Assembly: GCA_030693515.1 (NCBI GenBank)
Contig: JAUYAK010000076.1
Span: 1-64,000, forward strand
Length of the DNA stretch: 64,000 bases
Direction of reading: 5' to 3'
Source: Opitutaceae bacterium
GTDB taxonomy: Bacteria; Verrucomicrobiota; Verrucomicrobiia; Opitutales; Opitutaceae
In this document: one piece after another, positions 1 through 64,000 of the stretch
Position numbering within the stretch: position 1 is the stretch's first letter
How the letters are laid out: every line of letters starts with the position of its first letter
Notes under the pieces: generated by a model
What the model was told of the DNA's origin: nothing
Database searches by the model: none
The model's input: only the letters and a program-made list of their open reading frames with translations
Program-made: the position numbers and the translations under genes

Positions 1-3000
1 GGCTTCGAGGGCAACTTCTCCGGCGTGTCCACCGGCAACGGTTTCTCCAGCGCCGAGAGCACGCTCCAGAGCCCCAGCAGTTCCACGCGCGTCCGCGGCC
101 TCGCCGGCGCCGACCTCACGCGCGACTTCTTCCTCACGAACATCCCGCTGGATTCCTACAACACCGAGCGCATCGACATTTCCCGCGGCGCCAACGCCAT
201 CCTCTTCGGCCTCGGCAGTCCCGCCGGCATTATCAACAACACGCTCAAGTCCGCGAATCTCCGCAAACCCACCTTCGGCTTCACGCAAACCTTCGGCCGC
301 TTCGGCTCCCACCGCGAGGTCCTCGACGTCAACACTCCCCTTCTCAAAGACCAGCTCGCCCTCCGCGTCATCGCCCTCAACAAGCACGAGGAATACCGCC
401 AGCGTCCCGCCTACGAGGACGACCGCCGCGTCTTCTTCGCCGCCAAATGGGAGCCGCGCCTCGTTCGCGACGGCCTCACGCAACTCCAGGTCAGCTACGA
501 GGGCGGCGCGCAAAAATCCAACCGCCCGCGCCCCACGCCGCCGCAGGACGGCCTCTCCGTCTGGTATCACGTCCTCAACAAAGTCGCCATCGATCCCACC
601 GTGCCGACAAGCGTGACCAACAACCCGTTCCTCTTCGCCCACCTCGGCGCACCCGGCCGCTGGTTCGGCCAAGTCGCCGCCGTCTTCACCGATCCCGCCG
701 GCTCTGCCCAAGGCGGCAACGGCGTCCCACCGTTCATGATCGGCCGCGGCGGTGTGCCGTTCACCCAGTGGTTCGCCGTCGGCGCCTACACCGCGCAGGG
801 CAACAACCCAAATTTCTTCCTCAACCGCCAGTTCGCCCCCGCCGGTCAGGCCTACGCCGGCCTCTGGAAGTATCAGGAAATCCGTGACCCGTCCGTCTTC
901 AACTTCTACGACACCCTCCTCGACGGACCGAACAAAGAAGAGCAGTCCGATTTCCGCGCCCTCAACGCGACCTTCCGCCAGACGTTTCTCCGCGACCGCG
1001 TCGGCTTCGAACTCGCCTACGACCGCCAGACGTTTAACCGGCACAATTTCGGCATGTTCGGCTTCGATGCCTACACGCTCTTCGTCGATATCCAGAGCAA
1101 GCTCGTCGACGGCACGCCCAATCCCAACTTCGGCCGCCCCTACGTCGCCTCCGATTCCATCGGTAACAATTTCGCCGATACCGCGCGCGACGCCAAGCGC
1201 GCCACCGCCTACGCCACCCTCGATCTCCGCGAAAAATCCGGCTGGCTCCGTCACCTTGGCCGCCACGTTTTCACGGGCAACTACACCGATCAGCGCAGCG
1301 AAAATTTTAACCGCAGCATCAACGGCTACTCCTACGGCCTCGAGCTGAACGCCTACGCCAACAACCCCACCGCCACCACCTACCCGGGCTACGCCGGCCT
1401 CCACTACCTCGGCAACTCCATCGCCGGCCTCAGCTCGCCCGCCGGCGCGAACATCGCCGGCCTCACCGCCGTCCACACGCCCCAGGCCAGCGGGACCGCG
1501 CTCCTCTTCGACGCCCGCATCAACCAAATGGTCCGCGCCCCCGTCACCACCATCACCGCCAGCGACCGCGACATCTCCAAGCTCTATTCCGGCGCCAACA
1601 AAAACAAAAACGTCACCAAGAGCGTGTCCGCCGTCTGGCAGAGTTATCTTTTCAGCGACAAACTCGTCGGCCTCGTCGGCTGGCGTCAGGATGAGTTCGA
1701 CCTCCGCGACGCCGGCCCCGCCCGCCTCGCCTCCGGCACCGGCGAGACCGATCCCTACAACCCCGCCTGGACGCTTCCCGCCACGCCCACGATCTACGCC
1801 AAGGATTCCACGCTCAGTTGGAGCGGCGTCCTCCACGCGCCGAAATTTGTGAAACGCGTCCTCCCCCGCGGCACCGACCTGAGTCTCTCTTACAACGAGT
1901 CGAAAAACTTCCGCCCGTCCTCCACCATCGCCGACGTCTACGGCCGTCCCTTCGCCCCGCCGTCCGGAAAAACCAAGGACATCGGTGGCACGATCTCCTT
2001 CCTCGATCAAAAATTCGTTCTCCGCGTCAACCGCTACCGCACCACGCAGGCCAACGACAGCGCCACGTTCTACAACACCTTCTGGCCCGGCAACGACGTC
2101 GTCCGCGCGATGAACGGCATGCGTCAGGCCAACGTGAACGAGGTCGTCATCAACAAGTGGTTTGGTTTCTCCCCCAACGATCCCCGCTACCTCCCGCTCC
2201 GTTCCAACCTGAGCAACCCGGCGCAGGCCACGAATCCGAACCCCGCGCTCACCGCCGCCGAGACGACCGCGCGCAATCTCTGGTTCACCCAGCGCACGCG
2301 CGAGGAGTGGCTCCGCCCCGTCGATCCGTTGCTCGCGAGCAGCTGGAATTTCACGCAGCTCCCCAACGGCGGCAACTGGAGCGCCACGCGCCCGCCCAAT
2401 GTCGGCAACATCGCCGACACCGTCTCCGAGGGCTGGGAATTCGAGGGCACGCTCAATCCCACGCGCAACTGGCGCATCACGTTCAATGCCGCGATGCAGC
2501 AGGCGCAGCGCTCCAACGTCGGCGCGGACTTCGCCGAATTCGTGAAGAAAAACCTCCCGCTCTGGACCGACGGCGACGGCAAGCTGGCCACCAACATCCG
2601 CGACATGGAAGGCTTCGAGGACATCACCTATTTCGGCTCCTTCGGCGCCTCACAGCTCGGAAACCTCGCGATCACGAACATGTATGTCCCCTACTTGAAC
2701 GCCCTCGCGGCCAACGGTTCGCCCGTGCAGGAGCTGCGCCGCTGGCGCTTCAATGTCGTGACGAACTACGATTTTCGCGCCGGCAAACTGAAGGGGTTCA
2801 GCATCGGCGGCGCCGCGCGCTGGCAAGATCGCGTCGCGATCGGATTTCCGGTGAAGCGCAACGAAATCGGCGCGTGGGTCTCCGATGTGTCCCGCCCCTA
2901 CTACGGCAGCGACGATCTCAAATTCGATGCGTGGCTGCGCTACGGCCGCCGCATCTGGCGCGACAAGCTGCGCTGGAGCGTCCAGCTCAACGTGCGCGAT

Positions 3001-3114
3001 CTGCTCGCCGGCGACAAACTCCTCGCCGTCACCGCGCAGCCCAACGGCCAGGTCGCCAGCGCCCGCATCCCGCAGCCCAACAAGTGGACGCTCTCGAACA
3101 CATTTGAGTTCTGA
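1..3114 (+). CDS. TonB-dependent outer-membrane receptor, 5' end missing
   Basis: The reading frame is open from the first base of the window, so the gene begins upstream; a GTG at 25 is only an internal codon. The visible start is the end of the plug domain (ERIDISRGANAILFGLGSPAG, about residues 50-70 of the visible part), the classical receptor plug motif. More than 900 residues of alternating barrel-like sequence follow. The protein ends in an aromatic terminus (SNTFEF), as expected for an outer-membrane beta-barrel. The role is energised uptake of a large ligand across the outer membrane; the ligand cannot be read from sequence. It resembles the receptor at 33431 and is probably a paralogue. 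Next is nagZ on the same strand after 86 bases. Confidence 0.93.
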   Translation, partial: GFEGNFSGVSTGNGFSSAESTLQSPSSSTRVRGLAGADLTRDFFLTNIPLDSYNTERIDISRGANAILFGLGSPAGIINNTLKSANLRKPTFGFTQTFGRFGSHREVLDVNTPLLKDQLALRVIALNKHEEYRQRPAYEDDRRVFFAAKWEPRLVRDGLTQLQVSYEGGAQKSNRPRPTPPQDGLSVWYHVLNKVAIDPTVPTSVTNNPFLFAHLGAPGRWFGQVAAVFTDPAGSAQGGNGVPPFMIGRGGVPFTQWFAVGAYTAQGNNPNFFLNRQFAPAGQAYAGLWKYQEIRDPSVFNFYDTLLDGPNKEEQSDFRALNATFRQTFLRDRVGFELAYDRQTFNRHNFGMFGFDAYTLFVDIQSKLVDGTPNPNFGRPYVASDSIGNNFADTARDAKRATAYATLDLREKSGWLRHLGRHVFTGNYTDQRSENFNRSINGYSYGLELNAYANNPTATTYPGYAGLHYLGNSIAGLSSPAGANIAGLTAVHTPQASGTALLFDARINQMVRAPVTTITASDRDISKLYSGANKNKNVTKSVSAVWQSYLFSDKLVGLVGWRQDEFDLRDAGPARLASGTGETDPYNPAWTLPATPTIYAKDSTLSWSGVLHAPKFVKRVLPRGTDLSLSYNESKNFRPSSTIADVYGRPFAPPSGKTKDIGGTISFLDQKFVLRVNRYRTTQANDSATFYNTFWPGNDVVRAMNGMRQANVNEVVINKWFGFSPNDPRYLPLRSNLSNPAQATNPNPALTAAETTARNLWFTQRTREEWLRPVDPLLASSWNFTQLPNGGNWSATRPPNVGNIADTVSEGWEFEGTLNPTRNWRITFNAAMQQAQRSNVGADFAEFVKKNLPLWTDGDGKLATNIRDMEGFEDITYFGSFGASQLGNLAITNMYVPYLNALAANGSPVQELRRWRFNVVTNYDFRAGKLKGFSIGGAARWQDRVAIGFPVKRNEIGAWVSDVSRPYYGSDDLKFDAWLRYGRRIWRDKLRWSVQLNVRDLLAGDKLLAVTAQPNGQVASARIPQPNKWTLSNTFEF

Positions 3115-3200
3115 TCCGCAGCGCGGGCCGCGACGCCGATGACATTTCCGATTGTGGCCGCCGCGCGCGCGGTCTCAGCTCGCGTCGCTGCCCCGCGCGC

Positions 3201-4277
3201 ATGACTCCCGCTCCCGACCTCCCCTCCCTCCCGCTCCGCGCCAAGATCGCCCAGCTGATCAACGTGGGCTTCCGCGGCCTTCGCCCCGCCGATTGCGCCC
3301 CGGTGCTGCGCGACGTGCACGAGCTCGGCGTCGGTGGTGTCATTCTTTTTGACCAGGAGATGGTCGATGGCTCGGCGGGCCCGCGGAACATCGAGTCGCC
3401 CGCGCAGGTGCGCGCGCTGCTCGCGTTTCTCCAATCGCACGCCCGCATCCCACTCCTCACCTCCATTGATCAGGAGGGCGGCCGCGTGAACCGGCTGAAG
3501 CCGATCTACGGTTTTCCCGAGAGCATTTCTCACGAGGAACTCGGCCGCCTCGATCAGCCCGCCGAGACCTACCGCCACGCCGCCGCCACGGCGCAGACCC
3601 TCGCCGGCCTCGGCCTCAACTGGAACCTCGCGCCCGTCGTGGACCTCGACGCGCATCCCGACAACCCGATCATCAAGGGCAAGCGCCGCAGCTTCGCCGC
3701 CGACCCTGAGATCGTCGCGCGCCACGCGGCGGAGTTCGTGCGGGCGCACCGCACGCACGGCGTGCTCACGTGTCTGAAACATTTCCCCGGCCACGGCAGC
3801 GCGACGGGCGACACCCACCTCGGCCTCGTCGATGTCACGCGCACGTGGCACGAGCGCGAGCTGGCGCCGTTTCAAAAACTGATCGCGGCCGGCCACTGCG
3901 ACGCGATCATGAGCGCGCATGTTTTCCACGCGCAGCTCGACCCCGAGCGCCCCGCGACGCTCTCCCACGCCGTCATCACCGGGATTCTGCGCGAGCGCCT
4001 CGGCTTCCGCGGCGTGATCACGAGTGACGACATGGAGATGAAAGCCATCGCGAGCCACTACGGCCTCGAGCAATCCCTGCCGCTCGCCATCGAGGCGGGC
4101 ATCGACGTGCTCTGCTTCGGCAACAACCTCAGCCACGATCCCGACATCGCGCCGCGCGCCATCGGGATTCTGGAGCGCGCCGTGCAGTCGGGTCGTATCC
4201 CCGAGTCGCGCATCGACGAATCGGTCGCGCGCGTGCTCGCGTTGAAACGGAAGTTTGGAAGTAGGGCGGGTCTTTGA
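3201..4277 (+). CDS. nagZ: Glycoside hydrolase family 3 beta-N-acetylglucosaminidase (NagZ type)
   Basis: A 358-residue, single-domain GH3 enzyme of NagZ size. It has the family signature KHFPGHG at 193-199 followed by the Asp-x-His dyad (D204, H206) typical of NagZ-type hexosaminidases, and the nucleophile motif SDDM at 275-278. In the family this removes GlcNAc from muropeptides. There is no signal peptide, so it is probably cytoplasmic. It is the first gene of a peptidoglycan-salvage cluster with an AmpG-like permease 62 bases downstream, then NamZ and an amidase. The last codons, encoding GSRAGL, and the TGA stop lie inside a palindromic repeat (4261-4329), so the original C-terminus has probably been replaced. 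No good Shine-Dalgarno is seen at the ATG. Confidence 0.93.
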   Translation: MTPAPDLPSLPLRAKIAQLINVGFRGLRPADCAPVLRDVHELGVGGVILFDQEMVDGSAGPRNIESPAQVRALLAFLQSHARIPLLTSIDQEGGRVNRLKPIYGFPESISHEELGRLDQPAETYRHAAATAQTLAGLGLNWNLAPVVDLDAHPDNPIIKGKRRSFAADPEIVARHAAEFVRAHRTHGVLTCLKHFPGHGSATGDTHLGLVDVTRTWHERELAPFQKLIAAGHCDAIMSAHVFHAQLDPERPATLSHAVITGILRERLGFRGVITSDDMEMKAIASHYGLEQSLPLAIEAGIDVLCFGNNLSHDPDIAPRAIGILERAVQSGRIPESRIDESVARVLALKRKFGSRAGL

Positions 4278-4329
4278 CCCGCCCTCGAAAACTCACCGCG
4301 TGCATGGGCGGGTCAAAGACCCTCCCTAC
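4261..4329. repeat. Double palindrome, GTAGGG...CCCTAC family
   Basis: Left half 4261-4284 and right half 4306-4329 are near-perfect reverse complements. Each half is also palindromic (GGGCGGGTC-TTT-GACCCGCCC). The repeat overlaps the 3' end of nagZ and supplies its TGA stop. No T-run follows, so it is not a simple terminator. Confidence 0.9.
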
Positions 4330-4339
4330 CCTACCTTTC

Positions 4340-6202
4340 ATGACCCCGCCTCCACATTCAACGCCCGCCAACCGCAGCGCGTGGTCCTGGATTCCGACGC
4401 TCTATTTCGGGCAGGGCATCCCGTATGTCGTGGTGATGACGATGTCCGTGATCCTCTACAAGCGGCTCGGGATCTCCAACACCGACATCGCGCTCTACAC
4501 GAGCTGGCTCAACCTGCCTTGGGTCATCAAGCCGCTGTGGAGCCCGATCGTCGAGCTGCTCGGCACCAAGCGCCAGTGGATCCTCGCGATGCAGCTGCTC
4601 ATCGGCGCGGCGCTCGGCTGCGTGGCGCTCACGATCCCGGGACCGGATTTTTTCAGAATCACGCTCGGGGTCTTCTGGCTGATGGCGTTTGCCTCGGCCA
4701 CGCACGACATCGCAGCCGACGGTTTCTACATGCTCGCGCTCCACAAGCACGACCAGGCGTGGTTCGTGGGCGTGCGCAGCACCTTCTACCGCCTCGCCAT
4801 GATCGCGGGGCAGGGCCTGCTCATCATGCTCGCAGGGTCGATCGAGACGCGCACCGGCCTGGCACCGCTCGAATTGAAAATTGCCGCGCAGCCCGGCGCT
4901 CCCGCCCTCTCGAACCTCGAGCGGTCGGCCGTGAACCTCGAGCGCGGCGGTCCGCTGCGGCTCGTCGCCGCGCCGGCGCAGCTCACGCTCCCGCCCGGGC
5001 CCGCGTCACCCGGCGAAGTCCGCGCTCTGGTGGCGCAAGCCCGGCAAGCGAACCAAGCCGCGGGCCTGACCCGCGCGCCCGATGCCGCGGCGCAGTCCGC
5101 CGCGGCCGGCGGTCCCTCCTGGTGGAGCCGCACGGTCGCGCAGCCGCTGGAGTCATTCCTGCGCGCCCGTTTCGGCACGGCGCCCGTGCAGCGGAGCGAT
5201 GCCGCGGGACGCGCGGGCGTTTTTTTCGTCGGGCTCACGGCGCGGCCCGAGCAGGACGTGGTGGTAAACCTCGCGCGCGATTCCGGCGACAAGGGCATGA
5301 AGCTGCTGGAGGGAGAACGCTTCACCTTCACCGCGGCAAATTGGGAGCAGCCCATGATCGTCGTCGTGCAGCTCGATCCGAAAAACACGGGCGCCAGCGA
5401 GGCGGTGTTTCTCGCCAGTTCGGGCAACATCCCGCTCGCGTGGTCGATCACGTTTTGGACGCTCGCCGGGCTCTTCGTGGTGTTCTGCCTCTACCATCGC
5501 TTCGCGTTGCCGAAGCCCACGGCCGACCTGGCAGGCGCGACGCGGCCGCGCGGCCCTCCGCTGGCGGAATTCTTCGGCGCGTTCGGATCTTTTTTCCGGA
5601 AGCCGATGGTCGCGCGCACCCTCGCGTTTCTGCTGCTCTACCGTTTCGCCGAGGCGCAGCTCGTGAAGATGGCGGCGCTCTTCCTGCTCGATGGCCGCGA
5701 GGCGGGCGGACTCGGGCTTTCGACGTCTGCCGTGGGCTTCGTCTATGGCACGGTCGGCATCGTGGCCCTTACAATCGGCGGCCTGCTCGGCGGCTTCTGC
5801 GCCGCGCGCCACGGCCTGAAGTTCTGGCTGCCAGTGATGGCCGTGGCGATCAACGTGCCGAACCTCGTCTATGTTTACCTCGCCTACGCGACGCCGGGCA
5901 GCTTCGTGGTCGTCAACGCCTGCGTCGCCGTCGAGCAGTTCGGCTACGGGTTCGGCTTCGCCGCCTACATGATCTTCATGCTCTACGTCGCGCAGGGCGA
6001 GCAGCAGACCGCGCACTATGCGATCTGCACGGGCTTCATGGCGCTGGGGATGATGATTCCCGGGATGTTCACCGGCTGGCTGCAGGAGATCATCGGCTAC
6101 CAACACTTCTTCGTCTGGGTGATCATCGCGACGATTCCGGGCTTCATCGTGACGGCGTTGATCCGGCCGGATCCGGAGTTCGGAAAAAAACCCGCGGAGT
6201 GA
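4340..6202 (+). CDS. AmpG-like major facilitator permease with large soluble insertion
   Basis: 620 residues. I chose the ATG at 4340 because an earlier in-frame ATG (4274) lies inside the repeat and encodes an unlikely leader. Hydrophobic segments at about 20-165 and 365-610 fit a 12-14 helix MFS protein. The motif ATHDIAADGF (120-129) resembles the AmpG/PAT 'QDI..DA' signature. AmpG imports anhydro-muropeptides, and the NagZ, NamZ and amidase genes around it support that substrate. Oddly, about 200 hydrophilic residues (about 166-365) interrupt the membrane part. Their second half (VVVNLARDSGDKG...FTFTAANW) looks like an extracellular beta-sandwich repeat of the kind with an 'FTxxNW' strand. 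It meets namZ convergently with 18 bases between the stops. Confidence 0.85.
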   Translation: MTPPPHSTPANRSAWSWIPTLYFGQGIPYVVVMTMSVILYKRLGISNTDIALYTSWLNLPWVIKPLWSPIVELLGTKRQWILAMQLLIGAALGCVALTIPGPDFFRITLGVFWLMAFASATHDIAADGFYMLALHKHDQAWFVGVRSTFYRLAMIAGQGLLIMLAGSIETRTGLAPLELKIAAQPGAPALSNLERSAVNLERGGPLRLVAAPAQLTLPPGPASPGEVRALVAQARQANQAAGLTRAPDAAAQSAAAGGPSWWSRTVAQPLESFLRARFGTAPVQRSDAAGRAGVFFVGLTARPEQDVVVNLARDSGDKGMKLLEGERFTFTAANWEQPMIVVVQLDPKNTGASEAVFLASSGNIPLAWSITFWTLAGLFVVFCLYHRFALPKPTADLAGATRPRGPPLAEFFGAFGSFFRKPMVARTLAFLLLYRFAEAQLVKMAALFLLDGREAGGLGLSTSAVGFVYGTVGIVALTIGGLLGGFCAARHGLKFWLPVMAVAINVPNLVYVYLAYATPGSFVVVNACVAVEQFGYGFGFAAYMIFMLYVAQGEQQTAHYAICTGFMALGMMIPGMFTGWLQEIIGYQHFFVWVIIATIPGFIVTALIRPDPEFGKKPAE

Positions 6203-6220
6203 TCCGCCCGGCTCGGCCGC

Positions 6221-7450
6221 TCAATAGAGAAGAAACGGTTTCCGATCCTCGCGGAATTTTTCCTCCGCGGCGCGCCACGCGGCGACGATCTCGACGGCAG
6301 GCTTGGCTTCCTGCAGGGCGAGACGCACGGCGTCGGTGCCGTTGACCTTGTCGAAAAGCTCAAACTTTTTTCCCGCCTGCACCGCCTCGGCAAACACATC
6401 GCGGCCCGTGACCGCGCGGATCGCGTCGAGCGCGTGGAAGTTGATCGCGGTCAGCGGCGCGCGGGCGGGATCGGTGAAGTGGAGCTGCACGCCGCCGACG
6501 ATCTCGCCGGCCGCGGTGGCGTAGTAGGGCTTGTAGGTGAGCGGACGAAAGACGACGCCCGACAGGCCGCGGGCATTGAGATTCGCGGCGAGGGCGTGCG
6601 GATCGAGCTTCGGCAGGCCGATGACCTGGAAGGGCAGGGTGTAGCCGACGCCCACGCTCACGTTGCTCAGTTCGCCGATGATGCCGGTCGCCACCTGAAA
6701 GAGCGGCGAGTCGCCGTGCGGGATATGCGGTGACGCCGGCACCCAGGGCAGGCCGGTGTCGGCCCATACCATCTCGCGCCGCCAGCCGCGCAGCGGCACG
6801 ACGGTGAGTTTGCATGGCTGCTTGATCCACCCGCGCGCGTTGATCATGCGGGCGAGCTCGCCGCAGGTGAGGCCATAGACGTAGGGCACGTCCCACTGGC
6901 TGACGAACGAGCGGAACTTCTCCTCCACGAGCGCGCCCTCGATGCGCTCGCCGCCGAGCGGATTCGGCCGGTCGAGCACGATGAACTCGATCCCCGCCGC
7001 ACCGCACGCCTCCATCGCAAGACCCATCGTGCTGACAAACGTGTAGGAGCGGCTGCCCGTATCCTGCAGATCATAGACAAGGGCATCGAGGCCTTCGAGC
7101 ATGCGCGGCGTCGGCTTGCGCGTGGCGCCGTAGAGCGAATGCACCGGCAGGCCCGTGCGCGCATCGGTGCGGCTCTCGATCTTGTCGCCGGCGGGCACGT
7201 CGCCGTAGATGCCGTGCTCGGGGCCAAAGAGCGCGACGAGCTGCACGCCGGGCGCGCGGCGAAGGACATCGATGGTCGTCTCCAGCTTCCGATTCACGCC
7301 CGAGGGGTTAGTGATGAGACCGACACGCTTGCCGGCCAGCACCTTGAAGCCCTCGGCGGCGAGCACCTCGTTGCCGAGTTGCACCGACGCCGCCGGAGCG
7401 GACACCGCCAGAATCACGAAAGCGATTAGAGTGAGCAGGCGAAGGGTCAT
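6221..7450 (-). CDS. namZ: DUF1343 exo-beta-N-acetylmuramidase (NamZ-like, GH171)
   Basis: 409 residues from the ATG at 7450, which precedes a clear signal peptide (MTLRLLTLIAFVILAVSAPA). The frame stays open further upstream, but that part is antisense to the amidase. Conserved family features are KRVGLITNPSG (41-51), GPEHGIYGD (76-84) and the Asp/Arg-rich stretch LDRPNPLGG. In Bacillus the family removes MurNAc from the non-reducing ends of peptidoglycan fragments, acting in series with NagZ and an amidase. That trio is reproduced here. It is probably periplasmic. It diverges from the amidase gene with 87 bases between the starts, which must hold both promoters. Confidence 0.92.
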   Translation of the reverse strand: MTLRLLTLIAFVILAVSAPAASVQLGNEVLAAEGFKVLAGKRVGLITNPSGVNRKLETTIDVLRRAPGVQLVALFGPEHGIYGDVPAGDKIESRTDARTGLPVHSLYGATRKPTPRMLEGLDALVYDLQDTGSRSYTFVSTMGLAMEACGAAGIEFIVLDRPNPLGGERIEGALVEEKFRSFVSQWDVPYVYGLTCGELARMINARGWIKQPCKLTVVPLRGWRREMVWADTGLPWVPASPHIPHGDSPLFQVATGIIGELSNVSVGVGYTLPFQVIGLPKLDPHALAANLNARGLSGVVFRPLTYKPYYATAAGEIVGGVQLHFTDPARAPLTAINFHALDAIRAVTGRDVFAEAVQAGKKFELFDKVNGTDAVRLALQEAKPAVEIVAAWRAAEEKFREDRKPFLLY

Positions 7451-7537
7451 CGGGGCACGCTGGCAGACGCCGGTCCGTGCGCAAACGCGATTGAGCCGCG
7501 CGCCGCAATCCGCTCCGCTCCCGCCCTGCGCCCCGCC

Positions 7538-8635
7538 ATGAGAAAATACCCCCGCTGGTTTCGCCCACTCGTCCTCTCGCTCGCCGCCGCCGTGTTCGTC
7601 GCGGCCGCAGGCTGCCACCTCGCGCGGCCGCGGACTTTTCTCCCGCGCAAGGGCGACGAGATCATCGTGGCCGGGCAGCTGTTTCACACCGGCACGCGCG
7701 TCGTCACCTGGATGGACCCGCAAGGCTACGACGGCTACCGCGTCGAGCGCCGCTTCAGCCCCGAGGCCGAGAGCAGCTGGGAAAAATCCAAAGACGCCGT
7801 GAAGGATCTCCGCAACCCCGCGCGCTACAACCTCCGCCGCGATGGCCTCGCGCCCGAGGAGATCGAGCGCGTGCGCGGCGGCGGCTGGGACCTCCCGCTG
7901 CTCCAACGCACGGTCGATCAGTTTGTGCTGCACTACGACGTCGCGGGCATCAGCAAGCAGTGTTTCAAGATTCTCCACGATCTGCGCGGGCTCAGCGTGC
8001 ACTTCATGTTGGATATCGACGGCACGATCTACCAGACGCTCGATCTCAAGGAACGCGCCTTTCACGCGACGACCTCCAACAGCCGCTCCATCGGCATCGA
8101 GATCGCCAACATGGGCGCCTATCCGCCGGGCGCGCACAAGGCCCTCGACGAATGGTATCCGCGCGACGCACAGGGGCCTTTCATCAAGGTGCCCGAGCGC
8201 TTCGACGATCCGATGATCTACACCAAGGATTTCACCGGCCGGCCCGCGCGCCCCGAACTCATCCGCGGCAACGTGCAGGGCACGGAGCTCCTGCAATACG
8301 ACCTCACGCCGCAGCAATACGCCGCGCTCACCAAACTCACCGCCGCGCTGTGCAAAGTGTTTCCGCAGATCGCGTGCGACTACCCGCGCGACGCCGAGGG
8401 CAAGCTCATCACCAAGAAACTCCCCGACGAGGAGCTGAAAAAATTCCAAGGCGTGCTCGGCCACTACCACGTGCAGGCCAACAAAACCGACCCGGGCCCC
8501 GCCCTCGACTGGGACCGGGTGATCGGCGGCGCGCGGAGCCTGCTCGGTTTGCCCGAGGTGAAGCGCGGCGCGCCGGCTCCCGTGCTCGTGCCGTGGGCCG
8601 CGCCCAAGCCGGCGGCGACAACGGAAACGCGGTAG
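7538..8635 (+). CDS. N-acetylmuramoyl-L-alanine amidase, lipoprotein (amidase_2/AmpD fold)
   Basis: 365 residues. A lipoprotein signal with lipobox AAAGC puts the lipidated Cys at 26. The amidase_2 domain spans about 125-325: zinc ligand H132 in VLHYD, catalytic Glu188 in SIGIEIAN, and GHYHVQANKTDPG (308-320) giving the second His and the Asp (H309, D318), equivalent to His34/His154/Asp164 of AmpD. It cleaves the MurNAc-peptide amide bond. Lipidation places it on the periplasmic face of a membrane, unlike cytoplasmic AmpD, so it probably trims muropeptides before or independently of import. The TAG stop (8633-8635) falls in the GTAGGGC end of a repeat. Confidence 0.92.
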   Translation: MRKYPRWFRPLVLSLAAAVFVAAAGCHLARPRTFLPRKGDEIIVAGQLFHTGTRVVTWMDPQGYDGYRVERRFSPEAESSWEKSKDAVKDLRNPARYNLRRDGLAPEEIERVRGGGWDLPLLQRTVDQFVLHYDVAGISKQCFKILHDLRGLSVHFMLDIDGTIYQTLDLKERAFHATTSNSRSIGIEIANMGAYPPGAHKALDEWYPRDAQGPFIKVPERFDDPMIYTKDFTGRPARPELIRGNVQGTELLQYDLTPQQYAALTKLTAALCKVFPQIACDYPRDAEGKLITKKLPDEELKKFQGVLGHYHVQANKTDPGPALDWDRVIGGARSLLGLPEVKRGAPAPVLVPWAAPKPAATTETR

Positions 8636-8703
8636 GGCGCGGACTCCGTTCCGCGCCGATGGGTGTCACGCTGAAAAGGCGGCGAGCGGAGTCGCCGCCC
8701 TAC
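8632..8703. repeat. Double palindrome, GTAGGGC family
   Basis: Left half starts GTAGGGCGCGGACTCC (8632) and the right half ends GAGTCGCCGCCCTAC (8703). The right half read in reverse is a related but not identical word (GTAGGGCGGCGACTCC). The repeat provides the amidase stop codon. Confidence 0.88.
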
Positions 8704-8712
8704 CAGCTGGAC

Positions 8713-8745
8713 AAAGAAAAAAGGCCCGCGGGTGGCGGGCCTTCG
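8713..8745 (-). terminator. Rho-independent terminator of gnd
   Basis: On the minus strand: AAGGCCCGCC-ACCC-GCGGGCCTT followed by a T-rich tract (TTTTTTCTTT). It starts about 36 bases after the gnd stop. Confidence 0.85.
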
Positions 8746-8780
8746 AGTTGCTCGGGCGCGGTCAATCCGCGCTAGCGGGC

Positions 8781-10292
8781 TTACTTGATCTCCAGCTGCG
8801 GGCGCGTGGGCTCGGGCCAGTCGATGTGGTAGAACTTGCCGCGGGGCTTGTCGGTGCGCTCGTAGGTGTGCGCGCCGAAATAGTCGCGCTGGGCCTGGAG
8901 CAGGTTGGCCGGCAGGCGGGCGGAGCGGTAGGCGTCGTAATAGCTGAGCGCCGACGCGAAGGTCGGGATGCTGATGCCGCTCTCGACCGCGAGGCTGATC
9001 ACTTTGCGCCAGTTGGCCTGGGCCTTCTGGATCGTCTTGTTGAAATAGCCGTCGAGGAGGAGGTTCGCGAGCTTCGGGTTGCGGGCGTAGGCCTCGGTGA
9101 TCTTCTGCAAGAACGCCGCGCGGATGATGCAACCGCCGCGGAAGATCTGGGCGATCTGGCCGAAGTTGAGTTTCCAGCCATATTCACCCTGCGCGGTGCG
9201 CATGAGTTGGAAGCCCTGCGCGTAGGAGCAGATCTTCGAGCAGTAGAGGGCGTCGTGGATCGCCTTGATGAGTTCCTTCTTCTTGGCGGGGGAGACCTTC
9301 TTGACCTTCGGACCCTTGAGCACTTTCGAAGCGGCGACGCGCTCTTCCCTGATGGCGGAGAGGCAGCGGGCGAAGACGGACTCGGCGATGGTCGGAGCCG
9401 GCACGCCCATGTCGAGGGCGTTGACGGAGGTCCATTTGCCGGTGCCTTTTTGGCCGGCGGTGTCGAGGATGACGTCGACGATGGGCTTCTTCGTCATCGG
9501 ATCCTTCTGCTTCAGGATGTCGGCCGTGATCTCGATGAGGAAGCTGTCGAGCGCGCCCTTGTTCCAGGTGGAGAAGATCTCGCCCATCTCGGCGGGCTTG
9601 AGGCCGAGCAGGCCCTGCATGAGGGCGTAGGCCTCACAGATCATCTGCATGTCGCCATACTCGATCCCGTTGTGGACCATCTTGACGTAGTGGCCGGCGC
9701 CGTTTTCGCCGATGTAGGTGGTGCAGGGCACGCCGCCCTTGACGGGTTTGCCGGGGGTGGCGCCCATGATCGGACGGCCGGTCTTCTTGTCGACCTTGGC
9801 GGCGACGGCTTCCCAGATGGGTTTGAGTTCTTTCCAAGCGGCGAATTCGCCGCCGGGCATAAGGGACGGGCCGAAGCGCGCGCCTTCTTCACCGCCCGAC
9901 ACGCCGGAGCCGATGAAGCGGAGGCCTTTTTCCTTCAGCGCTTTTTCGCGGCGGATGGTGTCGGTCCAGAGGGCGTTGCCGCCGTCGATGATGATGTCGT
10001 TCGCCTCAAGGAGAGGAACGAGGCTGTCGATCACGGCGTCCGTGGCCTTGCCGGCCTGGACGAGGATGATCATCTTGCGCGGCGTCGCGAGGGAGGCGAC
10101 GAACTCCTCGAGGGTCTTCGCGCCGACGACACCGCCGGGCGTGCTCGGATTTTCGGCGACGAACTTGTCGGTCTTTTCCGTCGTGCGGTTGTAAACCGAA
10201 ATTTGGAAGCCGTGATCGGCGATGTTGAGGGCGAGATTCTGACCCATGACGGCGAGGCCGATGAGTCCGATGTCGGATTGCGTTTTAGCCAT
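8781..10292 (-). CDS. gnd: 6-phosphogluconate dehydrogenase, decarboxylating
   Basis: 503 residues from the ATG at 10292 ([12 protein letters not shown]), which directly precedes the Rossmann fold; an upstream in-frame ATG would add a hydrophobic 16-residue leader not expected here. The NADP-binding [15 protein letters not shown] (about 9-23) is followed by the substrate motif [14 protein letters not shown] (about 125-138) and the catalytic Lys/Asn segment [14 protein letters not shown]. It converts 6-phosphogluconate to ribulose 5-phosphate with CO2 release in the oxidative pentose phosphate pathway, in the cytoplasm. It is slightly longer than the usual 470-480 residues, mainly through a Lys-rich stretch ([16 protein letters not shown]). 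A good terminator follows. Confidence 0.97.
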
Positions 10293-10393
10293 GGCGAGGA
10301 GGAAGGCGGCGAGGACTAGCCAAATGGGAGGGAAAACCAAACCCTTTCTCGGCGGGCGTCATAAAAACCGCGGGCGGCAGGCCGGTCGCACCG

Positions 10394-10642
10394 TCATTTC
10401 CGGGCCTTGCCGGGGAGGAATTCCGCGACCCAGGCGACGAAAGGCGTGGCCCATTCGGGCTCGTTGCGCTCGTAGATCCAGTTGAAGCCCACAAACGTGA
10501 GCGCGATGAGCAGCAGGAAGCCGAGGATATAGCCGCTGAACTTGGCGAGCGTGCGGATGAGCAGGACGACAGCGATCAGCGCCAGCAGGCCGACGCCGAC
10601 CTTGATCCACAGGTCGAGGGGCACCTCTTTCAGGCGATCCAT
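10394..10642 (-). CDS. Small two-helix membrane protein of unknown function
   Basis: 82 residues from the ATG at 10642, chosen because GGAG lies five bases upstream; an ATG 39 bases earlier has no ribosome site. Two hydrophobic segments (about 12-28 and 34-52) are joined by RTLAKFSG, followed by a short amphipathic tail. I do not recognise a family. It lies upstream of gnd in the same direction, with about 100 bases between, and may share transcription with it. Confidence 0.6.
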   Translation of the reverse strand: MDRLKEVPLDLWIKVGVGLLALIAVVLLIRTLAKFSGYILGFLLLIALTFVGFNWIYERNEPEWATPFVAWVAEFLPGKARK

Positions 10643-10738
10643 GACTCCGGTTTCGGCAGTGGCGGCGGCGAGGACGTGCATGGGGTGGACGATGGCGCGG
10701 CGGCCGGTGGGTTTCGAGTCCGAATCCGCGGCAGCCGC

Positions 10739-11191
10739 CTAGGCCGGTGGCCGCGCGTCCGCGCCGCCATGATCACCGCGCGTGGCGCAATTGATCCACG
10801 CGGTGGCGCCGCTGGCGTAGTGCTCCTTTTTCCAGATGGGCAGGCGGGCCTTGGCCTCGTCGATGATGTAGCGGCACGCGTCGAACGCCGCGCCGCGGTG
10901 CTCCGCGGTCACGCCCACCCACACCGCGAGATCGCCGAGCGCGAGGTGGCCGGTGCGGTGAACGCATGCGGCGCCGAGGAGAGAAAATATCTCGCGCGCC
11001 TCGGTGAGGATTTTCTCGCCTTCGGAAGTCGCGAGCGGCGCGTAGGCCTCGTATTCGAGAGAGAGCACGGGCTGGCCCTCGTTGCGGTTGCGCACCCAAC
11101 CCTCGAAGGTGACGCAGGCGCCGGCGCGCTCGTCGGCGAGTGCGCGCTGGAGGGCGACGGGGTCGAGGGGGGCAAGGGAGACGCGAAACAT
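10739..11191 (-). CDS. moaE: Molybdopterin synthase catalytic (large) subunit
   Basis: 150 residues, the normal MoaE size. Diagnostic motifs are VTFEGWVRN near the N-terminus, LEYEAY, HRTGHLALGD, VWVGVTAEHRGAAFDACR and the catalytic-lysine region LPIWKKEHY near residue 120. With MoaD it inserts the dithiolene sulfurs into precursor Z to make molybdopterin. It is the last gene of the minus-strand molybdenum cofactor run but is separated from moaD by a 3.2 kb restriction-modification gene whose stop lies 14 bases upstream. Confidence 0.96.
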   Translation of the reverse strand: MFRVSLAPLDPVALQRALADERAGACVTFEGWVRNRNEGQPVLSLEYEAYAPLATSEGEKILTEAREIFSLLGAACVHRTGHLALGDLAVWVGVTAEHRGAAFDACRYIIDEAKARLPIWKKEHYASGATAWINCATRGDHGGADARPPA

Positions 11192-11205
11192 GAGTGCGCG
11201 TCCGG

Positions 11206-14200
11206 TTATTTCTTCGCCGCTTCGTAAGGCGTCTCGTCCTCGGCGACGTAGATATGCCCGGCATCAAGGTCGGCTTGGGAGTAGCCTGCAGGCGTCTTGC
11301 CCTTGGCCGGAGTCGAGTCGTCGAGCGCAGGCAATTTGGCCACGAGCTTCATCGTCTCGACGCTCACAGTCACGACCTGGCCCACGAGGCGGATGATGTA
11401 GTCTTCGTCGTCCGCGCGGTTGGGGTCGCTGGTGATTTCGCCGGCCGCGTCGCGCTCGACACGGTATTGGTCGATCACCCAGTCGAGCGCGCTGCGGTTG
11501 CCGAGTCGGTAACTGTGCGCGGCGGCGGGGATGCCTTCGAGCGTAAGCCAGTCGTTGTAGGCGAGCGCAGTCTTGTCCTTGGACAACTTCATCCGCTCGA
11601 CCCGCCAGTCGGGTTTCACGCCCTTCGCCTCCACGCGCTTCAGCTTGAATTCCTTTTGCGATTCGTAGCCCGTGTGGAATGCGGCCAGCTTTTCCCCGGC
11701 CTGGGCGAACGCGGCGAAATCGGGTGCGAACGGGATGCGCGGCAGCTCGCGCCGGAGGTTGGCGGCGTATTTTTGGCGGTAAGCCGGATGGTGCAGGACG
11801 GCGTAAACGTAATGGAAGATGTCGCGCTTGGTGAGCTTCGCGCCGGCGCCGGGGTATCGCGCCTTAAACTGCGCCAAGGCCCAGTCGGTGACGTTGTCGC
11901 GCCGGTGGCCGCCATCCGTGTCGTAAGTGTAGAGGGGGAAGCACTGAGCCTTCTCAAACGCAAAATCCAAACTCGTTATCGCCTGGGCGGTGAATACTCC
12001 AAACGCCTGCCTGTTGCCCGGACCAGGAACGATTATGGTCTGATTCACTGCGGTCGGTGTCGGAAAAAACGAAGGCTGAAGATAGCGACGATGAACAAGG
12101 AGATCATCAAAGTAGACGTGCCTTCGTGTGAAGGGACGAAATGTGGCATCGCGGATCAGCACCTTTGAAAACTCTAGCTCTCGGCCATCAACCAACGCGT
12201 TCTTTAGCCGGTCGGTCCATTTAACGAACTTGGGGTCGGGCGAAACAAAATCGTCAGCTCCAATCGATTTCTCGCGTCGGCGGCGGAAGCGACCCACCTC
12301 AGAGTTGTAGTTCTCGATCAGACGGGCGACCTTAAGCGCCAAGCCGTCGGGATTAAAGTCGAAAACCCATTCATCACGGTTCGTCGCAATACCGAGAGAA
12401 TATGTGCGGAAGATTGCTTGAGCATCGAGGCTGTCATTTGCTTTCGTCTCCTTGCTGCCCAACGGAGGAAAACCGTCGAAATCATTGTCGAGCCCCTCGC
12501 GCAGCCAAGTGTGCTTGGCGTCGGGCTTGAGTTTCTTCCATTTCACGCCGTCGATGGATTTTTTTTCCTCCAGCCACGCCCATTTCTCTTCCTTGCTCCA
12601 ATCCTCACCGACCTCTGCGTAGCGAATCACAGCGTTGCGGCGCTTCAGTTCCTTCTGTTTGTGCCGGACAAAAAGCGCGATGCTTACGCCGACTTGAATT
12701 CCGAAAACATTGTGGGTCGTGCCGGAGAGCTTGGGATTTTTCCGCACGTTGCCGTTGAGATCCACGATGTAGATCGCATCGAAGTCCTCGGCTAGGTGCT
12801 GGCGCACGCCATCGGCATTGATCGCCTCCAGATAGCCGTTGTTCGTGACGAGCGCGACGATACCCTCGTCGCCAATCCGATCGCTGGCCCACGCGAGAGC
12901 TTTGATGTAGGGATCGCTGAGTTTGTTCAGCAGCGTCGCTCTAGAGTCGGCAGCATAAGTGTTCTTTATCCGCTGGTCGAGTCGCGGGTATTTTCGATTC
13001 TTGTTATTGTCGTTCTCGTCCTGCTGGTTCGCGTTGTAGGGCGGGTTGCCGAGGATGACGCGGATGGGTGCTTTCTTCTGCGCATTCACTCGCTCGGTGT
13101 TCTTCGCCAGATCGAACGCCATCTCCATCGTCTCGCCATGACCGGGCTCGGCGAGTTCGAAGGTGTCGACGAGGCAGAGGCCGGGAAATGACTCGTAGGT
13201 GCCGGTGCGCTCGAAGAACTCGTGCTCCACGTTCTGCGCGGCGATGTAGTAGGGCAGGAGCATGATCTCGTTGGCCCAGAGTTCGCCGAGGAATTTTTTC
13301 TTCAGCGCCGCGGCCGGCAGCTCGCGCATGAGGTGGACGAGGAAGTTGCCCGTGCCGGTGAACGGATCGAGAAAGTGGACGCCCTCGGCGCCGAGGTCTT
13401 TGCCGAATTCTTTTTTCAGCAGCTCGCGGATGCTCGCGATCATGAAGCGCACGATGGAGGGCGGTGTGTAAACGATGCCCATCGTGTCGGCGACCTTCAC
13501 CGCGAAACCCTGGAAGAACTTTTCGTAAACGGTGTTCAGGAACTTCTGCTTCTCCGAAAAATCCTCGATGACGGTCGCGGCGCTCTCGATGGCGACGTAG
13601 AAGCGGTCGAGTTTCTTCAGGAAGTCGGCGCGCGAAAAATGAGCGGATGCGAGAGCGTCGATCACCTTTTCGATTTCGACGGCGACGACGTTGCGACGGG
13701 TGAAATCGGGGTTGTTGAAGACGGAGCCGAAGAGGCGCGCGGTGAGCAGATGCTGGATGAGCATCTCCTCGATGGCGGAGTCGGCGAGCGAGGGGTTGAT
13801 GGCGGCGCGGCAGAGCGCGGCGAAGTCGTTGAAGGCGGCGGTGAATTTTTTGTTGGGCAGCGTGCCCTTCGTGCCGCGGGCGCGCTGGATGACCTCGCTC
13901 AGGCTTTTGCCGAGCTCCGCCACGCGCTCGCGAAACTCTTCCGTGGCGCGCTCCCAGTCGGCGATCACGGGCTCGGTGTAGGCGAAGAAACGGGCGAGGA
14001 TGTCGCAGAGGTGCTGCGGGCAGGTGTCGATGTAGCAGTCGAGGACGACCTTGCCGTCCTGCACGAGGAGGGCGCGGCGGGGTTGCCAGAAGAGGGTGTT
14101 TTTCGCGGGGTAGCCGAGCTTGAGCTTGGCGCGCATCTCGGCCGCGAGGTCGTCGGCGTCGTCCTTGGCCTCGATCACGCCGTGCGGGATGCGGTAGGAG

Positions 14201-14427
14201 TCGAGGAGAACGGCGTCGAGGCGCAGCGGAGCGGCGTTTTTCCGGGAGACGGAGTATTCGCGGACGAGCGTCCACTTAAGCGGGCCGGCACAGTGTTCGA
14301 TAAGCCGGTGCCACGCCTCGCGGACGGCAGTCTCATGGGTCGCGCCAACGTTGGCCAGCTGGGTCAGGGCGAGGGTGTAGGCCTTGACAGGCGCGGACGT
14401 AGGCTTGAGGGCGATAGGATGCGCCAT
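11206..14427 (-). CDS. Single-polypeptide restriction-modification enzyme (type ISP/IIG-like)
   Basis: 1073 residues. An N-terminal nuclease-like motif has D71, then IEAK with E86 and K88 (PD-(D/E)xK pattern). A helical linker runs to about 320. The adenine methyltransferase core has motif I DPFTGTGNF (354-362) and motif IV NPPY (461-464). The rest, about 480-1073, resembles the specificity domain of type ISP enzymes. I see no helicase/translocase domain between nuclease and methylase, so the architecture is closer to type IIG. It should both methylate and cut DNA at an unknown site. It sits inside the molybdenum cofactor operon between moaD and moaE. The stretch about 11950-13000 is clearly AT-richer than its neighbours, suggesting transfer. 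Confidence 0.88.
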   Translation of the reverse strand: MAHPIALKPTSAPVKAYTLALTQLANVGATHETAVREAWHRLIEHCAGPLKWTLVREYSVSRKNAAPLRLDAVLLDSYRIPHGVIEAKDDADDLAAEMRAKLKLGYPAKNTLFWQPRRALLVQDGKVVLDCYIDTCPQHLCDILARFFAYTEPVIADWERATEEFRERVAELGKSLSEVIQRARGTKGTLPNKKFTAAFNDFAALCRAAINPSLADSAIEEMLIQHLLTARLFGSVFNNPDFTRRNVVAVEIEKVIDALASAHFSRADFLKKLDRFYVAIESAATVIEDFSEKQKFLNTVYEKFFQGFAVKVADTMGIVYTPPSIVRFMIASIRELLKKEFGKDLGAEGVHFLDPFTGTGNFLVHLMRELPAAALKKKFLGELWANEIMLLPYYIAAQNVEHEFFERTGTYESFPGLCLVDTFELAEPGHGETMEMAFDLAKNTERVNAQKKAPIRVILGNPPYNANQQDENDNNKNRKYPRLDQRIKNTYAADSRATLLNKLSDPYIKALAWASDRIGDEGIVALVTNNGYLEAINADGVRQHLAEDFDAIYIVDLNGNVRKNPKLSGTTHNVFGIQVGVSIALFVRHKQKELKRRNAVIRYAEVGEDWSKEEKWAWLEEKKSIDGVKWKKLKPDAKHTWLREGLDNDFDGFPPLGSKETKANDSLDAQAIFRTYSLGIATNRDEWVFDFNPDGLALKVARLIENYNSEVGRFRRRREKSIGADDFVSPDPKFVKWTDRLKNALVDGRELEFSKVLIRDATFRPFTRRHVYFDDLLVHRRYLQPSFFPTPTAVNQTIIVPGPGNRQAFGVFTAQAITSLDFAFEKAQCFPLYTYDTDGGHRRDNVTDWALAQFKARYPGAGAKLTKRDIFHYVYAVLHHPAYRQKYAANLRRELPRIPFAPDFAAFAQAGEKLAAFHTGYESQKEFKLKRVEAKGVKPDWRVERMKLSKDKTALAYNDWLTLEGIPAAAHSYRLGNRSALDWVIDQYRVERDAAGEITSDPNRADDEDYIIRLVGQVVTVSVETMKLVAKLPALDDSTPAKGKTPAGYSQADLDAGHIYVAEDETPYEAAKK

Positions 14428-14495
14428 GACGTGCGCTGAGTTGAGGTAGCGGTGAAGCGCAGGGCAACCGCGCAGTTCAAGCGCCGGAGATTCGC

Positions 14496-14738
14496 CTATC
14501 CCCCGGCCACCGGCGGGATGAAGACCACGCGGTCGCCCTCGCGGAGCGGCGTATCGCTGGCAATGAAGGTGTCGTTCACCGCGGCGCGGATGCGGTCGCC
14601 GGGGAGCGTGAAGGCGTGGCGGGCGCGCAGCTCGTCGTAGAGCGCACCGGGGGTCGTGGCGGCGGTCGCGAGGGTTTCCTCGGTGAGGCCGCGCTGCTCG
14701 CGCAGGATGGCGAAATACTGGATGCGGACGGTGATCAT
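14496..14738 (-). CDS. moaD: Molybdopterin synthase small (sulfur carrier) subunit
   Basis: 80 residues from the ATG at 14738 (MITVRIQYFAILREQ); an earlier in-frame ATG lies in the repeat region and adds an unlikely leader. It is a ubiquitin-like beta-grasp protein ending in VAGG, the C-terminal Gly-Gly that is adenylated and thiocarboxylated. It partners MoaE in molybdopterin synthesis. Its start is 56 bases past the moaC stop; downstream the operon is interrupted by the restriction-modification gene, so moaD and moaE are not adjacent as they usually are. Confidence 0.94.
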   Translation of the reverse strand: MITVRIQYFAILREQRGLTEETLATAATTPGALYDELRARHAFTLPGDRIRAAVNDTFIASDTPLREGDRVVFIPPVAGG

Positions 14739-14772
14739 CGGGAGCGCGTGAGATGATTCGCAGGTTGGTTCA

Positions 14773-14797
14773 GGGCGGGTCACAGACCGCGCCCTAC
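14773..14797 (-). repeat. Single palindromic half, GTAGGGC family
   Basis: On the minus strand it reads GTAGGGCGCGGTCTGTGACC..., a single hairpin half. It lies between moaC and moaD and supplies the TAG stop of moaC. Confidence 0.78.
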
Positions 14798-15267
14798 TCG
14801 GCGCGGTAGTCTTTTTTACCGCCGGTTTTTTCGAGGAGGCGCACGTCTTTGATCACGATGCCGTGGGTCACGGCCTTGGCCATGTCGTAGAAGGTCAGCG
14901 CGGCCACGGTCGCGCCGGTGAGCGCCTCCATCTCCACGCCGGTCTTGGCGTGCGTCTCGACGCGGCAGTGGATCGCGATTTCGGCGCGGGCGGCGTCGGG
15001 GATGATTTCGATCTGGCAGTCGTCGAGGGCGAGCGGGTGGCAGAGGGGGATGAGGTCGCCGGTTTTCTTCGCGCCCATCACGCCCGCGAGGATCGCGGTC
15101 TGGAAAATTGGGCCCTTCTTCGTCGCGATTTCACCGTCGCGGAGGAGCGCGGCGAGCTCTCCGGGGAGAGCGACGCGGGCGACGGCGTGCGCGGTGCGAC
15201 GGGTCACGGGCTTGGCGCCGACGTTGACCATCGCGGGGCGGTTCTGGGCGTCGAGGTGCGAGAACAT
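14794..15267 (-). CDS. moaC: Cyclic pyranopterin monophosphate synthase
   Basis: 157 residues, the family's length. Signature segments are KGPIFQTAILAGVMGAKKT, DLIPLCHPL and KTGVEMEALTGATVAALT, carrying the conserved His and Lys/Glu residues of MoaC. With MoaA it converts GTP to cyclic pyranopterin monophosphate. The C-terminal YRAE is followed at once by a TAG lying in a GTAGGGC palindrome, so the tail may have been trimmed by repeat insertion. It is 62 bases downstream of moeA, a gap containing a short direct repeat. Confidence 0.96.
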   Translation of the reverse strand: MFSHLDAQNRPAMVNVGAKPVTRRTAHAVARVALPGELAALLRDGEIATKKGPIFQTAILAGVMGAKKTGDLIPLCHPLALDDCQIEIIPDAARAEIAIHCRVETHAKTGVEMEALTGATVAALTFYDMAKAVTHGIVIKDVRLLEKTGGKKDYRAE

Positions 15268-15283
15268 CTGAGGAAGCCCTAAT

Positions 15284-15309
15284 GACTAATGGCAAATGAC
15301 CAATGGCAA
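15284..15309. repeat. Short direct repeat in moeA-moaC gap
   Basis: Two copies of GACYAATGGCAA (15284-15295 and 15298-15309) separated by two bases. No function is evident. Confidence 0.6.
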
Positions 15310-15329
15310 GCTGCGCGCGCCGAACTTCA

Positions 15330-16538
15330 TCAACGCCACGGGAAAAACGGCGCGAGCGTGCCGGCGGGAAATTCCGTGGTCTCGGCCGGCAGCTCCACGA
15401 AGCCATCGCTGCCCATCAGGCCGGCGAAATCACCCGAAGTGTTGCTCGGGTCGGGCGTGGCGAGCACCTCGGCGCGCGGGCCACGGGAGAGTTTCACGGG
15501 GAGGAGATAGGCGAGCGGGGGCTTGAAGGTGACGGACTGCGCCAACGCCACGCGCGGCACGGGCTCCGGGGCGAGTCCGCTGGCGTGGGCGAGCGCCGGC
15601 AGCACGTAGCGATGCAGGCAGGTGAACGCCGACACGGGATTGCCCGGCAGCGCGAAGACGGGCGTGCGCCGCGCGCTGACGCCGAACCACAGCGGCTTGC
15701 CCGGGCGCTGCGCGACGCCCTGTAGCAGACGCTTCACCCCGAGCCGATCCAGCTCGGCGGGCAGGTGATCGAATTTTCCCTTCGAGACGCCGCCCGTGAT
15801 GATCACGACGTCGAACTCCGCGAGGATGTGCCACAGCCGGTGCTCGATCTCGTGGCGCACGTCGCGGAGGTGAAACCGCTCCGCGCCTGGATAGCCGGCG
15901 GCGGCGAGCGTCGCGCGGATCGCGAGGTCGTTGCTGCGCCGGATCTGGTGCGGGGCGACGACCGCGTCGACCTCCACCAGCTCGTCGCCGGTGGAGATGA
16001 CCGCAATTTTCGGCGCGGAGCTCACGGCCAGTGTCGCGCACCCACACGCCGCGGCCACGGCGATCTCACGGCCGGAGAGCCGCACGCCGGGGCGCACGAT
16101 GACTTCGCCCGCGCGGTGATCGCTGCCGCGCGCGTGGATGGCGTGGCCGCGCCCAAGCGAGTCGGGCCGGCCGGTGATCGTCACCGTCGCGCCGTCGCGC
16201 TGCGTCTCCTCATAGGGCACGATGCTATCGGCGCCTTCGGGCACGACCGCGCCGGTCATGATTTCGATGCAGGCCTCAGGACCGGCGCCGAGCTTGAAGG
16301 CCCGCATGCCGGCGGCCTGCACGGCCTCGACCCGGAAGGTGCGCGTGCCCGCGGCCAGCTCGGCGGCGCGCAGCGCATAGCCGTCCATCGTCACGCGATC
16401 AAAGGGCGGAAGATCGCGGTCAGCTCGAATCTCGGCCCGCAACACACGGCCGGGCGCGGCGGCGACCGGGCAATCCTCGCGGGGAAAGGGCGCGATGGCC
16501 CCGAGGATGATTTTTTCGGCCTCAGCGGGACTCAGCAT
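15330..16538 (-). CDS. moeA: Molybdopterin molybdenumtransferase
   Basis: 402 residues from the ATG at 16538 (MLSPAEAEKIILGAI). Canonical MoeA features are LPPFDRVTMDGYALRA near 50-65, the EIMTGAVVPEGADSIVPYE loop near 100-120, STGDEL, and TGGVSKGKFD in the MogA-like domain, then ALPGNPVSAFTC near the C-terminal part. It inserts molybdate into adenylylated molybdopterin. It is the first gene of the minus-strand cofactor run. moaA diverges from it with 85 bases between, a gap that holds an imperfect inverted repeat. Confidence 0.96.
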   Translation of the reverse strand: MLSPAEAEKIILGAIAPFPREDCPVAAAPGRVLRAEIRADRDLPPFDRVTMDGYALRAAELAAGTRTFRVEAVQAAGMRAFKLGAGPEACIEIMTGAVVPEGADSIVPYEETQRDGATVTITGRPDSLGRGHAIHARGSDHRAGEVIVRPGVRLSGREIAVAAACGCATLAVSSAPKIAVISTGDELVEVDAVVAPHQIRRSNDLAIRATLAAAGYPGAERFHLRDVRHEIEHRLWHILAEFDVVIITGGVSKGKFDHLPAELDRLGVKRLLQGVAQRPGKPLWFGVSARRTPVFALPGNPVSAFTCLHRYVLPALAHASGLAPEPVPRVALAQSVTFKPPLAYLLPVKLSRGPRAEVLATPDPSNTSGDFAGLMGSDGFVELPAETTEFPAGTLAPFFPWR

Positions 16539-16545
16539 TTTTTGC

Positions 16546-16626
16546 CACAGAAAACACGGAGGAATCGCCGAGCGCACGGAGAAACTGGCAAAGTTCGCCG
16601 CTCTGTGTCCTCTGTTTCTTTCCGTG
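16546..16626. repeat. Imperfect inverted repeat in moeA/moaA divergent gap
   Basis: CACAGAAAACACGGAG (from 16546) faces CTCTGTGTCCTCTGTT (from 16601), matching imperfectly in inverted orientation. It fills the divergent promoter region and ends at the moaA start. Confidence 0.45.
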
Positions 16627-17652
16627 ACCCCGGTAGCCCATCCCGTTGATCAATTTCTCCGTCCCCTCCGCGATCTGCGCATCTCGGTGACGGACCGCTG
16701 CAATTTCCGCTGCCCGTATTGCATGCCGGCGGAGGTGTTCGGGCCGGGGCACGCCTTCCTGCGCGATCCGCAGCTGATGACGCTGGCGGAGATCACGCGG
16801 ATCGTGCGGGCGTTTCGCGCGCTGGGCGTCGAGAAAGTGCGCCTCACCGGCGGCGAGCCGCTGCTGCGCGCCGATGTGCCAGACCTCATCCGTGCGCTGA
16901 AACAGGAACTCGGCGTGAAGGATGTGGCGCTCACCACCAACGGTTGGATGCTGGAGAAACTCGCGCCGGCGCTGCGCGCCGCGGGGCTCGATCGGCTCAA
17001 CGTCTCGGTCGATTCGCTGGACGATGCGACGGCGGGCAAGCTGAACGGCCTCGGCTTCAAGGTTGCGCGCGTGCTGCGCGGCATCGATGCCGCGGCGGCG
17101 CTCGGTTTCCCGATCAAGATCAACTGCGTGGTGCAGCGCGGGGTGAACGACGCGGAGCTGCCCGCGCTCTGCGAATATTTCCGCGCGCGCGGGCACACGC
17201 TGCGGTTCATCGAGTTCATGGATGTGGGCCACACCAACCACTGGGACGCGAGCCGCGTGGTGCCCGCGCGCGAGATCGTGGAGCGCATCGGCGCGATCTG
17301 GCCGCTGGAGCCGGTCGGTCCGGCCTATCGCGGTGAAGTCGCCGCGCGCTACCGCTACCGCGACGGCCGCGGGGAGATCGGCCTAATCAGCTCGGTAACG
17401 GAGCCGTTTTGCCGCGACTGCCACCGCGCGCGGCTATCGGCCGACGGCAAACTCTACACCTGCCTCTTCACGGCGCTGGGTTGGGACGTGCTCGGCGCGG
17501 TGCGCGCGCCGGGAGCCACAGACGGAGACGTGGAAAATTTTCTGCGCCGCATCTGGCAAGGCCGCATGGATCGCTACAGCGACGAACGGGCCGAAGTGAT
17601 CGCCGCAGGCGAGACGCGGGCGAAGGTCGAGATGAGCTACATCGGCGGGTAG
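16624..17652 (+). CDS. moaA: GTP 3',8-cyclase (radical SAM)
   Basis: 342 residues from the GTG at 16624, the first start giving the normal short leader before the radical SAM motif; the frame is open further upstream but that part overlaps moeA. The first 4Fe-4S cluster is bound by C26, C30 and C33 (CNFRCPYC); the SAM-binding LTGGEPLLR follows. The second cluster uses FCRDCHRARLSADGKLYTC near the C-terminus. The protein ends in Gly-Gly (SYIGG), as catalytic MoaA does. It performs the first step of molybdenum cofactor synthesis and diverges from moeA-moaC-moaD. Confidence 0.95.
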   Translation: MTPVAHPVDQFLRPLRDLRISVTDRCNFRCPYCMPAEVFGPGHAFLRDPQLMTLAEITRIVRAFRALGVEKVRLTGGEPLLRADVPDLIRALKQELGVKDVALTTNGWMLEKLAPALRAAGLDRLNVSVDSLDDATAGKLNGLGFKVARVLRGIDAAAALGFPIKINCVVQRGVNDAELPALCEYFRARGHTLRFIEFMDVGHTNHWDASRVVPAREIVERIGAIWPLEPVGPAYRGEVAARYRYRDGRGEIGLISSVTEPFCRDCHRARLSADGKLYTCLFTALGWDVLGAVRAPGATDGDVENFLRRIWQGRMDRYSDERAEVIAAGETRAKVEMSYIGG

Positions 17653-17705
17653 CCGATCACGTTTGCCGTTCGGCCCGCTGCTTCCGAAGCGGACTTTCCA
17701 AACCA

Positions 17706-17731
17706 CGGCGGGCAGGGCCGCCCGCCGCTAC
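17706..17731 (-). repeat. Single palindromic half, GTAGCGG variant
   Basis: On the minus strand GTAGCGGCGGGC-GGCC-CTGCCCGCCG, a hairpin just downstream of the convergent membrane-protein gene and of moaA. A second weak hairpin (CCGCTGCTTCCGAAGCGG) lies at about 17680. No T-run follows either. Confidence 0.6.
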
Positions 17732-17734
17732 AGC

Positions 17735-18649
17735 TCACTCATACCGCGCGGAGCGGCCGAGGTAGTTGAGCATCCAAATTTCTTTCCAGAGACGGTAGCG
17801 GCCCTCGTGCGTGAATTTCCCGAGGTCCTCGCGCTTGCCCTGCGGGTGGAGGAAGCCGAGCTCGGTGTTGACTTGGTCGAGCTCGCGCTGGACCGCGTTG
17901 AAGTCGGCGAGCGGCTCGGTCGTGAAGGGCACCGGGGTCACGCCCGCGCGTTGCAGCCGGGCGTGGTGGCGGGCGATGAGCTTGGGCAGGGCGCGGCACC
18001 AGGGCGCACGCTCGACGAACCAGTTTTCCGGGTAGAAGCCGCCGAACGGGACGTGGAGGTTGTCGGTCAGGTAGCGGCTGCCATCGGCCGCGACGCTCGT
18101 GATGGCGTGGCATACGGCGAGCGTGCCGTTGCCCTGCGGGATGAATGTCACCTGCACCCGAACCTCGGCTTGGGCATCGTGGTAAATCGAGACGCGCAAG
18201 TAAACGCCGCCGCCGATCTCGGCCTTGAGGGCCTGCACCTGGCGGAAGCCTTCGGCGCGCAACCATTCGCGGTCGCGGAGGAAGCGCGGTTGCACCGGCC
18301 ATTCCTCGCCAGTGGTGTTGACGGAGTAGCGGGGAAACAGCGGCAGGGAACTCAGGCTGTGGGCGGAAATCGCGAGCCAGTTGTAGAACGTCTCGATGAG
18401 GAACCAGCCGACAAACAACACCGCGGCGATGACCCAGTAGGGCCGGTCGATAAGCTTGAATTCGTGGCAAACCTGCGCGCCGCCAAAGGCAAACACGAGC
18501 CAGCGCAGCCACCGATCGAGAATCGAAAGCAGGGGCGAACCGAGGCGGAGGTTCACCTTCATGAGCACGAGCGAGACCACGATCGCCGCGATGATCAGAT
18601 AGGGCAGCGCGGCTTGCATGGCGGAAGGATCAGCGGGCTGAGTCGCCAT
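17735..18649 (-). CDS. Membrane protein of unknown function
   Basis: 304 residues. Three hydrophobic segments lie in the first 100 residues (about 14-32, 47-60, 72-92), followed by a soluble region of about 200 residues with no motif I recognise. The soluble part is rich in aromatic and charged residues (PVQPRFLRDREWLRAEG, VPFGGFYPENWF). It begins 19 bases after the dnaN stop on the same strand, so it is probably co-transcribed with dnaN. It faces moaA convergently. Confidence 0.7.
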   Translation of the reverse strand: MATQPADPSAMQAALPYLIIAAIVVSLVLMKVNLRLGSPLLSILDRWLRWLVFAFGGAQVCHEFKLIDRPYWVIAAVLFVGWFLIETFYNWLAISAHSLSSLPLFPRYSVNTTGEEWPVQPRFLRDREWLRAEGFRQVQALKAEIGGGVYLRVSIYHDAQAEVRVQVTFIPQGNGTLAVCHAITSVAADGSRYLTDNLHVPFGGFYPENWFVERAPWCRALPKLIARHHARLQRAGVTPVPFTTEPLADFNAVQRELDQVNTELGFLHPQGKREDLGKFTHEGRYRLWKEIWMLNYLGRSARYE

Positions 18650-18668
18650 CGTCGGCCCGGGTCACGGA

Positions 18669-19793
18669 TCAGCTCAGCCGCACGGGCATGATCACGCAGA
18701 CGAAGCTCTCGAGGGTCTTGAAGACACCGGGGCTGACTTCGTCCTTCAGCTCGAGGAAAACCTCGTCCTTGGTGAGAGCCTTGAGCGGGTCCATGATGAA
18801 GGTGGGGTTGAACGCGACTTGCAGGTCGGGTCCGCTGTAGCCGATCGCCATCGATTCGTGGGCCTCGCCGAAATCCGGGCTCTGCGCGGTGATTTCAAGC
18901 AGGTTGCTCGTGAGCTTGATCTTCACGGAGTTGGCTTTTTCGGAGCAGACGAGGGCAGCGCGGTGCACGCACTGGAGGAAGAGTTCGCGCTCCAGCTTGA
19001 TGCGCTGATGCGTCTCCTTCGGGATGACCTGATGGTAGTTCGGGTAGTTGCCCTCGACGACCTTGGAGTAGAGGTAAACGTGATCGACGAGGCCGCTGGT
19101 GTCTTTGTCGGTCGCGATTTGGAAAGCGGCGCGGCGGTCGTTGAAGTTGATCTTCACCTTGGCGCCCTTGTCGAGGAGGCGGGTGAGTTCGGCGACCGTC
19201 TTGGCCGGGAGAATGATCGAGCCGGCGCTGGCGGCGGGGACTTCCATCTCTTTGGCCATGACAGCGAGGCGGCGGCCATCGGTGGCGACAAGGGAGAGTT
19301 TGCCGTCCTTGAAGCTGAAATAGACGCCGTTGAGGATGTAGCGGGTCTCGTCGCTCGACTGGGCATAGGCGACACTGCGAAGCATCGTGGCGAGCTCGCC
19401 CTGTTCGAGGCTATAGGCCTTCTCGTCGCCAAATTCAGCGAGGGGCGGAAATTCTTCCTTGCCGATACCCATGATGCGAAACGTGGAGCCACCGGAGGAC
19501 AGCTTGACGGAGTGATTGGGTGAGGCGTCGAAGGACACGTCCACATTGGGCAATTCGCGGACGATACCGGCGAGCCGCTTGACCGGGAGGGTGACGGCAC
19601 CGGTTTCCTTCACCTCGGCCTTGATTCGGCAGCGGATGCCCAGATCGAGGTTGGTGGTCGTAAGGGAGAGGTGGTCCTTGTCCGCTTCGATCAGGACATT
19701 GCTCAAGATCGGCATGGTCGCCTTGGAGCCGACCACGTTGAGAACTTGGGCAAGGCCGTTGGCGAAATGATCGCGGTTGATTTTGAATTTCAT
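18669..19793 (-). CDS. dnaN: DNA polymerase III beta sliding clamp
   Basis: 374 residues from the ATG at 19793 ([14 protein letters not shown]); the upstream in-frame ATG adds residues not found in clamps. Three repeated clamp domains are recognisable, with typical stretches such as [51 protein letters not shown] and the C-terminal [10 protein letters not shown] (the consensus end is IMPMRL). It forms the ring that tethers the replicative polymerase. It is not next to dnaA or an obvious origin here: upstream lies a 248-base gap with a strong palindrome, then pssA. Confidence 0.97.
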
Positions 19794-20041
19794 GCTGGGA
19801 CCGGCTGGAAGCAAACGGGAGGAGTTAACAAATGCCAAAAGAATAGGGGTTCAATAAGGAATTCTATCCGTATTATTATGGTCGACGAGAAAGACCAGCA
19901 ACCTGGTGTTTTGCCTGCGACCCGAAGGTCAAAAAGCACCGTGAAGAACCGCCGGCAAGGTGCGAACAACCCAGGGGTTGTTCGCAGGCTCCAAGTTGCC
20001 GTGATCCCATGCGCAGGTTTCTCACACGCTGTTCGGATCGG
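19794..20041 (-). promoter_or_regulatory. dnaN upstream region with a 12-base-arm palindrome
   Basis: This 248-base non-coding stretch separates pssA from dnaN. The part next to dnaN (19810-19890) is unusually AT-rich for this genome and is the likely promoter, though no -35/-10 pair stands out. At 19961-19986 lies a perfect inverted repeat, TGCGAACAACCC-AG-GGGTTGTTCGCA, flanked by weaker CGGCAA...TTGCCG arms. No T-run follows on either strand, so an operator or RNA structure is more likely than a terminator. I found no DnaA boxes. Confidence 0.5.
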
Positions 20042-20923
20042 TTATGGGGTGCCCGGGTGGCCCCGGCCGCGGCGCAGATGGCGGATGAGGCCGTAGAAAA
20101 TGTAGGCGACGCAGATGCCGAGAACGGCGATCTCCTTGTAGAAGACCACGAGGCCGCAGAGCACCAAGCCGATGACGAAGGGGCGGACCCGGGTCTGGGT
20201 CTGCAAATCGACTTTTTTGCCGCTGGGGTAGCGGACGGTGCTCATCATGAGAAATGCGACGAGGAGCATCAAAAACGGCAAAGCGAGCGACCAAGCCTTC
20301 AGCGAGCGGTCGTTCTCGGCGAGCTTGAGCAGGAAAAGGACGGTGGCCGCGACCGTCGCGGCGGCCGCCGGCACGGGCAGCCCGACGAAATCCTTGCTCG
20401 AATCCTTCTTGGCGGAGTGGAGCAGGGGATTGGTGATGACGTTGAACCGCGCCAGCCGCATCGCTGCGCACAGCAGATAGACAAAGCCGATCAACCAGCC
20501 GATGTTGCGGAACCACTCGTATTCCGGCGCTTGGGTGGGCGAGATGATGAGGTAAATCATCATCAGGGCCGGAGCCAGGCCGAAGGACACCACATCCGCC
20601 AGCGAGTCGAACTCCGCGCCAAAGAGCGATTCGCGCCCACCCATGCGGGCCAGCCGCCCATCCAGCGTGTCGAAGGCGGCGGAGCCAAAGATGAACCACA
20701 CCGCATACTTGTAGTGCTCGGGCGCGGTGGCGCCGTTGTAGTCGCCGCTGGTGGCCGTCTCCGCCAGCCGCGCCTGGATGCACTGCACGATGGCCATGAA
20801 ACCGCAGAAGAGGTTTCCCGCCGTCATCAGGTTGGGCAGGAAATAAATGCGGCTCGCCTGCGTGACGCTGTAGGGATCCTCCGGATCAGGGGGGAACGGC
20901 GGGCGGGAGCGGCGGGGCGTCAT
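20042..20923 (-). CDS. pssA: CDP-diacylglycerol-serine O-phosphatidyltransferase
   Basis: 293 residues. It has the CDP-alcohol phosphatidyltransferase signature DxxDGxxAR...GxxxDSxxD in FDTLDGRLARMGG and FGAEFDSLAD (D85, D88, D106, D110). About eight hydrophobic segments fit the polytopic bacterial PssA. It makes phosphatidylserine at the inner membrane, the precursor of phosphatidylethanolamine. Its start overlaps the stop of the RelE-like gene by four bases (ATGA), which implies translational coupling. No decarboxylase gene is nearby. Confidence 0.9.
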   Translation of the reverse strand: MTPRRSRPPFPPDPEDPYSVTQASRIYFLPNLMTAGNLFCGFMAIVQCIQARLAETATSGDYNGATAPEHYKYAVWFIFGSAAFDTLDGRLARMGGRESLFGAEFDSLADVVSFGLAPALMMIYLIISPTQAPEYEWFRNIGWLIGFVYLLCAAMRLARFNVITNPLLHSAKKDSSKDFVGLPVPAAAATVAATVLFLLKLAENDRSLKAWSLALPFLMLLVAFLMMSTVRYPSGKKVDLQTQTRVRPFVIGLVLCGLVVFYKEIAVLGICVAYIFYGLIRHLRRGRGHPGTP

Positions 20924-21270
20924 TTGGTGAGGCTCTCGAGGTATTTCCAGAACTTGGAGTGCTGCTCGACGAGCTGCTGCTCCGAGACGGGGAGCTTGTT
21001 GCGCAGCAGGAAATCCTCGAGCGAGTTTTTGTGCAGGATGTAGTCCACGTGGAGCGACTCGCCCTGCGCCTCGAAGTAGAAACGAAAATCACCGGCCCGC
21101 AATCGGTAGAGCAGTTTCTGCCCGCGGCGAAACTGCCCGAGCGGCTCGCGCGGATGCGCGAGGTCGTCCGGCCGCAGCGCGGTGATGGGCGAGATGACGT
21201 CGAGCTGCGTGAGCTTGTCGAGCCGGTTGAGCTCGTGCATGGCCTGCGAGGAAAACGTCACCTGATACAT
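20920..21270 (-). CDS. RelE/ParE-fold-like small protein upstream of pssA
   Basis: 116 residues. The N-terminal half is helical (SSQAMHELNRLDKLTQLDVI), then FRRGQKLLYRLRAGDFRFYFE and LHVDYILHKNSLEDFLLR follow, the strand order and basic/aromatic spacing of RelE/ParE-type proteins. A helical tail of about 25 residues is extra. No antitoxin-like gene is adjacent; the partner in the transcript is pssA, which it overlaps by four bases. It may be a domesticated RelE-fold protein rather than a toxin. The family call is by pattern only. Confidence 0.6.
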   Translation of the reverse strand: MYQVTFSSQAMHELNRLDKLTQLDVISPITALRPDDLAHPREPLGQFRRGQKLLYRLRAGDFRFYFEAQGESLHVDYILHKNSLEDFLLRNKLPVSEQQLVEQHSKFWKYLESLTK

Positions 21271-21360
21271 GCGAGCCTCCCCTTCGGCGCGTAACTGCCC
21301 CCGCGCCGGCGCGTCATCGCCGCCGTCCCTGCGCGCGCAGAAAATTCAATCGTCCATCCC

Positions 21361-22008
21361 ATGAAAAGCCCCGGTCTAGCTCCGCTCCTCCTTGCCGCAA
21401 CGCTATTCCTCGCTCCGGCCCGCGCGCCCGCGGCGGACGGAGCGCGCATGCCCGAGGCCTTTCGCGCCCGGATGCTGGAGATGTTCGATGAGAACAAGGA
21501 CGGCCGGCTCGACGAGGCCGAGCGGGCCAAGGCCGAGAAGTTCGCCGCCGAGCGTGGTCTCGGCCGCGATCCCGCCCAGATGCGCGGCGAGATCCTCCGG
21601 CGCTTCGACAAAAACGGCAACGGCCGCATCGACGAGGAGGAGCGCGCGGCGGTGATGGAGTTTATCCGCGAGCGCGCGCCGATGGCTCCGGCCACCGCCG
21701 AGGCTTCGCTCCCGGCGGTCGAACTCGAAAAACCCGCGCCCGAGCGCCTCGCCCTCGAACGCGTAATCCGCACCGCCGTCGCCGCCGATCCCGGGCAACT
21801 CAAGCGCTTCGACAGCGACGGCGACGGCAAGCTGAGCGACGCCGAGTGGGCCGTGGCCCGTCTGGCGGTCCAGCAGACCTTCAACGACGGCTTGATTCTG
21901 CGCGCCACCGTGGCCGATGAGGATAGGAAATTGGAGTCGATCGCCGCGGAAGTCGCCCGCCGCCGGGAAGCCGGCGAGTCAACCCCCAGGGCTCCGGGGA
22001 AACAGTAG
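21361..22008 (+). CDS. Secreted EF-hand calcium-binding protein
   Basis: 215 residues with a signal peptide (LAPLLLAATLFLAPARAPAA). It has three canonical 12-residue EF-hand loops: DENKDGRLDEAE (43-54), DKNGNGRIDEEE (83-94) and DSDGDGKLSDAE (151-162). The first two are paired about 30 residues apart as in a functional EF-hand lobe; the third follows a Pro/Ala-rich linker. The C-terminal helix is charged. Calcium sensing or buffering outside the cytoplasm is likely; the partner is unknown. It stands alone between the RelE-like gene (divergent) and ilvA. Confidence 0.85.
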   Translation: MKSPGLAPLLLAATLFLAPARAPAADGARMPEAFRARMLEMFDENKDGRLDEAERAKAEKFAAERGLGRDPAQMRGEILRRFDKNGNGRIDEEERAAVMEFIRERAPMAPATAEASLPAVELEKPAPERLALERVIRTAVAADPGQLKRFDSDGDGKLSDAEWAVARLAVQQTFNDGLILRATVADEDRKLESIAAEVARRREAGESTPRAPGKQ

Positions 22009-22056
22009 GACACGTTTTTGTTTCGCCGCTTCGCGCCGCCCCGCTAGGCCGGGGTC

Positions 22057-23271
22057 ATGCCTGTTACCCTCTCCGACATCCGCGCGGCCGCGCGCCGGAT
22101 CGCCGGCGGCATCTACGAATCGCCCTGCCCCGACTCGATCCCGCTCAGCGAGATCGCCGGCTGCCGGATCGTCTGCAAACTCGACAACCTCCAGCGCACC
22201 GGATCGTTCAAGGAGCGCGGCGCGCGCAACGCCCTCCTCCGCCTCCCGCCCGTGCAACGCCGCCGGGGCGTCATCGCCGCCAGCGCCGGCAACCACGCGC
22301 TCGGCCTCGCCTATCACGGCCAGTTGCTCCGCATCCCCGTCACCGTGGTGATGCCTGACTACGCGCCGCTCATCAAAATCACCACCTGCCAGAAACTCGG
22401 GGCGCGCGTTCTCGTGCGCGGGCGCGATTTTACCGAAGCCCGCGCCGAGGCCGATGCGTTGGTGGCGAGCGAAGGCCTCGCCTATATCCATGGCTTCGAT
22501 GCGCCCGACATCATCGCCGGCCAGGGCACTGTCGCGCTCGAGATGATGAAACAGGTCCCCGACCTTGACGCCATCCTCTGCCCCATCGGCGGCGGCGGCT
22601 TGATCGCCGGCGTGGCCGTTGCCGTGAAGGCGCTCAAGCCGAAGCTCAAGGTGATCGGCATCGAGAGCACCCACACCGCCAACTTTGCCGCCGCCCTGCG
22701 CGCCGGGAAACCCGTCACCGTCAAGCGCCGCGCCACGCTGGCCGACGGCCTCGCGCCGCTCACCGTCGGCGCCAACTCCTTCGCCCTCGCGCGCGATCGC
22801 ATCGACGAGGTGGTGCAGGTGGGCGAGGAATGGATCGCGCTCGCGATCCTGCGGCTGCTGGAGCTGGAAAAGACCGTCGTCGAAGGCTCCGCCGCCGTGC
22901 CCCTCGCGGCCCTGATGGCGGGCCAGCTCCCGGGCCTGCGCGGCAAGCGGGTCGGCCTCATCCTCAGCGGCGGCAACATCGATCCCTCGGTGCTCAGCCG
23001 CGTGATTCAGAAAGGGCTCGTGCACGACGGCCGCCTCACGCGTTTCACCGCGACCGTCACGGATCGGCCCGGCGGGCTGGCCGCGCTCACGCGCGTGATC
23101 GCCGATGGCGGCGCGAGCATCCAGGACATCGTGCACGAACGCACGTTCAGCGGCTCGGATGTGTTTGCGGTCCAGGCCGTCTGCACGGTCGAGACGCGCG
23201 ACCACGCGCATGTGCGCGCCCTGCACCGCGCGCTCAAGCGTGCCGGTTTCCCGCTGCGCGTGCGGCCCTAG
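22057..23271 (+). CDS. ilvA: Threonine ammonia-lyase with C-terminal ACT domain
   Basis: 404 residues. The PLP lysine is K52 in RTGSFKERGA, the phosphate-binding loop is GGGG at 178-181, and SAGNHALG (76-83) is the substrate Asn loop. A single ACT domain (about 327-402) closes the protein, the architecture of the roughly 400-residue TdcB/IlvA class. It deaminates threonine to 2-oxobutanoate, feeding isoleucine synthesis; the ACT domain suggests allosteric control. No other isoleucine gene is adjacent. It converges on the DUF2007 gene with 12 bases between stops. Confidence 0.93.
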   Translation: MPVTLSDIRAAARRIAGGIYESPCPDSIPLSEIAGCRIVCKLDNLQRTGSFKERGARNALLRLPPVQRRRGVIAASAGNHALGLAYHGQLLRIPVTVVMPDYAPLIKITTCQKLGARVLVRGRDFTEARAEADALVASEGLAYIHGFDAPDIIAGQGTVALEMMKQVPDLDAILCPIGGGGLIAGVAVAVKALKPKLKVIGIESTHTANFAAALRAGKPVTVKRRATLADGLAPLTVGANSFALARDRIDEVVQVGEEWIALAILRLLELEKTVVEGSAAVPLAALMAGQLPGLRGKRVGLILSGGNIDPSVLSRVIQKGLVHDGRLTRFTATVTDRPGGLAALTRVIADGGASIQDIVHERTFSGSDVFAVQAVCTVETRDHAHVRALHRALKRAGFPLRVRP

Positions 23272-23283
23272 CCACCGCGGCGA

Positions 23284-23529
23284 TCACTGCGAGGGTTTGG
23301 CTTCGCCCGGCTCGTCGTCCGTCGCGTCGTCGCCATCTTCCTCGGCGAAGGCGCTCTGCGCGTCGGCGAGGATCCGGGCGGCGGCCTCGGCGTGTTCGTC
23401 GCCGACCTGCACGCGAATGGCGCCGCCAAACGCGTCGTTGAGGACGAAGGCCGCGATGCCGTTTTCCTCGAGGATCGAGCGGAGCAGCTCGGCTTCGGCG
23501 AGATTGGAGCTGGTGGTGGCGGTGATCAT
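23284..23529 (-). CDS. DUF2007 putative signal-transducing protein
   Basis: 81 residues from the ATG at 23529 (MITATTSSNLAEAELLRSIL); the longer open frame upstream is Arg/Gln-rich and unlikely to be translated. SNLAEAELLRSILEENGIAAFV and VQVGDEHAEAAARIL are the two halves of the ferredoxin-like DUF2007 fold. The tail is acidic (EEDGDDATDDEPGE). The function of the family is unknown; it is often a small stand-alone cytoplasmic protein. Confidence 0.8.
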   Translation of the reverse strand: MITATTSSNLAEAELLRSILEENGIAAFVLNDAFGGAIRVQVGDEHAEAAARILADAQSAFAEEDGDDATDDEPGEAKPSQ

Positions 23530-23640
23530 GGTGCGGCCAGTCTGACGGCGGCGGCGCGTTTGGCGAGGCTGGGAGAACGATTCCTTGGCGCGGCCCGGGG
23601 CTTGGATTGCGGGGCCTTTTCCTTTCCACTCGCGCACCCC

Positions 23641-24738
23641 ATGAAAATCCCCGCGCTGCTCTCGTTGTTCTGCGCCGCTTCGCTCGCGAGCGCGCAGCCG
23701 GTGAAAAACGTGCTCCTCGTCACGCTCGATGGCCTACGCTGGCAGGAGATGTTCACGGGGGCGGACGAGCTGTTGCTCAACAAGGAGCACGGCGGCGTGG
23801 CCGACGGCGCGCTGCCCGCACTGCGCCGCGACTACTGGGCCGACACGCCCGCCGCGCGCCGCGAAAAACTGATGCCGTTTCTCTGGGGCACGATCGCGCG
23901 GCAGGGCCAGCTCTTCGGCAACCGCGCGCTCAACAGCCCCGTGGCCGTGAGCAACGCCGAGCGCGTCTCCTACCCGGGCTATAACGAACTCCTCACCGGC
24001 CGCCCCGATCCGCTCATCACCAACAACACCCCGCGGCCCAATCCCAATGTGACCGTGCTCGAGTGGCTGCACGGCCGGCCGGGCTTCGCGGGGCGCGTCG
24101 CAGCCTCGGCCGCGTGGAATGTCTTCGTCCCGATCATCAATGTCGGCCGCAGCCGGCTGCCGGTGTTTGTCACGCTCCAGCAGAGCAAGCCCGGCGCCGT
24201 GTCGCCGCGCATCGCCGAGATCGAGCGCTGGATGCAGGACATTCCGCCGATCTCCACGAGCGAGAGCTTCGACGCCTTCGCCTACGAGGCCGCGCTCGAT
24301 TTGATCGCGACCCACCGGCCGCGGGTCTTCCTGCTCGCGCTCGGCGAGCCCGACGAATGGGCGCACGCCCGGCGCTATGATCGCTACCTCGACTCGATCC
24401 GGCGCTGCGACCGCTTCATCCGCCAGCTCTGGGAAATTCTCCAGACGCAGCCCGAGTATCGCGGCACGACCGCGCTCGTGATTTCCCCGGACCACGGGCG
24501 CGGCGTGCTGGGTGCTGATTGGACGAGCCACGGCCGGAAAGTCCCGCGCTCCGACGAGACCTGGCTGGTCGCGATGGGCCCTGGCATCGCGGCGCGCGGC
24601 GAGCGCCGCGACACCGCGCTCCTCCATCAGGCGCAGGTCGCCGCGACCGTGGCGGCGCTGCTCGGCGAGGATTTTCGCGCGGCGTTTCCGGAGGCCGCGC
24701 CGCCCGTCATGGAATGGCTGGGCGTCGAAAAGCGCTGA
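23641..24738 (+). CDS. Secreted alkaline-phosphatase-superfamily hydrolase
   Basis: 365 residues from the ATG at 23641 with a signal peptide cleaved near ASAQ (about 19). VKNVLLVTLDGLRWQEMF gives the first metal Asp (D30). RVSYPGYNELLTG places a Ser (S110) at the nucleophile position. SPDHGRG near the C-terminus provides the Asp-His metal pair, with a later SHGRK. It is related to type I phosphodiesterases and sulfatase-like phosphatases; the substrate is unknown. The next gene encodes a second member of the superfamily 45 bases downstream, so the two probably form a periplasmic pair. Confidence 0.78.
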   Translation: MKIPALLSLFCAASLASAQPVKNVLLVTLDGLRWQEMFTGADELLLNKEHGGVADGALPALRRDYWADTPAARREKLMPFLWGTIARQGQLFGNRALNSPVAVSNAERVSYPGYNELLTGRPDPLITNNTPRPNPNVTVLEWLHGRPGFAGRVAASAAWNVFVPIINVGRSRLPVFVTLQQSKPGAVSPRIAEIERWMQDIPPISTSESFDAFAYEAALDLIATHRPRVFLLALGEPDEWAHARRYDRYLDSIRRCDRFIRQLWEILQTQPEYRGTTALVISPDHGRGVLGADWTSHGRKVPRSDETWLVAMGPGIAARGERRDTALLHQAQVAATVAALLGEDFRAAFPEAAPPVMEWLGVEKR

Positions 24739-24783
24739 GAGTTTGCCCTGCGCCGCCATAACCCACTTCCCTTCGTCACCGTC

Positions 24784-26136
24784 ATGATGCCCCGCCTCGC
24801 CTCGGTTTTCGCCCTCCTCGTTTCGTTCGCGGCGGCTGCGCCCGCCGCCCATCACGTCGTCCTCATCAGCCTCGACGGGTTCCCGGCCTATCTCTGGCGC
24901 GACGAGAAGATCCCGCTGCCCCATTTGCGCCGGCTCGCCGCCGAGGTCGCCGTCGCCGATGCGATGACGATCTCCAACCCCGCGATCACCTGGCCCAACC
25001 ACACCACGCTCGTCACCGGCGTCGAGCCGCGGAAGCACGGCGTCCTCTACAACGGCCTCGTCGTCCGCGGCGGCCCCGGGAAGCCGAACAAAATTGAACC
25101 GTGGGTGGACAAGTCCCGCCTCGTGCGCGTGCCGACGGTTTATGACGCCGCGCACGCCGCCGGCCTCACCACCGCCGAGATCGACTGGGTCGCGATCACG
25201 CGCCCCGGCACGATCACGTGGAGTTTCCCCGAGGTCTTTGATCCCGAGGCGACCCTGCCGCGCGCGATGATCGCGGCGGGTGCGATCACCGCGGCCGAGG
25301 CGAAGCTCGCGCAAAGCGGCAAGCCCAACATCGTCTGGCGCGACGAGCTGTGGACGCGCGCGGCGAGCTTCGTCATCGCGAATCACCGGCCCAACCTCGT
25401 GCTCTTCCACCCGCTCACCACGGATTCGACGCACCACCGCTTCGGTCCCGGTTCGCTCGCGAGCACCACCGCCCTCGCGCTCGCCGACCGCCTCGTGGGC
25501 GATGTGCTCCGCGCCATCGACGCCGGCGGCCGCCGCGCGCAGACCACCGTGATCGTGACGACCGACCACGGCTTCAAGAAGGTGGACAACTATCTCTACG
25601 CGAATGTCGCCCTGAAAAAAGCCGGCCTCCTCCGCACCGCCGGCGCCACCATCGCGCAGTGCGACGCGTTTGCCGGCACGCAGGGCGGCATCGCCTTCAT
25701 TTACGTGACCGATCCCGCGAAGCGCGCCGAACTCCTGCCGAGGCTGAAGGAGCTCTTCGCCGCGACCGAGGGCGTGGCACAGGTAATAGACGCCGCGACG
25801 GGCGCGCCCGCGCTTGGCATGCCCACGCCCGCGGAAAATCAGGGCATGGGCGATCTGATCCTCTATCCGAAAGCTGGCTACGCCTTCAGCGCCGCCGCGG
25901 CGGGCGACGCGATCATCGGCCCCGCGGTCAACTACGGCGGCACGCACGGCTACAATTCCGCCGACCCCGAGCTCGACGGCATCTTCCTCGCGAGCGGCGC
26001 CGGCATCAAAAAAGGCGTGAAGCTCGACCGCGTGCGCAACCTCGACGTCGCCCCCACCATCGCCCGCCTGCTCGGCGTCGCGCTCCCCACCGCCGACGGC
26101 AAGGCCATCGAGGAAATTCTCACAGCGAAAAACTAG
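24784..26136 (+). CDS. Type I phosphodiesterase/nucleotide pyrophosphatase (ENPP family), secreted
   Basis: 450 residues with a short signal peptide (LASVFALLVSFAAAAPA). Zinc-site residues follow the ENPP order: D31 in LISLDGF, nucleophile T69 in ITWPNHTTLVTG, D214 and H218 in TDSTHHRFG, D261-H262 in TTDHGF, and a later GTHGYN His. The ENPP family hydrolyses phosphodiester or pyrophosphate bonds of nucleotides or lipids; the substrate here is unknown. It follows a related enzyme gene on the same strand and precedes an inositol-type dehydrogenase, so breakdown of an inositol- or sugar-phosphate ligand is possible but speculative. Confidence 0.88.
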   Translation: MMPRLASVFALLVSFAAAAPAAHHVVLISLDGFPAYLWRDEKIPLPHLRRLAAEVAVADAMTISNPAITWPNHTTLVTGVEPRKHGVLYNGLVVRGGPGKPNKIEPWVDKSRLVRVPTVYDAAHAAGLTTAEIDWVAITRPGTITWSFPEVFDPEATLPRAMIAAGAITAAEAKLAQSGKPNIVWRDELWTRAASFVIANHRPNLVLFHPLTTDSTHHRFGPGSLASTTALALADRLVGDVLRAIDAGGRRAQTTVIVTTDHGFKKVDNYLYANVALKKAGLLRTAGATIAQCDAFAGTQGGIAFIYVTDPAKRAELLPRLKELFAATEGVAQVIDAATGAPALGMPTPAENQGMGDLILYPKAGYAFSAAAAGDAIIGPAVNYGGTHGYNSADPELDGIFLASGAGIKKGVKLDRVRNLDVAPTIARLLGVALPTADGKAIEEILTAKN

Positions 26137-26144
26137 CCTCGCGG

Positions 26145-26193
26145 TTTTTTCTCCCCCTCTCTCCATCTCCGCTCTCTCCCTCTCTTCCGCCCC
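26145..26193 (+). other. Polypyrimidine tract before the IolG-like gene
   Basis: 49 bases with only three purines (26165, 26171, 26189), running straight into the ATG at 26194. It contains no ribosome-binding site. Confidence 0.7.
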
Positions 26194-27180
26194 ATGCTCA
26201 CCTTTGCTCAATTCGGTGCCGGCCGTATCGGCCAGATCCATGCCGCCAACCTCGCGTCCACCGGCGCGATTGCCCTGCGCTACGTCATCGACGTCAACGC
26301 CGCCGCCGCGGCCCAGCTCGCCGCGAAACACGGCGCCCAAGTCACCGACGTGAAAACCGCGCTCGCCGATCCCGCGGTCGATGCCGTCATCATCGCGTCG
26401 TCCACCGACACGCACGCCGAGCTCATCATCGCCGCCGCGAAGGCCGGCAAAGCCATCTTCTGCGAGAAGCCCATCGACCTCTCGCTCAAGCGCGTGGACC
26501 AGTGCCTCGCCGCCGTGAAGAAGGCGAAGGTCCCGATGTTCGTCGGCTTCAACCGCCGCTTTGATCCCAGCTTCGCCGCGCTGCACGCGCGTATCGCCGC
26601 GGGCCAGATCGGCGCCGTCGAGCAGGTCATCATCTCCAGCCGCGATCCCGGCCTGCCGCCGATTTCGTATCTCAAGGTCTCCGGCGGCCAGTTCCGCGAC
26701 ATGACGATCCACGATTTCGACATGGCGCGCTGGCTCCTCGGCGAGGAGCCCGTCGAGGTTTTCGCCTACGGCAGTTGCCTCGTCGATCCCGCCGTCGGAA
26801 AAATCGGCGACACGGATTCCGCGATGGTGCTCCTGAAGACCGCCTCCGGAAAACTCGCGCACATCAACAACAGCCGCCGCGCGAGCTACGGCTACGATCA
26901 GCGCCTCGAAGTCCACGGCGCCAAGGGCCGCCTGATGGCCGGCAACCGCACGGCGACCACGGTGGAACTCGCGACCGACGCGAGCGTGAGCGCCGACAAA
27001 CCGCTGTTCTTTTTCCTCGAACGCTACGCCGACGCCTACCGCGCCGAGCTGGCGGCGTTCGTGGACTGCGTGGTGAACAAAAAACCGCTCCCCGTCACCG
27101 CCCACGACGGCCGCATGGCCATCGTCCTTGCCGAAGCAGCCGTGAAATCACTGAAGACGGGGCGGCCGGTGCGAATCTAG
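26194..27180 (+). CDS. iolG: Inositol 2-dehydrogenase-like oxidoreductase (Gfo/Idh/MocA)
   Basis: 328 residues. The N-terminal Rossmann fold has GAGRIGQIHAANL (8-20). The conserved FCEKPIDLS (about 90-98) carries the catalytic Lys, and GGQFRDMTIHDFDMARWL (about 166-183) the catalytic Asp/His of inositol 2-dehydrogenases. It should oxidise myo-inositol or a related cyclitol/sugar with NAD. No other iol gene is present, so the substrate is uncertain. It is separated from the ENPP gene by 57 bases of polypyrimidine sequence and has no visible Shine-Dalgarno. Confidence 0.85.
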   Translation: MLTFAQFGAGRIGQIHAANLASTGAIALRYVIDVNAAAAAQLAAKHGAQVTDVKTALADPAVDAVIIASSTDTHAELIIAAAKAGKAIFCEKPIDLSLKRVDQCLAAVKKAKVPMFVGFNRRFDPSFAALHARIAAGQIGAVEQVIISSRDPGLPPISYLKVSGGQFRDMTIHDFDMARWLLGEEPVEVFAYGSCLVDPAVGKIGDTDSAMVLLKTASGKLAHINNSRRASYGYDQRLEVHGAKGRLMAGNRTATTVELATDASVSADKPLFFFLERYADAYRAELAAFVDCVVNKKPLPVTAHDGRMAIVLAEAAVKSLKTGRPVRI

Positions 27181-27225
27181 TCGAGCGGTAAAAGAAGGAG
27201 GCTGAGCCGCTGGCGCACGCAGGTG

Positions 27226-27975
27226 TCAGGCTATTTCATCTACCGTAATTTGAGGCTCCGCGTTGTTGATATCGAACATCAGAACGGTTTCCGATCCGTG
27301 AAGATAGTATGTGACTAAGGATTTGTAGTAGATCGCTCCAACGTCCCCATACGCCGCTAGATGGTAGTTCTTCTCCGAGCGCCAAGCTGGCCATGGCAAC
27401 TGGGTCTTCCCGTCCTTGATCAACTCTTCCTCCTTCGGAAATCCCGCGACCTCGAAATGGATGGATTCATCGGCAGCAAGATGTCCGACAAAGCCGTCAG
27501 CGAAGTGAATTCGCATGCGAAATTGGCACGAGCGGTCATACCATTCTTCCCAGGTCACGGTCAGGGAGAGACCCTCAACGCGCCAACTCAGGTTGGGATG
27601 AATTCGCAGCGGTCGGCTGACTGGTTTCCAAGGGTGAAACATTTCTTTTCCTAAGTGGTGGTAACCAACTTCGTGTTGCTCATCTCGGTCGGCTAACCTG
27701 GAAATGAGAACGGGGTCTTTCAAGATGCTATTCACCGGCTCGGTGCTGCGTTGCCGTGCTTGCGCAGCTATTCGTTGGCATGTTGCACTGTCCTCGTGAA
27801 CCTCCGTGAAAAACCCAAATCCAGCGCTCCAGCGACCGGGCCGAACCGCGATTTGCTCAAGGCGAAAAAGATCAGCGATCACGACCAGCGCGGTGGCCTG
27901 CGGTTTTGGCCCGAGGGTTTTCTCGATCGGACATTTGGCAGCGTGTGCGATGCGAGTTTCAAGCGGTCGAACCAA
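27226..27975 (-). CDS. Orphan protein of unknown function in a low-GC patch
   Basis: 249 residues in the longest open frame; the true start is uncertain and may lie further inside. Base composition and codon use are much less GC-biased than in all neighbours, a sign of recent acquisition. The C-terminal half looks like an ordinary folded protein (CQFRMRIHFADGFVGHLAAD, VAGFPKEEELIKDGKTQLPW). I see no signal peptide, membrane segment or known motif. It lies between iolG and a repeat plus a gene stump. Confidence 0.55.
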   Translation of the reverse strand: MVRPLETRIAHAAKCPIEKTLGPKPQATALVVIADLFRLEQIAVRPGRWSAGFGFFTEVHEDSATCQRIAAQARQRSTEPVNSILKDPVLISRLADRDEQHEVGYHHLGKEMFHPWKPVSRPLRIHPNLSWRVEGLSLTVTWEEWYDRSCQFRMRIHFADGFVGHLAADESIHFEVAGFPKEEELIKDGKTQLPWPAWRSEKNYHLAAYGDVGAIYYKSLVTYYLHGSETVLMFDINNAEPQITVDEIA

Positions 27976-27994
27976 AACTGACGCTGGGTTTGAA

Positions 27995-28063
27995 GTAGCG
28001 CGAGGCTTCAGCCCGCGCCGAACGTGATGCCGACTTCCTGCGCGGGCTGAAGCCTCGCGCTGC
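27995..28063. repeat. Double palindrome, GTAGCGCGAGG type
   Basis: GTAGCGCGAGGCTTCAGCCC (from 27995) is mirrored by GGGCTGAAGCCTCGCGCTGC (to 28063), with a loop of about 20 bases. The arms match over more than 20 bases. It shares the GTAGC end of the family. Confidence 0.85.
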
Positions 28064-28086
28064 TGGCGCGTTCGTCCTTTTTGTGC

Positions 28087-28251
28087 TCACACCGTGCAAA
28101 TCGTGATCGCCTCGCGCAGCGAGCCCATTGGGTCGCGCTTCGGAAGAAATTTCCGACCGACGAAACCGGTGAAGCCCGTCTCCGCGATCTCGCGTATGAT
28201 GGCGGGGTAGTTCAGCTCCTGCGTCGCGTCGATTTCGTGGCGGCCGGGGTT
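28087..28251 (-). pseudogene. hyi: 3' stump of a hydroxypyruvate isomerase (TIM-barrel) gene
   Basis: There is no start codon, but the minus strand encodes about 54 codons ending in a proper TGA (28087-28089). Reading from 28248 it gives PGRHEIDATQELNYPAI, then GFTGFVGRKFLPKRDP, SLREAITICTV and stop. This matches the C-terminal end of hydroxypyruvate isomerase-like TIM-barrel proteins (PGRHE..DTQE.NY and the KRDP..SLREA tail). The homology begins at the stop codon of the upstream gene (28250-28252), so the rest has been removed by a deletion or replacement joined exactly there. The family identification is from memory of the conserved tail, not a search. Confidence 0.72.
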
Positions 28252-29074
28252 ACTTCTGCCCGAGCCAAGGCCACTCGGTCTTGGCGGCGAAGTTGTAGCG
28301 GAGGCAGTAGCGGTTGATCGTGGCGTTGGCCCAGCGGCTCACGTAGGCGAGGCCGCGTTCGCGGAGCAGGGGGCGCGGATCGTTGGCGACTTTGAAGGTG
28401 GTGAACGCCGCGAAATCCCCCGCAAACGACGCCGGCCAGCCGCGCGAGAGCGGATCGCGCGGGCGATCCTTCGGGGGGTTGTGCGCCCGCTCCCAGTGCG
28501 AGCGCAGGACGTCGTCGACCACCGGCTCGGTCCCGCTCGCGCCGAAGAGCACGCTGCCGTGGTAGCCCCATTCGACACCCACCCACGCGCGGCCACTGTG
28601 GGTGTTGGCGTCGGCGACCGCCGCGGCTGAGCCGGGCACGATGCGGCCGTGCCAATACGCGTGGAGCGCCGTGACGGCGCGCGTGGCGGGATCGTAGGTC
28701 ACCCAGACGACCTCGTGGTCGCAGGGATCGTTGTCGCTGGGGAAGCCGAGGTCGTCCTCCCAGAACAGATGGTAGGCGATGATCGGTTCTTCCGGATGGA
28801 GGATGGCGACGATGTCCTTGAGCGGGAAAAATTCGCGCGGCACATTGTGGAGCCGGGGCGCGAAGCGCACGATGAGTTCGCGTTGCGCCGTCGTGGGCTC
28901 CACCGGCGGATCGAGGGCGAGGAGCTGTTTATAGAGCGGCGTGGAGTCGCCGAGGTTGCGCTTGCCGTGGGCGACTTGGGCCTGGCGGTTGATTTCGGTG
29001 AGCTGTTCGAGATCGGCGGCGGGGGCCACCGTGCCGAGGGCGAGCGCGAGGCCGAGGAGGAGGCGGAGTTTCAT
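28250..29074 (-). CDS. Secreted protein of unknown function
   Basis: 274 residues from the ATG at 29074 with a clean signal peptide (MKLRLLLGLALALGTVAPAA). The frame is open upstream but that part is antisense to the acetyltransferase gene. After a helical stretch (EQLTEINRQAQVAHGKRNLG), the core is rich in His, Asp and Trp: YHLFWEDDLGFPSDNDPCDH, EVVWVTYDP, ALHAYWHGRI and GVEWGYHGS. This loosely recalls secreted NPP1/Vps62-like folds with a DHE(x)VVWV strand, but the resemblance is weak. Its stop abuts the isomerase stump, so its C-terminus may be affected by the rearrangement. Confidence 0.65.
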   Translation of the reverse strand: MKLRLLLGLALALGTVAPAADLEQLTEINRQAQVAHGKRNLGDSTPLYKQLLALDPPVEPTTAQRELIVRFAPRLHNVPREFFPLKDIVAILHPEEPIIAYHLFWEDDLGFPSDNDPCDHEVVWVTYDPATRAVTALHAYWHGRIVPGSAAAVADANTHSGRAWVGVEWGYHGSVLFGASGTEPVVDDVLRSHWERAHNPPKDRPRDPLSRGWPASFAGDFAAFTTFKVANDPRPLLRERGLAYVSRWANATINRYCLRYNFAAKTEWPWLGQK

Positions 29075-29085
29075 GGGGAAAAGGA

Positions 29086-29628
29086 TCAGCGGACCTTGGC
29101 GCACACGATGCAGTCGCGGGGCTCGGGGCCGAGGGTGGGGGCGACGTGCCAGCGGCGGAGGATGCCTTCGCGGCTCATGCCGGCTTTTTCCATCACACGG
29201 GCGGAGGTGGGATTCTCCGTGTCGCAGAACGCGTAGGCGCGGAAAATCTCCGGCTGCGCGAGCGCCCAGTCCACGAGGTGGGTGAGCGCCTCGGCGGCGA
29301 GGCCGTGACGCCAGAATTTTTTCGCGAGCAGGTAGCCGAACATCGCTTTGCCGCCGGCCTCGAGCTTGAGGCCGATGGAGCCGATGGGGGTCTCGGTGCC
29401 CTTGAGGCACAGCAGCCAGACAAAGTGGCCGGAGTCGTTTTCCCAGTTGGCCGCACACTCGCGCAAAAAAACGGCGAGCGGCTCAACGCGGGTGTAAGGA
29501 GGCCAGGCGAGGTAGCGCGTGACCTCCGGATCGCTGGCGTAGGCGGCGAAGACGGCGGGCGCGTCGGCTTCGCGGGGGACGCGCCCGACCAGCCGGGCGG
29601 TGGCAAAGGTGGCGGGCGGGCGCGGCAT
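29086..29628 (-). CDS. GNAT N-acetyltransferase, RimJ/RimL-like
   Basis: 180 residues. It starts with the RimL-type strand FATARLVGRVPREADAPAVF. PIGSIGLKLEAGGKAMFGYLL forms the core strands and KKFWRHGLAAEALTHLVDWA the acetyl-CoA pyrophosphate loop and helix (consensus Q/RxxGxG/A). CDTENPTSARVMEKAGM is the typical 'N..S..v.ek.GF' end. It transfers acetyl groups to an amine, possibly a protein N-terminus or small molecule; the substrate is unknown. Its stop is 11 bases before the start of the secreted protein gene, so the two are probably co-transcribed. Confidence 0.88.
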   Translation of the reverse strand: MPRPPATFATARLVGRVPREADAPAVFAAYASDPEVTRYLAWPPYTRVEPLAVFLRECAANWENDSGHFVWLLCLKGTETPIGSIGLKLEAGGKAMFGYLLAKKFWRHGLAAEALTHLVDWALAQPEIFRAYAFCDTENPTSARVMEKAGMSREGILRRWHVAPTLGPEPRDCIVCAKVR

Positions 29629-29683
29629 GGCGGCACCAGCCCACGGTTCGGAGGCGAAAAGGCCAAGCTAATCAGCGACCGCT

Positions 29684-29770
29684 GGTGGGGCCGGCTCTCC
29701 GTAGCCGGCCTGGGATTTCGTGGGCGAATCGCCCTGCAACTCAGGCCGCTTGCGGAGAAGCGGCCCCACC
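29684..29770. repeat. Double palindrome, GGTGGGGCCG type
   Basis: Left core 29684-29710 and right core 29744-29770 face each other and each forms a hairpin. The loop (GGGCGAATCGCCCTGCAAC) closely matches the loop of the copy at 46128-46213 (GGCGCATCGCCCTACAAC), showing the two copies are homologous along their length. Confidence 0.85.
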
Positions 29771-29792
29771 TCGAACCACGGCAAACTTCAGC

Positions 29793-31586
29793 TCACTCCG
29801 GTTTCTTCGCCGCCGGCTCATACCACTCGCCGCGGAGCCAGTCGGTCACGAGGCCGATTTCGTGCGGGGTGAGCTGCTTTTCCTCGCCGAAGGCGGGCAT
29901 GCGATCGTTCTTCGCGCCGTAGAAGCGCTGGTGCTCGGGGTTGGTGATGATGCCGACGATCCACTCGCGCGAGCCGTAGCCGGTGAGGTCCGGCGCGGTG
30001 CCGAGTTCCTCGCCGTCTTCATGGAAACGGTGGCAGTCGATGCAGCTGAGCTTGGTGCCGATAAGCGCCTTGGTGCCGGTCGCGATGAGGGCTTCGTCCT
30101 GGCGGTCCTGTTCGCGCTGGGCCTTGAGGCGGGCCTCGGCGGAGAGGGCGACGATGGCTTGGGCGAGTTCCTTCTTCCCTGCGTCATCGAGGCTCGCGAC
30201 ATCTTCCTTCACGTATTTCACCATCTTGCCGCGCTTGTGCGCGGTGTCGCCGAAGTAGAGCGATCCGTCCACTTTGGCGGGGTCAAACAGCCCGGTGAGC
30301 CACGCGCGGCTGGCGAAGCCCTTGAGGTCCGCGGCGGAGGCCTTGTCCTTGGGCTGGCCGCCGAGGCCATCGTGGCCGTCGTAGCGGTGGCAGCTGGCGC
30401 AGCTCTTGGCGAAGATCTTGGGGCCCTGGGTGAGGGGATCGTTGCGCAGGAGCGTGACGGCGCCGGTGATCGGGATGCCATCGGGGCCGCGGGCGAGGAC
30501 GACGGCGCGATGCGCCTCCTGCTCGGCCGTGCGGACGGCGATGGTGTGGTTGGGGTTGCTGCGGTCCGCGCCGATGGCGAGGAAGGTGAGCGCGGCGACG
30601 CCGCCCATCATGGCCCAGAGGAAGGCGAGGTTGAAGCGGTGCCCGAGCTTCCAGTTGCCGATGAACGGCATGGCGGCGAGGACGGCCATGAGCAGGCCGG
30701 GCAGGACGATCGCGCCCCAGACCTCGGTGCCGCCGGGGAAGTATTTCAGCAGCTCGAAGAGGAAGAGAAAATACCACTCCGGCCGCGCGGCGGAAAACGG
30801 CTCCGACGGATCGGCGGGTGCGCCGAGCTCGGCGCCGTGGTAGCGGAAGACGAGGAAGAGCACCACGACCAGCACGGCGAGGCAGGCGACCGCGTCGCGC
30901 AGCACCTGGTCGGGCCAGAACGCGGCGTCGGGCCTGCGCTTCGGGAGCTTGGGCGTGAGGCCATGCTTCCGGAACAGGTAGATGTGGCCGACGATGAAGG
31001 CGATGATCAGCCCCGGGATGATGCCGGCGTGGAGCGCGAAGAAGCGCGTGAGGGTGTGGTGGCCGTAGTCGTTGCCGCCGACGACGAGTTTTTGGAGCGA
31101 GGGCCCGATGACGGGCGTGATGGCGGCGATGTTGGTCGCGACCTTCGTGGCCCAGAATCCCTTTTGATCCCACGGCAGGAGGTAGCCGGTCAGCGAGAGC
31201 GCGAGCGTGAGCAGCAGCAGCACGATGCCCGACCAGAAATTGAACTCGCGCGGGGCCTTGTAGGCACCGTCGATCACCACCTGCATGAGGTGGACGACGA
31301 GCAGCACCGTCATCGCGTGCGCGGTGTAATGGTGCACGCCGCGGAGGAACCAGCCGCCCCACATCTCGTGCTGGATGTAGTAAACGCTTTCCCACGCGGT
31401 CTGCGAACTCGGGCTATAGGCGAGCCACAGCGCGAGGCCGGTGACGACCTGCACCATGAAGCAGAACGCGAGCGTGCTGCCCCACACGTAGCGCCAGCGC
31501 GCGCCGCCGGGGACGTTTTCAAAGAGCGTCTCGTGGAGGAGGCGCTTGTAGCCGGTGCGGTGATCGAGCCAGTCGAGGGCTTTCAT
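29793..31586 (-). CDS. Cytochrome b fused to two cytochrome c domains (bc complex)
   Basis: 597 residues. The first 370 or so are cytochrome b: haem-ligand His pairs in HHYTAHAMTVLLVVHL (85-100) and in the ALHAGIIPGL...VGHIYLF region, plus the quinol-site motif PEWY. The C-terminal 200 residues carry two c-type haem sites, CASCH and CIDCH, each followed by a mono-haem-like domain with Met candidates. So one polypeptide supplies cytochrome b plus the electron-accepting c domains that are separate subunits in classical bc1. It passes electrons from quinol to periplasmic carriers. The Rieske gene lies immediately upstream with a two-base gap. Confidence 0.95.
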   Translation of the reverse strand: MKALDWLDHRTGYKRLLHETLFENVPGGARWRYVWGSTLAFCFMVQVVTGLALWLAYSPSSQTAWESVYYIQHEMWGGWFLRGVHHYTAHAMTVLLVVHLMQVVIDGAYKAPREFNFWSGIVLLLLTLALSLTGYLLPWDQKGFWATKVATNIAAITPVIGPSLQKLVVGGNDYGHHTLTRFFALHAGIIPGLIIAFIVGHIYLFRKHGLTPKLPKRRPDAAFWPDQVLRDAVACLAVLVVVLFLVFRYHGAELGAPADPSEPFSAARPEWYFLFLFELLKYFPGGTEVWGAIVLPGLLMAVLAAMPFIGNWKLGHRFNLAFLWAMMGGVAALTFLAIGADRSNPNHTIAVRTAEQEAHRAVVLARGPDGIPITGAVTLLRNDPLTQGPKIFAKSCASCHRYDGHDGLGGQPKDKASAADLKGFASRAWLTGLFDPAKVDGSLYFGDTAHKRGKMVKYVKEDVASLDDAGKKELAQAIVALSAEARLKAQREQDRQDEALIATGTKALIGTKLSCIDCHRFHEDGEELGTAPDLTGYGSREWIVGIITNPEHQRFYGAKNDRMPAFGEEKQLTPHEIGLVTDWLRGEWYEPAAKKPE

Positions 31587-31588
31587 CG

Positions 31589-32149
31589 TCAGACGGGGAT
31601 CTTCTTATGTTCGCCGGCGCGGAAATTCTGGAAGGTGACCCAGACCTCGGTGCCCTTGCGGATTTCGACGGGCAACTCATCGAGCGGCCGCGGGCTCGGG
31701 CTCTTGGGATCGAGGATCGCGCCGTCGAGACCGAAGCTGCTGTCGTGGCACGGGCAGTGGTATTTGTTCTGCGCGGGCCGGAAATCGACGAAGCACCCGG
31801 CGTGCGGGCAGACGACGTTGAGCGCGCGGATTTTGTTGTCCTTGAGACGCTGGAGATAGACGGCGCCCACGGGGACGTTGGTGGCGCGGTTCCACGCATC
31901 GACCTTGTCGGCGAGCACGGGAAACTTGCGTGGCTCGCCGCCCTCGGTGAGGGCGCTGAGCGAGGCGACGAGCACGGAGGCGCCGGCGCTCGCCTCGCGC
32001 CGCAGCGGATCGAGAAACACGCACAGACCCGCGATGGGCGGGACGGCGGTGATGGCGCCGCCGATCGCGATGGCGGCGGCTTTGGTGAGAAATTCACGCC
32101 GGTCGCCGGCGGGCGGCGGGGCGGAGTCGGGAGCGGAGGGAGTGTCCAT
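31589..32149 (-). CDS. Rieske iron-sulfur protein of the bc complex
   Basis: 186 residues from the ATG at 32149. The N-terminus has a twin-arginine-type signal (GDRREFL, then a hydrophobic stretch at 24-45). The cluster ligands are CPHAGC (C114, H116, C119) and CPCH (C132, H135), the standard Rieske pattern with the disulfide cysteines. It takes the first electron from quinol. It lies just ahead of the cytochrome b-c-c gene and must be co-transcribed with it. It ends in a short basic tail (EHKKIPV). Confidence 0.95.
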   Translation of the reverse strand: MDTPSAPDSAPPPAGDRREFLTKAAAIAIGGAITAVPPIAGLCVFLDPLRREASAGASVLVASLSALTEGGEPRKFPVLADKVDAWNRATNVPVGAVYLQRLKDNKIRALNVVCPHAGCFVDFRPAQNKYHCPCHDSSFGLDGAILDPKSPSPRPLDELPVEIRKGTEVWVTFQNFRAGEHKKIPV

Positions 32150-32255
32150 GCCGGAGAGGGAGCGAGGGCCGAGAGCGGCCGCGTGTGCAGCCAAGACGAA
32201 GCAGCGCGCCGGATGGTTCAACCGCAAATCGCGTCACGTAACGAAACGGCGCGCG

Positions 32256-32327
32256 GGTAGGGCGGCGACTCTGTTCGCCGCCGGATTGGGCACACGACAT
32301 GGCGCGGAGCGGAGTCCGCGCCCTACC
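32256..32327. repeat. Double palindrome, GTAGGGC family
   Basis: Left core GGTAGGGCGGCGACTC... (32256-32282) and right core ending GAGTCCGCGCCCTACC (32301-32327). It carries the same two words as the copy at 8632, in exchanged order. It supplies the TAG stop of the DUF4202 gene. Confidence 0.88.
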
Positions 32328-32904
32328 CGCCCACCGCCTCGCGCACGAGCCCCGCGATCGCGGGCGGCAGATCGAGGGCGAGTGCAGACTGCTGCGCGGC
32401 GGGGCTCATCTTCCGCCAGGTCTTGCGGAGGATATCGACGAATTTCTCGCGTGGGTAGTCCGCGTGCTGCGCGGCGAAGGCTCCGATCTCGTTTTCGAGG
32501 AAGACGAGGCACGCGGCATCCTCGAGGGCCTGCGTGCCGGGGTTGGTCTTGAGGCCGGTCTTCGAGACCCACGTCGCGATCTCGGCCGCCTCGGCGGCGG
32601 GCACGCCGGCTGCGAGCGCGAGCGCGCGGGCGCGCTCGGCCTGCTTGGTGTAGAGCGAGCGGCGCCACGCGAGGTAACCGGCCTTGCCCTCCGGAAACGT
32701 CGCGCGTGGCACGAGCCAGCGTTCGAGGTGCTGCGCGCGCGCCGCCAGGCGCAGCGCGGGCGAGGCGGCGGGCACGAGCCGCACGACCCAGGCCTCGACG
32801 CGCTCGCCGTAAACCAGCTCGGCGGGGCGGCCGTCCGCGGCGCGGTGGGGATCGGCGGCGTGGGCGGCGTCAATCAACGGGCGGGCGCGGGCGTAGGCAT
32901 CCAT
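32323..32904 (-). CDS. DUF4202 family protein
   Basis: 193 residues from the ATG at 32904 (MDAYARARPLIDAAHAADP). Family-typical stretches are AARAQHLERWLVPRATFPEG, GYLAWRRSLYTKQ, LEDAACLVFLENEI and FVDILRKTWRKMSP. The many conserved His/Arg/Glu residues (RAQHLERW, LED) suggest a metal-dependent helical enzyme, but no function has been established to my knowledge. It is cytoplasmic, with no signal. The stop codon is inside a palindromic repeat. It diverges from the YkgJ-type gene with 59 bases between starts. Confidence 0.82.
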   Translation of the reverse strand: MDAYARARPLIDAAHAADPHRAADGRPAELVYGERVEAWVVRLVPAASPALRLAARAQHLERWLVPRATFPEGKAGYLAWRRSLYTKQAERARALALAAGVPAAEAAEIATWVSKTGLKTNPGTQALEDAACLVFLENEIGAFAAQHADYPREKFVDILRKTWRKMSPAAQQSALALDLPPAIAGLVREAVGG

Positions 32905-32963
32905 GAAGGCGAGTCGAAGACGTTGCGTGCCGCGCGGCAAGTGGCAGATTCGGCCGCGTCCGC

Positions 32964-33305
32964 ATGAACCCCCCCGCCGATTGCCGCCGTTGCGGCGTGT
33001 GCTGTTTCTCCGAGTCGGCGGAATACGTGTGGGTGCGCGGGGACGACTGGTCGCGGCTCGGCGCGGAGGCGGAGCGGCTCGCGCATTTCATCGGCAACCA
33101 CGCCTTCATGCGGATGCGCGACGGGCATTGCACGGCGCTCGACGTGCGGCGCGACGCGGCCGGGGGCGCGGAGTTTTTCTGCACCATTTATGAAAATCGC
33201 CCGGAGATCTGCCGCGATCTTGGACGCGGTTCGCCGGAATGCTTGGGCGAGTTGGAGACGAAGGCCGCGCAGGTCGCCGCTAAGTTCCCGTCCCGCGAGG
33301 TGTGA
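32964..33305 (+). CDS. YkgJ-type cysteine cluster protein
   Basis: 113 residues. The N-terminal CRRCGVCC and later Cys residues (GHCTALDV, FFCTIYENRPEICRDL, SPECLGE) give the Cx2Cx2-3C...C...C zinc/iron cluster pattern of YkgJ/UPF0153 proteins. The role of the family is not firmly known; metal binding is likely. It diverges from the DUF4202 gene. Confidence 0.85.
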   Translation: MNPPADCRRCGVCCFSESAEYVWVRGDDWSRLGAEAERLAHFIGNHAFMRMRDGHCTALDVRRDAAGGAEFFCTIYENRPEICRDLGRGSPECLGELETKAAQVAAKFPSREV

Positions 33306-33430
33306 AATCGTCACCTGCTGGTGCTTAACGCAGGCTTTCCATCCGCCGCGCGATCGGTTGAATGCAGAAGAGTCCCGGGCACCCTGCTCCGAGTGACTGC
33401 GACCCCGCCAACCCCTGATTCCGTGACCGT

Positions 33431-36315
33431 ATGAAAACACCCCACCGTCGTTATCCTGCCGTGTTTTGTTTGCTCGCCACCGCGCTGGCCCCGCTGGCTG
33501 CCGCGCAGACCGCGCCTGCACCTACACCTGCGCCCAGCGCGACCGCCGCCGCGGCGAAGCCTACGGACGCCACCGCGCCGGTGGAACTCTCGCCCTTCCA
33601 AGTTCGCGCCGAGGACGACGTGGGCTACCAGGCCGCGAACACGACCAGCGGCTCGCGCCTCAACTCCCGCCTCAAGGACACGCCCGCCTCGGTCTCGGCG
33701 TTTACGCCCGAGTTTCTCGCCGACATCGCCGCGACCAACCTCGAGGAGATGCTCGCGCACGCGACCAACGTCGAGATCGACGTCGAGGATGCCAACGCCG
33801 GCTTCAACAACCCCCAGGGCCGCGGCGCCGACGGCAACGACTACCAATTCCGCATGCGCGGCTCGCCGGCGGGCGCCTCGCGCGATTTCGTCGAGTCGAG
33901 CGTGCCCGTCGATCTCTACAACGTGGAGCGCGCTGAAGTCGCGAGCGGCCCCAACTCGATCCTGTTTGGCCTCGGGCAGGCGGGCGGCCTCGTCTCGCTC
34001 TCCGGCAAAAAGGCCAACCTCCAGCGCAACCGCACCACGCTCAAGTCGATGTTCGGCTCGTGGCACCAGGAGCGCTACGAGGCCGACTACAACCGCGTGA
34101 TCATCCCGAAGAAACTCTCGGTGCGCTTGCTCGGCCTCTACCAGAACAACGAGGGCTGGCGCCACTGGGACTTCAACGATCAGGCGCGCTGGACCGTCGC
34201 CGTCGGCTACCAGCCCTTCAAGAACACCACGGTCCACGTGTCCTTTGAAAAAGGCCGCATGGACAACAATCTCACCCTCGGCTGGAACGGCCAGGATCAG
34301 ATCACCGCGTGGCAGGATGCCGGCAAACCTCTCACTGACGGCACTGTCGTCCTTCCCGGCCTCAACCGCTTTAACGCGAACAACCAGCGCTTCATCTTCA
34401 ACTCCCAGAACCGCACCGTCTACAATTACCGCGGTGAATTCCAGACGGTGAATCGCTACGGCGTCGAGACGCTCCTCCCGCCCTCCGTCTCCCCCTACGA
34501 CTACAACCTCACCGGCCCGGGCGGCACGCGGCACAGACGTTCAACACCCGCCAGCTCACGATCCAGCAGCGGCTCCCGCGTGGCGTCGATCTTGAGCTCG
34601 CCTATTTCCGCAACACCACCGACGTCGAGGCCCACGGCATGGCCATCGCCGGCGCCAACCTCCGCGCCGATCCCAATCCCACGCTGCCGCGCCCCGACGG
34701 CACCGCCGGCACGATCCCCAATCCCTTCGTCGGTCGGCCCTACTTCGAGTCCGTCTGGTTCAAGGACACCATCAAGACCACCAACGAAATCTACCGCCTC
34801 AGCGTCGCCGCCGACCTCGGCAAATCCAACCGCTGGTTTGGCCGCCACCGCATCGCCGCGCTCGCCGAGGCCTCCACGCAGGATCGCCTGCGCCGCTGGC
34901 GCGACGAGATCCTCGTCGACGACCGCAACGTCCCCATCGTCAACGCCACCACCGCCGAAAACGCCCAGAACCAGCTCACGCGCCGCAACTACATCACGGA
35001 GGGCGACTACACGACCTACTACGGCGCCGATCCCACGCTGCCCGTCGCACCCTTCATCTACAACGGCCGCACCTACACCAGCACCTACGCTTCGCGCGCC
35101 CGGGCGAACACCCAAACCGTGAAGGATATCACGAGCTTCATGTTTGCCGCGCAGAGCTTCTGGCTGAAGGACCGCCTCGTCACGACGCTTGGCGCTCGGC
35201 GCGACGACATCCAGTTCAAGAACGCGCAGGAGGAGCGCGTCACCAACCCCAACGACCCGCGCGTCACCTCCAAGCTCATCGCCGCCGGCGAATGGTATTT
35301 CAACGGCGAGCACGTCCGCCACCGCTACAAGCCCACCACGTTCACCGCCGGAGGCGTCCTCCACGCGACCAAGCGCCTCTCTTTCTTCTACAACCTGTCG
35401 CGCAACAACGGCCAGCCGCGCTTCGACCGCACCGTGCTCCCCAACGGCGAGGTGCCCGAGCCTACCGAGGGCCGCGGCCGCGACTATGGCGTCATGCTCG
35501 ACGTGCTCGGCGACGACCGCCTCTTCATCCGCACCACGTGGTTCCAGACCGAGCAGCTCAACGACTCCCCGATTCTCCCCGGCGGCAACGCGCTCGGCGT
35601 GGACAACCTGACCACGATGCTCACCCAGCTCCGCAACGTCGGGAAAATCTCGCAGGCCGACTACGACCGCCAGGCCATCACGTGGACCTCCGCCTCGATC
35701 GACATCTTTACCAAGGGCATCGAGGTCGAGGTCGTCGCCAACCCGACCAAGAACCTCACGCTCCGCGCCAGCTACTCGCACTCCGAGCGGCGCCGCGAAA
35801 ACTTCTTCACCGAGGTCTTCGAGTTCTTCGACACCCGCGTGCCGCAGTGGCGCGCGCTGCTGAAGGACAACCCCGTCGAGCTCGCGACCTTCGAGACCGC
35901 CGTGCGCGAACTCTACAGCGAGCTGGACTTTCAGGTGGACCGGCAGAATTCGCCGTTTGGCTCCCGCCCGCACAAGCTCAACGGCACCGCGCGCTACGCC
36001 TTCCGGGAAGGAAAACTGCGGGGCGCCTTCATCGGCGGATCGGTGCGCTATACCGGGAAAAATTTCATGAGCTGGGACAAGGCGAGCGGCCATGTCTATT
36101 GGGGCAACGAGTCGGTGCTGGGCGATGCCTTCGCCGGCTACCGGTTCCGCCTGCCGTGGGCCAACGTGCCCGCGACGATGCAGCTCAACGTGCGCAACAT
36201 CGGCAACGACTACCGCGCCAACGTCGGCCGCTATAACGACAACTACACCGGCGTCCGCCGTGTGTATCTGAACGAGCCCCGCAGCTGGCGCTTGACGACG
36301 ACGCTGGAGTTCTGA
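33431..36315 (+). pseudogene. TonB-dependent receptor broken by a frameshift
   Basis: The first part is read from the ATG at 33431: signal peptide, Pro/Ala-rich linker, TonB-box-like VELSPFQVRAED, then a plug ending VERAEVASGPNSILFGLGQA. It is in frame up to TGPGGT near 34528. The rest of the barrel (AAQTFNTRQLTIQQRL onward to 36315, ending TTLEF) is in another frame. One base is missing within about 34515-34530 (GGCCCGGGCGGCACGCGG). Restoring it would give about 961 residues with normal receptor features. Either the gene is a recent pseudogene or the base is an assembly error in a GC-rich run. The 125 bases upstream hold no other gene. Confidence 0.88.
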
Positions 36316-36317
36316 GG

Positions 36318-36438
36318 CCAATCGCCTTGGAAATCTAGACTTGGCCTGCGCCCGTAGCCGCGAGCGTGAGCGAGTGGACGGACCACCACTCGCTCACGCT
36401 CGCGGCTACCAATACGTCCAAATCTCCAAGGACGTTGG
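36318..36438. repeat. Long composite palindrome with outer boxes
   Basis: A perfect 24-base inverted repeat (GTAGCCGCGAGCGTGAGC..., 36354-36377 and 36386-36409, 8-base loop) is flanked by outward boxes CCAATCGCCTTGGAAATCT (36318) and, inverted, CCAACGTCCTTGGAGATTT (to 36438). It begins two bases after the receptor stop. Confidence 0.88.
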
Positions 36439-36453
36439 CATGAGGCCCTCTTG

Positions 36454-36525
36454 GTAGGGCTCGACCTTGGTCGATGCCTCCGTCGTGGGCGTCCAGCCAA
36501 GGCGCGGACCAAGGTCCGGCCCTAC
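36454..36525. repeat. Double palindrome, GTAGGGC family
   Basis: Left half GTAGGGCTCGACCTTGGTCG (from 36454) and right half ending GGTCCGGCCCTAC (36525). Each half forms its own hairpin around CCTTGG/CCAAGG. It lies in the same 298-base non-coding gap as the previous repeat; the rest of the gap has only a small GAGTG...CACTC hairpin near 36590. Confidence 0.82.
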
Positions 36526-36613
36526 GGGTATACCATTGAGCGATGGGTGTGAGCCGCGAGAATTTACTCCGTCGTGATTCGGTTGGGGGAGTGTGCTTGC
36601 ACTCGCCGCCCGC

Positions 36614-37264
36614 TCACCCCGTCGGCTTCAGCTCCTTCACGAACTTCTCCGCTTCCTTGATGGCGTTCTCCATGTCCGCGATGAGGCGGGTGATGTCGCC
36701 CTCCAGGGCGCGGTTGGTCGAGTCGAGCTGCGCGAGGGCGCGGGCGTTGAGGTTGTGCTTCAGGTAGAGCACTTGGTCGCGAAACGTCGCGAGCACCGGG
36801 TCCATGCGTTCGGCGGAGCGGCGCATGAGCACGAGCAGCGCGTCATAGCGGCGGCGGGTGCTGTCGAGCTGCCGCTGACTGTCGGCGCGGAGCGAGGCGT
36901 TGGTATATTGGGCGAGTTCGTTGCGCCACTCGCGGAAGAGCGCCTCGGCCACGTCCTCCACCGCGGCGATGCGCGAACGCACCTCCTTCGCGCGGCTCTC
37001 GCTGCGCTCGAACTCGCGGCTCATGTCTTCGTATTTCTTTTGGAGGTCGCCGCCGTCGGCCTTGGTCACGGCCTGGAAGTGCTGGAGCGCGTTGGCAAAC
37101 TGCTGCTTCGCGTCCGCCTGCGCCTCGCGGGTTTTGTCCACGCGGTCCGCGAGGATGTCGCGCTTGGCGACGCCCATTTTTTCCATCGCGCCGTAGTAGG
37201 CGGAGGAGCAGCCGGCGAGGAGCAGGACGAGGGCGACGGGCAGGGAGCGGAAGGTGCGTGGCAT
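36614..37264 (-). CDS. DUF2959 lipoprotein
   Basis: 216 residues. Lipoprotein signal with lipobox LLAGC (Cys19). The start of the mature protein, SSAYYGAMEKMGVAKRDILADRV, is the family signature. The rest is almost entirely charged helix (EAQADAKQQFANALQHF, RSESRAKEVRSRI, AIKEAEKFVKELKP) and should form coiled coils in the periplasm. The function of DUF2959 is unknown. The gene stands alone, with 184 non-coding bases upstream holding a single palindromic half. Confidence 0.88.
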   Translation of the reverse strand: MPRTFRSLPVALVLLLAGCSSAYYGAMEKMGVAKRDILADRVDKTREAQADAKQQFANALQHFQAVTKADGGDLQKKYEDMSREFERSESRAKEVRSRIAAVEDVAEALFREWRNELAQYTNASLRADSQRQLDSTRRRYDALLVLMRRSAERMDPVLATFRDQVLYLKHNLNARALAQLDSTNRALEGDITRLIADMENAIKEAEKFVKELKPTG

Positions 37265-37411
37265 GGCGGAGGCGGGTGCGCCCCAAGCCAGCCCGCTTCT
37301 GCGCCCGCCTGCAAGCCGGCGGCCTTGGAAATCTTCCTGCCGAAAAGAGTCCGGAGTCTTGGGGCAGGAAAATTTGGTGGGCCGGAAGATTTTAGAAAAA
37401 GGAAGCAGGCC

Positions 37412-37433
37412 GTGCCGGTGGCGCCTCCGCTAC
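37412..37433 (-). repeat. Single palindromic half, GGTAGCGG variant
   Basis: On the minus strand GGTAGCGGAGGCGCCACCGG forms a hairpin. It is preceded by a degenerate CCTTGGAAATCT box near 37322. It lies between the nucleoside hydrolase and DUF2959 genes. Confidence 0.5.
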
Positions 37434-37448
37434 CAGCCAGCTGCGCTC

Positions 37449-38498
37449 TCACCCGCGCTGCATCAGATCGACGAACAGCGCCTCGAACCGCGCGCGGTCG
37501 ATCGCGCGCACGACGTTCACATCGGGCTCGCCGAGGCCCGGGCCGCCGCCGGGCGGCCAGCTCAGCGTCGCGCCGTAGCCCGCGCCCTGATCGGTGGCGA
37601 TGTCCATCGCGAGCCACGCGGTGTCGGTCGCGATGCGGCGATCGAGGAGCACGGCGGCGGCGATCTCGTCCCACATCGGGTAGCCGCGGCCGGCGAATTG
37701 TTTCAGGTAGCGCGCCGCCGGTGTGTCGGCGGCGGTGGCGCGCGCGACGAGTTCGTCGGTGAGCCGCGGTTCGATGGTGGCGTCGAGCGGCACGCAGGTG
37801 AGGTTTTTCCAGCCCGCGCGCAGCATGATCGAAGCGGCCTCGGGATCGAAGCGGCAGTTGAACTCCACGCGCGGAGTGTGGATGAACTGCAGGGCGAACT
37901 CGTCCGCCATCGAGATCACCGGGTTGAACGCCCCGCCCATGAACACGAGGCCCTCGGCGCGGGCCGCGAAATCCTCGTCGAGCCGCGCGGCGAGCGCGAG
38001 GTTGGTGAACGGCCCCATGGCCAGAATCGTGACCGCGCCGGGAAACTCGCGGACCTTGCGCACGAGGAATTCCGCCGCCGCGCCCTTCGCCGGCGCGGTC
38101 GTGGGATCGCCCTCGGGCAGCGGCGGCACAACGTCGGCCGGATGGTAGGCCTGGCGGTGCATCGTGTTGTAGTCGGGCCAGCGATCCATCCAGGCGCCTT
38201 TGTAAGGCAGCTTGCCGTGCATGGCCTCCCAGCGGCGCGTGCCTTGCTCGGAGTTGAGCAGCGGATAAGTCGAGCCGGCGATGACCGGCACATCGTTGTG
38301 GCCGGTGAGCTCGATCAGGCGCAGCGCGTGCGCGGTGTTTTCCTTCATCCAGCCGTCGCCGGTCACGGTCGTGATGCCCAGCACCTCGATCTCGGGCGAC
38401 TGCAGCACCATGAGGATCGACTGGAGGTTTGATCCGCCGGGCCCGAGGGAATCCTGATCGATGATGACTTTGCGACGGAGTGGGGCGGGGGAGGACAT
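37449..38498 (-). CDS. Nucleoside hydrolase-like protein with altered calcium site
   Basis: 349 residues from the ATG at 38498. The fold is that of inosine/uridine-preferring nucleoside hydrolases: VIIDQD at the N-terminus, EVLGITTVTGD, VTILAMGPFTNLALA, GLVFMGGAF, VEFNCRFDPEAASIML and a C-terminal WDEIAAAVLLD. However, the canonical DTDPGxDDA calcium site reads DQDSLGPGG, so the Asp-Asp pair is Gly-Gly, and the usual His before the last Asp is Trp. No signal peptide. Either it belongs to a divergent subfamily with another metal arrangement or substrate, or it is not catalytic. It diverges from a small hypothetical gene. Confidence 0.82.
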   Translation of the reverse strand: MSSPAPLRRKVIIDQDSLGPGGSNLQSILMVLQSPEIEVLGITTVTGDGWMKENTAHALRLIELTGHNDVPVIAGSTYPLLNSEQGTRRWEAMHGKLPYKGAWMDRWPDYNTMHRQAYHPADVVPPLPEGDPTTAPAKGAAAEFLVRKVREFPGAVTILAMGPFTNLALAARLDEDFAARAEGLVFMGGAFNPVISMADEFALQFIHTPRVEFNCRFDPEAASIMLRAGWKNLTCVPLDATIEPRLTDELVARATAADTPAARYLKQFAGRGYPMWDEIAAAVLLDRRIATDTAWLAMDIATDQGAGYGATLSWPPGGGPGLGEPDVNVVRAIDRARFEALFVDLMQRG

Positions 38499-38614
38499 GG
38501 GCGGAAAGGGCGGCGGCCGAGGTCCGCAGCCGAGCGGACTTTGCGGCGGCATGCAATCCGACTCCTCGCTCGACGCGGCCCGCGCCGTCCGCAGCCTAGC
38601 GCCGCATCCCGCCC

Positions 38615-38896
38615 ATGAATCTCTCCCCCGAGGAAATGACCTTTGCCCGCGATCTCGTGAAGGCCTCGCGCCAGCGCATCCACCACGTCGCGTGGGTGGA
38701 TCGCGACGGCACGCATCGGATGACGGCGCTCAACGCCGCGGAGGTGGGGCAGCTCAACCGCCTCTCGGGCCGGCTCGGCGTTTCCAATGGCGAGCTGCTG
38801 CGCCAGGTCGCCTACATTCCGAACCCCAAACCCGCGCCCGCCCAAGCCGTGCCTCCGCATCCGGCGCCGGATGTGGCGCCGGATGCGGCCGGCTAG
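38615..38896 (+). CDS. Small protein of unknown function
   Basis: 93 residues. The first 65 or so look folded and mixed alpha/beta (EEMTFARDLVKASRQRIHHV, NRLSGRLGVSNGELLRQVAY), with a Pro/Ala tail. No family recognised. Its stop shares a CTAG with the stop of the convergent helicase gene, so the two overlap by four bases. Confidence 0.6.
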   Translation: MNLSPEEMTFARDLVKASRQRIHHVAWVDRDGTHRMTALNAAEVGQLNRLSGRLGVSNGELLRQVAYIPNPKPAPAQAVPPHPAPDVAPDAAG

Positions 38897-41800
38897 GCCA
38901 GAATCTGCCGCAGGCTGTCGAGATCGAGGATGTTGGCCAGCGACTCCTCCTGCACGACGGCGGCGGCGAGGGCGGCCTTGTCGCGCTGCATCGCGCGGAT
39001 TTTTTCCTCCACGGTGCCTTCGGCCAGCAGGCGATAGGCGACGACCGCCTCGGTCTGGCCGATGCGGTGCGTGCGGTCGATCGCCTGCGCCTCGGCGGCG
39101 GGGTTCCACCAGGGATCGTAGAGAATGACGTAGCTGGCGGCGGTGAGGTTGAGGCCGAAGCCGGCGGCTTTCAGGGAGAGGAGGAAAACGGTCTTGGTCT
39201 CGTCGCGCTGGAATTGCGCGATGAGTTCGGCGCGGTTCTCGGTCGCGCCGGTGATCATGAGGTGGCCGATGTTCTCGGCGACGAGGCGGCGGCGGATGAT
39301 CTCCAGCATCTCGACGAACTGGCTGAACACGAGGACCTGGTGCCCCTCGTCGCGCAGCTCTTCGAGCCGCTCGAGCAGCGCCTCAAGCTTGGCGCTCGGC
39401 AGATCGCGGTGCGCGGGATCGACGAGCGCGGGGTGGCAGCAGATTTGGCGGAGGCGGAGGAGGCTGGAGAGGACGTTGAAGCGCACGGCGGCGAGCGCGT
39501 GGGGCGAGTCGACGCCGAGCAGCTGCGAACGGGCGCGCTTCAGCTCGGCATCGTAGAGCACGCGCTGCTCGCCCTCGAGCTCGACAATCAGGTCGTCCTC
39601 CGTGCGCGAGGGCAGCTCGGGCGCGGCCTGGGCCTTGGTGCGGCGGAGGAGGAAATGCCGCACGCGGCGGTGCAGGCGCGCGTGCGTCTCGGGGTTGATG
39701 TCGGTGTAGTGCCGGCGGAAGGCCGCCTGCGGCCCGAGCAGGCCGGGCTGCGCAAACGCGAACAGGCTCCACAGGTCCGTGAGGCGGTTCTCGATCGGCG
39801 TGCCGGTGAGGATGAGGCGGTGCTGGCTCGGCAGGCTGCGCGCGACGGTGGCGACCTGGCTGCCGGGGTTCTTGATGAACTGGCCCTCGTCGAGCACCAC
39901 GGCGTCCCACGGCTGCGCCTGGAACCACGCGGCGTTGAGCCGGAGCTGGGTGTAATTCGCGACGAGCAGTTGGGCCATCGATCCCGCGGCGGCCGGGCCG
40001 AGGCGCAGCGGATCGAAGGCGGACGCCTTGAGCGCGGGCGCGAAGCGCTCGGTCTCGGCGAGCCAGCCGTGGGTGACGCTCTTCGGGCACACGACGAGCA
40101 GCCGCAGCGGGCCCGCCTCGGCCTTGCGCGTCTCCGCGAGATGCAGGAACCACGCGAGGGTCTGCACGGTTTTGCCGAGGCCCATGTCGTCGGCGAGGAT
40201 GCCGCCGAGGCCGAGGGCCGCGTGGTGCGCGAGAAAGTGAAACCCCTCGATTTGGTAGGGCCGCAGCGTGGCGCGCAGGCCGGCGGGCAGCGGCGGCGGG
40301 GGATGGGCCGCAAAGGCGGCGGCGCGTTCGCGCAGCGCGGCGGCGACTTGTGCGTCTTGCTGGGCGAAGAAATCCGCTTGGGTCGCGAGCTGCATCGCGT
40401 GGAGCCGGTGCGTGCGCGGCTTGCCGTCGGCCAGCACCTCGTCGGCGTCGAGGCCGAGGCGGTCGAGTGCGGCGGCGGTGGCGGCGGGGTGCTCGCCGCG
40501 CTCAAGTTCGATGCGGCGCCAGCCGTGGCGCGGGAGGCTCACCCACTTGCCGCGGGCCTTCATGAGCAGGGCGATTTCCTCGGCGGACAGCTTGGTGTCG
40601 GAGACGCGGAGCTTCACCGTGAGGTTGAACCAGTCGCGGCCCGCGGCCTCGGCCGGCGCCGCCGCGATCTCCACATGGGCCTGCACGGGTGCATCGAGGA
40701 GGTGGGCGAGACCGGGCGCGACGTCGACCTTCAGCCCCGGAGGCAGGGTGGCGTGCCAGGCGATGAACGCATCCGGGAAATCCGGCCCGGTGTCTCGCCC
40801 CCAGGCGGCTTCCGTCTCGCGCCACGCGAGATCGAAGGCCGCGAGCCGCCCGCTCGCGCCTTGCGCGGCGGCGAGATCAAATTCGAGGAGCGGCTCGCTC
40901 GCGCGTCGGAGGGGAGGGGCACCGCGCGGCGTCCATTGCCAGCCGCCCGGCATCCACTGCTGCTCGATCGGGAGATCGTCGGCGCGGGCGAGGAGCTGGG
41001 CGCGAAATTGCAGCGTGTCCGGATCGTCGGGGGGGGCCGCGAGCCAGCACTTGAGCAGGGGACGAAGCGCCATGCGGCGGACGTTGCTCTCCAGCTCCGC
41101 GGGCAGGCGCAGGCCGGCGGCGCGAAGGCGCGACATCAACCGCGAGTCGCCGAGCGCGGCGGTGGGCAGCGGCGCATCGGGCGTCGGCGGCGGGCCGCGC
41201 CAGACGCGGTTCTCGAAATAGTAGAGCGGATCGGGCCGCAGTGTGACGAGCGTGGCGCGAGCGGCCGAGCGGCCATCGGGCGTCACGAGCCGCAGTTCCA
41301 GCCGATCCCGCGCAGTCGCCGAGACGCTGGCCTCGAGGGCGAGGGCGAGCGGCTCGACCACGAGCGGCTGCCCGTCCGGCAGCACGATGGCGCCGCGTGC
41401 GGCGCGGGTGCGGAAAAGATTCGCCGTGGCATCCATCGGCAGGGCGTGCCGGAGCGTCGGCGCCTGAAAGGCCGGGCCGCACTCGGCGGCGATCGCGAGG
41501 CCGAGCGCAGCCTCGGCCGGCGCGAGGTGCTCGAAGTCCGCGGGCCGCGCCCCGGCCAGCGTGGCAAACCACCGCTGCGGCGGCGAGCGCCACCGGCCGC
41601 CGGTGATGGAGCGCACCTCGATCGCGAGTCCGCCCTCGGGCCGCACGCGGGCGCGCAGGCCGGCGACATCGGCGAGCGCGGGATGCGATGGCGTGGGCGC
41701 GGTGGTCTCGCCGGTGTCGGCGAGCGCGCGCTGCCATGCGGCCAGTTCCTTTTGCACGAGGTTGTGCTCGATCGCGGCGGGAATGGGGGCGGTGTCGGTG

Positions 41801-42513
41801 AGCGGCCGGAAGACCTCCGGGATCGGGCGGCCCGCCAGCTCGTAGTCGTGGGCGAGAAACTGCCAGAGCGCCCACGGGTCGGCGGGCGCGCTCGCGCGAT
41901 CCCACCAGCCGGCGAAGGCCGGGGCGTAGAGCGGCGCCCCCGGCGTCGGCGTGTGCTCGAAACCGTGCCGCAGGATCGTGCCGGGGTAGAGCGTGCCGTG
42001 CGACTGGGCGAATTCGGCGTAGAGCGCGGCGAGGTTGCCGAGCTGGTTCAGCTCCGCGGCCGTGAGCGCGCGGCCGAGCTTCTTGGCGAGGATCGGACTC
42101 CACTTGGCCGTGAAGGTGTTTTTCTCCGGCGGAGGAGGGGGCTCGTCCGGCTCCGGCGTGGACGTCGCCGCTACGGCCACCGCGAGGGGCGCGGGCGTCT
42201 CGACCTCCGCGATCCACGCGAGGCCGGCGGCGTAGGCGTGCTTGCAGTCGTCCTTGCGCGGGCACGAGCAGCGCGAGCTCCAGCGGCTGCGCGTGAGAAA
42301 CAGCGTCACGCCGTAGAGCTCGGAGCCGAAGACGCGCGCCTCGACGTAGTGGTCCGCGCCGGCCCAGACGCGGCGCACCTGCTTGCTCTCGAAATACGCT
42401 GCACCGCGCTCGCGCGCGTGCGGCGGCAGGGCCGCCAGCCACGCGCGCAGCGCCGCCAGCGCCTCGGGCGTCTGGACACTGCGCACGATGGGCGAGCGGA
42501 ATTTGGCGGCCAC
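38893..42513 (-). CDS. SWIM/SNF2-family helicase
   Basis: 1206 residues from a GTG at 42513; the open frame further upstream overlaps glyS antisense-free sequence but is Arg-rich and unlikely. A SWIM zinc finger (RCSCPRKDDCKH, about 80-92) is followed by a long, poorly conserved middle. The SNF2 ATPase has DDMGLGKT (about 775), a DEGQ box (about 872) and LTGTPIENRLTDLW; the second helicase domain has LVFSQFVEMLEII, LLSLKAAGFGLNLTAA and DRTHRIGQ near the end. It is a double-stranded DNA translocase acting on nucleoproteins, perhaps RNA polymerase (RapA-like). It is 41 bases downstream of glyS on the same strand. Confidence 0.92.
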   Translation of the reverse strand: MAAKFRSPIVRSVQTPEALAALRAWLAALPPHARERGAAYFESKQVRRVWAGADHYVEARVFGSELYGVTLFLTRSRWSSRCSCPRKDDCKHAYAAGLAWIAEVETPAPLAVAVAATSTPEPDEPPPPPEKNTFTAKWSPILAKKLGRALTAAELNQLGNLAALYAEFAQSHGTLYPGTILRHGFEHTPTPGAPLYAPAFAGWWDRASAPADPWALWQFLAHDYELAGRPIPEVFRPLTDTAPIPAAIEHNLVQKELAAWQRALADTGETTAPTPSHPALADVAGLRARVRPEGGLAIEVRSITGGRWRSPPQRWFATLAGARPADFEHLAPAEAALGLAIAAECGPAFQAPTLRHALPMDATANLFRTRAARGAIVLPDGQPLVVEPLALALEASVSATARDRLELRLVTPDGRSAARATLVTLRPDPLYYFENRVWRGPPPTPDAPLPTAALGDSRLMSRLRAAGLRLPAELESNVRRMALRPLLKCWLAAPPDDPDTLQFRAQLLARADDLPIEQQWMPGGWQWTPRGAPPLRRASEPLLEFDLAAAQGASGRLAAFDLAWRETEAAWGRDTGPDFPDAFIAWHATLPPGLKVDVAPGLAHLLDAPVQAHVEIAAAPAEAAGRDWFNLTVKLRVSDTKLSAEEIALLMKARGKWVSLPRHGWRRIELERGEHPAATAAALDRLGLDADEVLADGKPRTHRLHAMQLATQADFFAQQDAQVAAALRERAAAFAAHPPPPLPAGLRATLRPYQIEGFHFLAHHAALGLGGILADDMGLGKTVQTLAWFLHLAETRKAEAGPLRLLVVCPKSVTHGWLAETERFAPALKASAFDPLRLGPAAAGSMAQLLVANYTQLRLNAAWFQAQPWDAVVLDEGQFIKNPGSQVATVARSLPSQHRLILTGTPIENRLTDLWSLFAFAQPGLLGPQAAFRRHYTDINPETHARLHRRVRHFLLRRTKAQAAPELPSRTEDDLIVELEGEQRVLYDAELKRARSQLLGVDSPHALAAVRFNVLSSLLRLRQICCHPALVDPAHRDLPSAKLEALLERLEELRDEGHQVLVFSQFVEMLEIIRRRLVAENIGHLMITGATENRAELIAQFQRDETKTVFLLSLKAAGFGLNLTAASYVILYDPWWNPAAEAQAIDRTHRIGQTEAVVAYRLLAEGTVEEKIRAMQRDKAALAAAVVQEESLANILDLDSLRQILA

Positions 42514-42554
42514 GGTGGACGGGAGGGGGCGCGCCGGGAGCGGCGCGCGCGGCC

Positions 42555-44084
42555 TCAGTAAATCTGCTCCTCGAGCAGCGCGAAGAGCTCGGCCTCGGTG
42601 ATGCGTTTTTGCGCCATCGAATCGCGCTCGCGGAGCGTGAACGTGTCGCCCGGCTTCTCGATCGTGTCGAAGTCGATCGTCACGCACCAGGGCGTGCCGA
42701 TCTCGTCCTGGCGGCGGTAGCGTTTGCCGATGTTGCCACCGTCGTCGTAGAACACCGCGTAGCGGCGCTGGAGTTTCTTGTAGAGATCGTGGGCGCGCTT
42801 CGTCAGCGCCTCCTTGTTTTTCAACAGCGGGAGCACGGCGACCTTCACCGGCGCGATGCGCGGCGAGAGGCGGAGCACGGTGCGTTTCTCGACGTTGCCC
42901 TTCTCATCCTTCACGTCCTCCTCCGCGTAGCCGGCGCAGAGCACGGCGAGCAAAATGCGATCGACACCCACGGCGGGCTCGATCACGTGGGGGACGAATT
43001 TCTTCTTCGAGGTCTCGTCGAAGACTTCCTGCGGCTTGCCGGAGGCGTTGCCGTGCTGCGTGAGGTCGTAACTGCCGCGCGCGGCGATGCCCCACAGCTC
43101 CTGCACGCCGAAGGGATACTGAAACATGATGTCCACGGTGCCCTTGGAGTAGAACGCGAGCTTCTCCTTCGGGTGCGCGTAGAGCGAGAGGTGCGACTCG
43201 GGCAGGCCCACCGAGATGAGCCACTGGCGGCACCACTCGATCCAGTCCTTGTGGCATTTGTCCCAGTCGGCGTCCTCGTGGATGAAGTATTCCATCTCCA
43301 TCTGCTCGAATTCGCGCGAGCGGAAGATGAAGTTGCGCGGCGTGATCTCGTTGCGAAACGACTTGCCGATTTGCGCGATGCCGAAGGGCAGCTTCACGCG
43401 GCCGGTATCCCAAACATTTTTGAAATCGACGAACATGCCCTGCGCCGTCTCAGGGCGGAGGTAGGCGACCGACGAGCCGTCGGTCATCGCGCCGACGTTC
43501 GTCTGAAACATCATGTTGAAGGCGCGGGCCTCGGTGAGGCTGCCGGGCTCGCCGGTGGCGGGCGACGGGATGAGAGAAATTTCCTCGGGTTTGGCTTCGG
43601 TGAAATCTTTCGGTGTGACGGGCGCGAGAGTGCCGACGATGGCTTTCTTACGCTTGAAGGTTTCCGCGGCGGCCTGGAGATCGGCGGCGGTTTTCTCCGA
43701 CTCAAGCGCGCTCACGCAGCCGACGGTCTTGCCGTCCACGACGACCGGGGAGAAAAACAACTGATCCGCCCGAAACCGCTGCTTGCTCACCTTGCAGTCC
43801 ACGAGCGGGTCGCTGAAGCCGGCGACGTGGCCCGAGGCTTCCCAGACCTTCGGGTGCATGATTATGGAGGTCTCGATGCCGACGATGTCGTCGCGGCGGC
43901 GCACCATGTCGGCCCACCAGCAGTCGCGGATGTTCTTCTTCAGCTCGGAGCCGAGGGGACCGTAGTCGAAGAAGCCGTTGAAGCCGCCGTAGATTTCCGA
44001 GGACTGGAAAATGAAGCCCCGGCGCTTCGCGAGCGCGACGATGGCATCCATGGTGACAGCGGGTGTGGTCGATTCTGCGGACAT
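42555..44084 (-). CDS. glyS: Glycine-tRNA ligase (homodimeric, class II)
   Basis: 509 residues, the single-chain (eukaryote/archaea-like) form rather than the alpha2beta2 bacterial form. [20 protein letters not shown] is the class-defining N-terminal region; motif 2 is in [20 protein letters not shown] and motif 3 in the [16 protein letters not shown] segment. The C-terminal anticodon-binding domain begins near [12 protein letters not shown]. It charges tRNA-Gly. It diverges from htrA, with 152 bases between. The helicase gene follows on the same strand. Confidence 0.96.
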
Positions 44085-44183
44085 AAGAAGTGAGAGCTAG
44101 CCCGCGCGGCGCGGCGGGGTCAATTCCGCGCTTGGCCGCCCGCGGTCCTTTTCACCGCCCGGCATTTGCGGATTGCCGCGGAC

Positions 44184-44208
44184 GGAACCTGTTTAGCAAC
44201 GTTCAGTC
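44184..44208 (+). promoter_or_regulatory. Possible extracytoplasmic-function sigma promoter of htrA
   Basis: GGAACC at 44184-44189 and GTC at 44206-44208 are separated by 16 bases, the spacing of ECF sigma promoters (GGAAC-N16/17-GTC), and end 28 bases before the htrA ATG. The match is by pattern only. Confidence 0.4.
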
Positions 44209-44236
44209 TCACGCGTCCCGCCGCTTCCCTCCGCCC

Positions 44237-45859
44237 ATGAACTCCCGCACTTCCGCCTCCGCTTTTCTTTTCGCCTGCGTCTTTGCCGCCACGGTGGCCG
44301 TCACCGCCGGCCTCACGGCTTGGGCCGCGGACGCCAAGCCGGGCAAGGCCAACAAGGCGCGCAAGGCGCCCGCCGCCGACTCCACCGCCACCGCGGCCGA
44401 CGGCACACGCGCGTCCCTCCAGATCGCCGTCGATGCCCGGCCGATCGACCGCGACGCCGCCGAGCGCGTGAGCTACGCGCGTATCGTCCAGCGCACTGCC
44501 GCGAGTGTCGTCTACGTCTATTCCACCAAGACCGTGCGCGCGCCGGACATGTCGTCCTTCTTCAACGACCCGATGTTCCGCCGCTTCTTCAACCTCCCGG
44601 AAGACGAGCTCGATCCCGACGCTGCGCCCGCCCCGCGCAACCGCGGCAACAACAACCGCAAAAACGCGCCCCCCCGCAACAACCCCGGCAACCGCGCCCC
44701 CGATCGCCAGCAGCAGGGCCTCGGCTCCGGCGTCGTGATCACCGCCGATGGCTACATCCTCACTAACAACCACGTGATCGAAGGCGCCGACGATGTGCGC
44801 GTCTCCGTCGGCGATTCCAACAAACGCTACGAGGCCAAGGTCGTCGGCCGCGATCCCGGCTCCGATCTCGCGGTGCTGAAGATCGAGGCGACGGGACTTT
44901 CGCCCGTGACCTTCGGTGACAGCGATCAGGCGCTCGTGGGCGACGTCGTGCTCGCCATCGGCAATCCCTTCGGGGTGGGCCAGTCCGTGAGCCGCGGCAT
45001 CGTGAGCGCGCTCAGCCGCGGCATGGGCATGGGCGTCTTCGAGGACTTCATCCAGACCGACGCCGCGATCAACCCCGGCAACTCCGGCGGCGCCCTCCTC
45101 GACAGCGACGGCCGCCTCATCGGCATCAACTCCGCCATCCTCAGCCGCAGCGGCGGCTTCGCCGGCGTGGGCTTCGCGATTCCCTCCAACCTCGTCCGCT
45201 CCGTCGCCGAGCAGCTCGCCCGCACGGGCCGCGTCGAGCGCGGCCTGCTCGGCGTGCGCCCGCAGCCGCTCGACGAGGCGCTCACCGCGCAGTTCGGCAC
45301 CGAGAAGGGCGCCTTGCTCAGCGAAGTCACCGAGGACAGCCCCGCCGACAAAGCCGGCCTCAAGCCCGGCGACGTGATCACCAAGGTCAACGCCACCGAG
45401 ATCCGCGACCCGCGCCACCTCACGCTCACCGTGAGCAAGCACGCGCCGGGCACCGAGGTCACCATCGAGTATCTGCGCGAGGGGAAAACCAAAACCGCCA
45501 GCGTGACGCTCGCACGGCGCGACGATGCCGCGGTCGCCCGCGACGACGCTCCGCTGCCGAAGAAGGACGAAGGCATCCTCAACGGCGTGGGCGTGGGCCC
45601 GATCACGCCCGAACTGCGCTCTCAGCTCGGCCTGCCCGCCCGCATGGGCGGCGTAGTCGTGACGGCCATCGACCCCGACACCCCGGCGGCGAAGCAGGGC
45701 CTGCGCGAAGGCGACGTGATCCTCGAGATCGACCGCAAGCCGCTGACCGATGTCGATCAGGCCGTGAAGCTGAGCGAGGAAATCAAGGGCCCGAAGTTCC
45801 TCCTGCGCATCTGGCGCAACGGCAGCCCCACCTTCCTCGCGATCGACGAGTCGAAGTAA
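44237..45859 (+). CDS. HtrA/DegP-type periplasmic serine protease
   Basis: 540 residues from the ATG at 44237 with a signal peptide (about 1-31). Trypsin-like domain with triad H179 (TNNHV), D210 (GSDLAVL) and S283 (NPGNSGGAL). Two PDZ domains follow (about 360-455 and 465-535), the DegP arrangement. Between strand 2 and the His lies an unusual Asn/Arg/Pro-rich loop (RNRGNNNRKNAPPRNN, about 134-149), probably a long disordered regulatory loop. It degrades or refolds damaged envelope proteins. A possible envelope-stress promoter precedes it. It is followed by 387 non-coding bases filled with palindromic repeats. Confidence 0.95.
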   Translation: MNSRTSASAFLFACVFAATVAVTAGLTAWAADAKPGKANKARKAPAADSTATAADGTRASLQIAVDARPIDRDAAERVSYARIVQRTAASVVYVYSTKTVRAPDMSSFFNDPMFRRFFNLPEDELDPDAAPAPRNRGNNNRKNAPPRNNPGNRAPDRQQQGLGSGVVITADGYILTNNHVIEGADDVRVSVGDSNKRYEAKVVGRDPGSDLAVLKIEATGLSPVTFGDSDQALVGDVVLAIGNPFGVGQSVSRGIVSALSRGMGMGVFEDFIQTDAAINPGNSGGALLDSDGRLIGINSAILSRSGGFAGVGFAIPSNLVRSVAEQLARTGRVERGLLGVRPQPLDEALTAQFGTEKGALLSEVTEDSPADKAGLKPGDVITKVNATEIRDPRHLTLTVSKHAPGTEVTIEYLREGKTKTASVTLARRDDAAVARDDAPLPKKDEGILNGVGVGPITPELRSQLGLPARMGGVVVTAIDPDTPAAKQGLREGDVILEIDRKPLTDVDQAVKLSEEIKGPKFLLRIWRNGSPTFLAIDESK

Positions 45860-45872
45860 GCGGCGATGAGCC

Positions 45873-45918
45873 CGTTGGGGCCCCGCGTGCGAGTCACCCG
45901 CGGGGTCTCGACCAACGG
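45873..45918. repeat. Nested inverted repeat downstream of htrA
   Basis: Outer arms CCGTTGG...CCAACGG enclose inner arms CCCCGCG (45881-45887) and CGCGGGG (45899-45905). No T-run follows. The outer right arm overlaps the first box of the next composite repeat. Confidence 0.5.
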
Positions 45919-46061
45919 CCTTTGAAGTTTGGCTTCAGAAGATTGTCGGTGGGCGGGCACGTCCCTGTGCCCGCATGGGGCGGAGCCGCAAAGTGACCAA
46001 TTGCGGGCCCAGGGACGGGCCCGCCCACCCGGCCGAAATGCTAGAATTCAAGGGCGATTGG
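45912..46061. repeat. Long composite palindrome with outer boxes
   Basis: The left box CCAACGGCCTTTGAAGTTTG starts at 45912; the left core GGTGGGCGGGCACGTCCC spans 45948-45974; the right core ends GGGCCCGCCCACC at 46029; an inverted right box ends GGGCGATTGG at 46061. It is the same layout as the copy at 36318. Confidence 0.85.
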
Positions 46062-46089
46062 TCTAGCTGGCAGGCGAGCTGGACTCATA

Positions 46090-46244
46090 CCAACGTCCCT
46101 TGAAGTGTGGACTTCCGAACGATTGGCGGTGGGGCCGCTTCTCCGCAAGCGGCCTGGGTTCCAGCCGGCGCATCGCCCTACAACCCAGGCCGGTTCGGAG
46201 AACCGGCCCCACCTCGGAATAGTCTGCTTGTCACGGGACGTGGG
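46090..46244. repeat. Long composite palindrome with outer boxes
   Basis: The left box CCAACGTCCCTTGAAGTGTG starts at 46090; cores GGTGGGGCCGCTTCTCC (46128-46154) and ...GAACCGGCCCCACC (46188-46213) follow, then a degenerate inverted box up to the receptor stop. With the previous copy it fills the htrA-receptor gap. Confidence 0.85.
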
Positions 46245-46246
46245 TA

Positions 46247-49200
46247 TCAGAACGTCCCCTTCACGCCGAAGGCCCACTGCGCGCCGTAGGAGTTGGTCGA
46301 GCTGCGGCGGGCGTAGATGGGCGTGTCGGCCTGGTAGCGCGATTGGTTGAACCACACGTTGGTCACGTTGCGGGCGTTGACGAAGAATGTCGCACGGCGG
46401 TGCGCCTGATAGCTGAGGCTGACGTCCATCGTCGTGCGCGCGTCCTGATACACCTTGGCGAGCGGGCCCAGTCCCGTGGAGACGCCGCGGTCCTGTTCGC
46501 CGCGGTGATGCCAGTTGGCCATGACGGTGAGGGGTTTTTTCGTGAAGGTGACGCCCCAGTTGGCGCTGGTGGGCACGAAGCGTGTGAACGAGGCCGTGCG
46601 GCTGCCCTCGAGCTTCAGCTTGGTCGCGTTGGCAAACACGCTGAAGTGGCGGCCCCAGCCGCCGAGCGGGGCCAGCGACTGGCGGACGTTGAACTCGACG
46701 CCGCTCACGCGTGCGTCGCCGGAATTGACCGTGGTGTTGAGGCGCCAGCCGACGTAGCGCGGATCGAGGCCGAGCTCGTCGAGGAGCTCGGTCGTGGCGA
46801 GGGTTTGCAGGGTGCCGAAGAAATTGGCGATCTCCTTGCGAAACACGCCGCCGGTGATGAGGCCGCCGCTGTCGGTGTAGTATTCGGCGGAGAGGTCGTA
46901 GTTCTGGGCGGTCCAAGGCTTGAGGCCGGTGTTGCGCACGGAGATGTCGCCCGGGATGGCGGAGGGATCGGCGCCCTCGGGGACATCGTTCTCGGTGATC
47001 GTGGCGTTGGGCACGATGTTGCTGAAATCGGGGCGGCCGTAGGTCTTGGCGTAGGCGGCGCGGATCAGGAATTTCTCGGTCGCGTTGAACGTGAGGTGGA
47101 CGCTCGGGTAGTAGCCATCGTAGGACCGGTTGGCGAAGTTGGCGCGCTCGAAGCGGATGAGGCGCAGCTCCTCCATTGAGCCGACAGCGCCGGCCTCGGG
47201 CTTGCGGATGCGCTGGCCGGCGGCGTTGCGGAGAAACGCGCCGCTCGCCGTGCGCTGCCAGACGTTGGCCGGTTCGTTGAGCGGGCCGGAGCCTTTGTCG
47301 TGGGTTTTTTCGTAGCGCACGCCGGTGAGCACGGTGAGGCGGTTGTGGAAAAACCGCGCCTCGGTCTGCGCGTAGAGGCCCGTGACCGTCTCGAGGATCT
47401 GCTCGGAGCCGACAATGCGGCTCTGCTCCTGGGCGACGAGCTGGGCAGCGGTTTGCGTGAAAATCGCCGGGTTCTGCCGCCACGCGTCCACCGCCCGGTT
47501 GTTGGAGAGCCACGGGATGTTATCGAAGCCGAAATAATTCGGGCGGTTCTTGTAAACCTGGCCGACGAACGGCGCCGGCGAAAGATTTCCGCCCGGAGGC
47601 GTGTAGGTGAAGGCCCGGTTGTAGGAGCGGCGGTCGCGATCCTGGGAGCGGTAGCGGCCGCCAATCTGGATGTTGCCGGGGATATCGAGGACATTCAGGC
47701 CGCGGCGGAGGTTGAGGTCGTAGCCGAAGACGTCTTCCTTGTGGTCGCGGTAGTCGGTCTGGGCGGCGGTGTTGAGCCGGTAGTTGTTGATGTCGAAGAG
47801 ATCGACTTCTCGGTTGTTGTTGTCGAAGGCCCGGGTGGTGGTCGGCCGCACATCCGTGATGCCTTCGAAGGTCACGCGCACGGGGACGAGCAGCGCGGTG
47901 GTGAGCGACTGGAAGCTGCCCTTCTGCTCGTAGCGGCGCCACGTCTTCGAGTTTGAGATGCTGGCGCCGGTATCGAGCCGCCAAGTGCCGTCGTCGTAGC
48001 GGTAGCGGGTGTTGGCGGCGAGGGTGCGGGCGTCGATGTGGAGGAAGTTGCCGCTGAAGGTGACGCCGCCGCGGCCCGTGGCGCCGATGGTGCGTTCGCC
48101 GTCGTAGCTCAGGGGCGTGCCGCCGGCCACGCTGGGGGTCGCGTTGGTGCCGGCGGTGGCGGTGCGCGTGACGTTGCCGTTCTTGTCGATGTAGTAGCTG
48201 GCCTGACCGCCGAGGGAGAGGACGGAGTTGCGCCCGATGCGCCAGTCCGCCTTCAGGCTGGTGGAGTGGCGCTCATACCATTTCGGCGCGTCGATGATCG
48301 CGTGGCTTTGCAGGAAGGGCCGCGCCGGCGAGGCCCCGGTGCCGGCGGCGGTGGCGTTCCAGGTCCGGATGGAGATGTTCTGCTCATTCCACTGCCTTGA
48401 GGAGAGGCCGGTGAAGACGATGCCGAAGTTCTTCGTGATCGGCAGCGTGAGGTCGAAGTCGAAGCCGGGCTTCACGCGGCTCTCGTAGGTGTCGAAGGGG
48501 AAAGGCTGCTTATTGATCTGCATGCCGTCGCTGCTCGCGGAGAGAAAGGCGCGGTAGTTGAACTGCATGCGGGCGCGCTCGAAGGCGCTTTTGCTGACCA
48601 TGTTCACCGTGCCGGAGATGCCGTCGGCGGGATTGGCGGGCGTGGGGACCTTGGTGACCTCGATGCGCGAGATGTTGTTGATCGAGACTTGGGTGAAGAG
48701 GAACGCGCGGTTGGCGGCGCTGCCGGAGGCGTTGGCGAGCTGCGCGCCGTCGGCCGAGACGGCGGTCATGTTGGGATCGAAGCCGCGCACGGCGACGGCG
48801 TTGGGCGAGGCGTCGGAATACTCGATGGTCACGCCGGGCATGAACTTCATGAACTCGGCCACGTTGCCCTCGGTGACATCACCGAAAGCATCGGTGGCAA
48901 CGACGTTCATGATGTTCTTGGCGAAGCGCTGCTCGTTCGTGGCGAGCGCCTCGCCCTCGGTGAGCCGCGACGAGGAGGCGACAAACGCATCAAGCTGCAC
49001 CACGCCCGCGCCCTTCGCGGCGCCGTAGCGATCGCGGCTGTTGAGGTTGATGTCGCGCTCCGTGCGCTGGCCGGCCGCGACCGAGAGCGGCACCTGCAAG
49101 GGATCGAGGCCCGAGTAGAGCACCTCGAGCACGACGGGGCCGGCGGGCACCGCGGCGAGGCGGTAGGAGCCGGTGTCGTCGGTGAACACCGTGAGGTCGG

Positions 49201-49390
49201 TGCCCTTCACGGTCACGCGGGCGTTGTTGAGGTATTGGCCGGTGGCCTCGTTCTGCACGCGGCCGGCGATCGCGCCGGTGGCGGCGCTGGTTTGCGCGGC
49301 GAGGCGCGGGGTGGAAAAGGCGAGCGCGGCGGCAAGCGCGAGTGTCAGCGTGCGGACAAACGAAGGAAGGGACGGTTGTGGGGCAGTCAT
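46247..49390 (-). CDS. TonB-dependent receptor with N-terminal carboxypeptidase-regulatory-like domain
   Basis: 1047 residues from the ATG at 49390, followed by a signal peptide (FVRTLTLALAAALAFSTPRL). Residues about 35-125 form a beta-sandwich like CarboxypepD_reg (GAIAGRVQNEATGQYLNNAR, TDDTGSYRLAAVPAG). A TonB-box-like GVVQLDAFVASSSR and the plug (FMKFMPGVTIEYSDASPNAV, PADGISGTVNMVSK) follow, then a full barrel ending FGVKGTF. It belongs to the longer receptor class often linked to glycan or peptide uptake; the ligand is unknown. It is the only fully intact receptor in the window. The divergent gene downstream of its promoter encodes a secreted SGNH hydrolase. Confidence 0.93.
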   Translation of the reverse strand: MTAPQPSLPSFVRTLTLALAAALAFSTPRLAAQTSAATGAIAGRVQNEATGQYLNNARVTVKGTDLTVFTDDTGSYRLAAVPAGPVVLEVLYSGLDPLQVPLSVAAGQRTERDINLNSRDRYGAAKGAGVVQLDAFVASSSRLTEGEALATNEQRFAKNIMNVVATDAFGDVTEGNVAEFMKFMPGVTIEYSDASPNAVAVRGFDPNMTAVSADGAQLANASGSAANRAFLFTQVSINNISRIEVTKVPTPANPADGISGTVNMVSKSAFERARMQFNYRAFLSASSDGMQINKQPFPFDTYESRVKPGFDFDLTLPITKNFGIVFTGLSSRQWNEQNISIRTWNATAAGTGASPARPFLQSHAIIDAPKWYERHSTSLKADWRIGRNSVLSLGGQASYYIDKNGNVTRTATAGTNATPSVAGGTPLSYDGERTIGATGRGGVTFSGNFLHIDARTLAANTRYRYDDGTWRLDTGASISNSKTWRRYEQKGSFQSLTTALLVPVRVTFEGITDVRPTTTRAFDNNNREVDLFDINNYRLNTAAQTDYRDHKEDVFGYDLNLRRGLNVLDIPGNIQIGGRYRSQDRDRRSYNRAFTYTPPGGNLSPAPFVGQVYKNRPNYFGFDNIPWLSNNRAVDAWRQNPAIFTQTAAQLVAQEQSRIVGSEQILETVTGLYAQTEARFFHNRLTVLTGVRYEKTHDKGSGPLNEPANVWQRTASGAFLRNAAGQRIRKPEAGAVGSMEELRLIRFERANFANRSYDGYYPSVHLTFNATEKFLIRAAYAKTYGRPDFSNIVPNATITENDVPEGADPSAIPGDISVRNTGLKPWTAQNYDLSAEYYTDSGGLITGGVFRKEIANFFGTLQTLATTELLDELGLDPRYVGWRLNTTVNSGDARVSGVEFNVRQSLAPLGGWGRHFSVFANATKLKLEGSRTASFTRFVPTSANWGVTFTKKPLTVMANWHHRGEQDRGVSTGLGPLAKVYQDARTTMDVSLSYQAHRRATFFVNARNVTNVWFNQSRYQADTPIYARRSSTNSYGAQWAFGVKGTF

Positions 49391-49627
49391 GGTCGTGGTG
49401 GCGTTGGTCGGTCGCGCAGGAGGGGCCGGCGGCCGAAAAGTGGACGTAGCAGGGGTGGCTGGACAGGCGAAGCGCCCGCAAAAAACGCCCTGCACGGGCA
49501 ACGGGCAATGGGAATAACTAGTCGCACCGGTGAACTCGCGGCGAGGCAGGGTGGCCGGACCGCGATCCGCTCGCGATGGTTGTCGCGGGGGCGGTTTTCT
49601 GCCAGCTGTCTCTCGCTGCTTCACCCC

Positions 49628-50332
49628 ATGGAAAAATTACGCGCCCTCCTCCTTGTCGTTGTCCTCGTCGGGGCCGGGATGGCGCGCGCCGCGGACGAGG
49701 CCGCCCGGCGCTGGGAGCAATATGAACCCTCGTTCAAGGACTTCGCCGCCGCCGATCGCGCCCAACCGCCCAAGCCTGGCGGCATCCTTTTTGTGGGCAG
49801 CAGCATCTTTCGCGAGTGGAAGACGGTCGCCGGACAGATGGCGCCGCTCCCGGTGCTCAACCGCGCCTTTGGCGGCTCCCGCACCGGTGATCAACTCGCG
49901 CGCTTCGATCAGCTCGTGCCGCGCTACGCACCCAGGGTAATCGTCTACTACTGCGGCAGCAACGACCTCAACGCCAAGCCGGCCGACGCCCCCGCGGCGA
50001 TCTTCGCGCGGTTCCGGGAATTCGCCGAGCGCGTGCGGGCCGGGTTTCCGGGGACCCGCCTCATCTATGTCTCGGCCACGCGCTCGCCGGATCGCGTCGA
50101 GCGCTGGGAGCAGGTCGATCATTACAACGCCCTCGTGCGCGCCTACTGCGCCGCGACGCCGGGCCACGCCTTTGTCGACCTCAACCCCGCGCTCGTCGAT
50201 GCCGCCGGCCGCCCGAAGCTCGAACTCTACCGGGACGACCAGCTCCACTTCCACCCGCCCGCCTACGAGGCCTTCACCGCGATCATCAAACCTGTGCTTG
50301 AACGTGTGTGGGCGGAGGCGAATGGGTCATGA
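49628..50332 (+). CDS. Secreted SGNH/GDSL hydrolase
   Basis: 234 residues from the ATG at 49628 with a signal peptide ending near ARAA (22). SGNH blocks: FVGSSIF (nucleophile S59), Gly in FGGSRTGD, Asn in YYCGSNDL, and the catalytic Asp/His in DDQLHFHPPAY. Probable esterase on a carbohydrate or lipid. Its TGA overlaps the ATG of the next esterase gene (ATGA), so the two enzymes are translationally coupled. It diverges from the intact TonB receptor, which suggests a shared substrate. Confidence 0.9.
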   Translation: MEKLRALLLVVVLVGAGMARAADEAARRWEQYEPSFKDFAAADRAQPPKPGGILFVGSSIFREWKTVAGQMAPLPVLNRAFGGSRTGDQLARFDQLVPRYAPRVIVYYCGSNDLNAKPADAPAAIFARFREFAERVRAGFPGTRLIYVSATRSPDRVERWEQVDHYNALVRAYCAATPGHAFVDLNPALVDAAGRPKLELYRDDQLHFHPPAYEAFTAIIKPVLERVWAEANGS

Positions 50333-51558
50333 GAAAATCTTGGCTCGCGCTCTTCCTGCTTGCCGTGACGGCCCACGCCGAGCCGCTCACGCCGGCGCGC
50401 GTCGCCGAGCTGCGCGCGCGGATTCGGACGAACTTCTTCATCGATCCGGTGCCGGCTCTGGCGGCGCAGTCGCATCGCAGTTTTGGACCCGCGCCCGGCG
50501 TGCGCGCGGAGGCGCTCACCTACGCGACCACGCTCGGCTCGCGCGTGCCGGCGATTCTCTATCTGCCGGACCCGTTGCCGGCCGGCGGAAAAATTCCCGG
50601 CTTCATCGTCGTCAACGGCCACGGCGGCGACAAATACTCGTGGTATGCCTACCTGACGGGCATCGCCTACGCCCGCGCCGGCGCAGCGGTGCTCACCTAC
50701 GATCCGGCGGGCGAGGGCGAGCGCAGTGATTCGCGCCGGTCTGGCACGCGCGATCACGACAAACTGAAGGGCGACGAAGCCCTCGCGCGACGACTCGCGG
50801 GCCTGATGATGACCGATGTCATGCAGGCGGTCTCCTTGCTTGCCGCCCGACCCGAGGTGGACGCCTCGCGCATCGCGGCGGGCGGCTACTCGATGGGATC
50901 GTTTGTCCTCGCGCTCGCCGGGGCGGTTGAGCCGCGGCTGCGCGCCTGCGTGCTGGTTGGAGGCGGCAACCTCAGCGGCGCCGGCGACCATTGGGATGCC
51001 TCCAGCAAGGTGATGTGCCAGGCGTGGCCGTGGCGTTCGCTGGAGTTCCTCGGCGATCGGGGCGGCATGATCTACGCGCTGCACGCGGCGCGCGGGCCCA
51101 CGTTGGTGTGGAACGGCCGCGCCGACGAGGTGGTGGGCATCCCGCAGACGCAGGAGCCGTTTTTCGAGGACGTGCGGGCGCGCGCGGCTCAGTTGCGCGG
51201 CACTGCGGCGGGGTTGTTTGAGTTTGGCTTCACGGAGGGAGGCAGCCACCGGCCTTATTTTGTGACCAAACCCGCCGCGCGGTGGCTGGAGCAACAAATT
51301 GATTTCCCCCATTGGACCGAGGCGTCGATTCGCGCGATGCCGGAGACGCACGTCGCCGAATGGGGCGCGCGCACGGGCCACGCGATGGACCGGCTGTATG
51401 CGACCGAGTCGCGCGAAGGCGGCACGCAGGCCGTCGCCACCGAGGTGCCCGCGATCGCACGCGAGCAGCTGAGCGTTTTTTCTCCGGCGGAGTGGGAGCG
51501 GGAGAAGCCGCGGCTGGCGTTCGAGGCCTGGGCCGCGGCGGCGCGCACGCAACGGTAG
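50329..51558 (+). CDS. Secreted alpha/beta hydrolase, acetyl-esterase-like
   Basis: 409 residues from the ATG at 50329, with a short signal peptide (WLALFLLAVTAHA). The alpha/beta-hydrolase core has the oxyanion region VVNGHGGDKYSW, YDPAGEGERSDS and the nucleophile elbow GGYSMGSF, with Asp in WNGRADEVV and His in EGGSHRPYF. This resembles acetyl-xylan-esterase-like multidomain esterases. Co-translation with the SGNH enzyme suggests that together they de-esterify a polysaccharide. Substrate unproven. Confidence 0.85.
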   Translation: MRKSWLALFLLAVTAHAEPLTPARVAELRARIRTNFFIDPVPALAAQSHRSFGPAPGVRAEALTYATTLGSRVPAILYLPDPLPAGGKIPGFIVVNGHGGDKYSWYAYLTGIAYARAGAAVLTYDPAGEGERSDSRRSGTRDHDKLKGDEALARRLAGLMMTDVMQAVSLLAARPEVDASRIAAGGYSMGSFVLALAGAVEPRLRACVLVGGGNLSGAGDHWDASSKVMCQAWPWRSLEFLGDRGGMIYALHAARGPTLVWNGRADEVVGIPQTQEPFFEDVRARAAQLRGTAAGLFEFGFTEGGSHRPYFVTKPAARWLEQQIDFPHWTEASIRAMPETHVAEWGARTGHAMDRLYATESREGGTQAVATEVPAIAREQLSVFSPAEWEREKPRLAFEAWAAAARTQR

Positions 51559-51625
51559 GCCCCGACGCTTTTCCGGCCCCTGCATCCCTGAGGTGTGCGG
51601 GTGCCGCTTTTAACACCGGACCGGC

Positions 51626-52864
51626 CTATGCATGGCGCACCGGCGCGTGATCCTTGGCAAACGATCGCGCCGCGAGGGCGAGGGCGGTCAGCGCCAGCGT
51701 GGACGAGATAAAAAACGGCAGTCCCGCCAGCCACTCCGGTTGCCCGGGCCCGACCGCCCAGCCAAAGCTCCAGGTCGAAATGAGCGGCCCCGGGATGCCG
51801 GCGAGACTTGCGAGTCCGGAGTAAACGCCCTGCACCGCGCCCTGCTCGGTGGGCGGCACGTGCTTCGTGATGTAGCTCTGGATCGCCGGACCGGCGAGGC
51901 CGGCAAAGGCTCCGATCACGATGATCGCATAGACGAACCCGCCTTGCGTGGTCAGGCCGTAGAGCAGTTGCGACAGCGCCGAGAGCAGCAGGCCGAGCGC
52001 GACGGCCCGCGTGTCGCCCAGCGCGCCGATGATGCGCCGCGCCAGCCCCGCCTGCACGATCGCCGAGAGCACGCCCACCGCCGCGAGCGAGAACCCCACG
52101 TGCTGCGGATCCCAGCCGTAGCGGTGGCTCGTGTAGAGCGCCCAGATCGAAAACAGCATCATCTGGCCGAGCGTCAGGATGAAGTAGGCCTGCGCCAGCC
52201 CGAGCACCGCGGGGAAACGGCGCAGCGCCAGCAGCGCGCCCACGGGATTGGCGCGGCGCCAGGAAAACGCGCGGCGATTCTCCGGCCGCAGCGACTCGGG
52301 CAGCACGAAGCAGCCGTAGATCCAGTTCAGCGCGGAGCACCCCGCCGCCGCCCAGAACGGCAGCCGCAGATCAATGCTGCCGAGGGTGCCGCCGAGCAGC
52401 GGTCCGATGATGAACCCGAGCCCGAACGCCGCGCCGATCAGGCCGAAGCCCTGCGCGCGATTCTCCGGCGGCGTCACATCGGCCACGTAGGCGTTGGCCG
52501 CCGCCATCACGCCGGCCGTGAGGCCGCCGGCCATGCGCGCGACGAACAGCAGCGTGAGATTGGGCGCGAGCGCCATGGCCACGTAGTCGAGGGTCGAGCC
52601 CCCCAGCGCGATCAGGATCACCCGCCGCCGCCCAAACCGATCCGAGAGCGACCCGAGGATGGGCGCGCCGAAAAACTGCATCAGCGCGTAGATGCTCACC
52701 AGCCAGCCGTAGCTGTGCGAGCCGGCCGAGACGTCGCCCCCGCGGAATTCCTTCACGAGTTCCGGCAGCACCGGGATGAGCAGCCCGAAGCCGAGCACCG
52801 TCAGCACGACGGTCACGAAAATAAACCCCAAGGCCGCCTTCCGGCCGGGTGCGGGCGCGCTCAT
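51626..52864 (-). CDS. MFS drug-type efflux transporter (TCR/Tet family)
   Basis: 412 residues with 12 hydrophobic segments. The MFS motif between helices 2 and 3, GSLSDRFGRRRVIL, is intact, and GFGLLIPVLPEL in helix 1 and LGFIIGPLLGG in helix 5 are typical of the TetA-like group. It probably exports a small molecule by proton antiport. Naming it a tetracycline pump would go too far. It converges on the esterase gene; ggt follows upstream on the same strand. Confidence 0.9.
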   Translation of the reverse strand: MSAPAPGRKAALGFIFVTVVLTVLGFGLLIPVLPELVKEFRGGDVSAGSHSYGWLVSIYALMQFFGAPILGSLSDRFGRRRVILIALGGSTLDYVAMALAPNLTLLFVARMAGGLTAGVMAAANAYVADVTPPENRAQGFGLIGAAFGLGFIIGPLLGGTLGSIDLRLPFWAAAGCSALNWIYGCFVLPESLRPENRRAFSWRRANPVGALLALRRFPAVLGLAQAYFILTLGQMMLFSIWALYTSHRYGWDPQHVGFSLAAVGVLSAIVQAGLARRIIGALGDTRAVALGLLLSALSQLLYGLTTQGGFVYAIIVIGAFAGLAGPAIQSYITKHVPPTEQGAVQGVYSGLASLAGIPGPLISTWSFGWAVGPGQPEWLAGLPFFISSTLALTALALAARSFAKDHAPVRHA

Positions 52865-52934
52865 GGCGGCGGAGGCTGGCGCGAAACGCGCGGCTGGCGA
52901 GCGCGGAGCGGCGGTCCGACCACTCGCGGGATCG

Positions 52935-54704
52935 TCAATACCCCACCGCTCGCGAGTCCGGCTTGCGCGGGTCGGCGGCGCCGAGGCGGAGATTCGTCTT
53001 CGGATCGATTGCGATGGTCTCGGCGTCGCCTTGGTAGCCGCCTTCGTAGGACTGGCGTTCGACGACGGTGTGGCCCTTGGCCTTGAGCAGCGCGAGTGTG
53101 TCGGCCGAAATTCCGTAGCGCTCGAAGGTGAGCTGGTCGGGCATCCACTGGTGATGCACGCGCGGCACCTCGACGGCCTGCGCGACCGGCATCCGATGAT
53201 CCACGACGTTGAGGATCACTTGGAGCACGGTGTTGATGATCGTAGGGCCGCCGGGGCTGCCGGTGACGAGAAGGAGCTGGCCGTCCTTGAGCATGATCGT
53301 GGGCGTCATCGACGAGAGCGGGCGCTTGCCGGGTTGGATGGCGTTGGCCGCGCCTTGCAGCAGGCCGAACATATTCTTCACGCCGACCTTCGCGGTGAAG
53401 TCGTCCATTTCGTTGTTCATCAGAAAACCCGCGCCGGGGATCGTGACGCCGCTGCCGAAGTTGCCGTTGAGCGTGGTGGTGGTGGCGACGGCGTTGCCCG
53501 CGGCATCGACGACCGAGTAGTGCGTGGTCTCGGTGGACTCGGCGGCGAAGCCGGCGACGGCGGCCTGCGAGAGCTTCATCGCGCCGAGGCCGGGCGCGAT
53601 TTTATCGGAGACCGAGGCGCGCTCGGCGGAGAAGTCGGCCATGCGACGCTTCAGGTAGGCGGGCTCCAGCAGCGGAGCGACGGGCACGGAAACGAAATCG
53701 GGATCGCCCATGTATTCCGCGCGGTCGCGGAAGGCGCGGCGCATCACCTCGGCGAGCAGGTGGTAGCTCGCGGCGGAGTTAGGGCCGAGCTGGACGAGAT
53801 CGTGCGGCTCGAGCATCGCGAGCATCTGCAGCAACGCGACGCCGCCGGAGCTCGGCGGGGGCATCGTGACGATGGTGTGGCCGCGGTAGGCGCCGCGAAG
53901 CGGCGTGCGCTCCACCGCGCGGTAACCCCGGAGGTCGGCGAGCGTGATCGGGCCGCCGTGCTGCGCCATGGCGGCGGCGATTTTTTGGGCGGTCTCGCCC
54001 TCGTAGAATTCGCGCGGGCCGTTTTTCTGGAGACGGGCGAAGGTCGCGGCGAGTTCGGGCTGCTGCCAGCGTTCGCCGGCTTTCCGGTGGGCGCCGCCGT
54101 TGAGGAAGATCCGTTTCGATTCCTCGAATTGCGCGAGATTGCGGCCGGAGTTGCGGAACTGGGCGGCGGCTCCCTGCGTGAGGCTATGGCCGTCGGCGGC
54201 GAGGCGGCGCGCGGGTTCGCAGGCGTCGGCCCAGGAGATTTTGCCCGAGCCGTATTTTTCGAGCGCGAGGGCCAGGCCCGCGACGGCGCCGGGCACACCG
54301 CTCGCGCGCCAGCCGAGGACGGACGAGCCCGGGCCGGTCATCACGTTGCCCTGGGCGTCGAGATACATGTCGCGCGTCGCCGCCGCCGGCGCGATTTCGC
54401 GGTAGTCGATCGCGATGGAGCGGCCGTCGGCAAGGTGGACCAGCATGAAGCCGCCGCCGCCGAGGTTGCCGGCAATCGGATACACCACGGCGAGCGCGAG
54501 GCCGGTGGCGACGGCGGCATCGACGGCGTTGCCGCCGCGCTGGAGCATCTCGAGGCCCGCTTCCGAGGCCAGAAAGTGCGCCGAAGTCACGACGCCCCGC
54601 GGCGCCTCGACCGCTGCGCGCTGCGCGCGCAGCGGCGCGACCAGGAGAAGCATGGCGGCGAGGAGGCGCGCCGAGCGGGCGGCGAGGGGGAGCGGGGCTT
54701 GCAT
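52935..54704 (-). CDS. ggt: Gamma-glutamyltransferase/glutathione hydrolase
   Basis: 589 residues from the ATG at 54704 with a signal peptide (SARLLAAMLLLVAPLRAQ). The precursor is cleaved before the nucleophile Thr of TTHYSVVDAAGNAVA (about residue 393), which starts the small subunit. Other marks are GGNAVDAAVATGLALAVVYP, GNLGGGGFML and, in the small subunit, MNNEMDDF and GSPGGPTIINTVLQ. It hydrolyses glutathione or other gamma-glutamyl compounds in the periplasm. It diverges from a TonB receptor gene with 109 bases between. Confidence 0.95.
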   Translation of the reverse strand: MQAPLPLAARSARLLAAMLLLVAPLRAQRAAVEAPRGVVTSAHFLASEAGLEMLQRGGNAVDAAVATGLALAVVYPIAGNLGGGGFMLVHLADGRSIAIDYREIAPAAATRDMYLDAQGNVMTGPGSSVLGWRASGVPGAVAGLALALEKYGSGKISWADACEPARRLAADGHSLTQGAAAQFRNSGRNLAQFEESKRIFLNGGAHRKAGERWQQPELAATFARLQKNGPREFYEGETAQKIAAAMAQHGGPITLADLRGYRAVERTPLRGAYRGHTIVTMPPPSSGGVALLQMLAMLEPHDLVQLGPNSAASYHLLAEVMRRAFRDRAEYMGDPDFVSVPVAPLLEPAYLKRRMADFSAERASVSDKIAPGLGAMKLSQAAVAGFAAESTETTHYSVVDAAGNAVATTTTLNGNFGSGVTIPGAGFLMNNEMDDFTAKVGVKNMFGLLQGAANAIQPGKRPLSSMTPTIMLKDGQLLLVTGSPGGPTIINTVLQVILNVVDHRMPVAQAVEVPRVHHQWMPDQLTFERYGISADTLALLKAKGHTVVERQSYEGGYQGDAETIAIDPKTNLRLGAADPRKPDSRAVGY

Positions 54705-54813
54705 GGCCGGCAGATTGGGGCGTTCGCCTCCGGCCGCAAGCCGGACGCCGGGTGTGCTTGTGTGTTGGCAAAAACCCCACATGGTCCCGCCGGTTCAAGA
54801 CCGTTCACCTACC

Positions 54814-57444
54814 ATGAAAACAATGCCCCGACTCCCCCTCGCGGCAGCCGCCCTCGCGCTGCTGGCCTTGTCTCAGCTCCCCTTGTCCGCCCAGGGCACG
54901 GCCGCGGCCGCGGCCAAGGACGATCCGATCCTGCTTGAGGCGTTTGTCGCCACCGGCACGCGCTTCAACGATCGCACGGTCGTGCAATCGCCCGTGCCGA
55001 TTGACATCGTGCGCTCCGCCGACCTCGAGCGGGGTGGCGCGCCCGATCTTGCGCAGATGCTGCAGGTCGCGGTGCCATCGTTCAACTTCCCGCGCCCGTC
55101 GCTGACCGACGGCACGGACCACATCCGCCCCGCCACGCTGCGCGGCCTCGCGCCCGACCAGACGCTCGTGCTCATCAACGGCAAGCGCCGCCACACGAGC
55201 GCGCTGGTGAACGTCAACGGCTCCATCGGCCGCGGCTCCGTCTCGGTCGACTTCAACGCCCTCCCCTCCTCCGCCATCGAGCGCGTCGAGGTGCTGCGCG
55301 ACGGCGCCTCGGCGCAATACGGCTCCGATGCCATCGCCGGCGTGATCAACGTCATCCTCCGCAAGGACGTGGGCTGGGGGCTTGACGCCTCCTTCGGCTC
55401 GACCTCCGAGGGCGACGGCCGCGATATGAAGGTGTCCGCCTTCGGCGGCACCAAGCTCGGCGCCAAGGGCTCGCTCTTCGCGACCGCCTACGTGCGCCAG
55501 AACAGCGGCACCAACCGCAGCGCCATCGACACGCGCCAGCAGTATTTCGGGACCGGCACTCCGACCGTGCTGCCCTCGGGCAACTTTGGCTCCGGCACCG
55601 GCCTCACGGCCAGCAACGGCACGCTCGACAGCCGCGAACTCACCGTAAACCGCCTCAACCACCGCTTCGGCGACGCCAAGGTCAAGGAGCGCGGCCTCTG
55701 GCTCAATGGCGAGACGCCCTTCGCCGGCTGGACCGCCTACTTCTTCGGCGGCGCGACGCAGCGCCACGGTGAAGGCGCGGGCTAATTCCGCCGCGCCGGC
55801 GACGACCGCACCGTGCGCTCGCTCTGGGCCAATGGCTTCCTGCCCGTCATCCAGACCAACATCTGGGACCTCTCCCTCGGCGCCGGCCTCAAGGGCAAGC
55901 TCGAGGGCGGCTGGGACCTCGATCTCAGCAGCGTGATCGGCTCCAACGCCCTCGCCTACACGACGGCCGAGTCCAACAACGTCACGCTCGGCAACGCCAG
56001 CCCGCGCTCGTTCTACTCCGGCACGCTCACCTTCAAGCAGCACACGACCAACGTCGATCTGACCAACCAGTTTGCCACCGGCCTCCCGTCGCCGCTGAAG
56101 GTCGCGCTGGGCGGCGAGTTCCGCCACGAGCACTACAACATCCGCCCCGGCACGCCCGACTCCTACCGCGACGGCGGCGTGCGCATCATCGGCGGGCCCA
56201 ACAACGGCAACCAAGGCGGGCCGGGCGCGCAGGTTTTCGCCGGCTTCCGCCCCAGCGACGCCGGCTCGCACACCCGCGAATCCTACGCGTTCTACGCCGA
56301 CGCCGAGCAGTCGGTCACCGCGGCCTGGCTGCTTTCCGGCGCCGTGCGCTTCGAGGACTATTCCGACTTCGGCAACGAGACCACCGCCAAGCTCGCCACC
56401 CGTTTCAAGATCAACGAGCAGGTCGCGCTGCGCGGCTCGGTGAGCACGGGGTTCCGCGCCCCGTCCCTCGTCCAGCAGTGGTTCAGCTCCACGGCCACCA
56501 ACTTCATCGGCGGCGTGCCGTTTGAGAACAAGACCTTCCCGGTCACCGATCCCGTGGCCCGGGCCCTCGGCGCGCGGCCGCTCAAGCCCGAGACCTCGGT
56601 CAACCAGAGCATCGGCCTCACGTTTCAGCCGGCGAAGAACTTCACCGCCAGCGTCGACTTCTACCAGGTCGAGATCGAAGACCGCGTCGTGCTCTCGTCG
56701 AACTTCACCGGCGGCGCCGGCAGCCCGTTCCTCGCCTACCTCGCCTCGCAGGGTCTCGCCGGCACCACCGGCGGCCGCTACTTCACCAACGCCGTCGACA
56801 CCCGCACGCGCGGCTTCGACCTCAACGGCCGCTACGTGCACCGCTTCGACGCCGGCCGCCGCCTCACCCTCACGGCGGGCGCCAACTTCAACAAGACCGA
56901 GGTCACCAAGTCGAAGACCACCCCGCCGCAGCTGGCCGCCGTCGGCATCACCACGCCGCTCTTCGATCTCACGGAGCGCATCCGCATGGAAAAGGGCCAG
57001 CCGAAGAACGTGATAAACCTCAGCGCCGCCTACGATGTCGGGCCGTTCTCCTTCCTCGGCCGCGCCATCCGCTACGGCGATGTCGAGTCCGTGCAGTTTG
57101 ACAGCGCCACGCCCGCGCAGATCGCCGCGCTCACGCCCGGCATCCGCAGCTACCTGCGCCCCACCGCGCTCGCCGGGGCCAACAGCCAGATCGTGCAGAT
57201 CTTCCCCGCGAAGTGGCTCTTCGACCTCGATGCCAGCTACCGCTTCTCGAAGGAGGTCTCGTTTGCCCTCGGCGTGAACAACGTCGCCAACACCCGCGCC
57301 ACGCGCAGCGCGCCCACCGTGATCAGCAATGGCACGGTCTTCGGCGGCAACGACAACCAGGGCAGCCTGCCCTACCTGCTCAACCCCACGCCCTACGGCT
57401 TCAACGGCCGTTACCTCTACGGGAAAATCAGCTGGCGCTTCTGA
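54814..57444 (+). pseudogene. TonB-dependent receptor with an internal stop codon
   Basis: Start ATG at 54814, signal peptide (PLAAAALALLALSQLPLSAQ), short TonB box region (ILLEAFVATGTRF), then a well-conserved plug with LVLINGKRRHTSALVNVNG and IERVEVLRDGASAQYGSDAI. At codon 324 (55783-55785) a TAA interrupts GEGAG-FRRAGDDRTVRS. The frame continues unbroken to 57444, ending GKISWRF. A single C-to-A change (TAC to TAA) explains it. The full length would be 876 residues. It is a recent nonsense mutation or a sequencing error. A strong terminator follows at 57473. It diverges from ggt. Confidence 0.9.
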
Positions 57445-57472
57445 GCCGGGTTGGCCGATTCCTTCACTGCGA

Positions 57473-57505
57473 AGCGCGGGGCGAACGACGCCCCGCGCTT
57501 TTTTT
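57473..57505 (+). terminator. Rho-independent terminator of the TonB receptor gene
   Basis: Perfect 11-base stem AGCGCGGGGCG / CGCCCCGCGCT with a 5-base loop, then seven T (57499-57505). Confidence 0.93.
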
Positions 57506-57631
57506 CGGCGCGGGCCGCCGCCTGGCCGCGCCGGGCGGCCCGCGGCCGGGCCCAGGGTTTCCGTCGCGGAAACCGGCGCGAGGTTCGGGTTGATCGGCGC
57601 CGCCGCCCGCCGCACACTGCGCGCCTCCCTC

Positions 57632-58432
57632 ATGCTCCTCTCTGTCGGCTGCACTCTCGGCTACCAGATCGCCACGCCTCAGGCCGCGTTTACCTTCAAC
57701 ATCCTCGCCAACCGCGATGCGCAGCAGCGAATCGTCGAGGAGTCGATCGCCAGCACGCCCGACGTGCCGCGCGAGATCGTGGAGAACAGCCGGGGCGACC
57801 GGGCGCTGCGCTGCGAGGTGCCGGCGGGGCCGTTTGAGCTGCGCTATGCCGCGGTGGTCGAGGTGAACCGGCCGCCGCTGCCCGCGCTCGTGCCGGCCGA
57901 CAATCCCGGCCGTCTGCCGCTCCACATCCTCACGCACACGCTCCCCAGCCGCTACTGCGAGAGCGACCGCTTTGCCCAGATCGCGTGGGAGCTTTTCGGC
58001 AAAACGGAGGACCGCGCCGAGCAGGTCCGCGCCATCTGCCACTGGATTGACGGGAACCTCGCCTACGTCCCCGGCTCCAGCGACGCGCGCACTTCGGCGT
58101 GGGACGTCTGGCTCTCGCGCCAGGGCGTCTGCCGCGACTACACGCACCTCGCGGTCGCGTTTTGCCGGGCGCTGAGCATTCCCGCGCGCTACGTGGGCGG
58201 CTACGCGGCCGGGCTGCAGCCGATGGATTTCCACGCCTGCTTCGAGGCCTGGCTCGGCGGCGAATGGCGGCTCTTCGATCCCACGGACGACATCGCGCCG
58301 GAGCGCATCGTCGTCATTTCGCGCGGGCGCGATGCGACGAGCGCGGCGCTCACGACCATCTTTGGCCGCATCACCACCGCGCCCGTGAAAGTCACCTGCG
58401 AAATCCTCCGGGACCTGAAGGCTTCGGCCTGA
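57632..58432 (+). CDS. Transglutaminase-like cysteine protease family protein
   Basis: 266 residues from the ATG at 57632; the frame is open upstream but runs through the terminator. A beta-rich N-terminal domain precedes the transglutaminase core. The triad is a Cys near 166 in RQGVCRDYTHLAV, a His near 201 in MDFHACFEAWL and an Asp near 215 in RLFDPTDD. Such proteins usually cleave peptide bonds. No clear signal peptide, so location is uncertain. The next gene starts 34 bases after its stop. Confidence 0.86.
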   Translation: MLLSVGCTLGYQIATPQAAFTFNILANRDAQQRIVEESIASTPDVPREIVENSRGDRALRCEVPAGPFELRYAAVVEVNRPPLPALVPADNPGRLPLHILTHTLPSRYCESDRFAQIAWELFGKTEDRAEQVRAICHWIDGNLAYVPGSSDARTSAWDVWLSRQGVCRDYTHLAVAFCRALSIPARYVGGYAAGLQPMDFHACFEAWLGGEWRLFDPTDDIAPERIVVISRGRDATSAALTTIFGRITTAPVKVTCEILRDLKASA

Positions 58433-58440
58433 AACCCAAT

Positions 58441-58452
58441 CCCCCCCCCCCC
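58441..58452 (+). repeat. Run of 12 cytosines before the DUF900 gene
   Basis: A C12 homopolymer, 14 bases upstream of the ATG at 58467, in an almost purine-free leader with no Shine-Dalgarno. Confidence 0.85.
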
Positions 58453-58466
58453 AACCCCACCTCCCC

Positions 58467-59624
58467 ATGGCCAAACTCGAACTCTTCTACGCCACGAACC
58501 GCCGCCACGAGGGCGGCACGCGGTTCCGCCCGAAATCCTACGGCACGGCCTTCAGCGAGGACGGCATCCAGAACCTCCGCTTCGGCCGCCTCGAGCTGCA
58601 GGCCGACGACGCCAGGATCACCGAGCTGCTCAGGAAGGATCGCGCCCCGACCGGGCCGGGCGCGGGCGTGGCGCTCTCCACGTATCTCGCGAAATGCACC
58701 GACGCTGGCGCCGCGCGCATCCTCGCCTACCGCGAGAAGCTCCCCGGCGGATCCGACGACGCCGCCGAGGACGACGTCGTGCTCGGCTCCCTCGCGATGT
58801 TCGCCGATCTCATGAAGATCATGTGCGACAAGTCGGACGTGCTGATCTACATCCACGGCTTCAACGTCTCCTGGGCCGAGGCCGTGGGCGGCGCGCTCGC
58901 GCTCCAGCTCATGCTCAACCGCGGCGGCGGGACCGATGCGGCGCAGCAGGTGGCCGTGGTGCTCTTCACCTGGCCCTCCGACGGGCAGGCGATGCCATGG
59001 CTCTCCTACAAGAGCGACCGCGCCGAGGGCACGGCGAGCTCCGGGGCGTTTGCGCGCGGCTTGCTCAAGCTCCGCGACTACCTCGCCGACCTGCGCGACC
59101 GCGCCAAGGATTCCGATGTGAAGCTCTGCGGGCAGGACATCCATCTCCTCTGCCACTCGATGGGAAATTTCCTGCTGCAAAAAACGCTGCCCAAGCTCGA
59201 CGACTTCACGCCGGGCGACGCGTTTCCGCGTTTCTTCGAGCACATCTTCCTCTGCGCGCCCGACCTCGACGACGATGCGCTGGAGCCCGACCAAGGCCTC
59301 GGCCGCGTGCATGAGCTCGCGCGGAGTGTCACGCTTTACCACAACCGCGACGACATCGCGATGCACATCTCCGACTACACCAAGGGCAACCCCGACCGCC
59401 TGGGCGGCAACGGTGCCGCGCGCCCCTCGCTGCTGCACAACAAGGTCCACCAAGTCGATTGCACGGAAGTCGTCACCGGCCTCGTCGAGCACAGCTACTA
59501 CCTCGAAGGCTGGGTGAACCAGGACATCCGCCTCAGCATCGAAGGCCGCGAGCAGTTGGACCTCGCCCGCCGCCGCGCCCTGAAGGGCGATCAGGCCAAC
59601 GTGTGGAAGCTGCCGGCGCGGTGA
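58467..59624 (+). CDS. DUF900-type alpha/beta hydrolase
   Basis: 385 residues. LELFYATNRRHEGG at the N-terminus is typical of DUF900 hydrolases (FYATNR). VLIYIHGFNVSWAEAV is the oxyanion strand, HLLCHSMGNFLLQ the nucleophile elbow (S231), with Asp in LYHNRDDIAM and a C-terminal His in LVEHSYYL. No signal peptide. Substrate unknown. It lies downstream of the transglutaminase gene, with a C12 tract in its leader. Confidence 0.83.
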   Translation: MAKLELFYATNRRHEGGTRFRPKSYGTAFSEDGIQNLRFGRLELQADDARITELLRKDRAPTGPGAGVALSTYLAKCTDAGAARILAYREKLPGGSDDAAEDDVVLGSLAMFADLMKIMCDKSDVLIYIHGFNVSWAEAVGGALALQLMLNRGGGTDAAQQVAVVLFTWPSDGQAMPWLSYKSDRAEGTASSGAFARGLLKLRDYLADLRDRAKDSDVKLCGQDIHLLCHSMGNFLLQKTLPKLDDFTPGDAFPRFFEHIFLCAPDLDDDALEPDQGLGRVHELARSVTLYHNRDDIAMHISDYTKGNPDRLGGNGAARPSLLHNKVHQVDCTEVVTGLVEHSYYLEGWVNQDIRLSIEGREQLDLARRRALKGDQANVWKLPAR

Positions 59625-59894
59625 GGGTGAGACATAAGCCCCAACCCCCAAAGCCTTCTCTGAGTGAGCGCGGTCAAGCGGGATTTTCAGAGGGATGGGC
59701 GGTTTGGAGGGTTTCCTTTCCCAGCGGTGTTTCCGTGGTTCGGAGGCGTGGGAACGAACCTGAGCGCCCCGCGCGAAGTCCGCGTGGGTGGCGTTCACCG
59801 GTTTGGGTCGAAGCGAGATTCCGTGATCACACTTCTCTCAGCGGCAGGCACGTGGCCTCCGGCAGGGTAACGGATCAGATCCCCGGCCCTCTAT
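59625..59894. other. Non-coding stretch beside the IS110-type element
   Basis: About 270 bases between the DUF900 gene and the left copy of CCTGACCC. No plausible gene and no terminator found. It contains GC-rich partial hairpins (GCGCCCCGCGCGAAGTCCGCG near 59770). If the element belongs to the IS1111 group, its guide RNA region could lie here. Confidence 0.4.
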
Positions 59895-61062
59895 CCTGAC
59901 CCAAGACGCGCATCACACTGGATGCCGTCAGTCTTTGGCGAGAGCGGCCGGGGAAATGGGTTTGGCCAGCACGGGTGCGGCGGGAGGCTGCGGTGTGTAG
60001 TCGCGTTCGTGCGCGAGCATTTTCCAGGCGATGATCGCCATGCGCCGGGCGACGATGGTGATGGCGTCGTTGGCGCCTTTGCCGCGCAGGCGCTGCTTGC
60101 GATAGAAGCTCCCGAAGTAGTCGGAGCAGCCGACCGGCCACCCACGCGGCCTCGATGAACGCCCACTTCAGCCAGCGGTTGCAGAACGGCAGCATGCGGC
60201 CGTGTGCGATCTTGCCACCGGAGGCGTGCGTCGTCGGGACGAGCCCGGCGTAGGCGCAGAGTTTTTCGGCGGTGGCGAACCGCTTGATCTGGTCGATCTC
60301 GAGGGCCAGAATCTTGCCGACGCCCGGCAGGGTTTGCAGCCGCACGGCGAGCGGGTTCGCGGCGTTGTCCACGACGATGATTTTTTCCAGCGCGTGCACC
60401 TGCGTTTGCAGCAGGGCGTGGATCGCGAGGTCGTCGTCGAGCAGGATGTGGTCGGCCGGCGGCAACGGCGCGCGCTTCATCCAAGCTTTCCCCTGGTTGC
60501 TGAAAACGTCCTTCACCGCGGGCCGTTCCAGGTGCGGGTCGCGGTCGATCACGCAGTGGATGCGGTTGCGGATCATGGTGCGCACGCGCGCCAGCCAGAG
60601 GCGCTGGCGGACGACGTTCTTGCGCTGGCGCACATCGCGCGACGGCACGTGGACGCGCGCGACGAAGTCGCCGCGCAGGAGCGTGGCGAGGGCCTTGGCG
60701 TCGACGCGGTCGTTCTTGATCTGCGCGTCCGCGATGATGCGGTTCTTCGCCGGGTGGGAGAGCACGACCTTCGCGACGCCGGCGGTGTCCTCCAGTAGAT
60801 CGTAGAGCACGCCCCAGTTCCAGCAGGCCTCGATCACCACCTCGCTGGGCGTGCCGAGTTTTTTGAAGTAGGCGGCAAAAGCCGCGGGGACGTTGCCGTC
60901 GATCCGCGCTTCGTGGAGCTTCTGGCCTTGCGCGTCCAGCGTGCAGGCCACCGAGTAACGTTTGTGATGGTCGATTCCGGTGTAGATCATGGCGCTCGCC
61001 AGTATACCACCGCGCCGCTCGCGCGGGTGCTATTCCGACTTGGCGCTCATGTTACCTGACCC
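59895..61062 (-). mobile_element. Degenerate IS110-family element (limits tentative)
   Basis: The transposase gene is bracketed by two direct copies of CCTGACCC (59895-59902 and 61055-61062), a plausible duplicated recombination core. Between them only about 33 and 65 non-coding bases remain, shorter than usual for elements encoding a bridge RNA. So the true ends may lie outside, or the element is deleted. Confidence 0.55.
59928..60990 (-). pseudogene. IS110-family transposase with a frameshift
   Basis: From the ATG at 60990: MIYTGIDHHKRYSVACTLD is the DEDD-type N-terminal domain, with IKNDRVDAKALATLL. LQTLPGVGKILALEIDQIKR begins the C-terminal transposase domain, and YAGLVPTTHASGGK holds the catalytic-serine region. 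After WAFIEAAWVA the frame is wrong; the correct sequence (GCSDYFGSFYRKQRLRGKGA, then AIIAWKMLAHERDY and KD-stop at 59928) is one base off. One extra base within 60128-60143 explains it. The catalytic domains precede the break, but the conserved C-terminal 60-65 residues are lost, so it is probably inactive unless the base is an error. Confidence 0.85.
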
Positions 61063-61073
61063 CTACGTCGGCC

Positions 61074-61120
61074 AAAAAAATTCCCGCGAGGCGCTGCTGG
61101 AGCGTCCACGCGGGACTTTT
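61074..61120 (-). terminator. Rho-independent terminator of the DUF4331 gene
   Basis: On the minus strand TCCCGCG...GGACGCT-CCAGC-AGCGCC...CGCGGGA followed by ATTTTTTT. It begins about 44 bases after the DUF4331 stop. Confidence 0.88.
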
Positions 61121-61158
61121 GCTGAAGCCATTCGGAGCTGCCGAATGCGCTCTACGAT

Positions 61159-62616
61159 TTAGGGATGGCTATGGTTGCGGCCATTTTGCGGCGTGCCTTC
61201 GTAGGGGAAGGTCTTGTTGTAGCCGATGTCGTTCTTGCTCACGCCGTCGATCCCGTCGGCTACACGAATGACAACCGGACCGCGCAGGTCGCTGATGAGC
61301 GCGCTCACCGCGATGTCCACCACATCGTCGCCGAAGCGGCGGCCGTTGGGCCAGCCGCCCGGAATCTTGCCGCCATTGCCGAAGGGATCCTGAATCTGGC
61401 TCTGGAGCACGTCGCCGCCGAAGATGCTCAGGCGCGAGAAGCCGGAATCGTCCGGATTCGTCGGATGGCCGGCGCCGCTGCCGGCAAGGCGCGCGGCCGG
61501 CGTCGAGAGATCCACCTTGATCAGGTCAGGGATGTAGATGCCCGCGATGTCGGTGCGGTTGGTCTCCACCGCGGGGCCGCTGCCACCAAAGACGAGGAGA
61601 TTGATCAGCTTTGCCAGCTCGGGATTGAGCGCATACTTGGCGAAGAGCGCCGCGTCTTTCGAAGGGCTGCTCCGGCTGTAGATGTCCTTGTCCACGATGG
61701 CGACGAGGCCCTCGTTGAACAGCGGGTTGCCTTGGCGGGCGACCTGCACCCATTTCCCGGAGTTTTGATCGCCGTTATCGCGCGCGATGCGGACCATCCG
61801 GCGGCTGGTGGTCGCATATACGCCGGCCACCTGGCGGTCGCCGCCGAGTTCCGTGAGCGGGATTTCGAGCGCCATCATGTGAACGTTGAAACCGCCTTGG
61901 GAATCTTTGCCCGGATTGCGCAGCTTCAACAGGTCGAAGATTGACTGGATGTCGCCGTAAAAACCGTCGTCGCGCTGGCCGGCGAACGATGTGTAGCCGC
62001 CGGCAAGATCGATGATCGCCTCTTTCGTGTAGGTATCGAGGGCGTTGAACGTGGCGACGCCATCCTTCGCGGGATTCTCGCCGTTGTTGCCTTGGTTGTA
62101 GAACGGCGTGGCGTTGCCCTGGTTGTTGGGCGGCACGACGCCATTGCCGAGCAAGGTGTCCTTCCCGCCTTTGCGGTGGTCCACCTTCGTCACGGTGTAG
62201 GTCTGCACCAGGTTCTGCGCATTGTCGGCGACGTGGTTGACCACGCCCAGGTAGGACTGGAGGATCGTGTTTCGATTCCTGAACCCCGTCGTGAATTGAA
62301 ACTGGTAGCTCAGCGTCGGCTTGCCGGCCTTCACGTCATCGCCGAGCGCGACGTGGATTTCATACAGCACCTCGTCGTCGAAATTGTATTTGTTCGGTCC
62401 CACGCCCGGTTCTTCGTGCGGATAGACGCTCAGCGCGACGGTCAGTCGCTTGGAGGAGCCGGAACCTTTGACGAAGGCATATACGTCTGTGGTGTTAGCC
62501 GCCGGATCTAAAATGATGAGCGGGGCGTCTTGGTGGCTGGAGGCCGGCAACAGCGCGGGCAACAGGGCCGCGAGCGCGAGCTTCGCGGTGAGGCGTTGGA
62601 ATCTTAGTATCTTCAT
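61159..62616 (-). CDS. DUF4331 secreted protein
   Basis: 485 residues from the ATG at 62616 with a signal peptide (LALAALLPALLPASS). The mature N-terminus SSHQDAPLIILDPAANTTDV is the family signature (SSHREAPLI..DP..D.TDVYAF). The rest is Gly/Asn/Asp-rich and beta-type, with TELGGDRQVAGVYATTSRRM and DLSTPAARLAGSG. It ends NGRNHSHP. Function unknown; periplasmic or surface location. It lies 76 bases downstream of a TPR protein gene on the same strand, a probable two-gene unit, and has its own terminator. Confidence 0.88.
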   Translation of the reverse strand: MKILRFQRLTAKLALAALLPALLPASSHQDAPLIILDPAANTTDVYAFVKGSGSSKRLTVALSVYPHEEPGVGPNKYNFDDEVLYEIHVALGDDVKAGKPTLSYQFQFTTGFRNRNTILQSYLGVVNHVADNAQNLVQTYTVTKVDHRKGGKDTLLGNGVVPPNNQGNATPFYNQGNNGENPAKDGVATFNALDTYTKEAIIDLAGGYTSFAGQRDDGFYGDIQSIFDLLKLRNPGKDSQGGFNVHMMALEIPLTELGGDRQVAGVYATTSRRMVRIARDNGDQNSGKWVQVARQGNPLFNEGLVAIVDKDIYSRSSPSKDAALFAKYALNPELAKLINLLVFGGSGPAVETNRTDIAGIYIPDLIKVDLSTPAARLAGSGAGHPTNPDDSGFSRLSIFGGDVLQSQIQDPFGNGGKIPGGWPNGRRFGDDVVDIAVSALISDLRGPVVIRVADGIDGVSKNDIGYNKTFPYEGTPQNGRNHSHP

Positions 62617-62692
62617 GTGATGTGGCTTCTCGTTGGTTTTGTTTTTTCTGGGGTCGGTCTGGAAAAAATCCGCGGGGTGTTCGTGCTGGAGA

Positions 62693-64000
62693 TCAACGGG
62701 CTTCCGTCCTCGGACCGTCGGGCGGCGCAACCGCCTTGTTCACTCGGCTCGCGCCTTGGGTGAGATGCTCCCGCTCCGAAGGCAGCAACAGGTTGGCCAG
62801 CCCTCGGGCGCGCGTGAGCCCGTCCGCGGCGTTTTCGCGGTCGAGACGCGCGGCGATCACGGCCGCATGGAGGAAGAGCCGGGCATCCTGGGTGCCTTCG
62901 GCGAGGGCGCGTTCCATCGCGGTCCACGCCTCGGCGTGGTGGCCGGCGGCGGACTGCGCCCAAGCGAGTGCGTCATGCGTGAATATGTCCGCACGATCTT
63001 GCAACTCGCGCTTCGCCAAGCGCAGGGCCAAGTCGATCTGCTCGCCACGGGTGGCGAGAAACAGCGCGAAGGTGCGCGGATCGTTCGCAGCACCCGTGCG
63101 CTTAAGTTCGGTCTCAACGGCCTCGGCTTCGCTGATGCGGTTCGCTGCGCGCAACGCATCGGCGAGCGCCCACTGATATTCCGGCAGCGGATTTTTCTCG
63201 GACGCGCGGCGAAGGAGTTCGGACGCTTCGGAGTATTTACGGGCGGTCAGCAACATTCGGCCGCGCAGCAAGAGCGCCGGCGCATAGTCCGGAACGAATT
63301 TTCCGGCCGTTTCGACCGCGGCTTCCGCGCTCGCGGCCGCGCCCGCTTGGGCCTGGAATGTAGCCAGCCGTGTGAACGCCCACGCCGACGCCTCGGCATT
63401 CTGTGGGCTGGCCGCGCGCACGGCGAGCGTGGCGGCCTCGATTGCGCCCGTGAGATCGCCCTTGAGCCAGCGTGCGTGAGCGACACGGCTGTATGACTGA
63501 AGTTCGGGCCGGAGATCGACCATCCGCTGATATTCGGCGATGGCTTCGTCAAGTTTGCCTTGGTCGGCGAGTGCATCCCCCAGAAGTCCGTGATCGAAGG
63601 CCAATTCCCGCTGTGCGACCAGCTGGCGCGCGATGGCCTCGGCCTCCTTGAAGCGATGGAGCGATTGCGCGACGTGACCTCTCAACAAAAGTCCGCCGGG
63701 GCTTTTCTCGTCGTTCACTTGCAGTGCGAGAGCGCATTGCTCGGCGAGCTTGTAGAAACCATTATCGTGACTCTCGCGGGCCTTGGCCACAAACAACCAG
63801 CCGAGTCGCTCGAGTTGCGGACGCGGGTCCGGTGTGGAGGTGACGCCCTGTTGAGCCTTCACGATCTGCTCGTCGGACTTCTCTGTCCCCACGTGCGGCG
63901 TGAGCGCGATCTGCCACGAAAGGGAGCGGCGCATGGGCCCAAACGGATCGTCGCCCGCGGATTGGCCGGGCCCAGGAGTGGAGTGGGCCGGCGCCCCGAA
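62693..64000 (-). CDS. TPR-repeat protein, 5' end beyond the window
   Basis: The frame is open to the right edge, so the 413 residues after the ATG at 63934 are a minimum; the start is upstream. TPR-like helix pairs run through most of it: KLAEQCALALQVNDEKSPGG, HGLLGDALADQGKLDEAIAE, AFTRLATFQAQAGAAASAEA, YQWALADALRAANRISEAEA. Probably a scaffold for protein contacts. With the DUF4331 gene it forms a pair; I infer that they act together, perhaps at the cell envelope. Confidence 0.82.
   Translation of the reverse strand, partial: FGAPAHSTPGPGQSAGDDPFGPMRRSLSWQIALTPHVGTEKSDEQIVKAQQGVTSTPDPRPQLERLGWLFVAKARESHDNGFYKLAEQCALALQVNDEKSPGGLLLRGHVAQSLHRFKEAEAIARQLVAQRELAFDHGLLGDALADQGKLDEAIAEYQRMVDLRPELQSYSRVAHARWLKGDLTGAIEAATLAVRAASPQNAEASAWAFTRLATFQAQAGAAASAEAAVETAGKFVPDYAPALLLRGRMLLTARKYSEASELLRRASEKNPLPEYQWALADALRAANRISEAEAVETELKRTGAANDPRTFALFLATRGEQIDLALRLAKRELQDRADIFTHDALAWAQSAAGHHAEAWTAMERALAEGTQDARLFLHAAVIAARLDRENAADGLTRARGLANLLLPSEREHLTQGASRVNKAVAPPDGPRTEAR

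Follow-up and report, generated by a model that had tools for sequence, protein, structure and literature searches.

The window, a 64,000-nucleotide stretch of an Opitutaceae bacterium contig (JAUYAK010000076.1), was annotated on first pass as carrying, at twelve places, self-complementary intergenic repeats with similar ends and strongly differing core words, which raises the question of what these repeats are and how they have multiplied. They belong to a known class of self-pairing repeats, the GTAG/GTGG-tagged REPs, which mostly form tails-outward, REPIN-like dimers; the sites in the window comprise dimers as well as single units of this GTAG super-family. The first-pass annotation treated them as one family. 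That the repeats are real was confirmed by tag enrichment and by whole-genome counts above those of reversed controls, but they fall into eight families, and the word at 37412 was not confirmed as a member. The sites are listed below; bit values refer to the facing half-shells (outer repeats) described later, and G018 is a relative whose DNA is about 90% identical.

4261..4329, no strand: family B REP dimer, GTAGGGCGGGTCTTTGACCCGCC opposite a similar unit; present at the same position in G018 and G001
8632..8703, + strand: REP heterodimer, family A (A1 then A2); no adjoining half-shell (L012)
14772..14797, - strand: single REP unit, B-like; in place in G018 and G001
17706..17731, - strand: single REP unit, family C; G018 lacks the unit and keeps the neighbour genes
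27995..28063, no strand: REP dimer, family G
29685..29769, no strand: shell-less REP dimer of family D; the G018 gap holds an unrelated GTAG dimer
32257..32326, - strand: family A REP heterodimer, the element of 8632 in inverted orientation; in place in G018, other REP word in G001
36317..36439, no strand: IS630-type MITE by its ends (27.8 + 26.7 bits); core, family H long inverted repeat 36354-36409
36454..36525, no strand: family I REP dimer, GTAGGGCTCGACCTTGGTCGATGCC opposite GTAGGGCCGGACCTTGGTCCGCGCC
37410..37433, - strand: GTAG-led word, repeat family membership unconfirmed
45911..46062, no strand: IS630-type MITE by its ends (30.4 + 31.0 bits); core, family E REP dimer 45949-46028; G018 has no copy at this position
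46089..46245, no strand: IS630-type MITE by its ends (37.9 + 16.6 bits); core, family D REP heterodimer 46129-46212; G018 copy at the same place

When all twelve places were read, a facing pair of units or one long inverted repeat was found at nine (4261, 8632, 27995, 29684, 32256, 36354, 36454, 45949 and 46129), and the repeats at 14773 and 17706 were single units. On contig C120, the transposase gene is flanked by nearly the same word as that of the family C unit at 17706. The word at 37412 had two other matches in an 806-kb sample, with 6 mismatches and 4 of 5 pairs, and a search of the window against Rfam at gathering thresholds gave no match.

Tags, copy number and pairing

Perfect hairpins (stem of 8 or more, loop of 8 or less, both strands counted) numbered 475 in 526 kb; 32 of them followed GTAG and 16 followed GTGG, against 1.2 and 2.4 expected from the frequencies of these 4-mers. 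Across the whole genome, word A was found 61 times (part of these matches being B-like), word D 37 times and word B 147 times, while the reversed patterns were found 7, 0 and 0 times, respectively. The genome holds hundreds of such units, far more than the few copies of the window; the first-pass annotation had named a restriction to these few as counter-evidence. The 107 units read in 806 kb comprised 41 tails-out dimers and 25 singles, the dimer reading covering 30 of the 61 A matches, 30 of the 37 D matches and 30 of the 147 B matches. Two features characterise the GTAG REP super-family: a short hairpin bearing GTAG, or a degenerate form of this tag, at one end, and many, mostly extragenic copies. 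Both were found here.

Pairing had been described as preserved both inside each half and between halves. The former holds, with all 8 pairs present in 34 of 38 arms of A-type dimers, whereas pairing between halves is only partly kept because the arms of some families differ. For the words of families H, I and G, pairing within a single unit is poorer than across the dimer. Two inverted REPs with a spacer, the arrangement of REPINs, which are reportedly due to Bertels and Rainey in 2011, formed one long hairpin in five of six folded sequences, the exception being 32257-32326, which folds as two hairpins. Fold z-scores below -3 were obtained for 18 of 26 cores of this genome, 14 of 19 cores of relatives and 8 of 60 control gaps, and thus separate only part of the cores from the controls. 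The words at 8632 and 32256, first described as the same pair in exchanged order, are the same dimer on opposite strands, and recombination as the source of this order was ruled out, as only the strand differs.

Mapping relative to gene ends, proposed on first pass, placed the repeats mostly close to gene 3' ends. With 7 of 61 sites left out because they lie at stretch edges, 49 of the remaining 54 are intergenic: 22 between convergent genes, 26 between codirectional genes (23 of these nearer the 3' end) and 1 between divergent genes. Directly outside the tags no target motif was detected, the strongest column reaching 0.27 bits.

IS630-type outer repeats

Outer inverted repeats of about 30-40 nt enclose the copies at 36318, 45912 and 46090. 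They match the termini of an insertion sequence of the IS630 family that is complete in the same genome (C17:14711-15849). Its 358-aa transposase scored 157.6 bits with the NCBIfam IS630 model (cut-off 100). Judged by these shared ends, each of the three copies is an IS630-type MITE built around a central REP dimer. Their outer repeats had gone unseen in the first-pass annotation.

The shell end pattern gave 50 matches and none in the reversed control; half-shells were scored with a weight matrix trained on ends that it later scored. Among 31 IS630 transposase loci found in other genomes, 21 were examined; 15 of these are flanked by half-shell matches, which in 10 cases are present on either side. 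In 76 of 97 half-shell contexts the base before ACC is T, as expected from a TA target, and the family E MITE at 45911 has no clean TA duplication when compared with G018. Complete shells hold six or more kinds of core, and in sister species further cores occur, such as GTAGCCGAGG, GTAGGCCCGG and CCGCGGAT words. The genome's own MITEs were counted as 26 of 27, L017 1272-1460 being left out for overlapping mis-pairing. No core-less MITE was present in the DNA examined, and a mirror-pairing score of the cores gave no informative signal.

In family A, a half-shell accompanies five of the six dimers with a common spacer and none of the 12 others (p = 0.0007), or five of seven and none of 11 when one looser spacer is counted in (p = 0.0025), the spacers having been grouped by eye after the data had been seen. 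The spacer link is weak for family D, where 5 of 15 dimers have shells and the shell-less dimers L124, L132 and L142 have spacers resembling those in shells. Among family B dimers, too, those that lack a shell have spacers that are recognisably related; therefore, a common spacer needs no shell.

REP-type tyrosine transposase genes

The search for a REP-associated tyrosine transposase, also proposed on first pass, revealed two REP-type genes, each framed by copies of one REP word, a family C word on contig C120 and a family F word on contig C70. The seven loci read showed no transposase gene adjoining a repeat of family A, B, E, G, H or I. On contig C42, the D dimer beside the gene itself sits between half-shells (15.2 + 22.8 bits); therefore, its link to the gene may be incidental, and a RAYT for family D at this place is doubtful. 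REP_Tyr_transpos was the best NCBIfam model for all five RAYT-like proteins, with scores of 46.9, 72.0, 61.6, 73.9 and 21.1 bits, all below the cut-off of 80, and one of the five has a distant match to the solved TnpArep 4er8 (E = 0.0029). The many near-identical copies, the tags and the words flanking two transposase genes support the REP-like spread that had been offered as one of two explanations for the differing core words.

Inheritance, gain and alternative explanations

The other explanation, gene conversion of one arm of a dimer by the other, would keep the arms alike. Both loops are indeed alike in most family B dimers; however, among 17 distinct family A dimers, read from 30 of the 61 word A matches, 15 combine an A1 with an A2 arm and the remaining two also have unlike arms, and the arms of the 4261 dimer carry different loops in both G018 and G001. 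Conversion between arms is therefore hardly credible. The repeats could also be ordinary terminators or 3' hairpins, inherited vertically, whose words came to differ by compensatory drift. Four of the twelve sites are in place in G018, two of them also in G001, and the D2 arm at 46090 shows a paired change relative to G018 (GGTTC..GAACC versus GGCTC..GAGCC); vertical inheritance, which the first-pass annotation had named as evidence against mobility, accounts for some sites. However, near-identical words occur at dozens to over a hundred places, the units at 17706 and 45912 are absent from G018, and another REP word occupies the same gap at 29684 in G018 and at 32256 and 46246 in G001. Copy number and absences refute terminators as a full explanation, and this reading is very unlikely.

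Taken together, GTAG-REP identity, RAYT copying of free dimers, and IS630 MITE capture and spread probably describe these repeats. Free dimers would be multiplied by HUH transposases of the RAYT type, with single-stranded DNA as the substrate, while REP dimers of several families would have been captured in the middle of IS630-type MITEs, shell and core then being copied together by the IS630 transposase into TA sites, with the result that core words look exchangeable and the frame stays. A different order of events, which we consider less probable but worth weighing, is that the MITEs came first and that RAYT-type enzymes then put REP dimers singly into their hairpin tips, the REPs not being spread by the MITE. 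Consistent with such insertion, long palindromes of A. variabilis and H. neapolitanus hold REP dimers and, as described for these genomes, none there lacks REPs (PMC3733652); the type of shell around core E differs between this genome and G001, in which one half was seen; and shell-less D dimers have shell-like spacers. On the other hand, D-core elements agree over shell and core at many sites and in family A the shells accompany a single type of spacer, which is what joint copying of shell and core would produce. It is improbable that the D word arose within a MITE and that free D dimers are escapees with a secondary likeness to REPs: the proportion of D dimers with shells, the shell-like spacers of some free ones and the presence of D-core MITEs also in G018 would agree with this, but tag position, unit length and dimer geometry are the same as in the shell-less families B, C and G.

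Relation to known systems

As described by Di Nocera (2013), GTAG-17, -19 and -20 REPs are present in Opitutus terrae, and the GTAG REPs of that study share with those reported here the GTAG tag, stems of 6-9 bp, homo- and heterodimers, location at gene 3' ends, the phylum and, for families C and F, association with RAYT-type genes; GTAG-20 elements mostly carry GTGG, a tag also found here (PMC3733652). In REPINs, two inverted REPs and a spacer form a hairpin and the dimer is taken as the spreading unit, according to the part of the source concerned with them; the hairpin arrangement is the same here, but in some families the two arms consistently differ, and a MITE encloses some of the dimers (PMC3116915). 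Correia and RUP elements, described as IS630-derived MITEs, are likewise short and non-coding, with IS630-family ends and T before the end, whereas the middle here is a dimer from one of several unrelated REP families; IS630 MITEs and REPs are treated separately in the relevant sections of that source, the one paper among those found to mention both RAYT and IS630 that appeared pertinent (PMC2817692). The A. variabilis and H. neapolitanus palindromes likewise have a REP dimer central in an outer inverted repeat, to which no insertion sequence is assigned in that section, while the outer repeats here match IS630 ends and enclose several cores (PMC3733652). The words IS630 and mariner are absent from the main text of Di Nocera (2013), as are "IS630" and "RAYT" from that of a MITE review (PMC10969869), and our literature search found no paper linking REP, and none linking MITE, with Opitut. 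The class is thus known, and the IS630 shell is a new variation of it, giving a concrete reading of the outer palindromes noted by Di Nocera and colleagues in the section cited (PMC3733652).

REP dimers seem to travel both on their own and as the cargo of MITEs, and the three shelled copies suggest a combination of two mobile-DNA systems in the spread of REPs. More tentatively, one could hypothesise that the IS630-type MITEs of the genus are carriers that repeatedly take up unrelated palindromic families, so that REPs gain a DDE route without a RAYT; if true, this would account as well for the outer palindromes that have been recorded around REP dimers elsewhere. REP multiplication is still mostly inferred, and a genome with both shelled and unshelled dimers of one family makes a direct comparison of the two routes possible, both computationally and experimentally.

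Repeat units and their families

The repeat units are 23–26 nt long, including a GTAG or GTGG tag at one end. Among 475 perfect hairpins in 526 kb, 32 were preceded by GTAG (1.2 expected) and 16 by GTGG (2.4 expected). In the first-pass annotation, at least 11 self-complementary copies in the window had been taken for a single family; all twelve places were read and compared with the rest of the genome, and the repeats found there belong to eight families, and the membership of 37412 was not confirmed with 14 unit words and up to four mismatches in 806 kb.

Window 4261 and 14773: family B
Window 8632 and 32256: family A
Window 17706: family C
Window 27995: family G
Window 29684 and 46129: family D
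Window 36354: family H
Window 36454: family I
Window 45949: family E

The assembly comprises 6.65 Mb in 130 contigs; the window covers the first 64 kb of contig C21, which is 166 kb long. The possibility that the genome holds only these few copies could be set aside, given 147 genome-wide matches of word B (0 for the reversed pattern), 37 of word D (0) and 61 of word A (7), the A pattern also catching B-like words. In stretches picked by contig number alone, 24 units in 280 kb correspond to about 86 per Mb; most other stretches come from contigs with known matches, which biases their unit density upward. The search of 806 kb with the same 14 words yielded 107 units. Of these, 82 form 41 tails-outward dimers and the other 25 are not paired in this way, although inspection of the flanking sequence shows a degenerate second arm beside several of them.

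Position relative to genes

Of 54 non-edge sites, 49 fall between genes and five inside them, according to the 616 genes called with our own codon-usage script. Convergent gaps, accounting for 14% of intergenic bases, hold 22 sites; 26 sites are in codirectional gaps, 23 of them closer to the upstream gene's 3' end, and one is in a divergent gap (17% of intergenic bases). Among 73 GTAG-tagged units there are 8 (fetched stretches L043, L045, L056, L057, L059, L069 and L072, and window 32326) in which the TAG of the tag coincides exactly with the stop codon of the adjoining called gene, compared with 78 of 3914 GTAG words overall. A type ISP restriction-modification enzyme of 1,073 aa (Pfam PF18135, 318 bits) is encoded on the minus strand at window 11206–14427.

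Arms of family A

Family A is a heterodimer, with one A1 and one A2 arm in 15 of 17 distinct dimers from 30 fetched loci and unlike arms in the remaining two as well. The words at 8632 and 32256, previously read as the same pair in exchanged order, represent the same dimer in reverse complement; since the dimer is an inverted repeat, reverse complementation reverses its arms. All eight pairs are present in 34 of 38 arms of 19 A-type dimers, and re-dealing the 3' halves among A-type arms lowered mean pairing from 0.99 to 0.84.

IS630-type shells and their cores

D, E and H dimers are flanked by a common outer inverted repeat (shell; a single end is termed a half-shell). An element at C17:14711-15849, which encodes a 358-aa IS630-family transposase, has ends that match this repeat. 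Close relatives of this transposase occur mostly in Opitutaceae or Opitutae MAGs. The window contains three shells:

Window 36317-36439: shell
Window 45911-46062: shell
Window 46089-46245: shell

A generic pattern built from these ends gave 50 matches in the genome versus 0 when reversed; across 27 genomes of the genus, G001 (48), G018 (41) and G035 (24) stand out beside it, reversed controls giving 0 to 11 matches. The end weight matrix gave 23 matches of at least 16 bits versus 1 for the reversed matrix in 806 kb, a partly circular score, since the matrix was trained on such ends. A T precedes the end in 76 of 97 contexts from this genome and relatives, IS ends included.

An IS630-type end is also located at C21:64222 (L210), 222 bases past the window end, where a transposase-like frame begins and soon passes into other DNA. 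Contigs C48, C72, C91, C95, C97 and others end about 110–140 bases within IS630 copies, apparently because assembly was interrupted there.

Of 27 short two-ended elements listed in the genome, one was mis-paired and left out; the cores of the other 26, assigned by reading, are D (14), A (3), H (2), E (1), an E-like remnant (1), a GTCATTGCGAGG-type palindrome (3) and single other cases (2). Comparison of the lists revealed that 24 of the 26 share at least one end with the generic pattern matches. In a strict tag-and-hairpin test of all 27, two tags were found in 14, one in five and none in eight, H cores being among the untagged because the H inverted repeat pairs across the dimer; for 19 two-ended elements of relatives the numbers were 7, 2 and 10. 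Cores in 20 fetched pieces from relatives include D and GTCATTGCGAGG (G018), GTAGGCCCG words (G018, G001), GTAGCCGAGG (G001), CCGCGGAT (G014) and ACCACGGATTT (G006). No element with an empty middle (45–90 bp) was found in the DNA examined. The GTCATTGCGAGG...CAATCCAG palindromes, cores of such miniature elements (MITEs) at L203, L017 1272-1397, L072 19412-19538 and L251-L255, are presumably a widespread repeat of the CGTC kind.

Spacers and joint copying

One spacer type, grouped by eye, is shared by six of 18 family A dimers, five of which have a half-shell versus none of the 12 others (p = 0.0007; best score beside the latter, 7.4 bits); with one looser spacer added, the numbers become 5/7 versus 0/11 (p = 0.0025). 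Five of 15 family D dimers are shelled, with two similar spacer types, and the shell-less D dimers L124, L132 and L142 have spacers similar to the shelled ones. None of 19 family B dimers is shelled (best 6.7 bits), and B spacers are often related even so. The family A pattern thus favours shell and core being copied jointly; the D and B spacers are compatible with such copying or its absence.

Tyrosine transposases near the repeats

Seven Y1_Tnp matches were identified in the genome, none of them in the window. Two of these genes have one REP word on either side (family C on contig C120, family F on C70), and 106 bp downstream of a third, on C42, lies a D dimer that is itself between two half-shells (15.2 and 22.8 bits). 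No GTAG/GTGG unit of the listed words was found within about 1 kb of the other four, which include an IS200-type gene (115 bits) and a match inside a 1,120-aa open frame. The NCBIfam model for REP-associated tyrosine transposases is the best match for five proteins of this genome, every one under its cut-off. In sister species, five of 28 fetched transposase loci (L089, L092, L106, L109, L112) carry a GTAG hairpin at a distance of 0.2–1.5 kb from the match, in each case with one of three further words; at L092 and L109 the match is flanked on both sides.

Another hairpin class, based on GGCGTCCCGCC or GGCGTCTCGCC, lies near tyrosine-transposase matches at L042 6597-7131 and L044 5830-5889. Hairpins (CCGGAGCTTGCTCCGG) adjoin an IS200-type gene at L038 6282 and 6785 and at L044 6648 and 7333, and their centre AGCTTGCT is common to REP family F.

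Comparison with sister species

Long matches between G018 and this genome are 88–93% identical. The view that the repeats are ordinary terminators inherited vertically, with identical words at the same places in relatives, agrees with the same element being in place at 4 of 12 window sites in G018 (4261, 14773, 32256, 46090), but not with the absence of 17706 and 45912, whose neighbour genes are kept, or with a different GTAG dimer in the gap at 29684; at the other five sites (8632, 27995, 36318, 36454, 37412), the gaps are too different for comparison. In G001, 4261 and 14773 are in place, no such dimer is present at 8632, and other REP words occupy the gaps at 32256 and 46246. Different REP families per species in one intergenic gap were observed for window 29685-29769, window 32257-32326 and the gap at 46246 (L271, L277, L282).

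Taking into account the strong counts and the literature, the repeats appear to be REP dimers of a known class that multiplied here by the route known for them. Part of them now appear to be cargo of IS630-type MITEs, a reading based on the shared ends, the T before the end and the tie between spacer and shell in family A; the movement itself is presumed. REP dimers within outer palindromes have been recorded in other species (Di Nocera 2013, PMC3733652), in a paper whose main text mentions neither IS630 nor mariner; the elements described here offer a possible identity for such palindromes.
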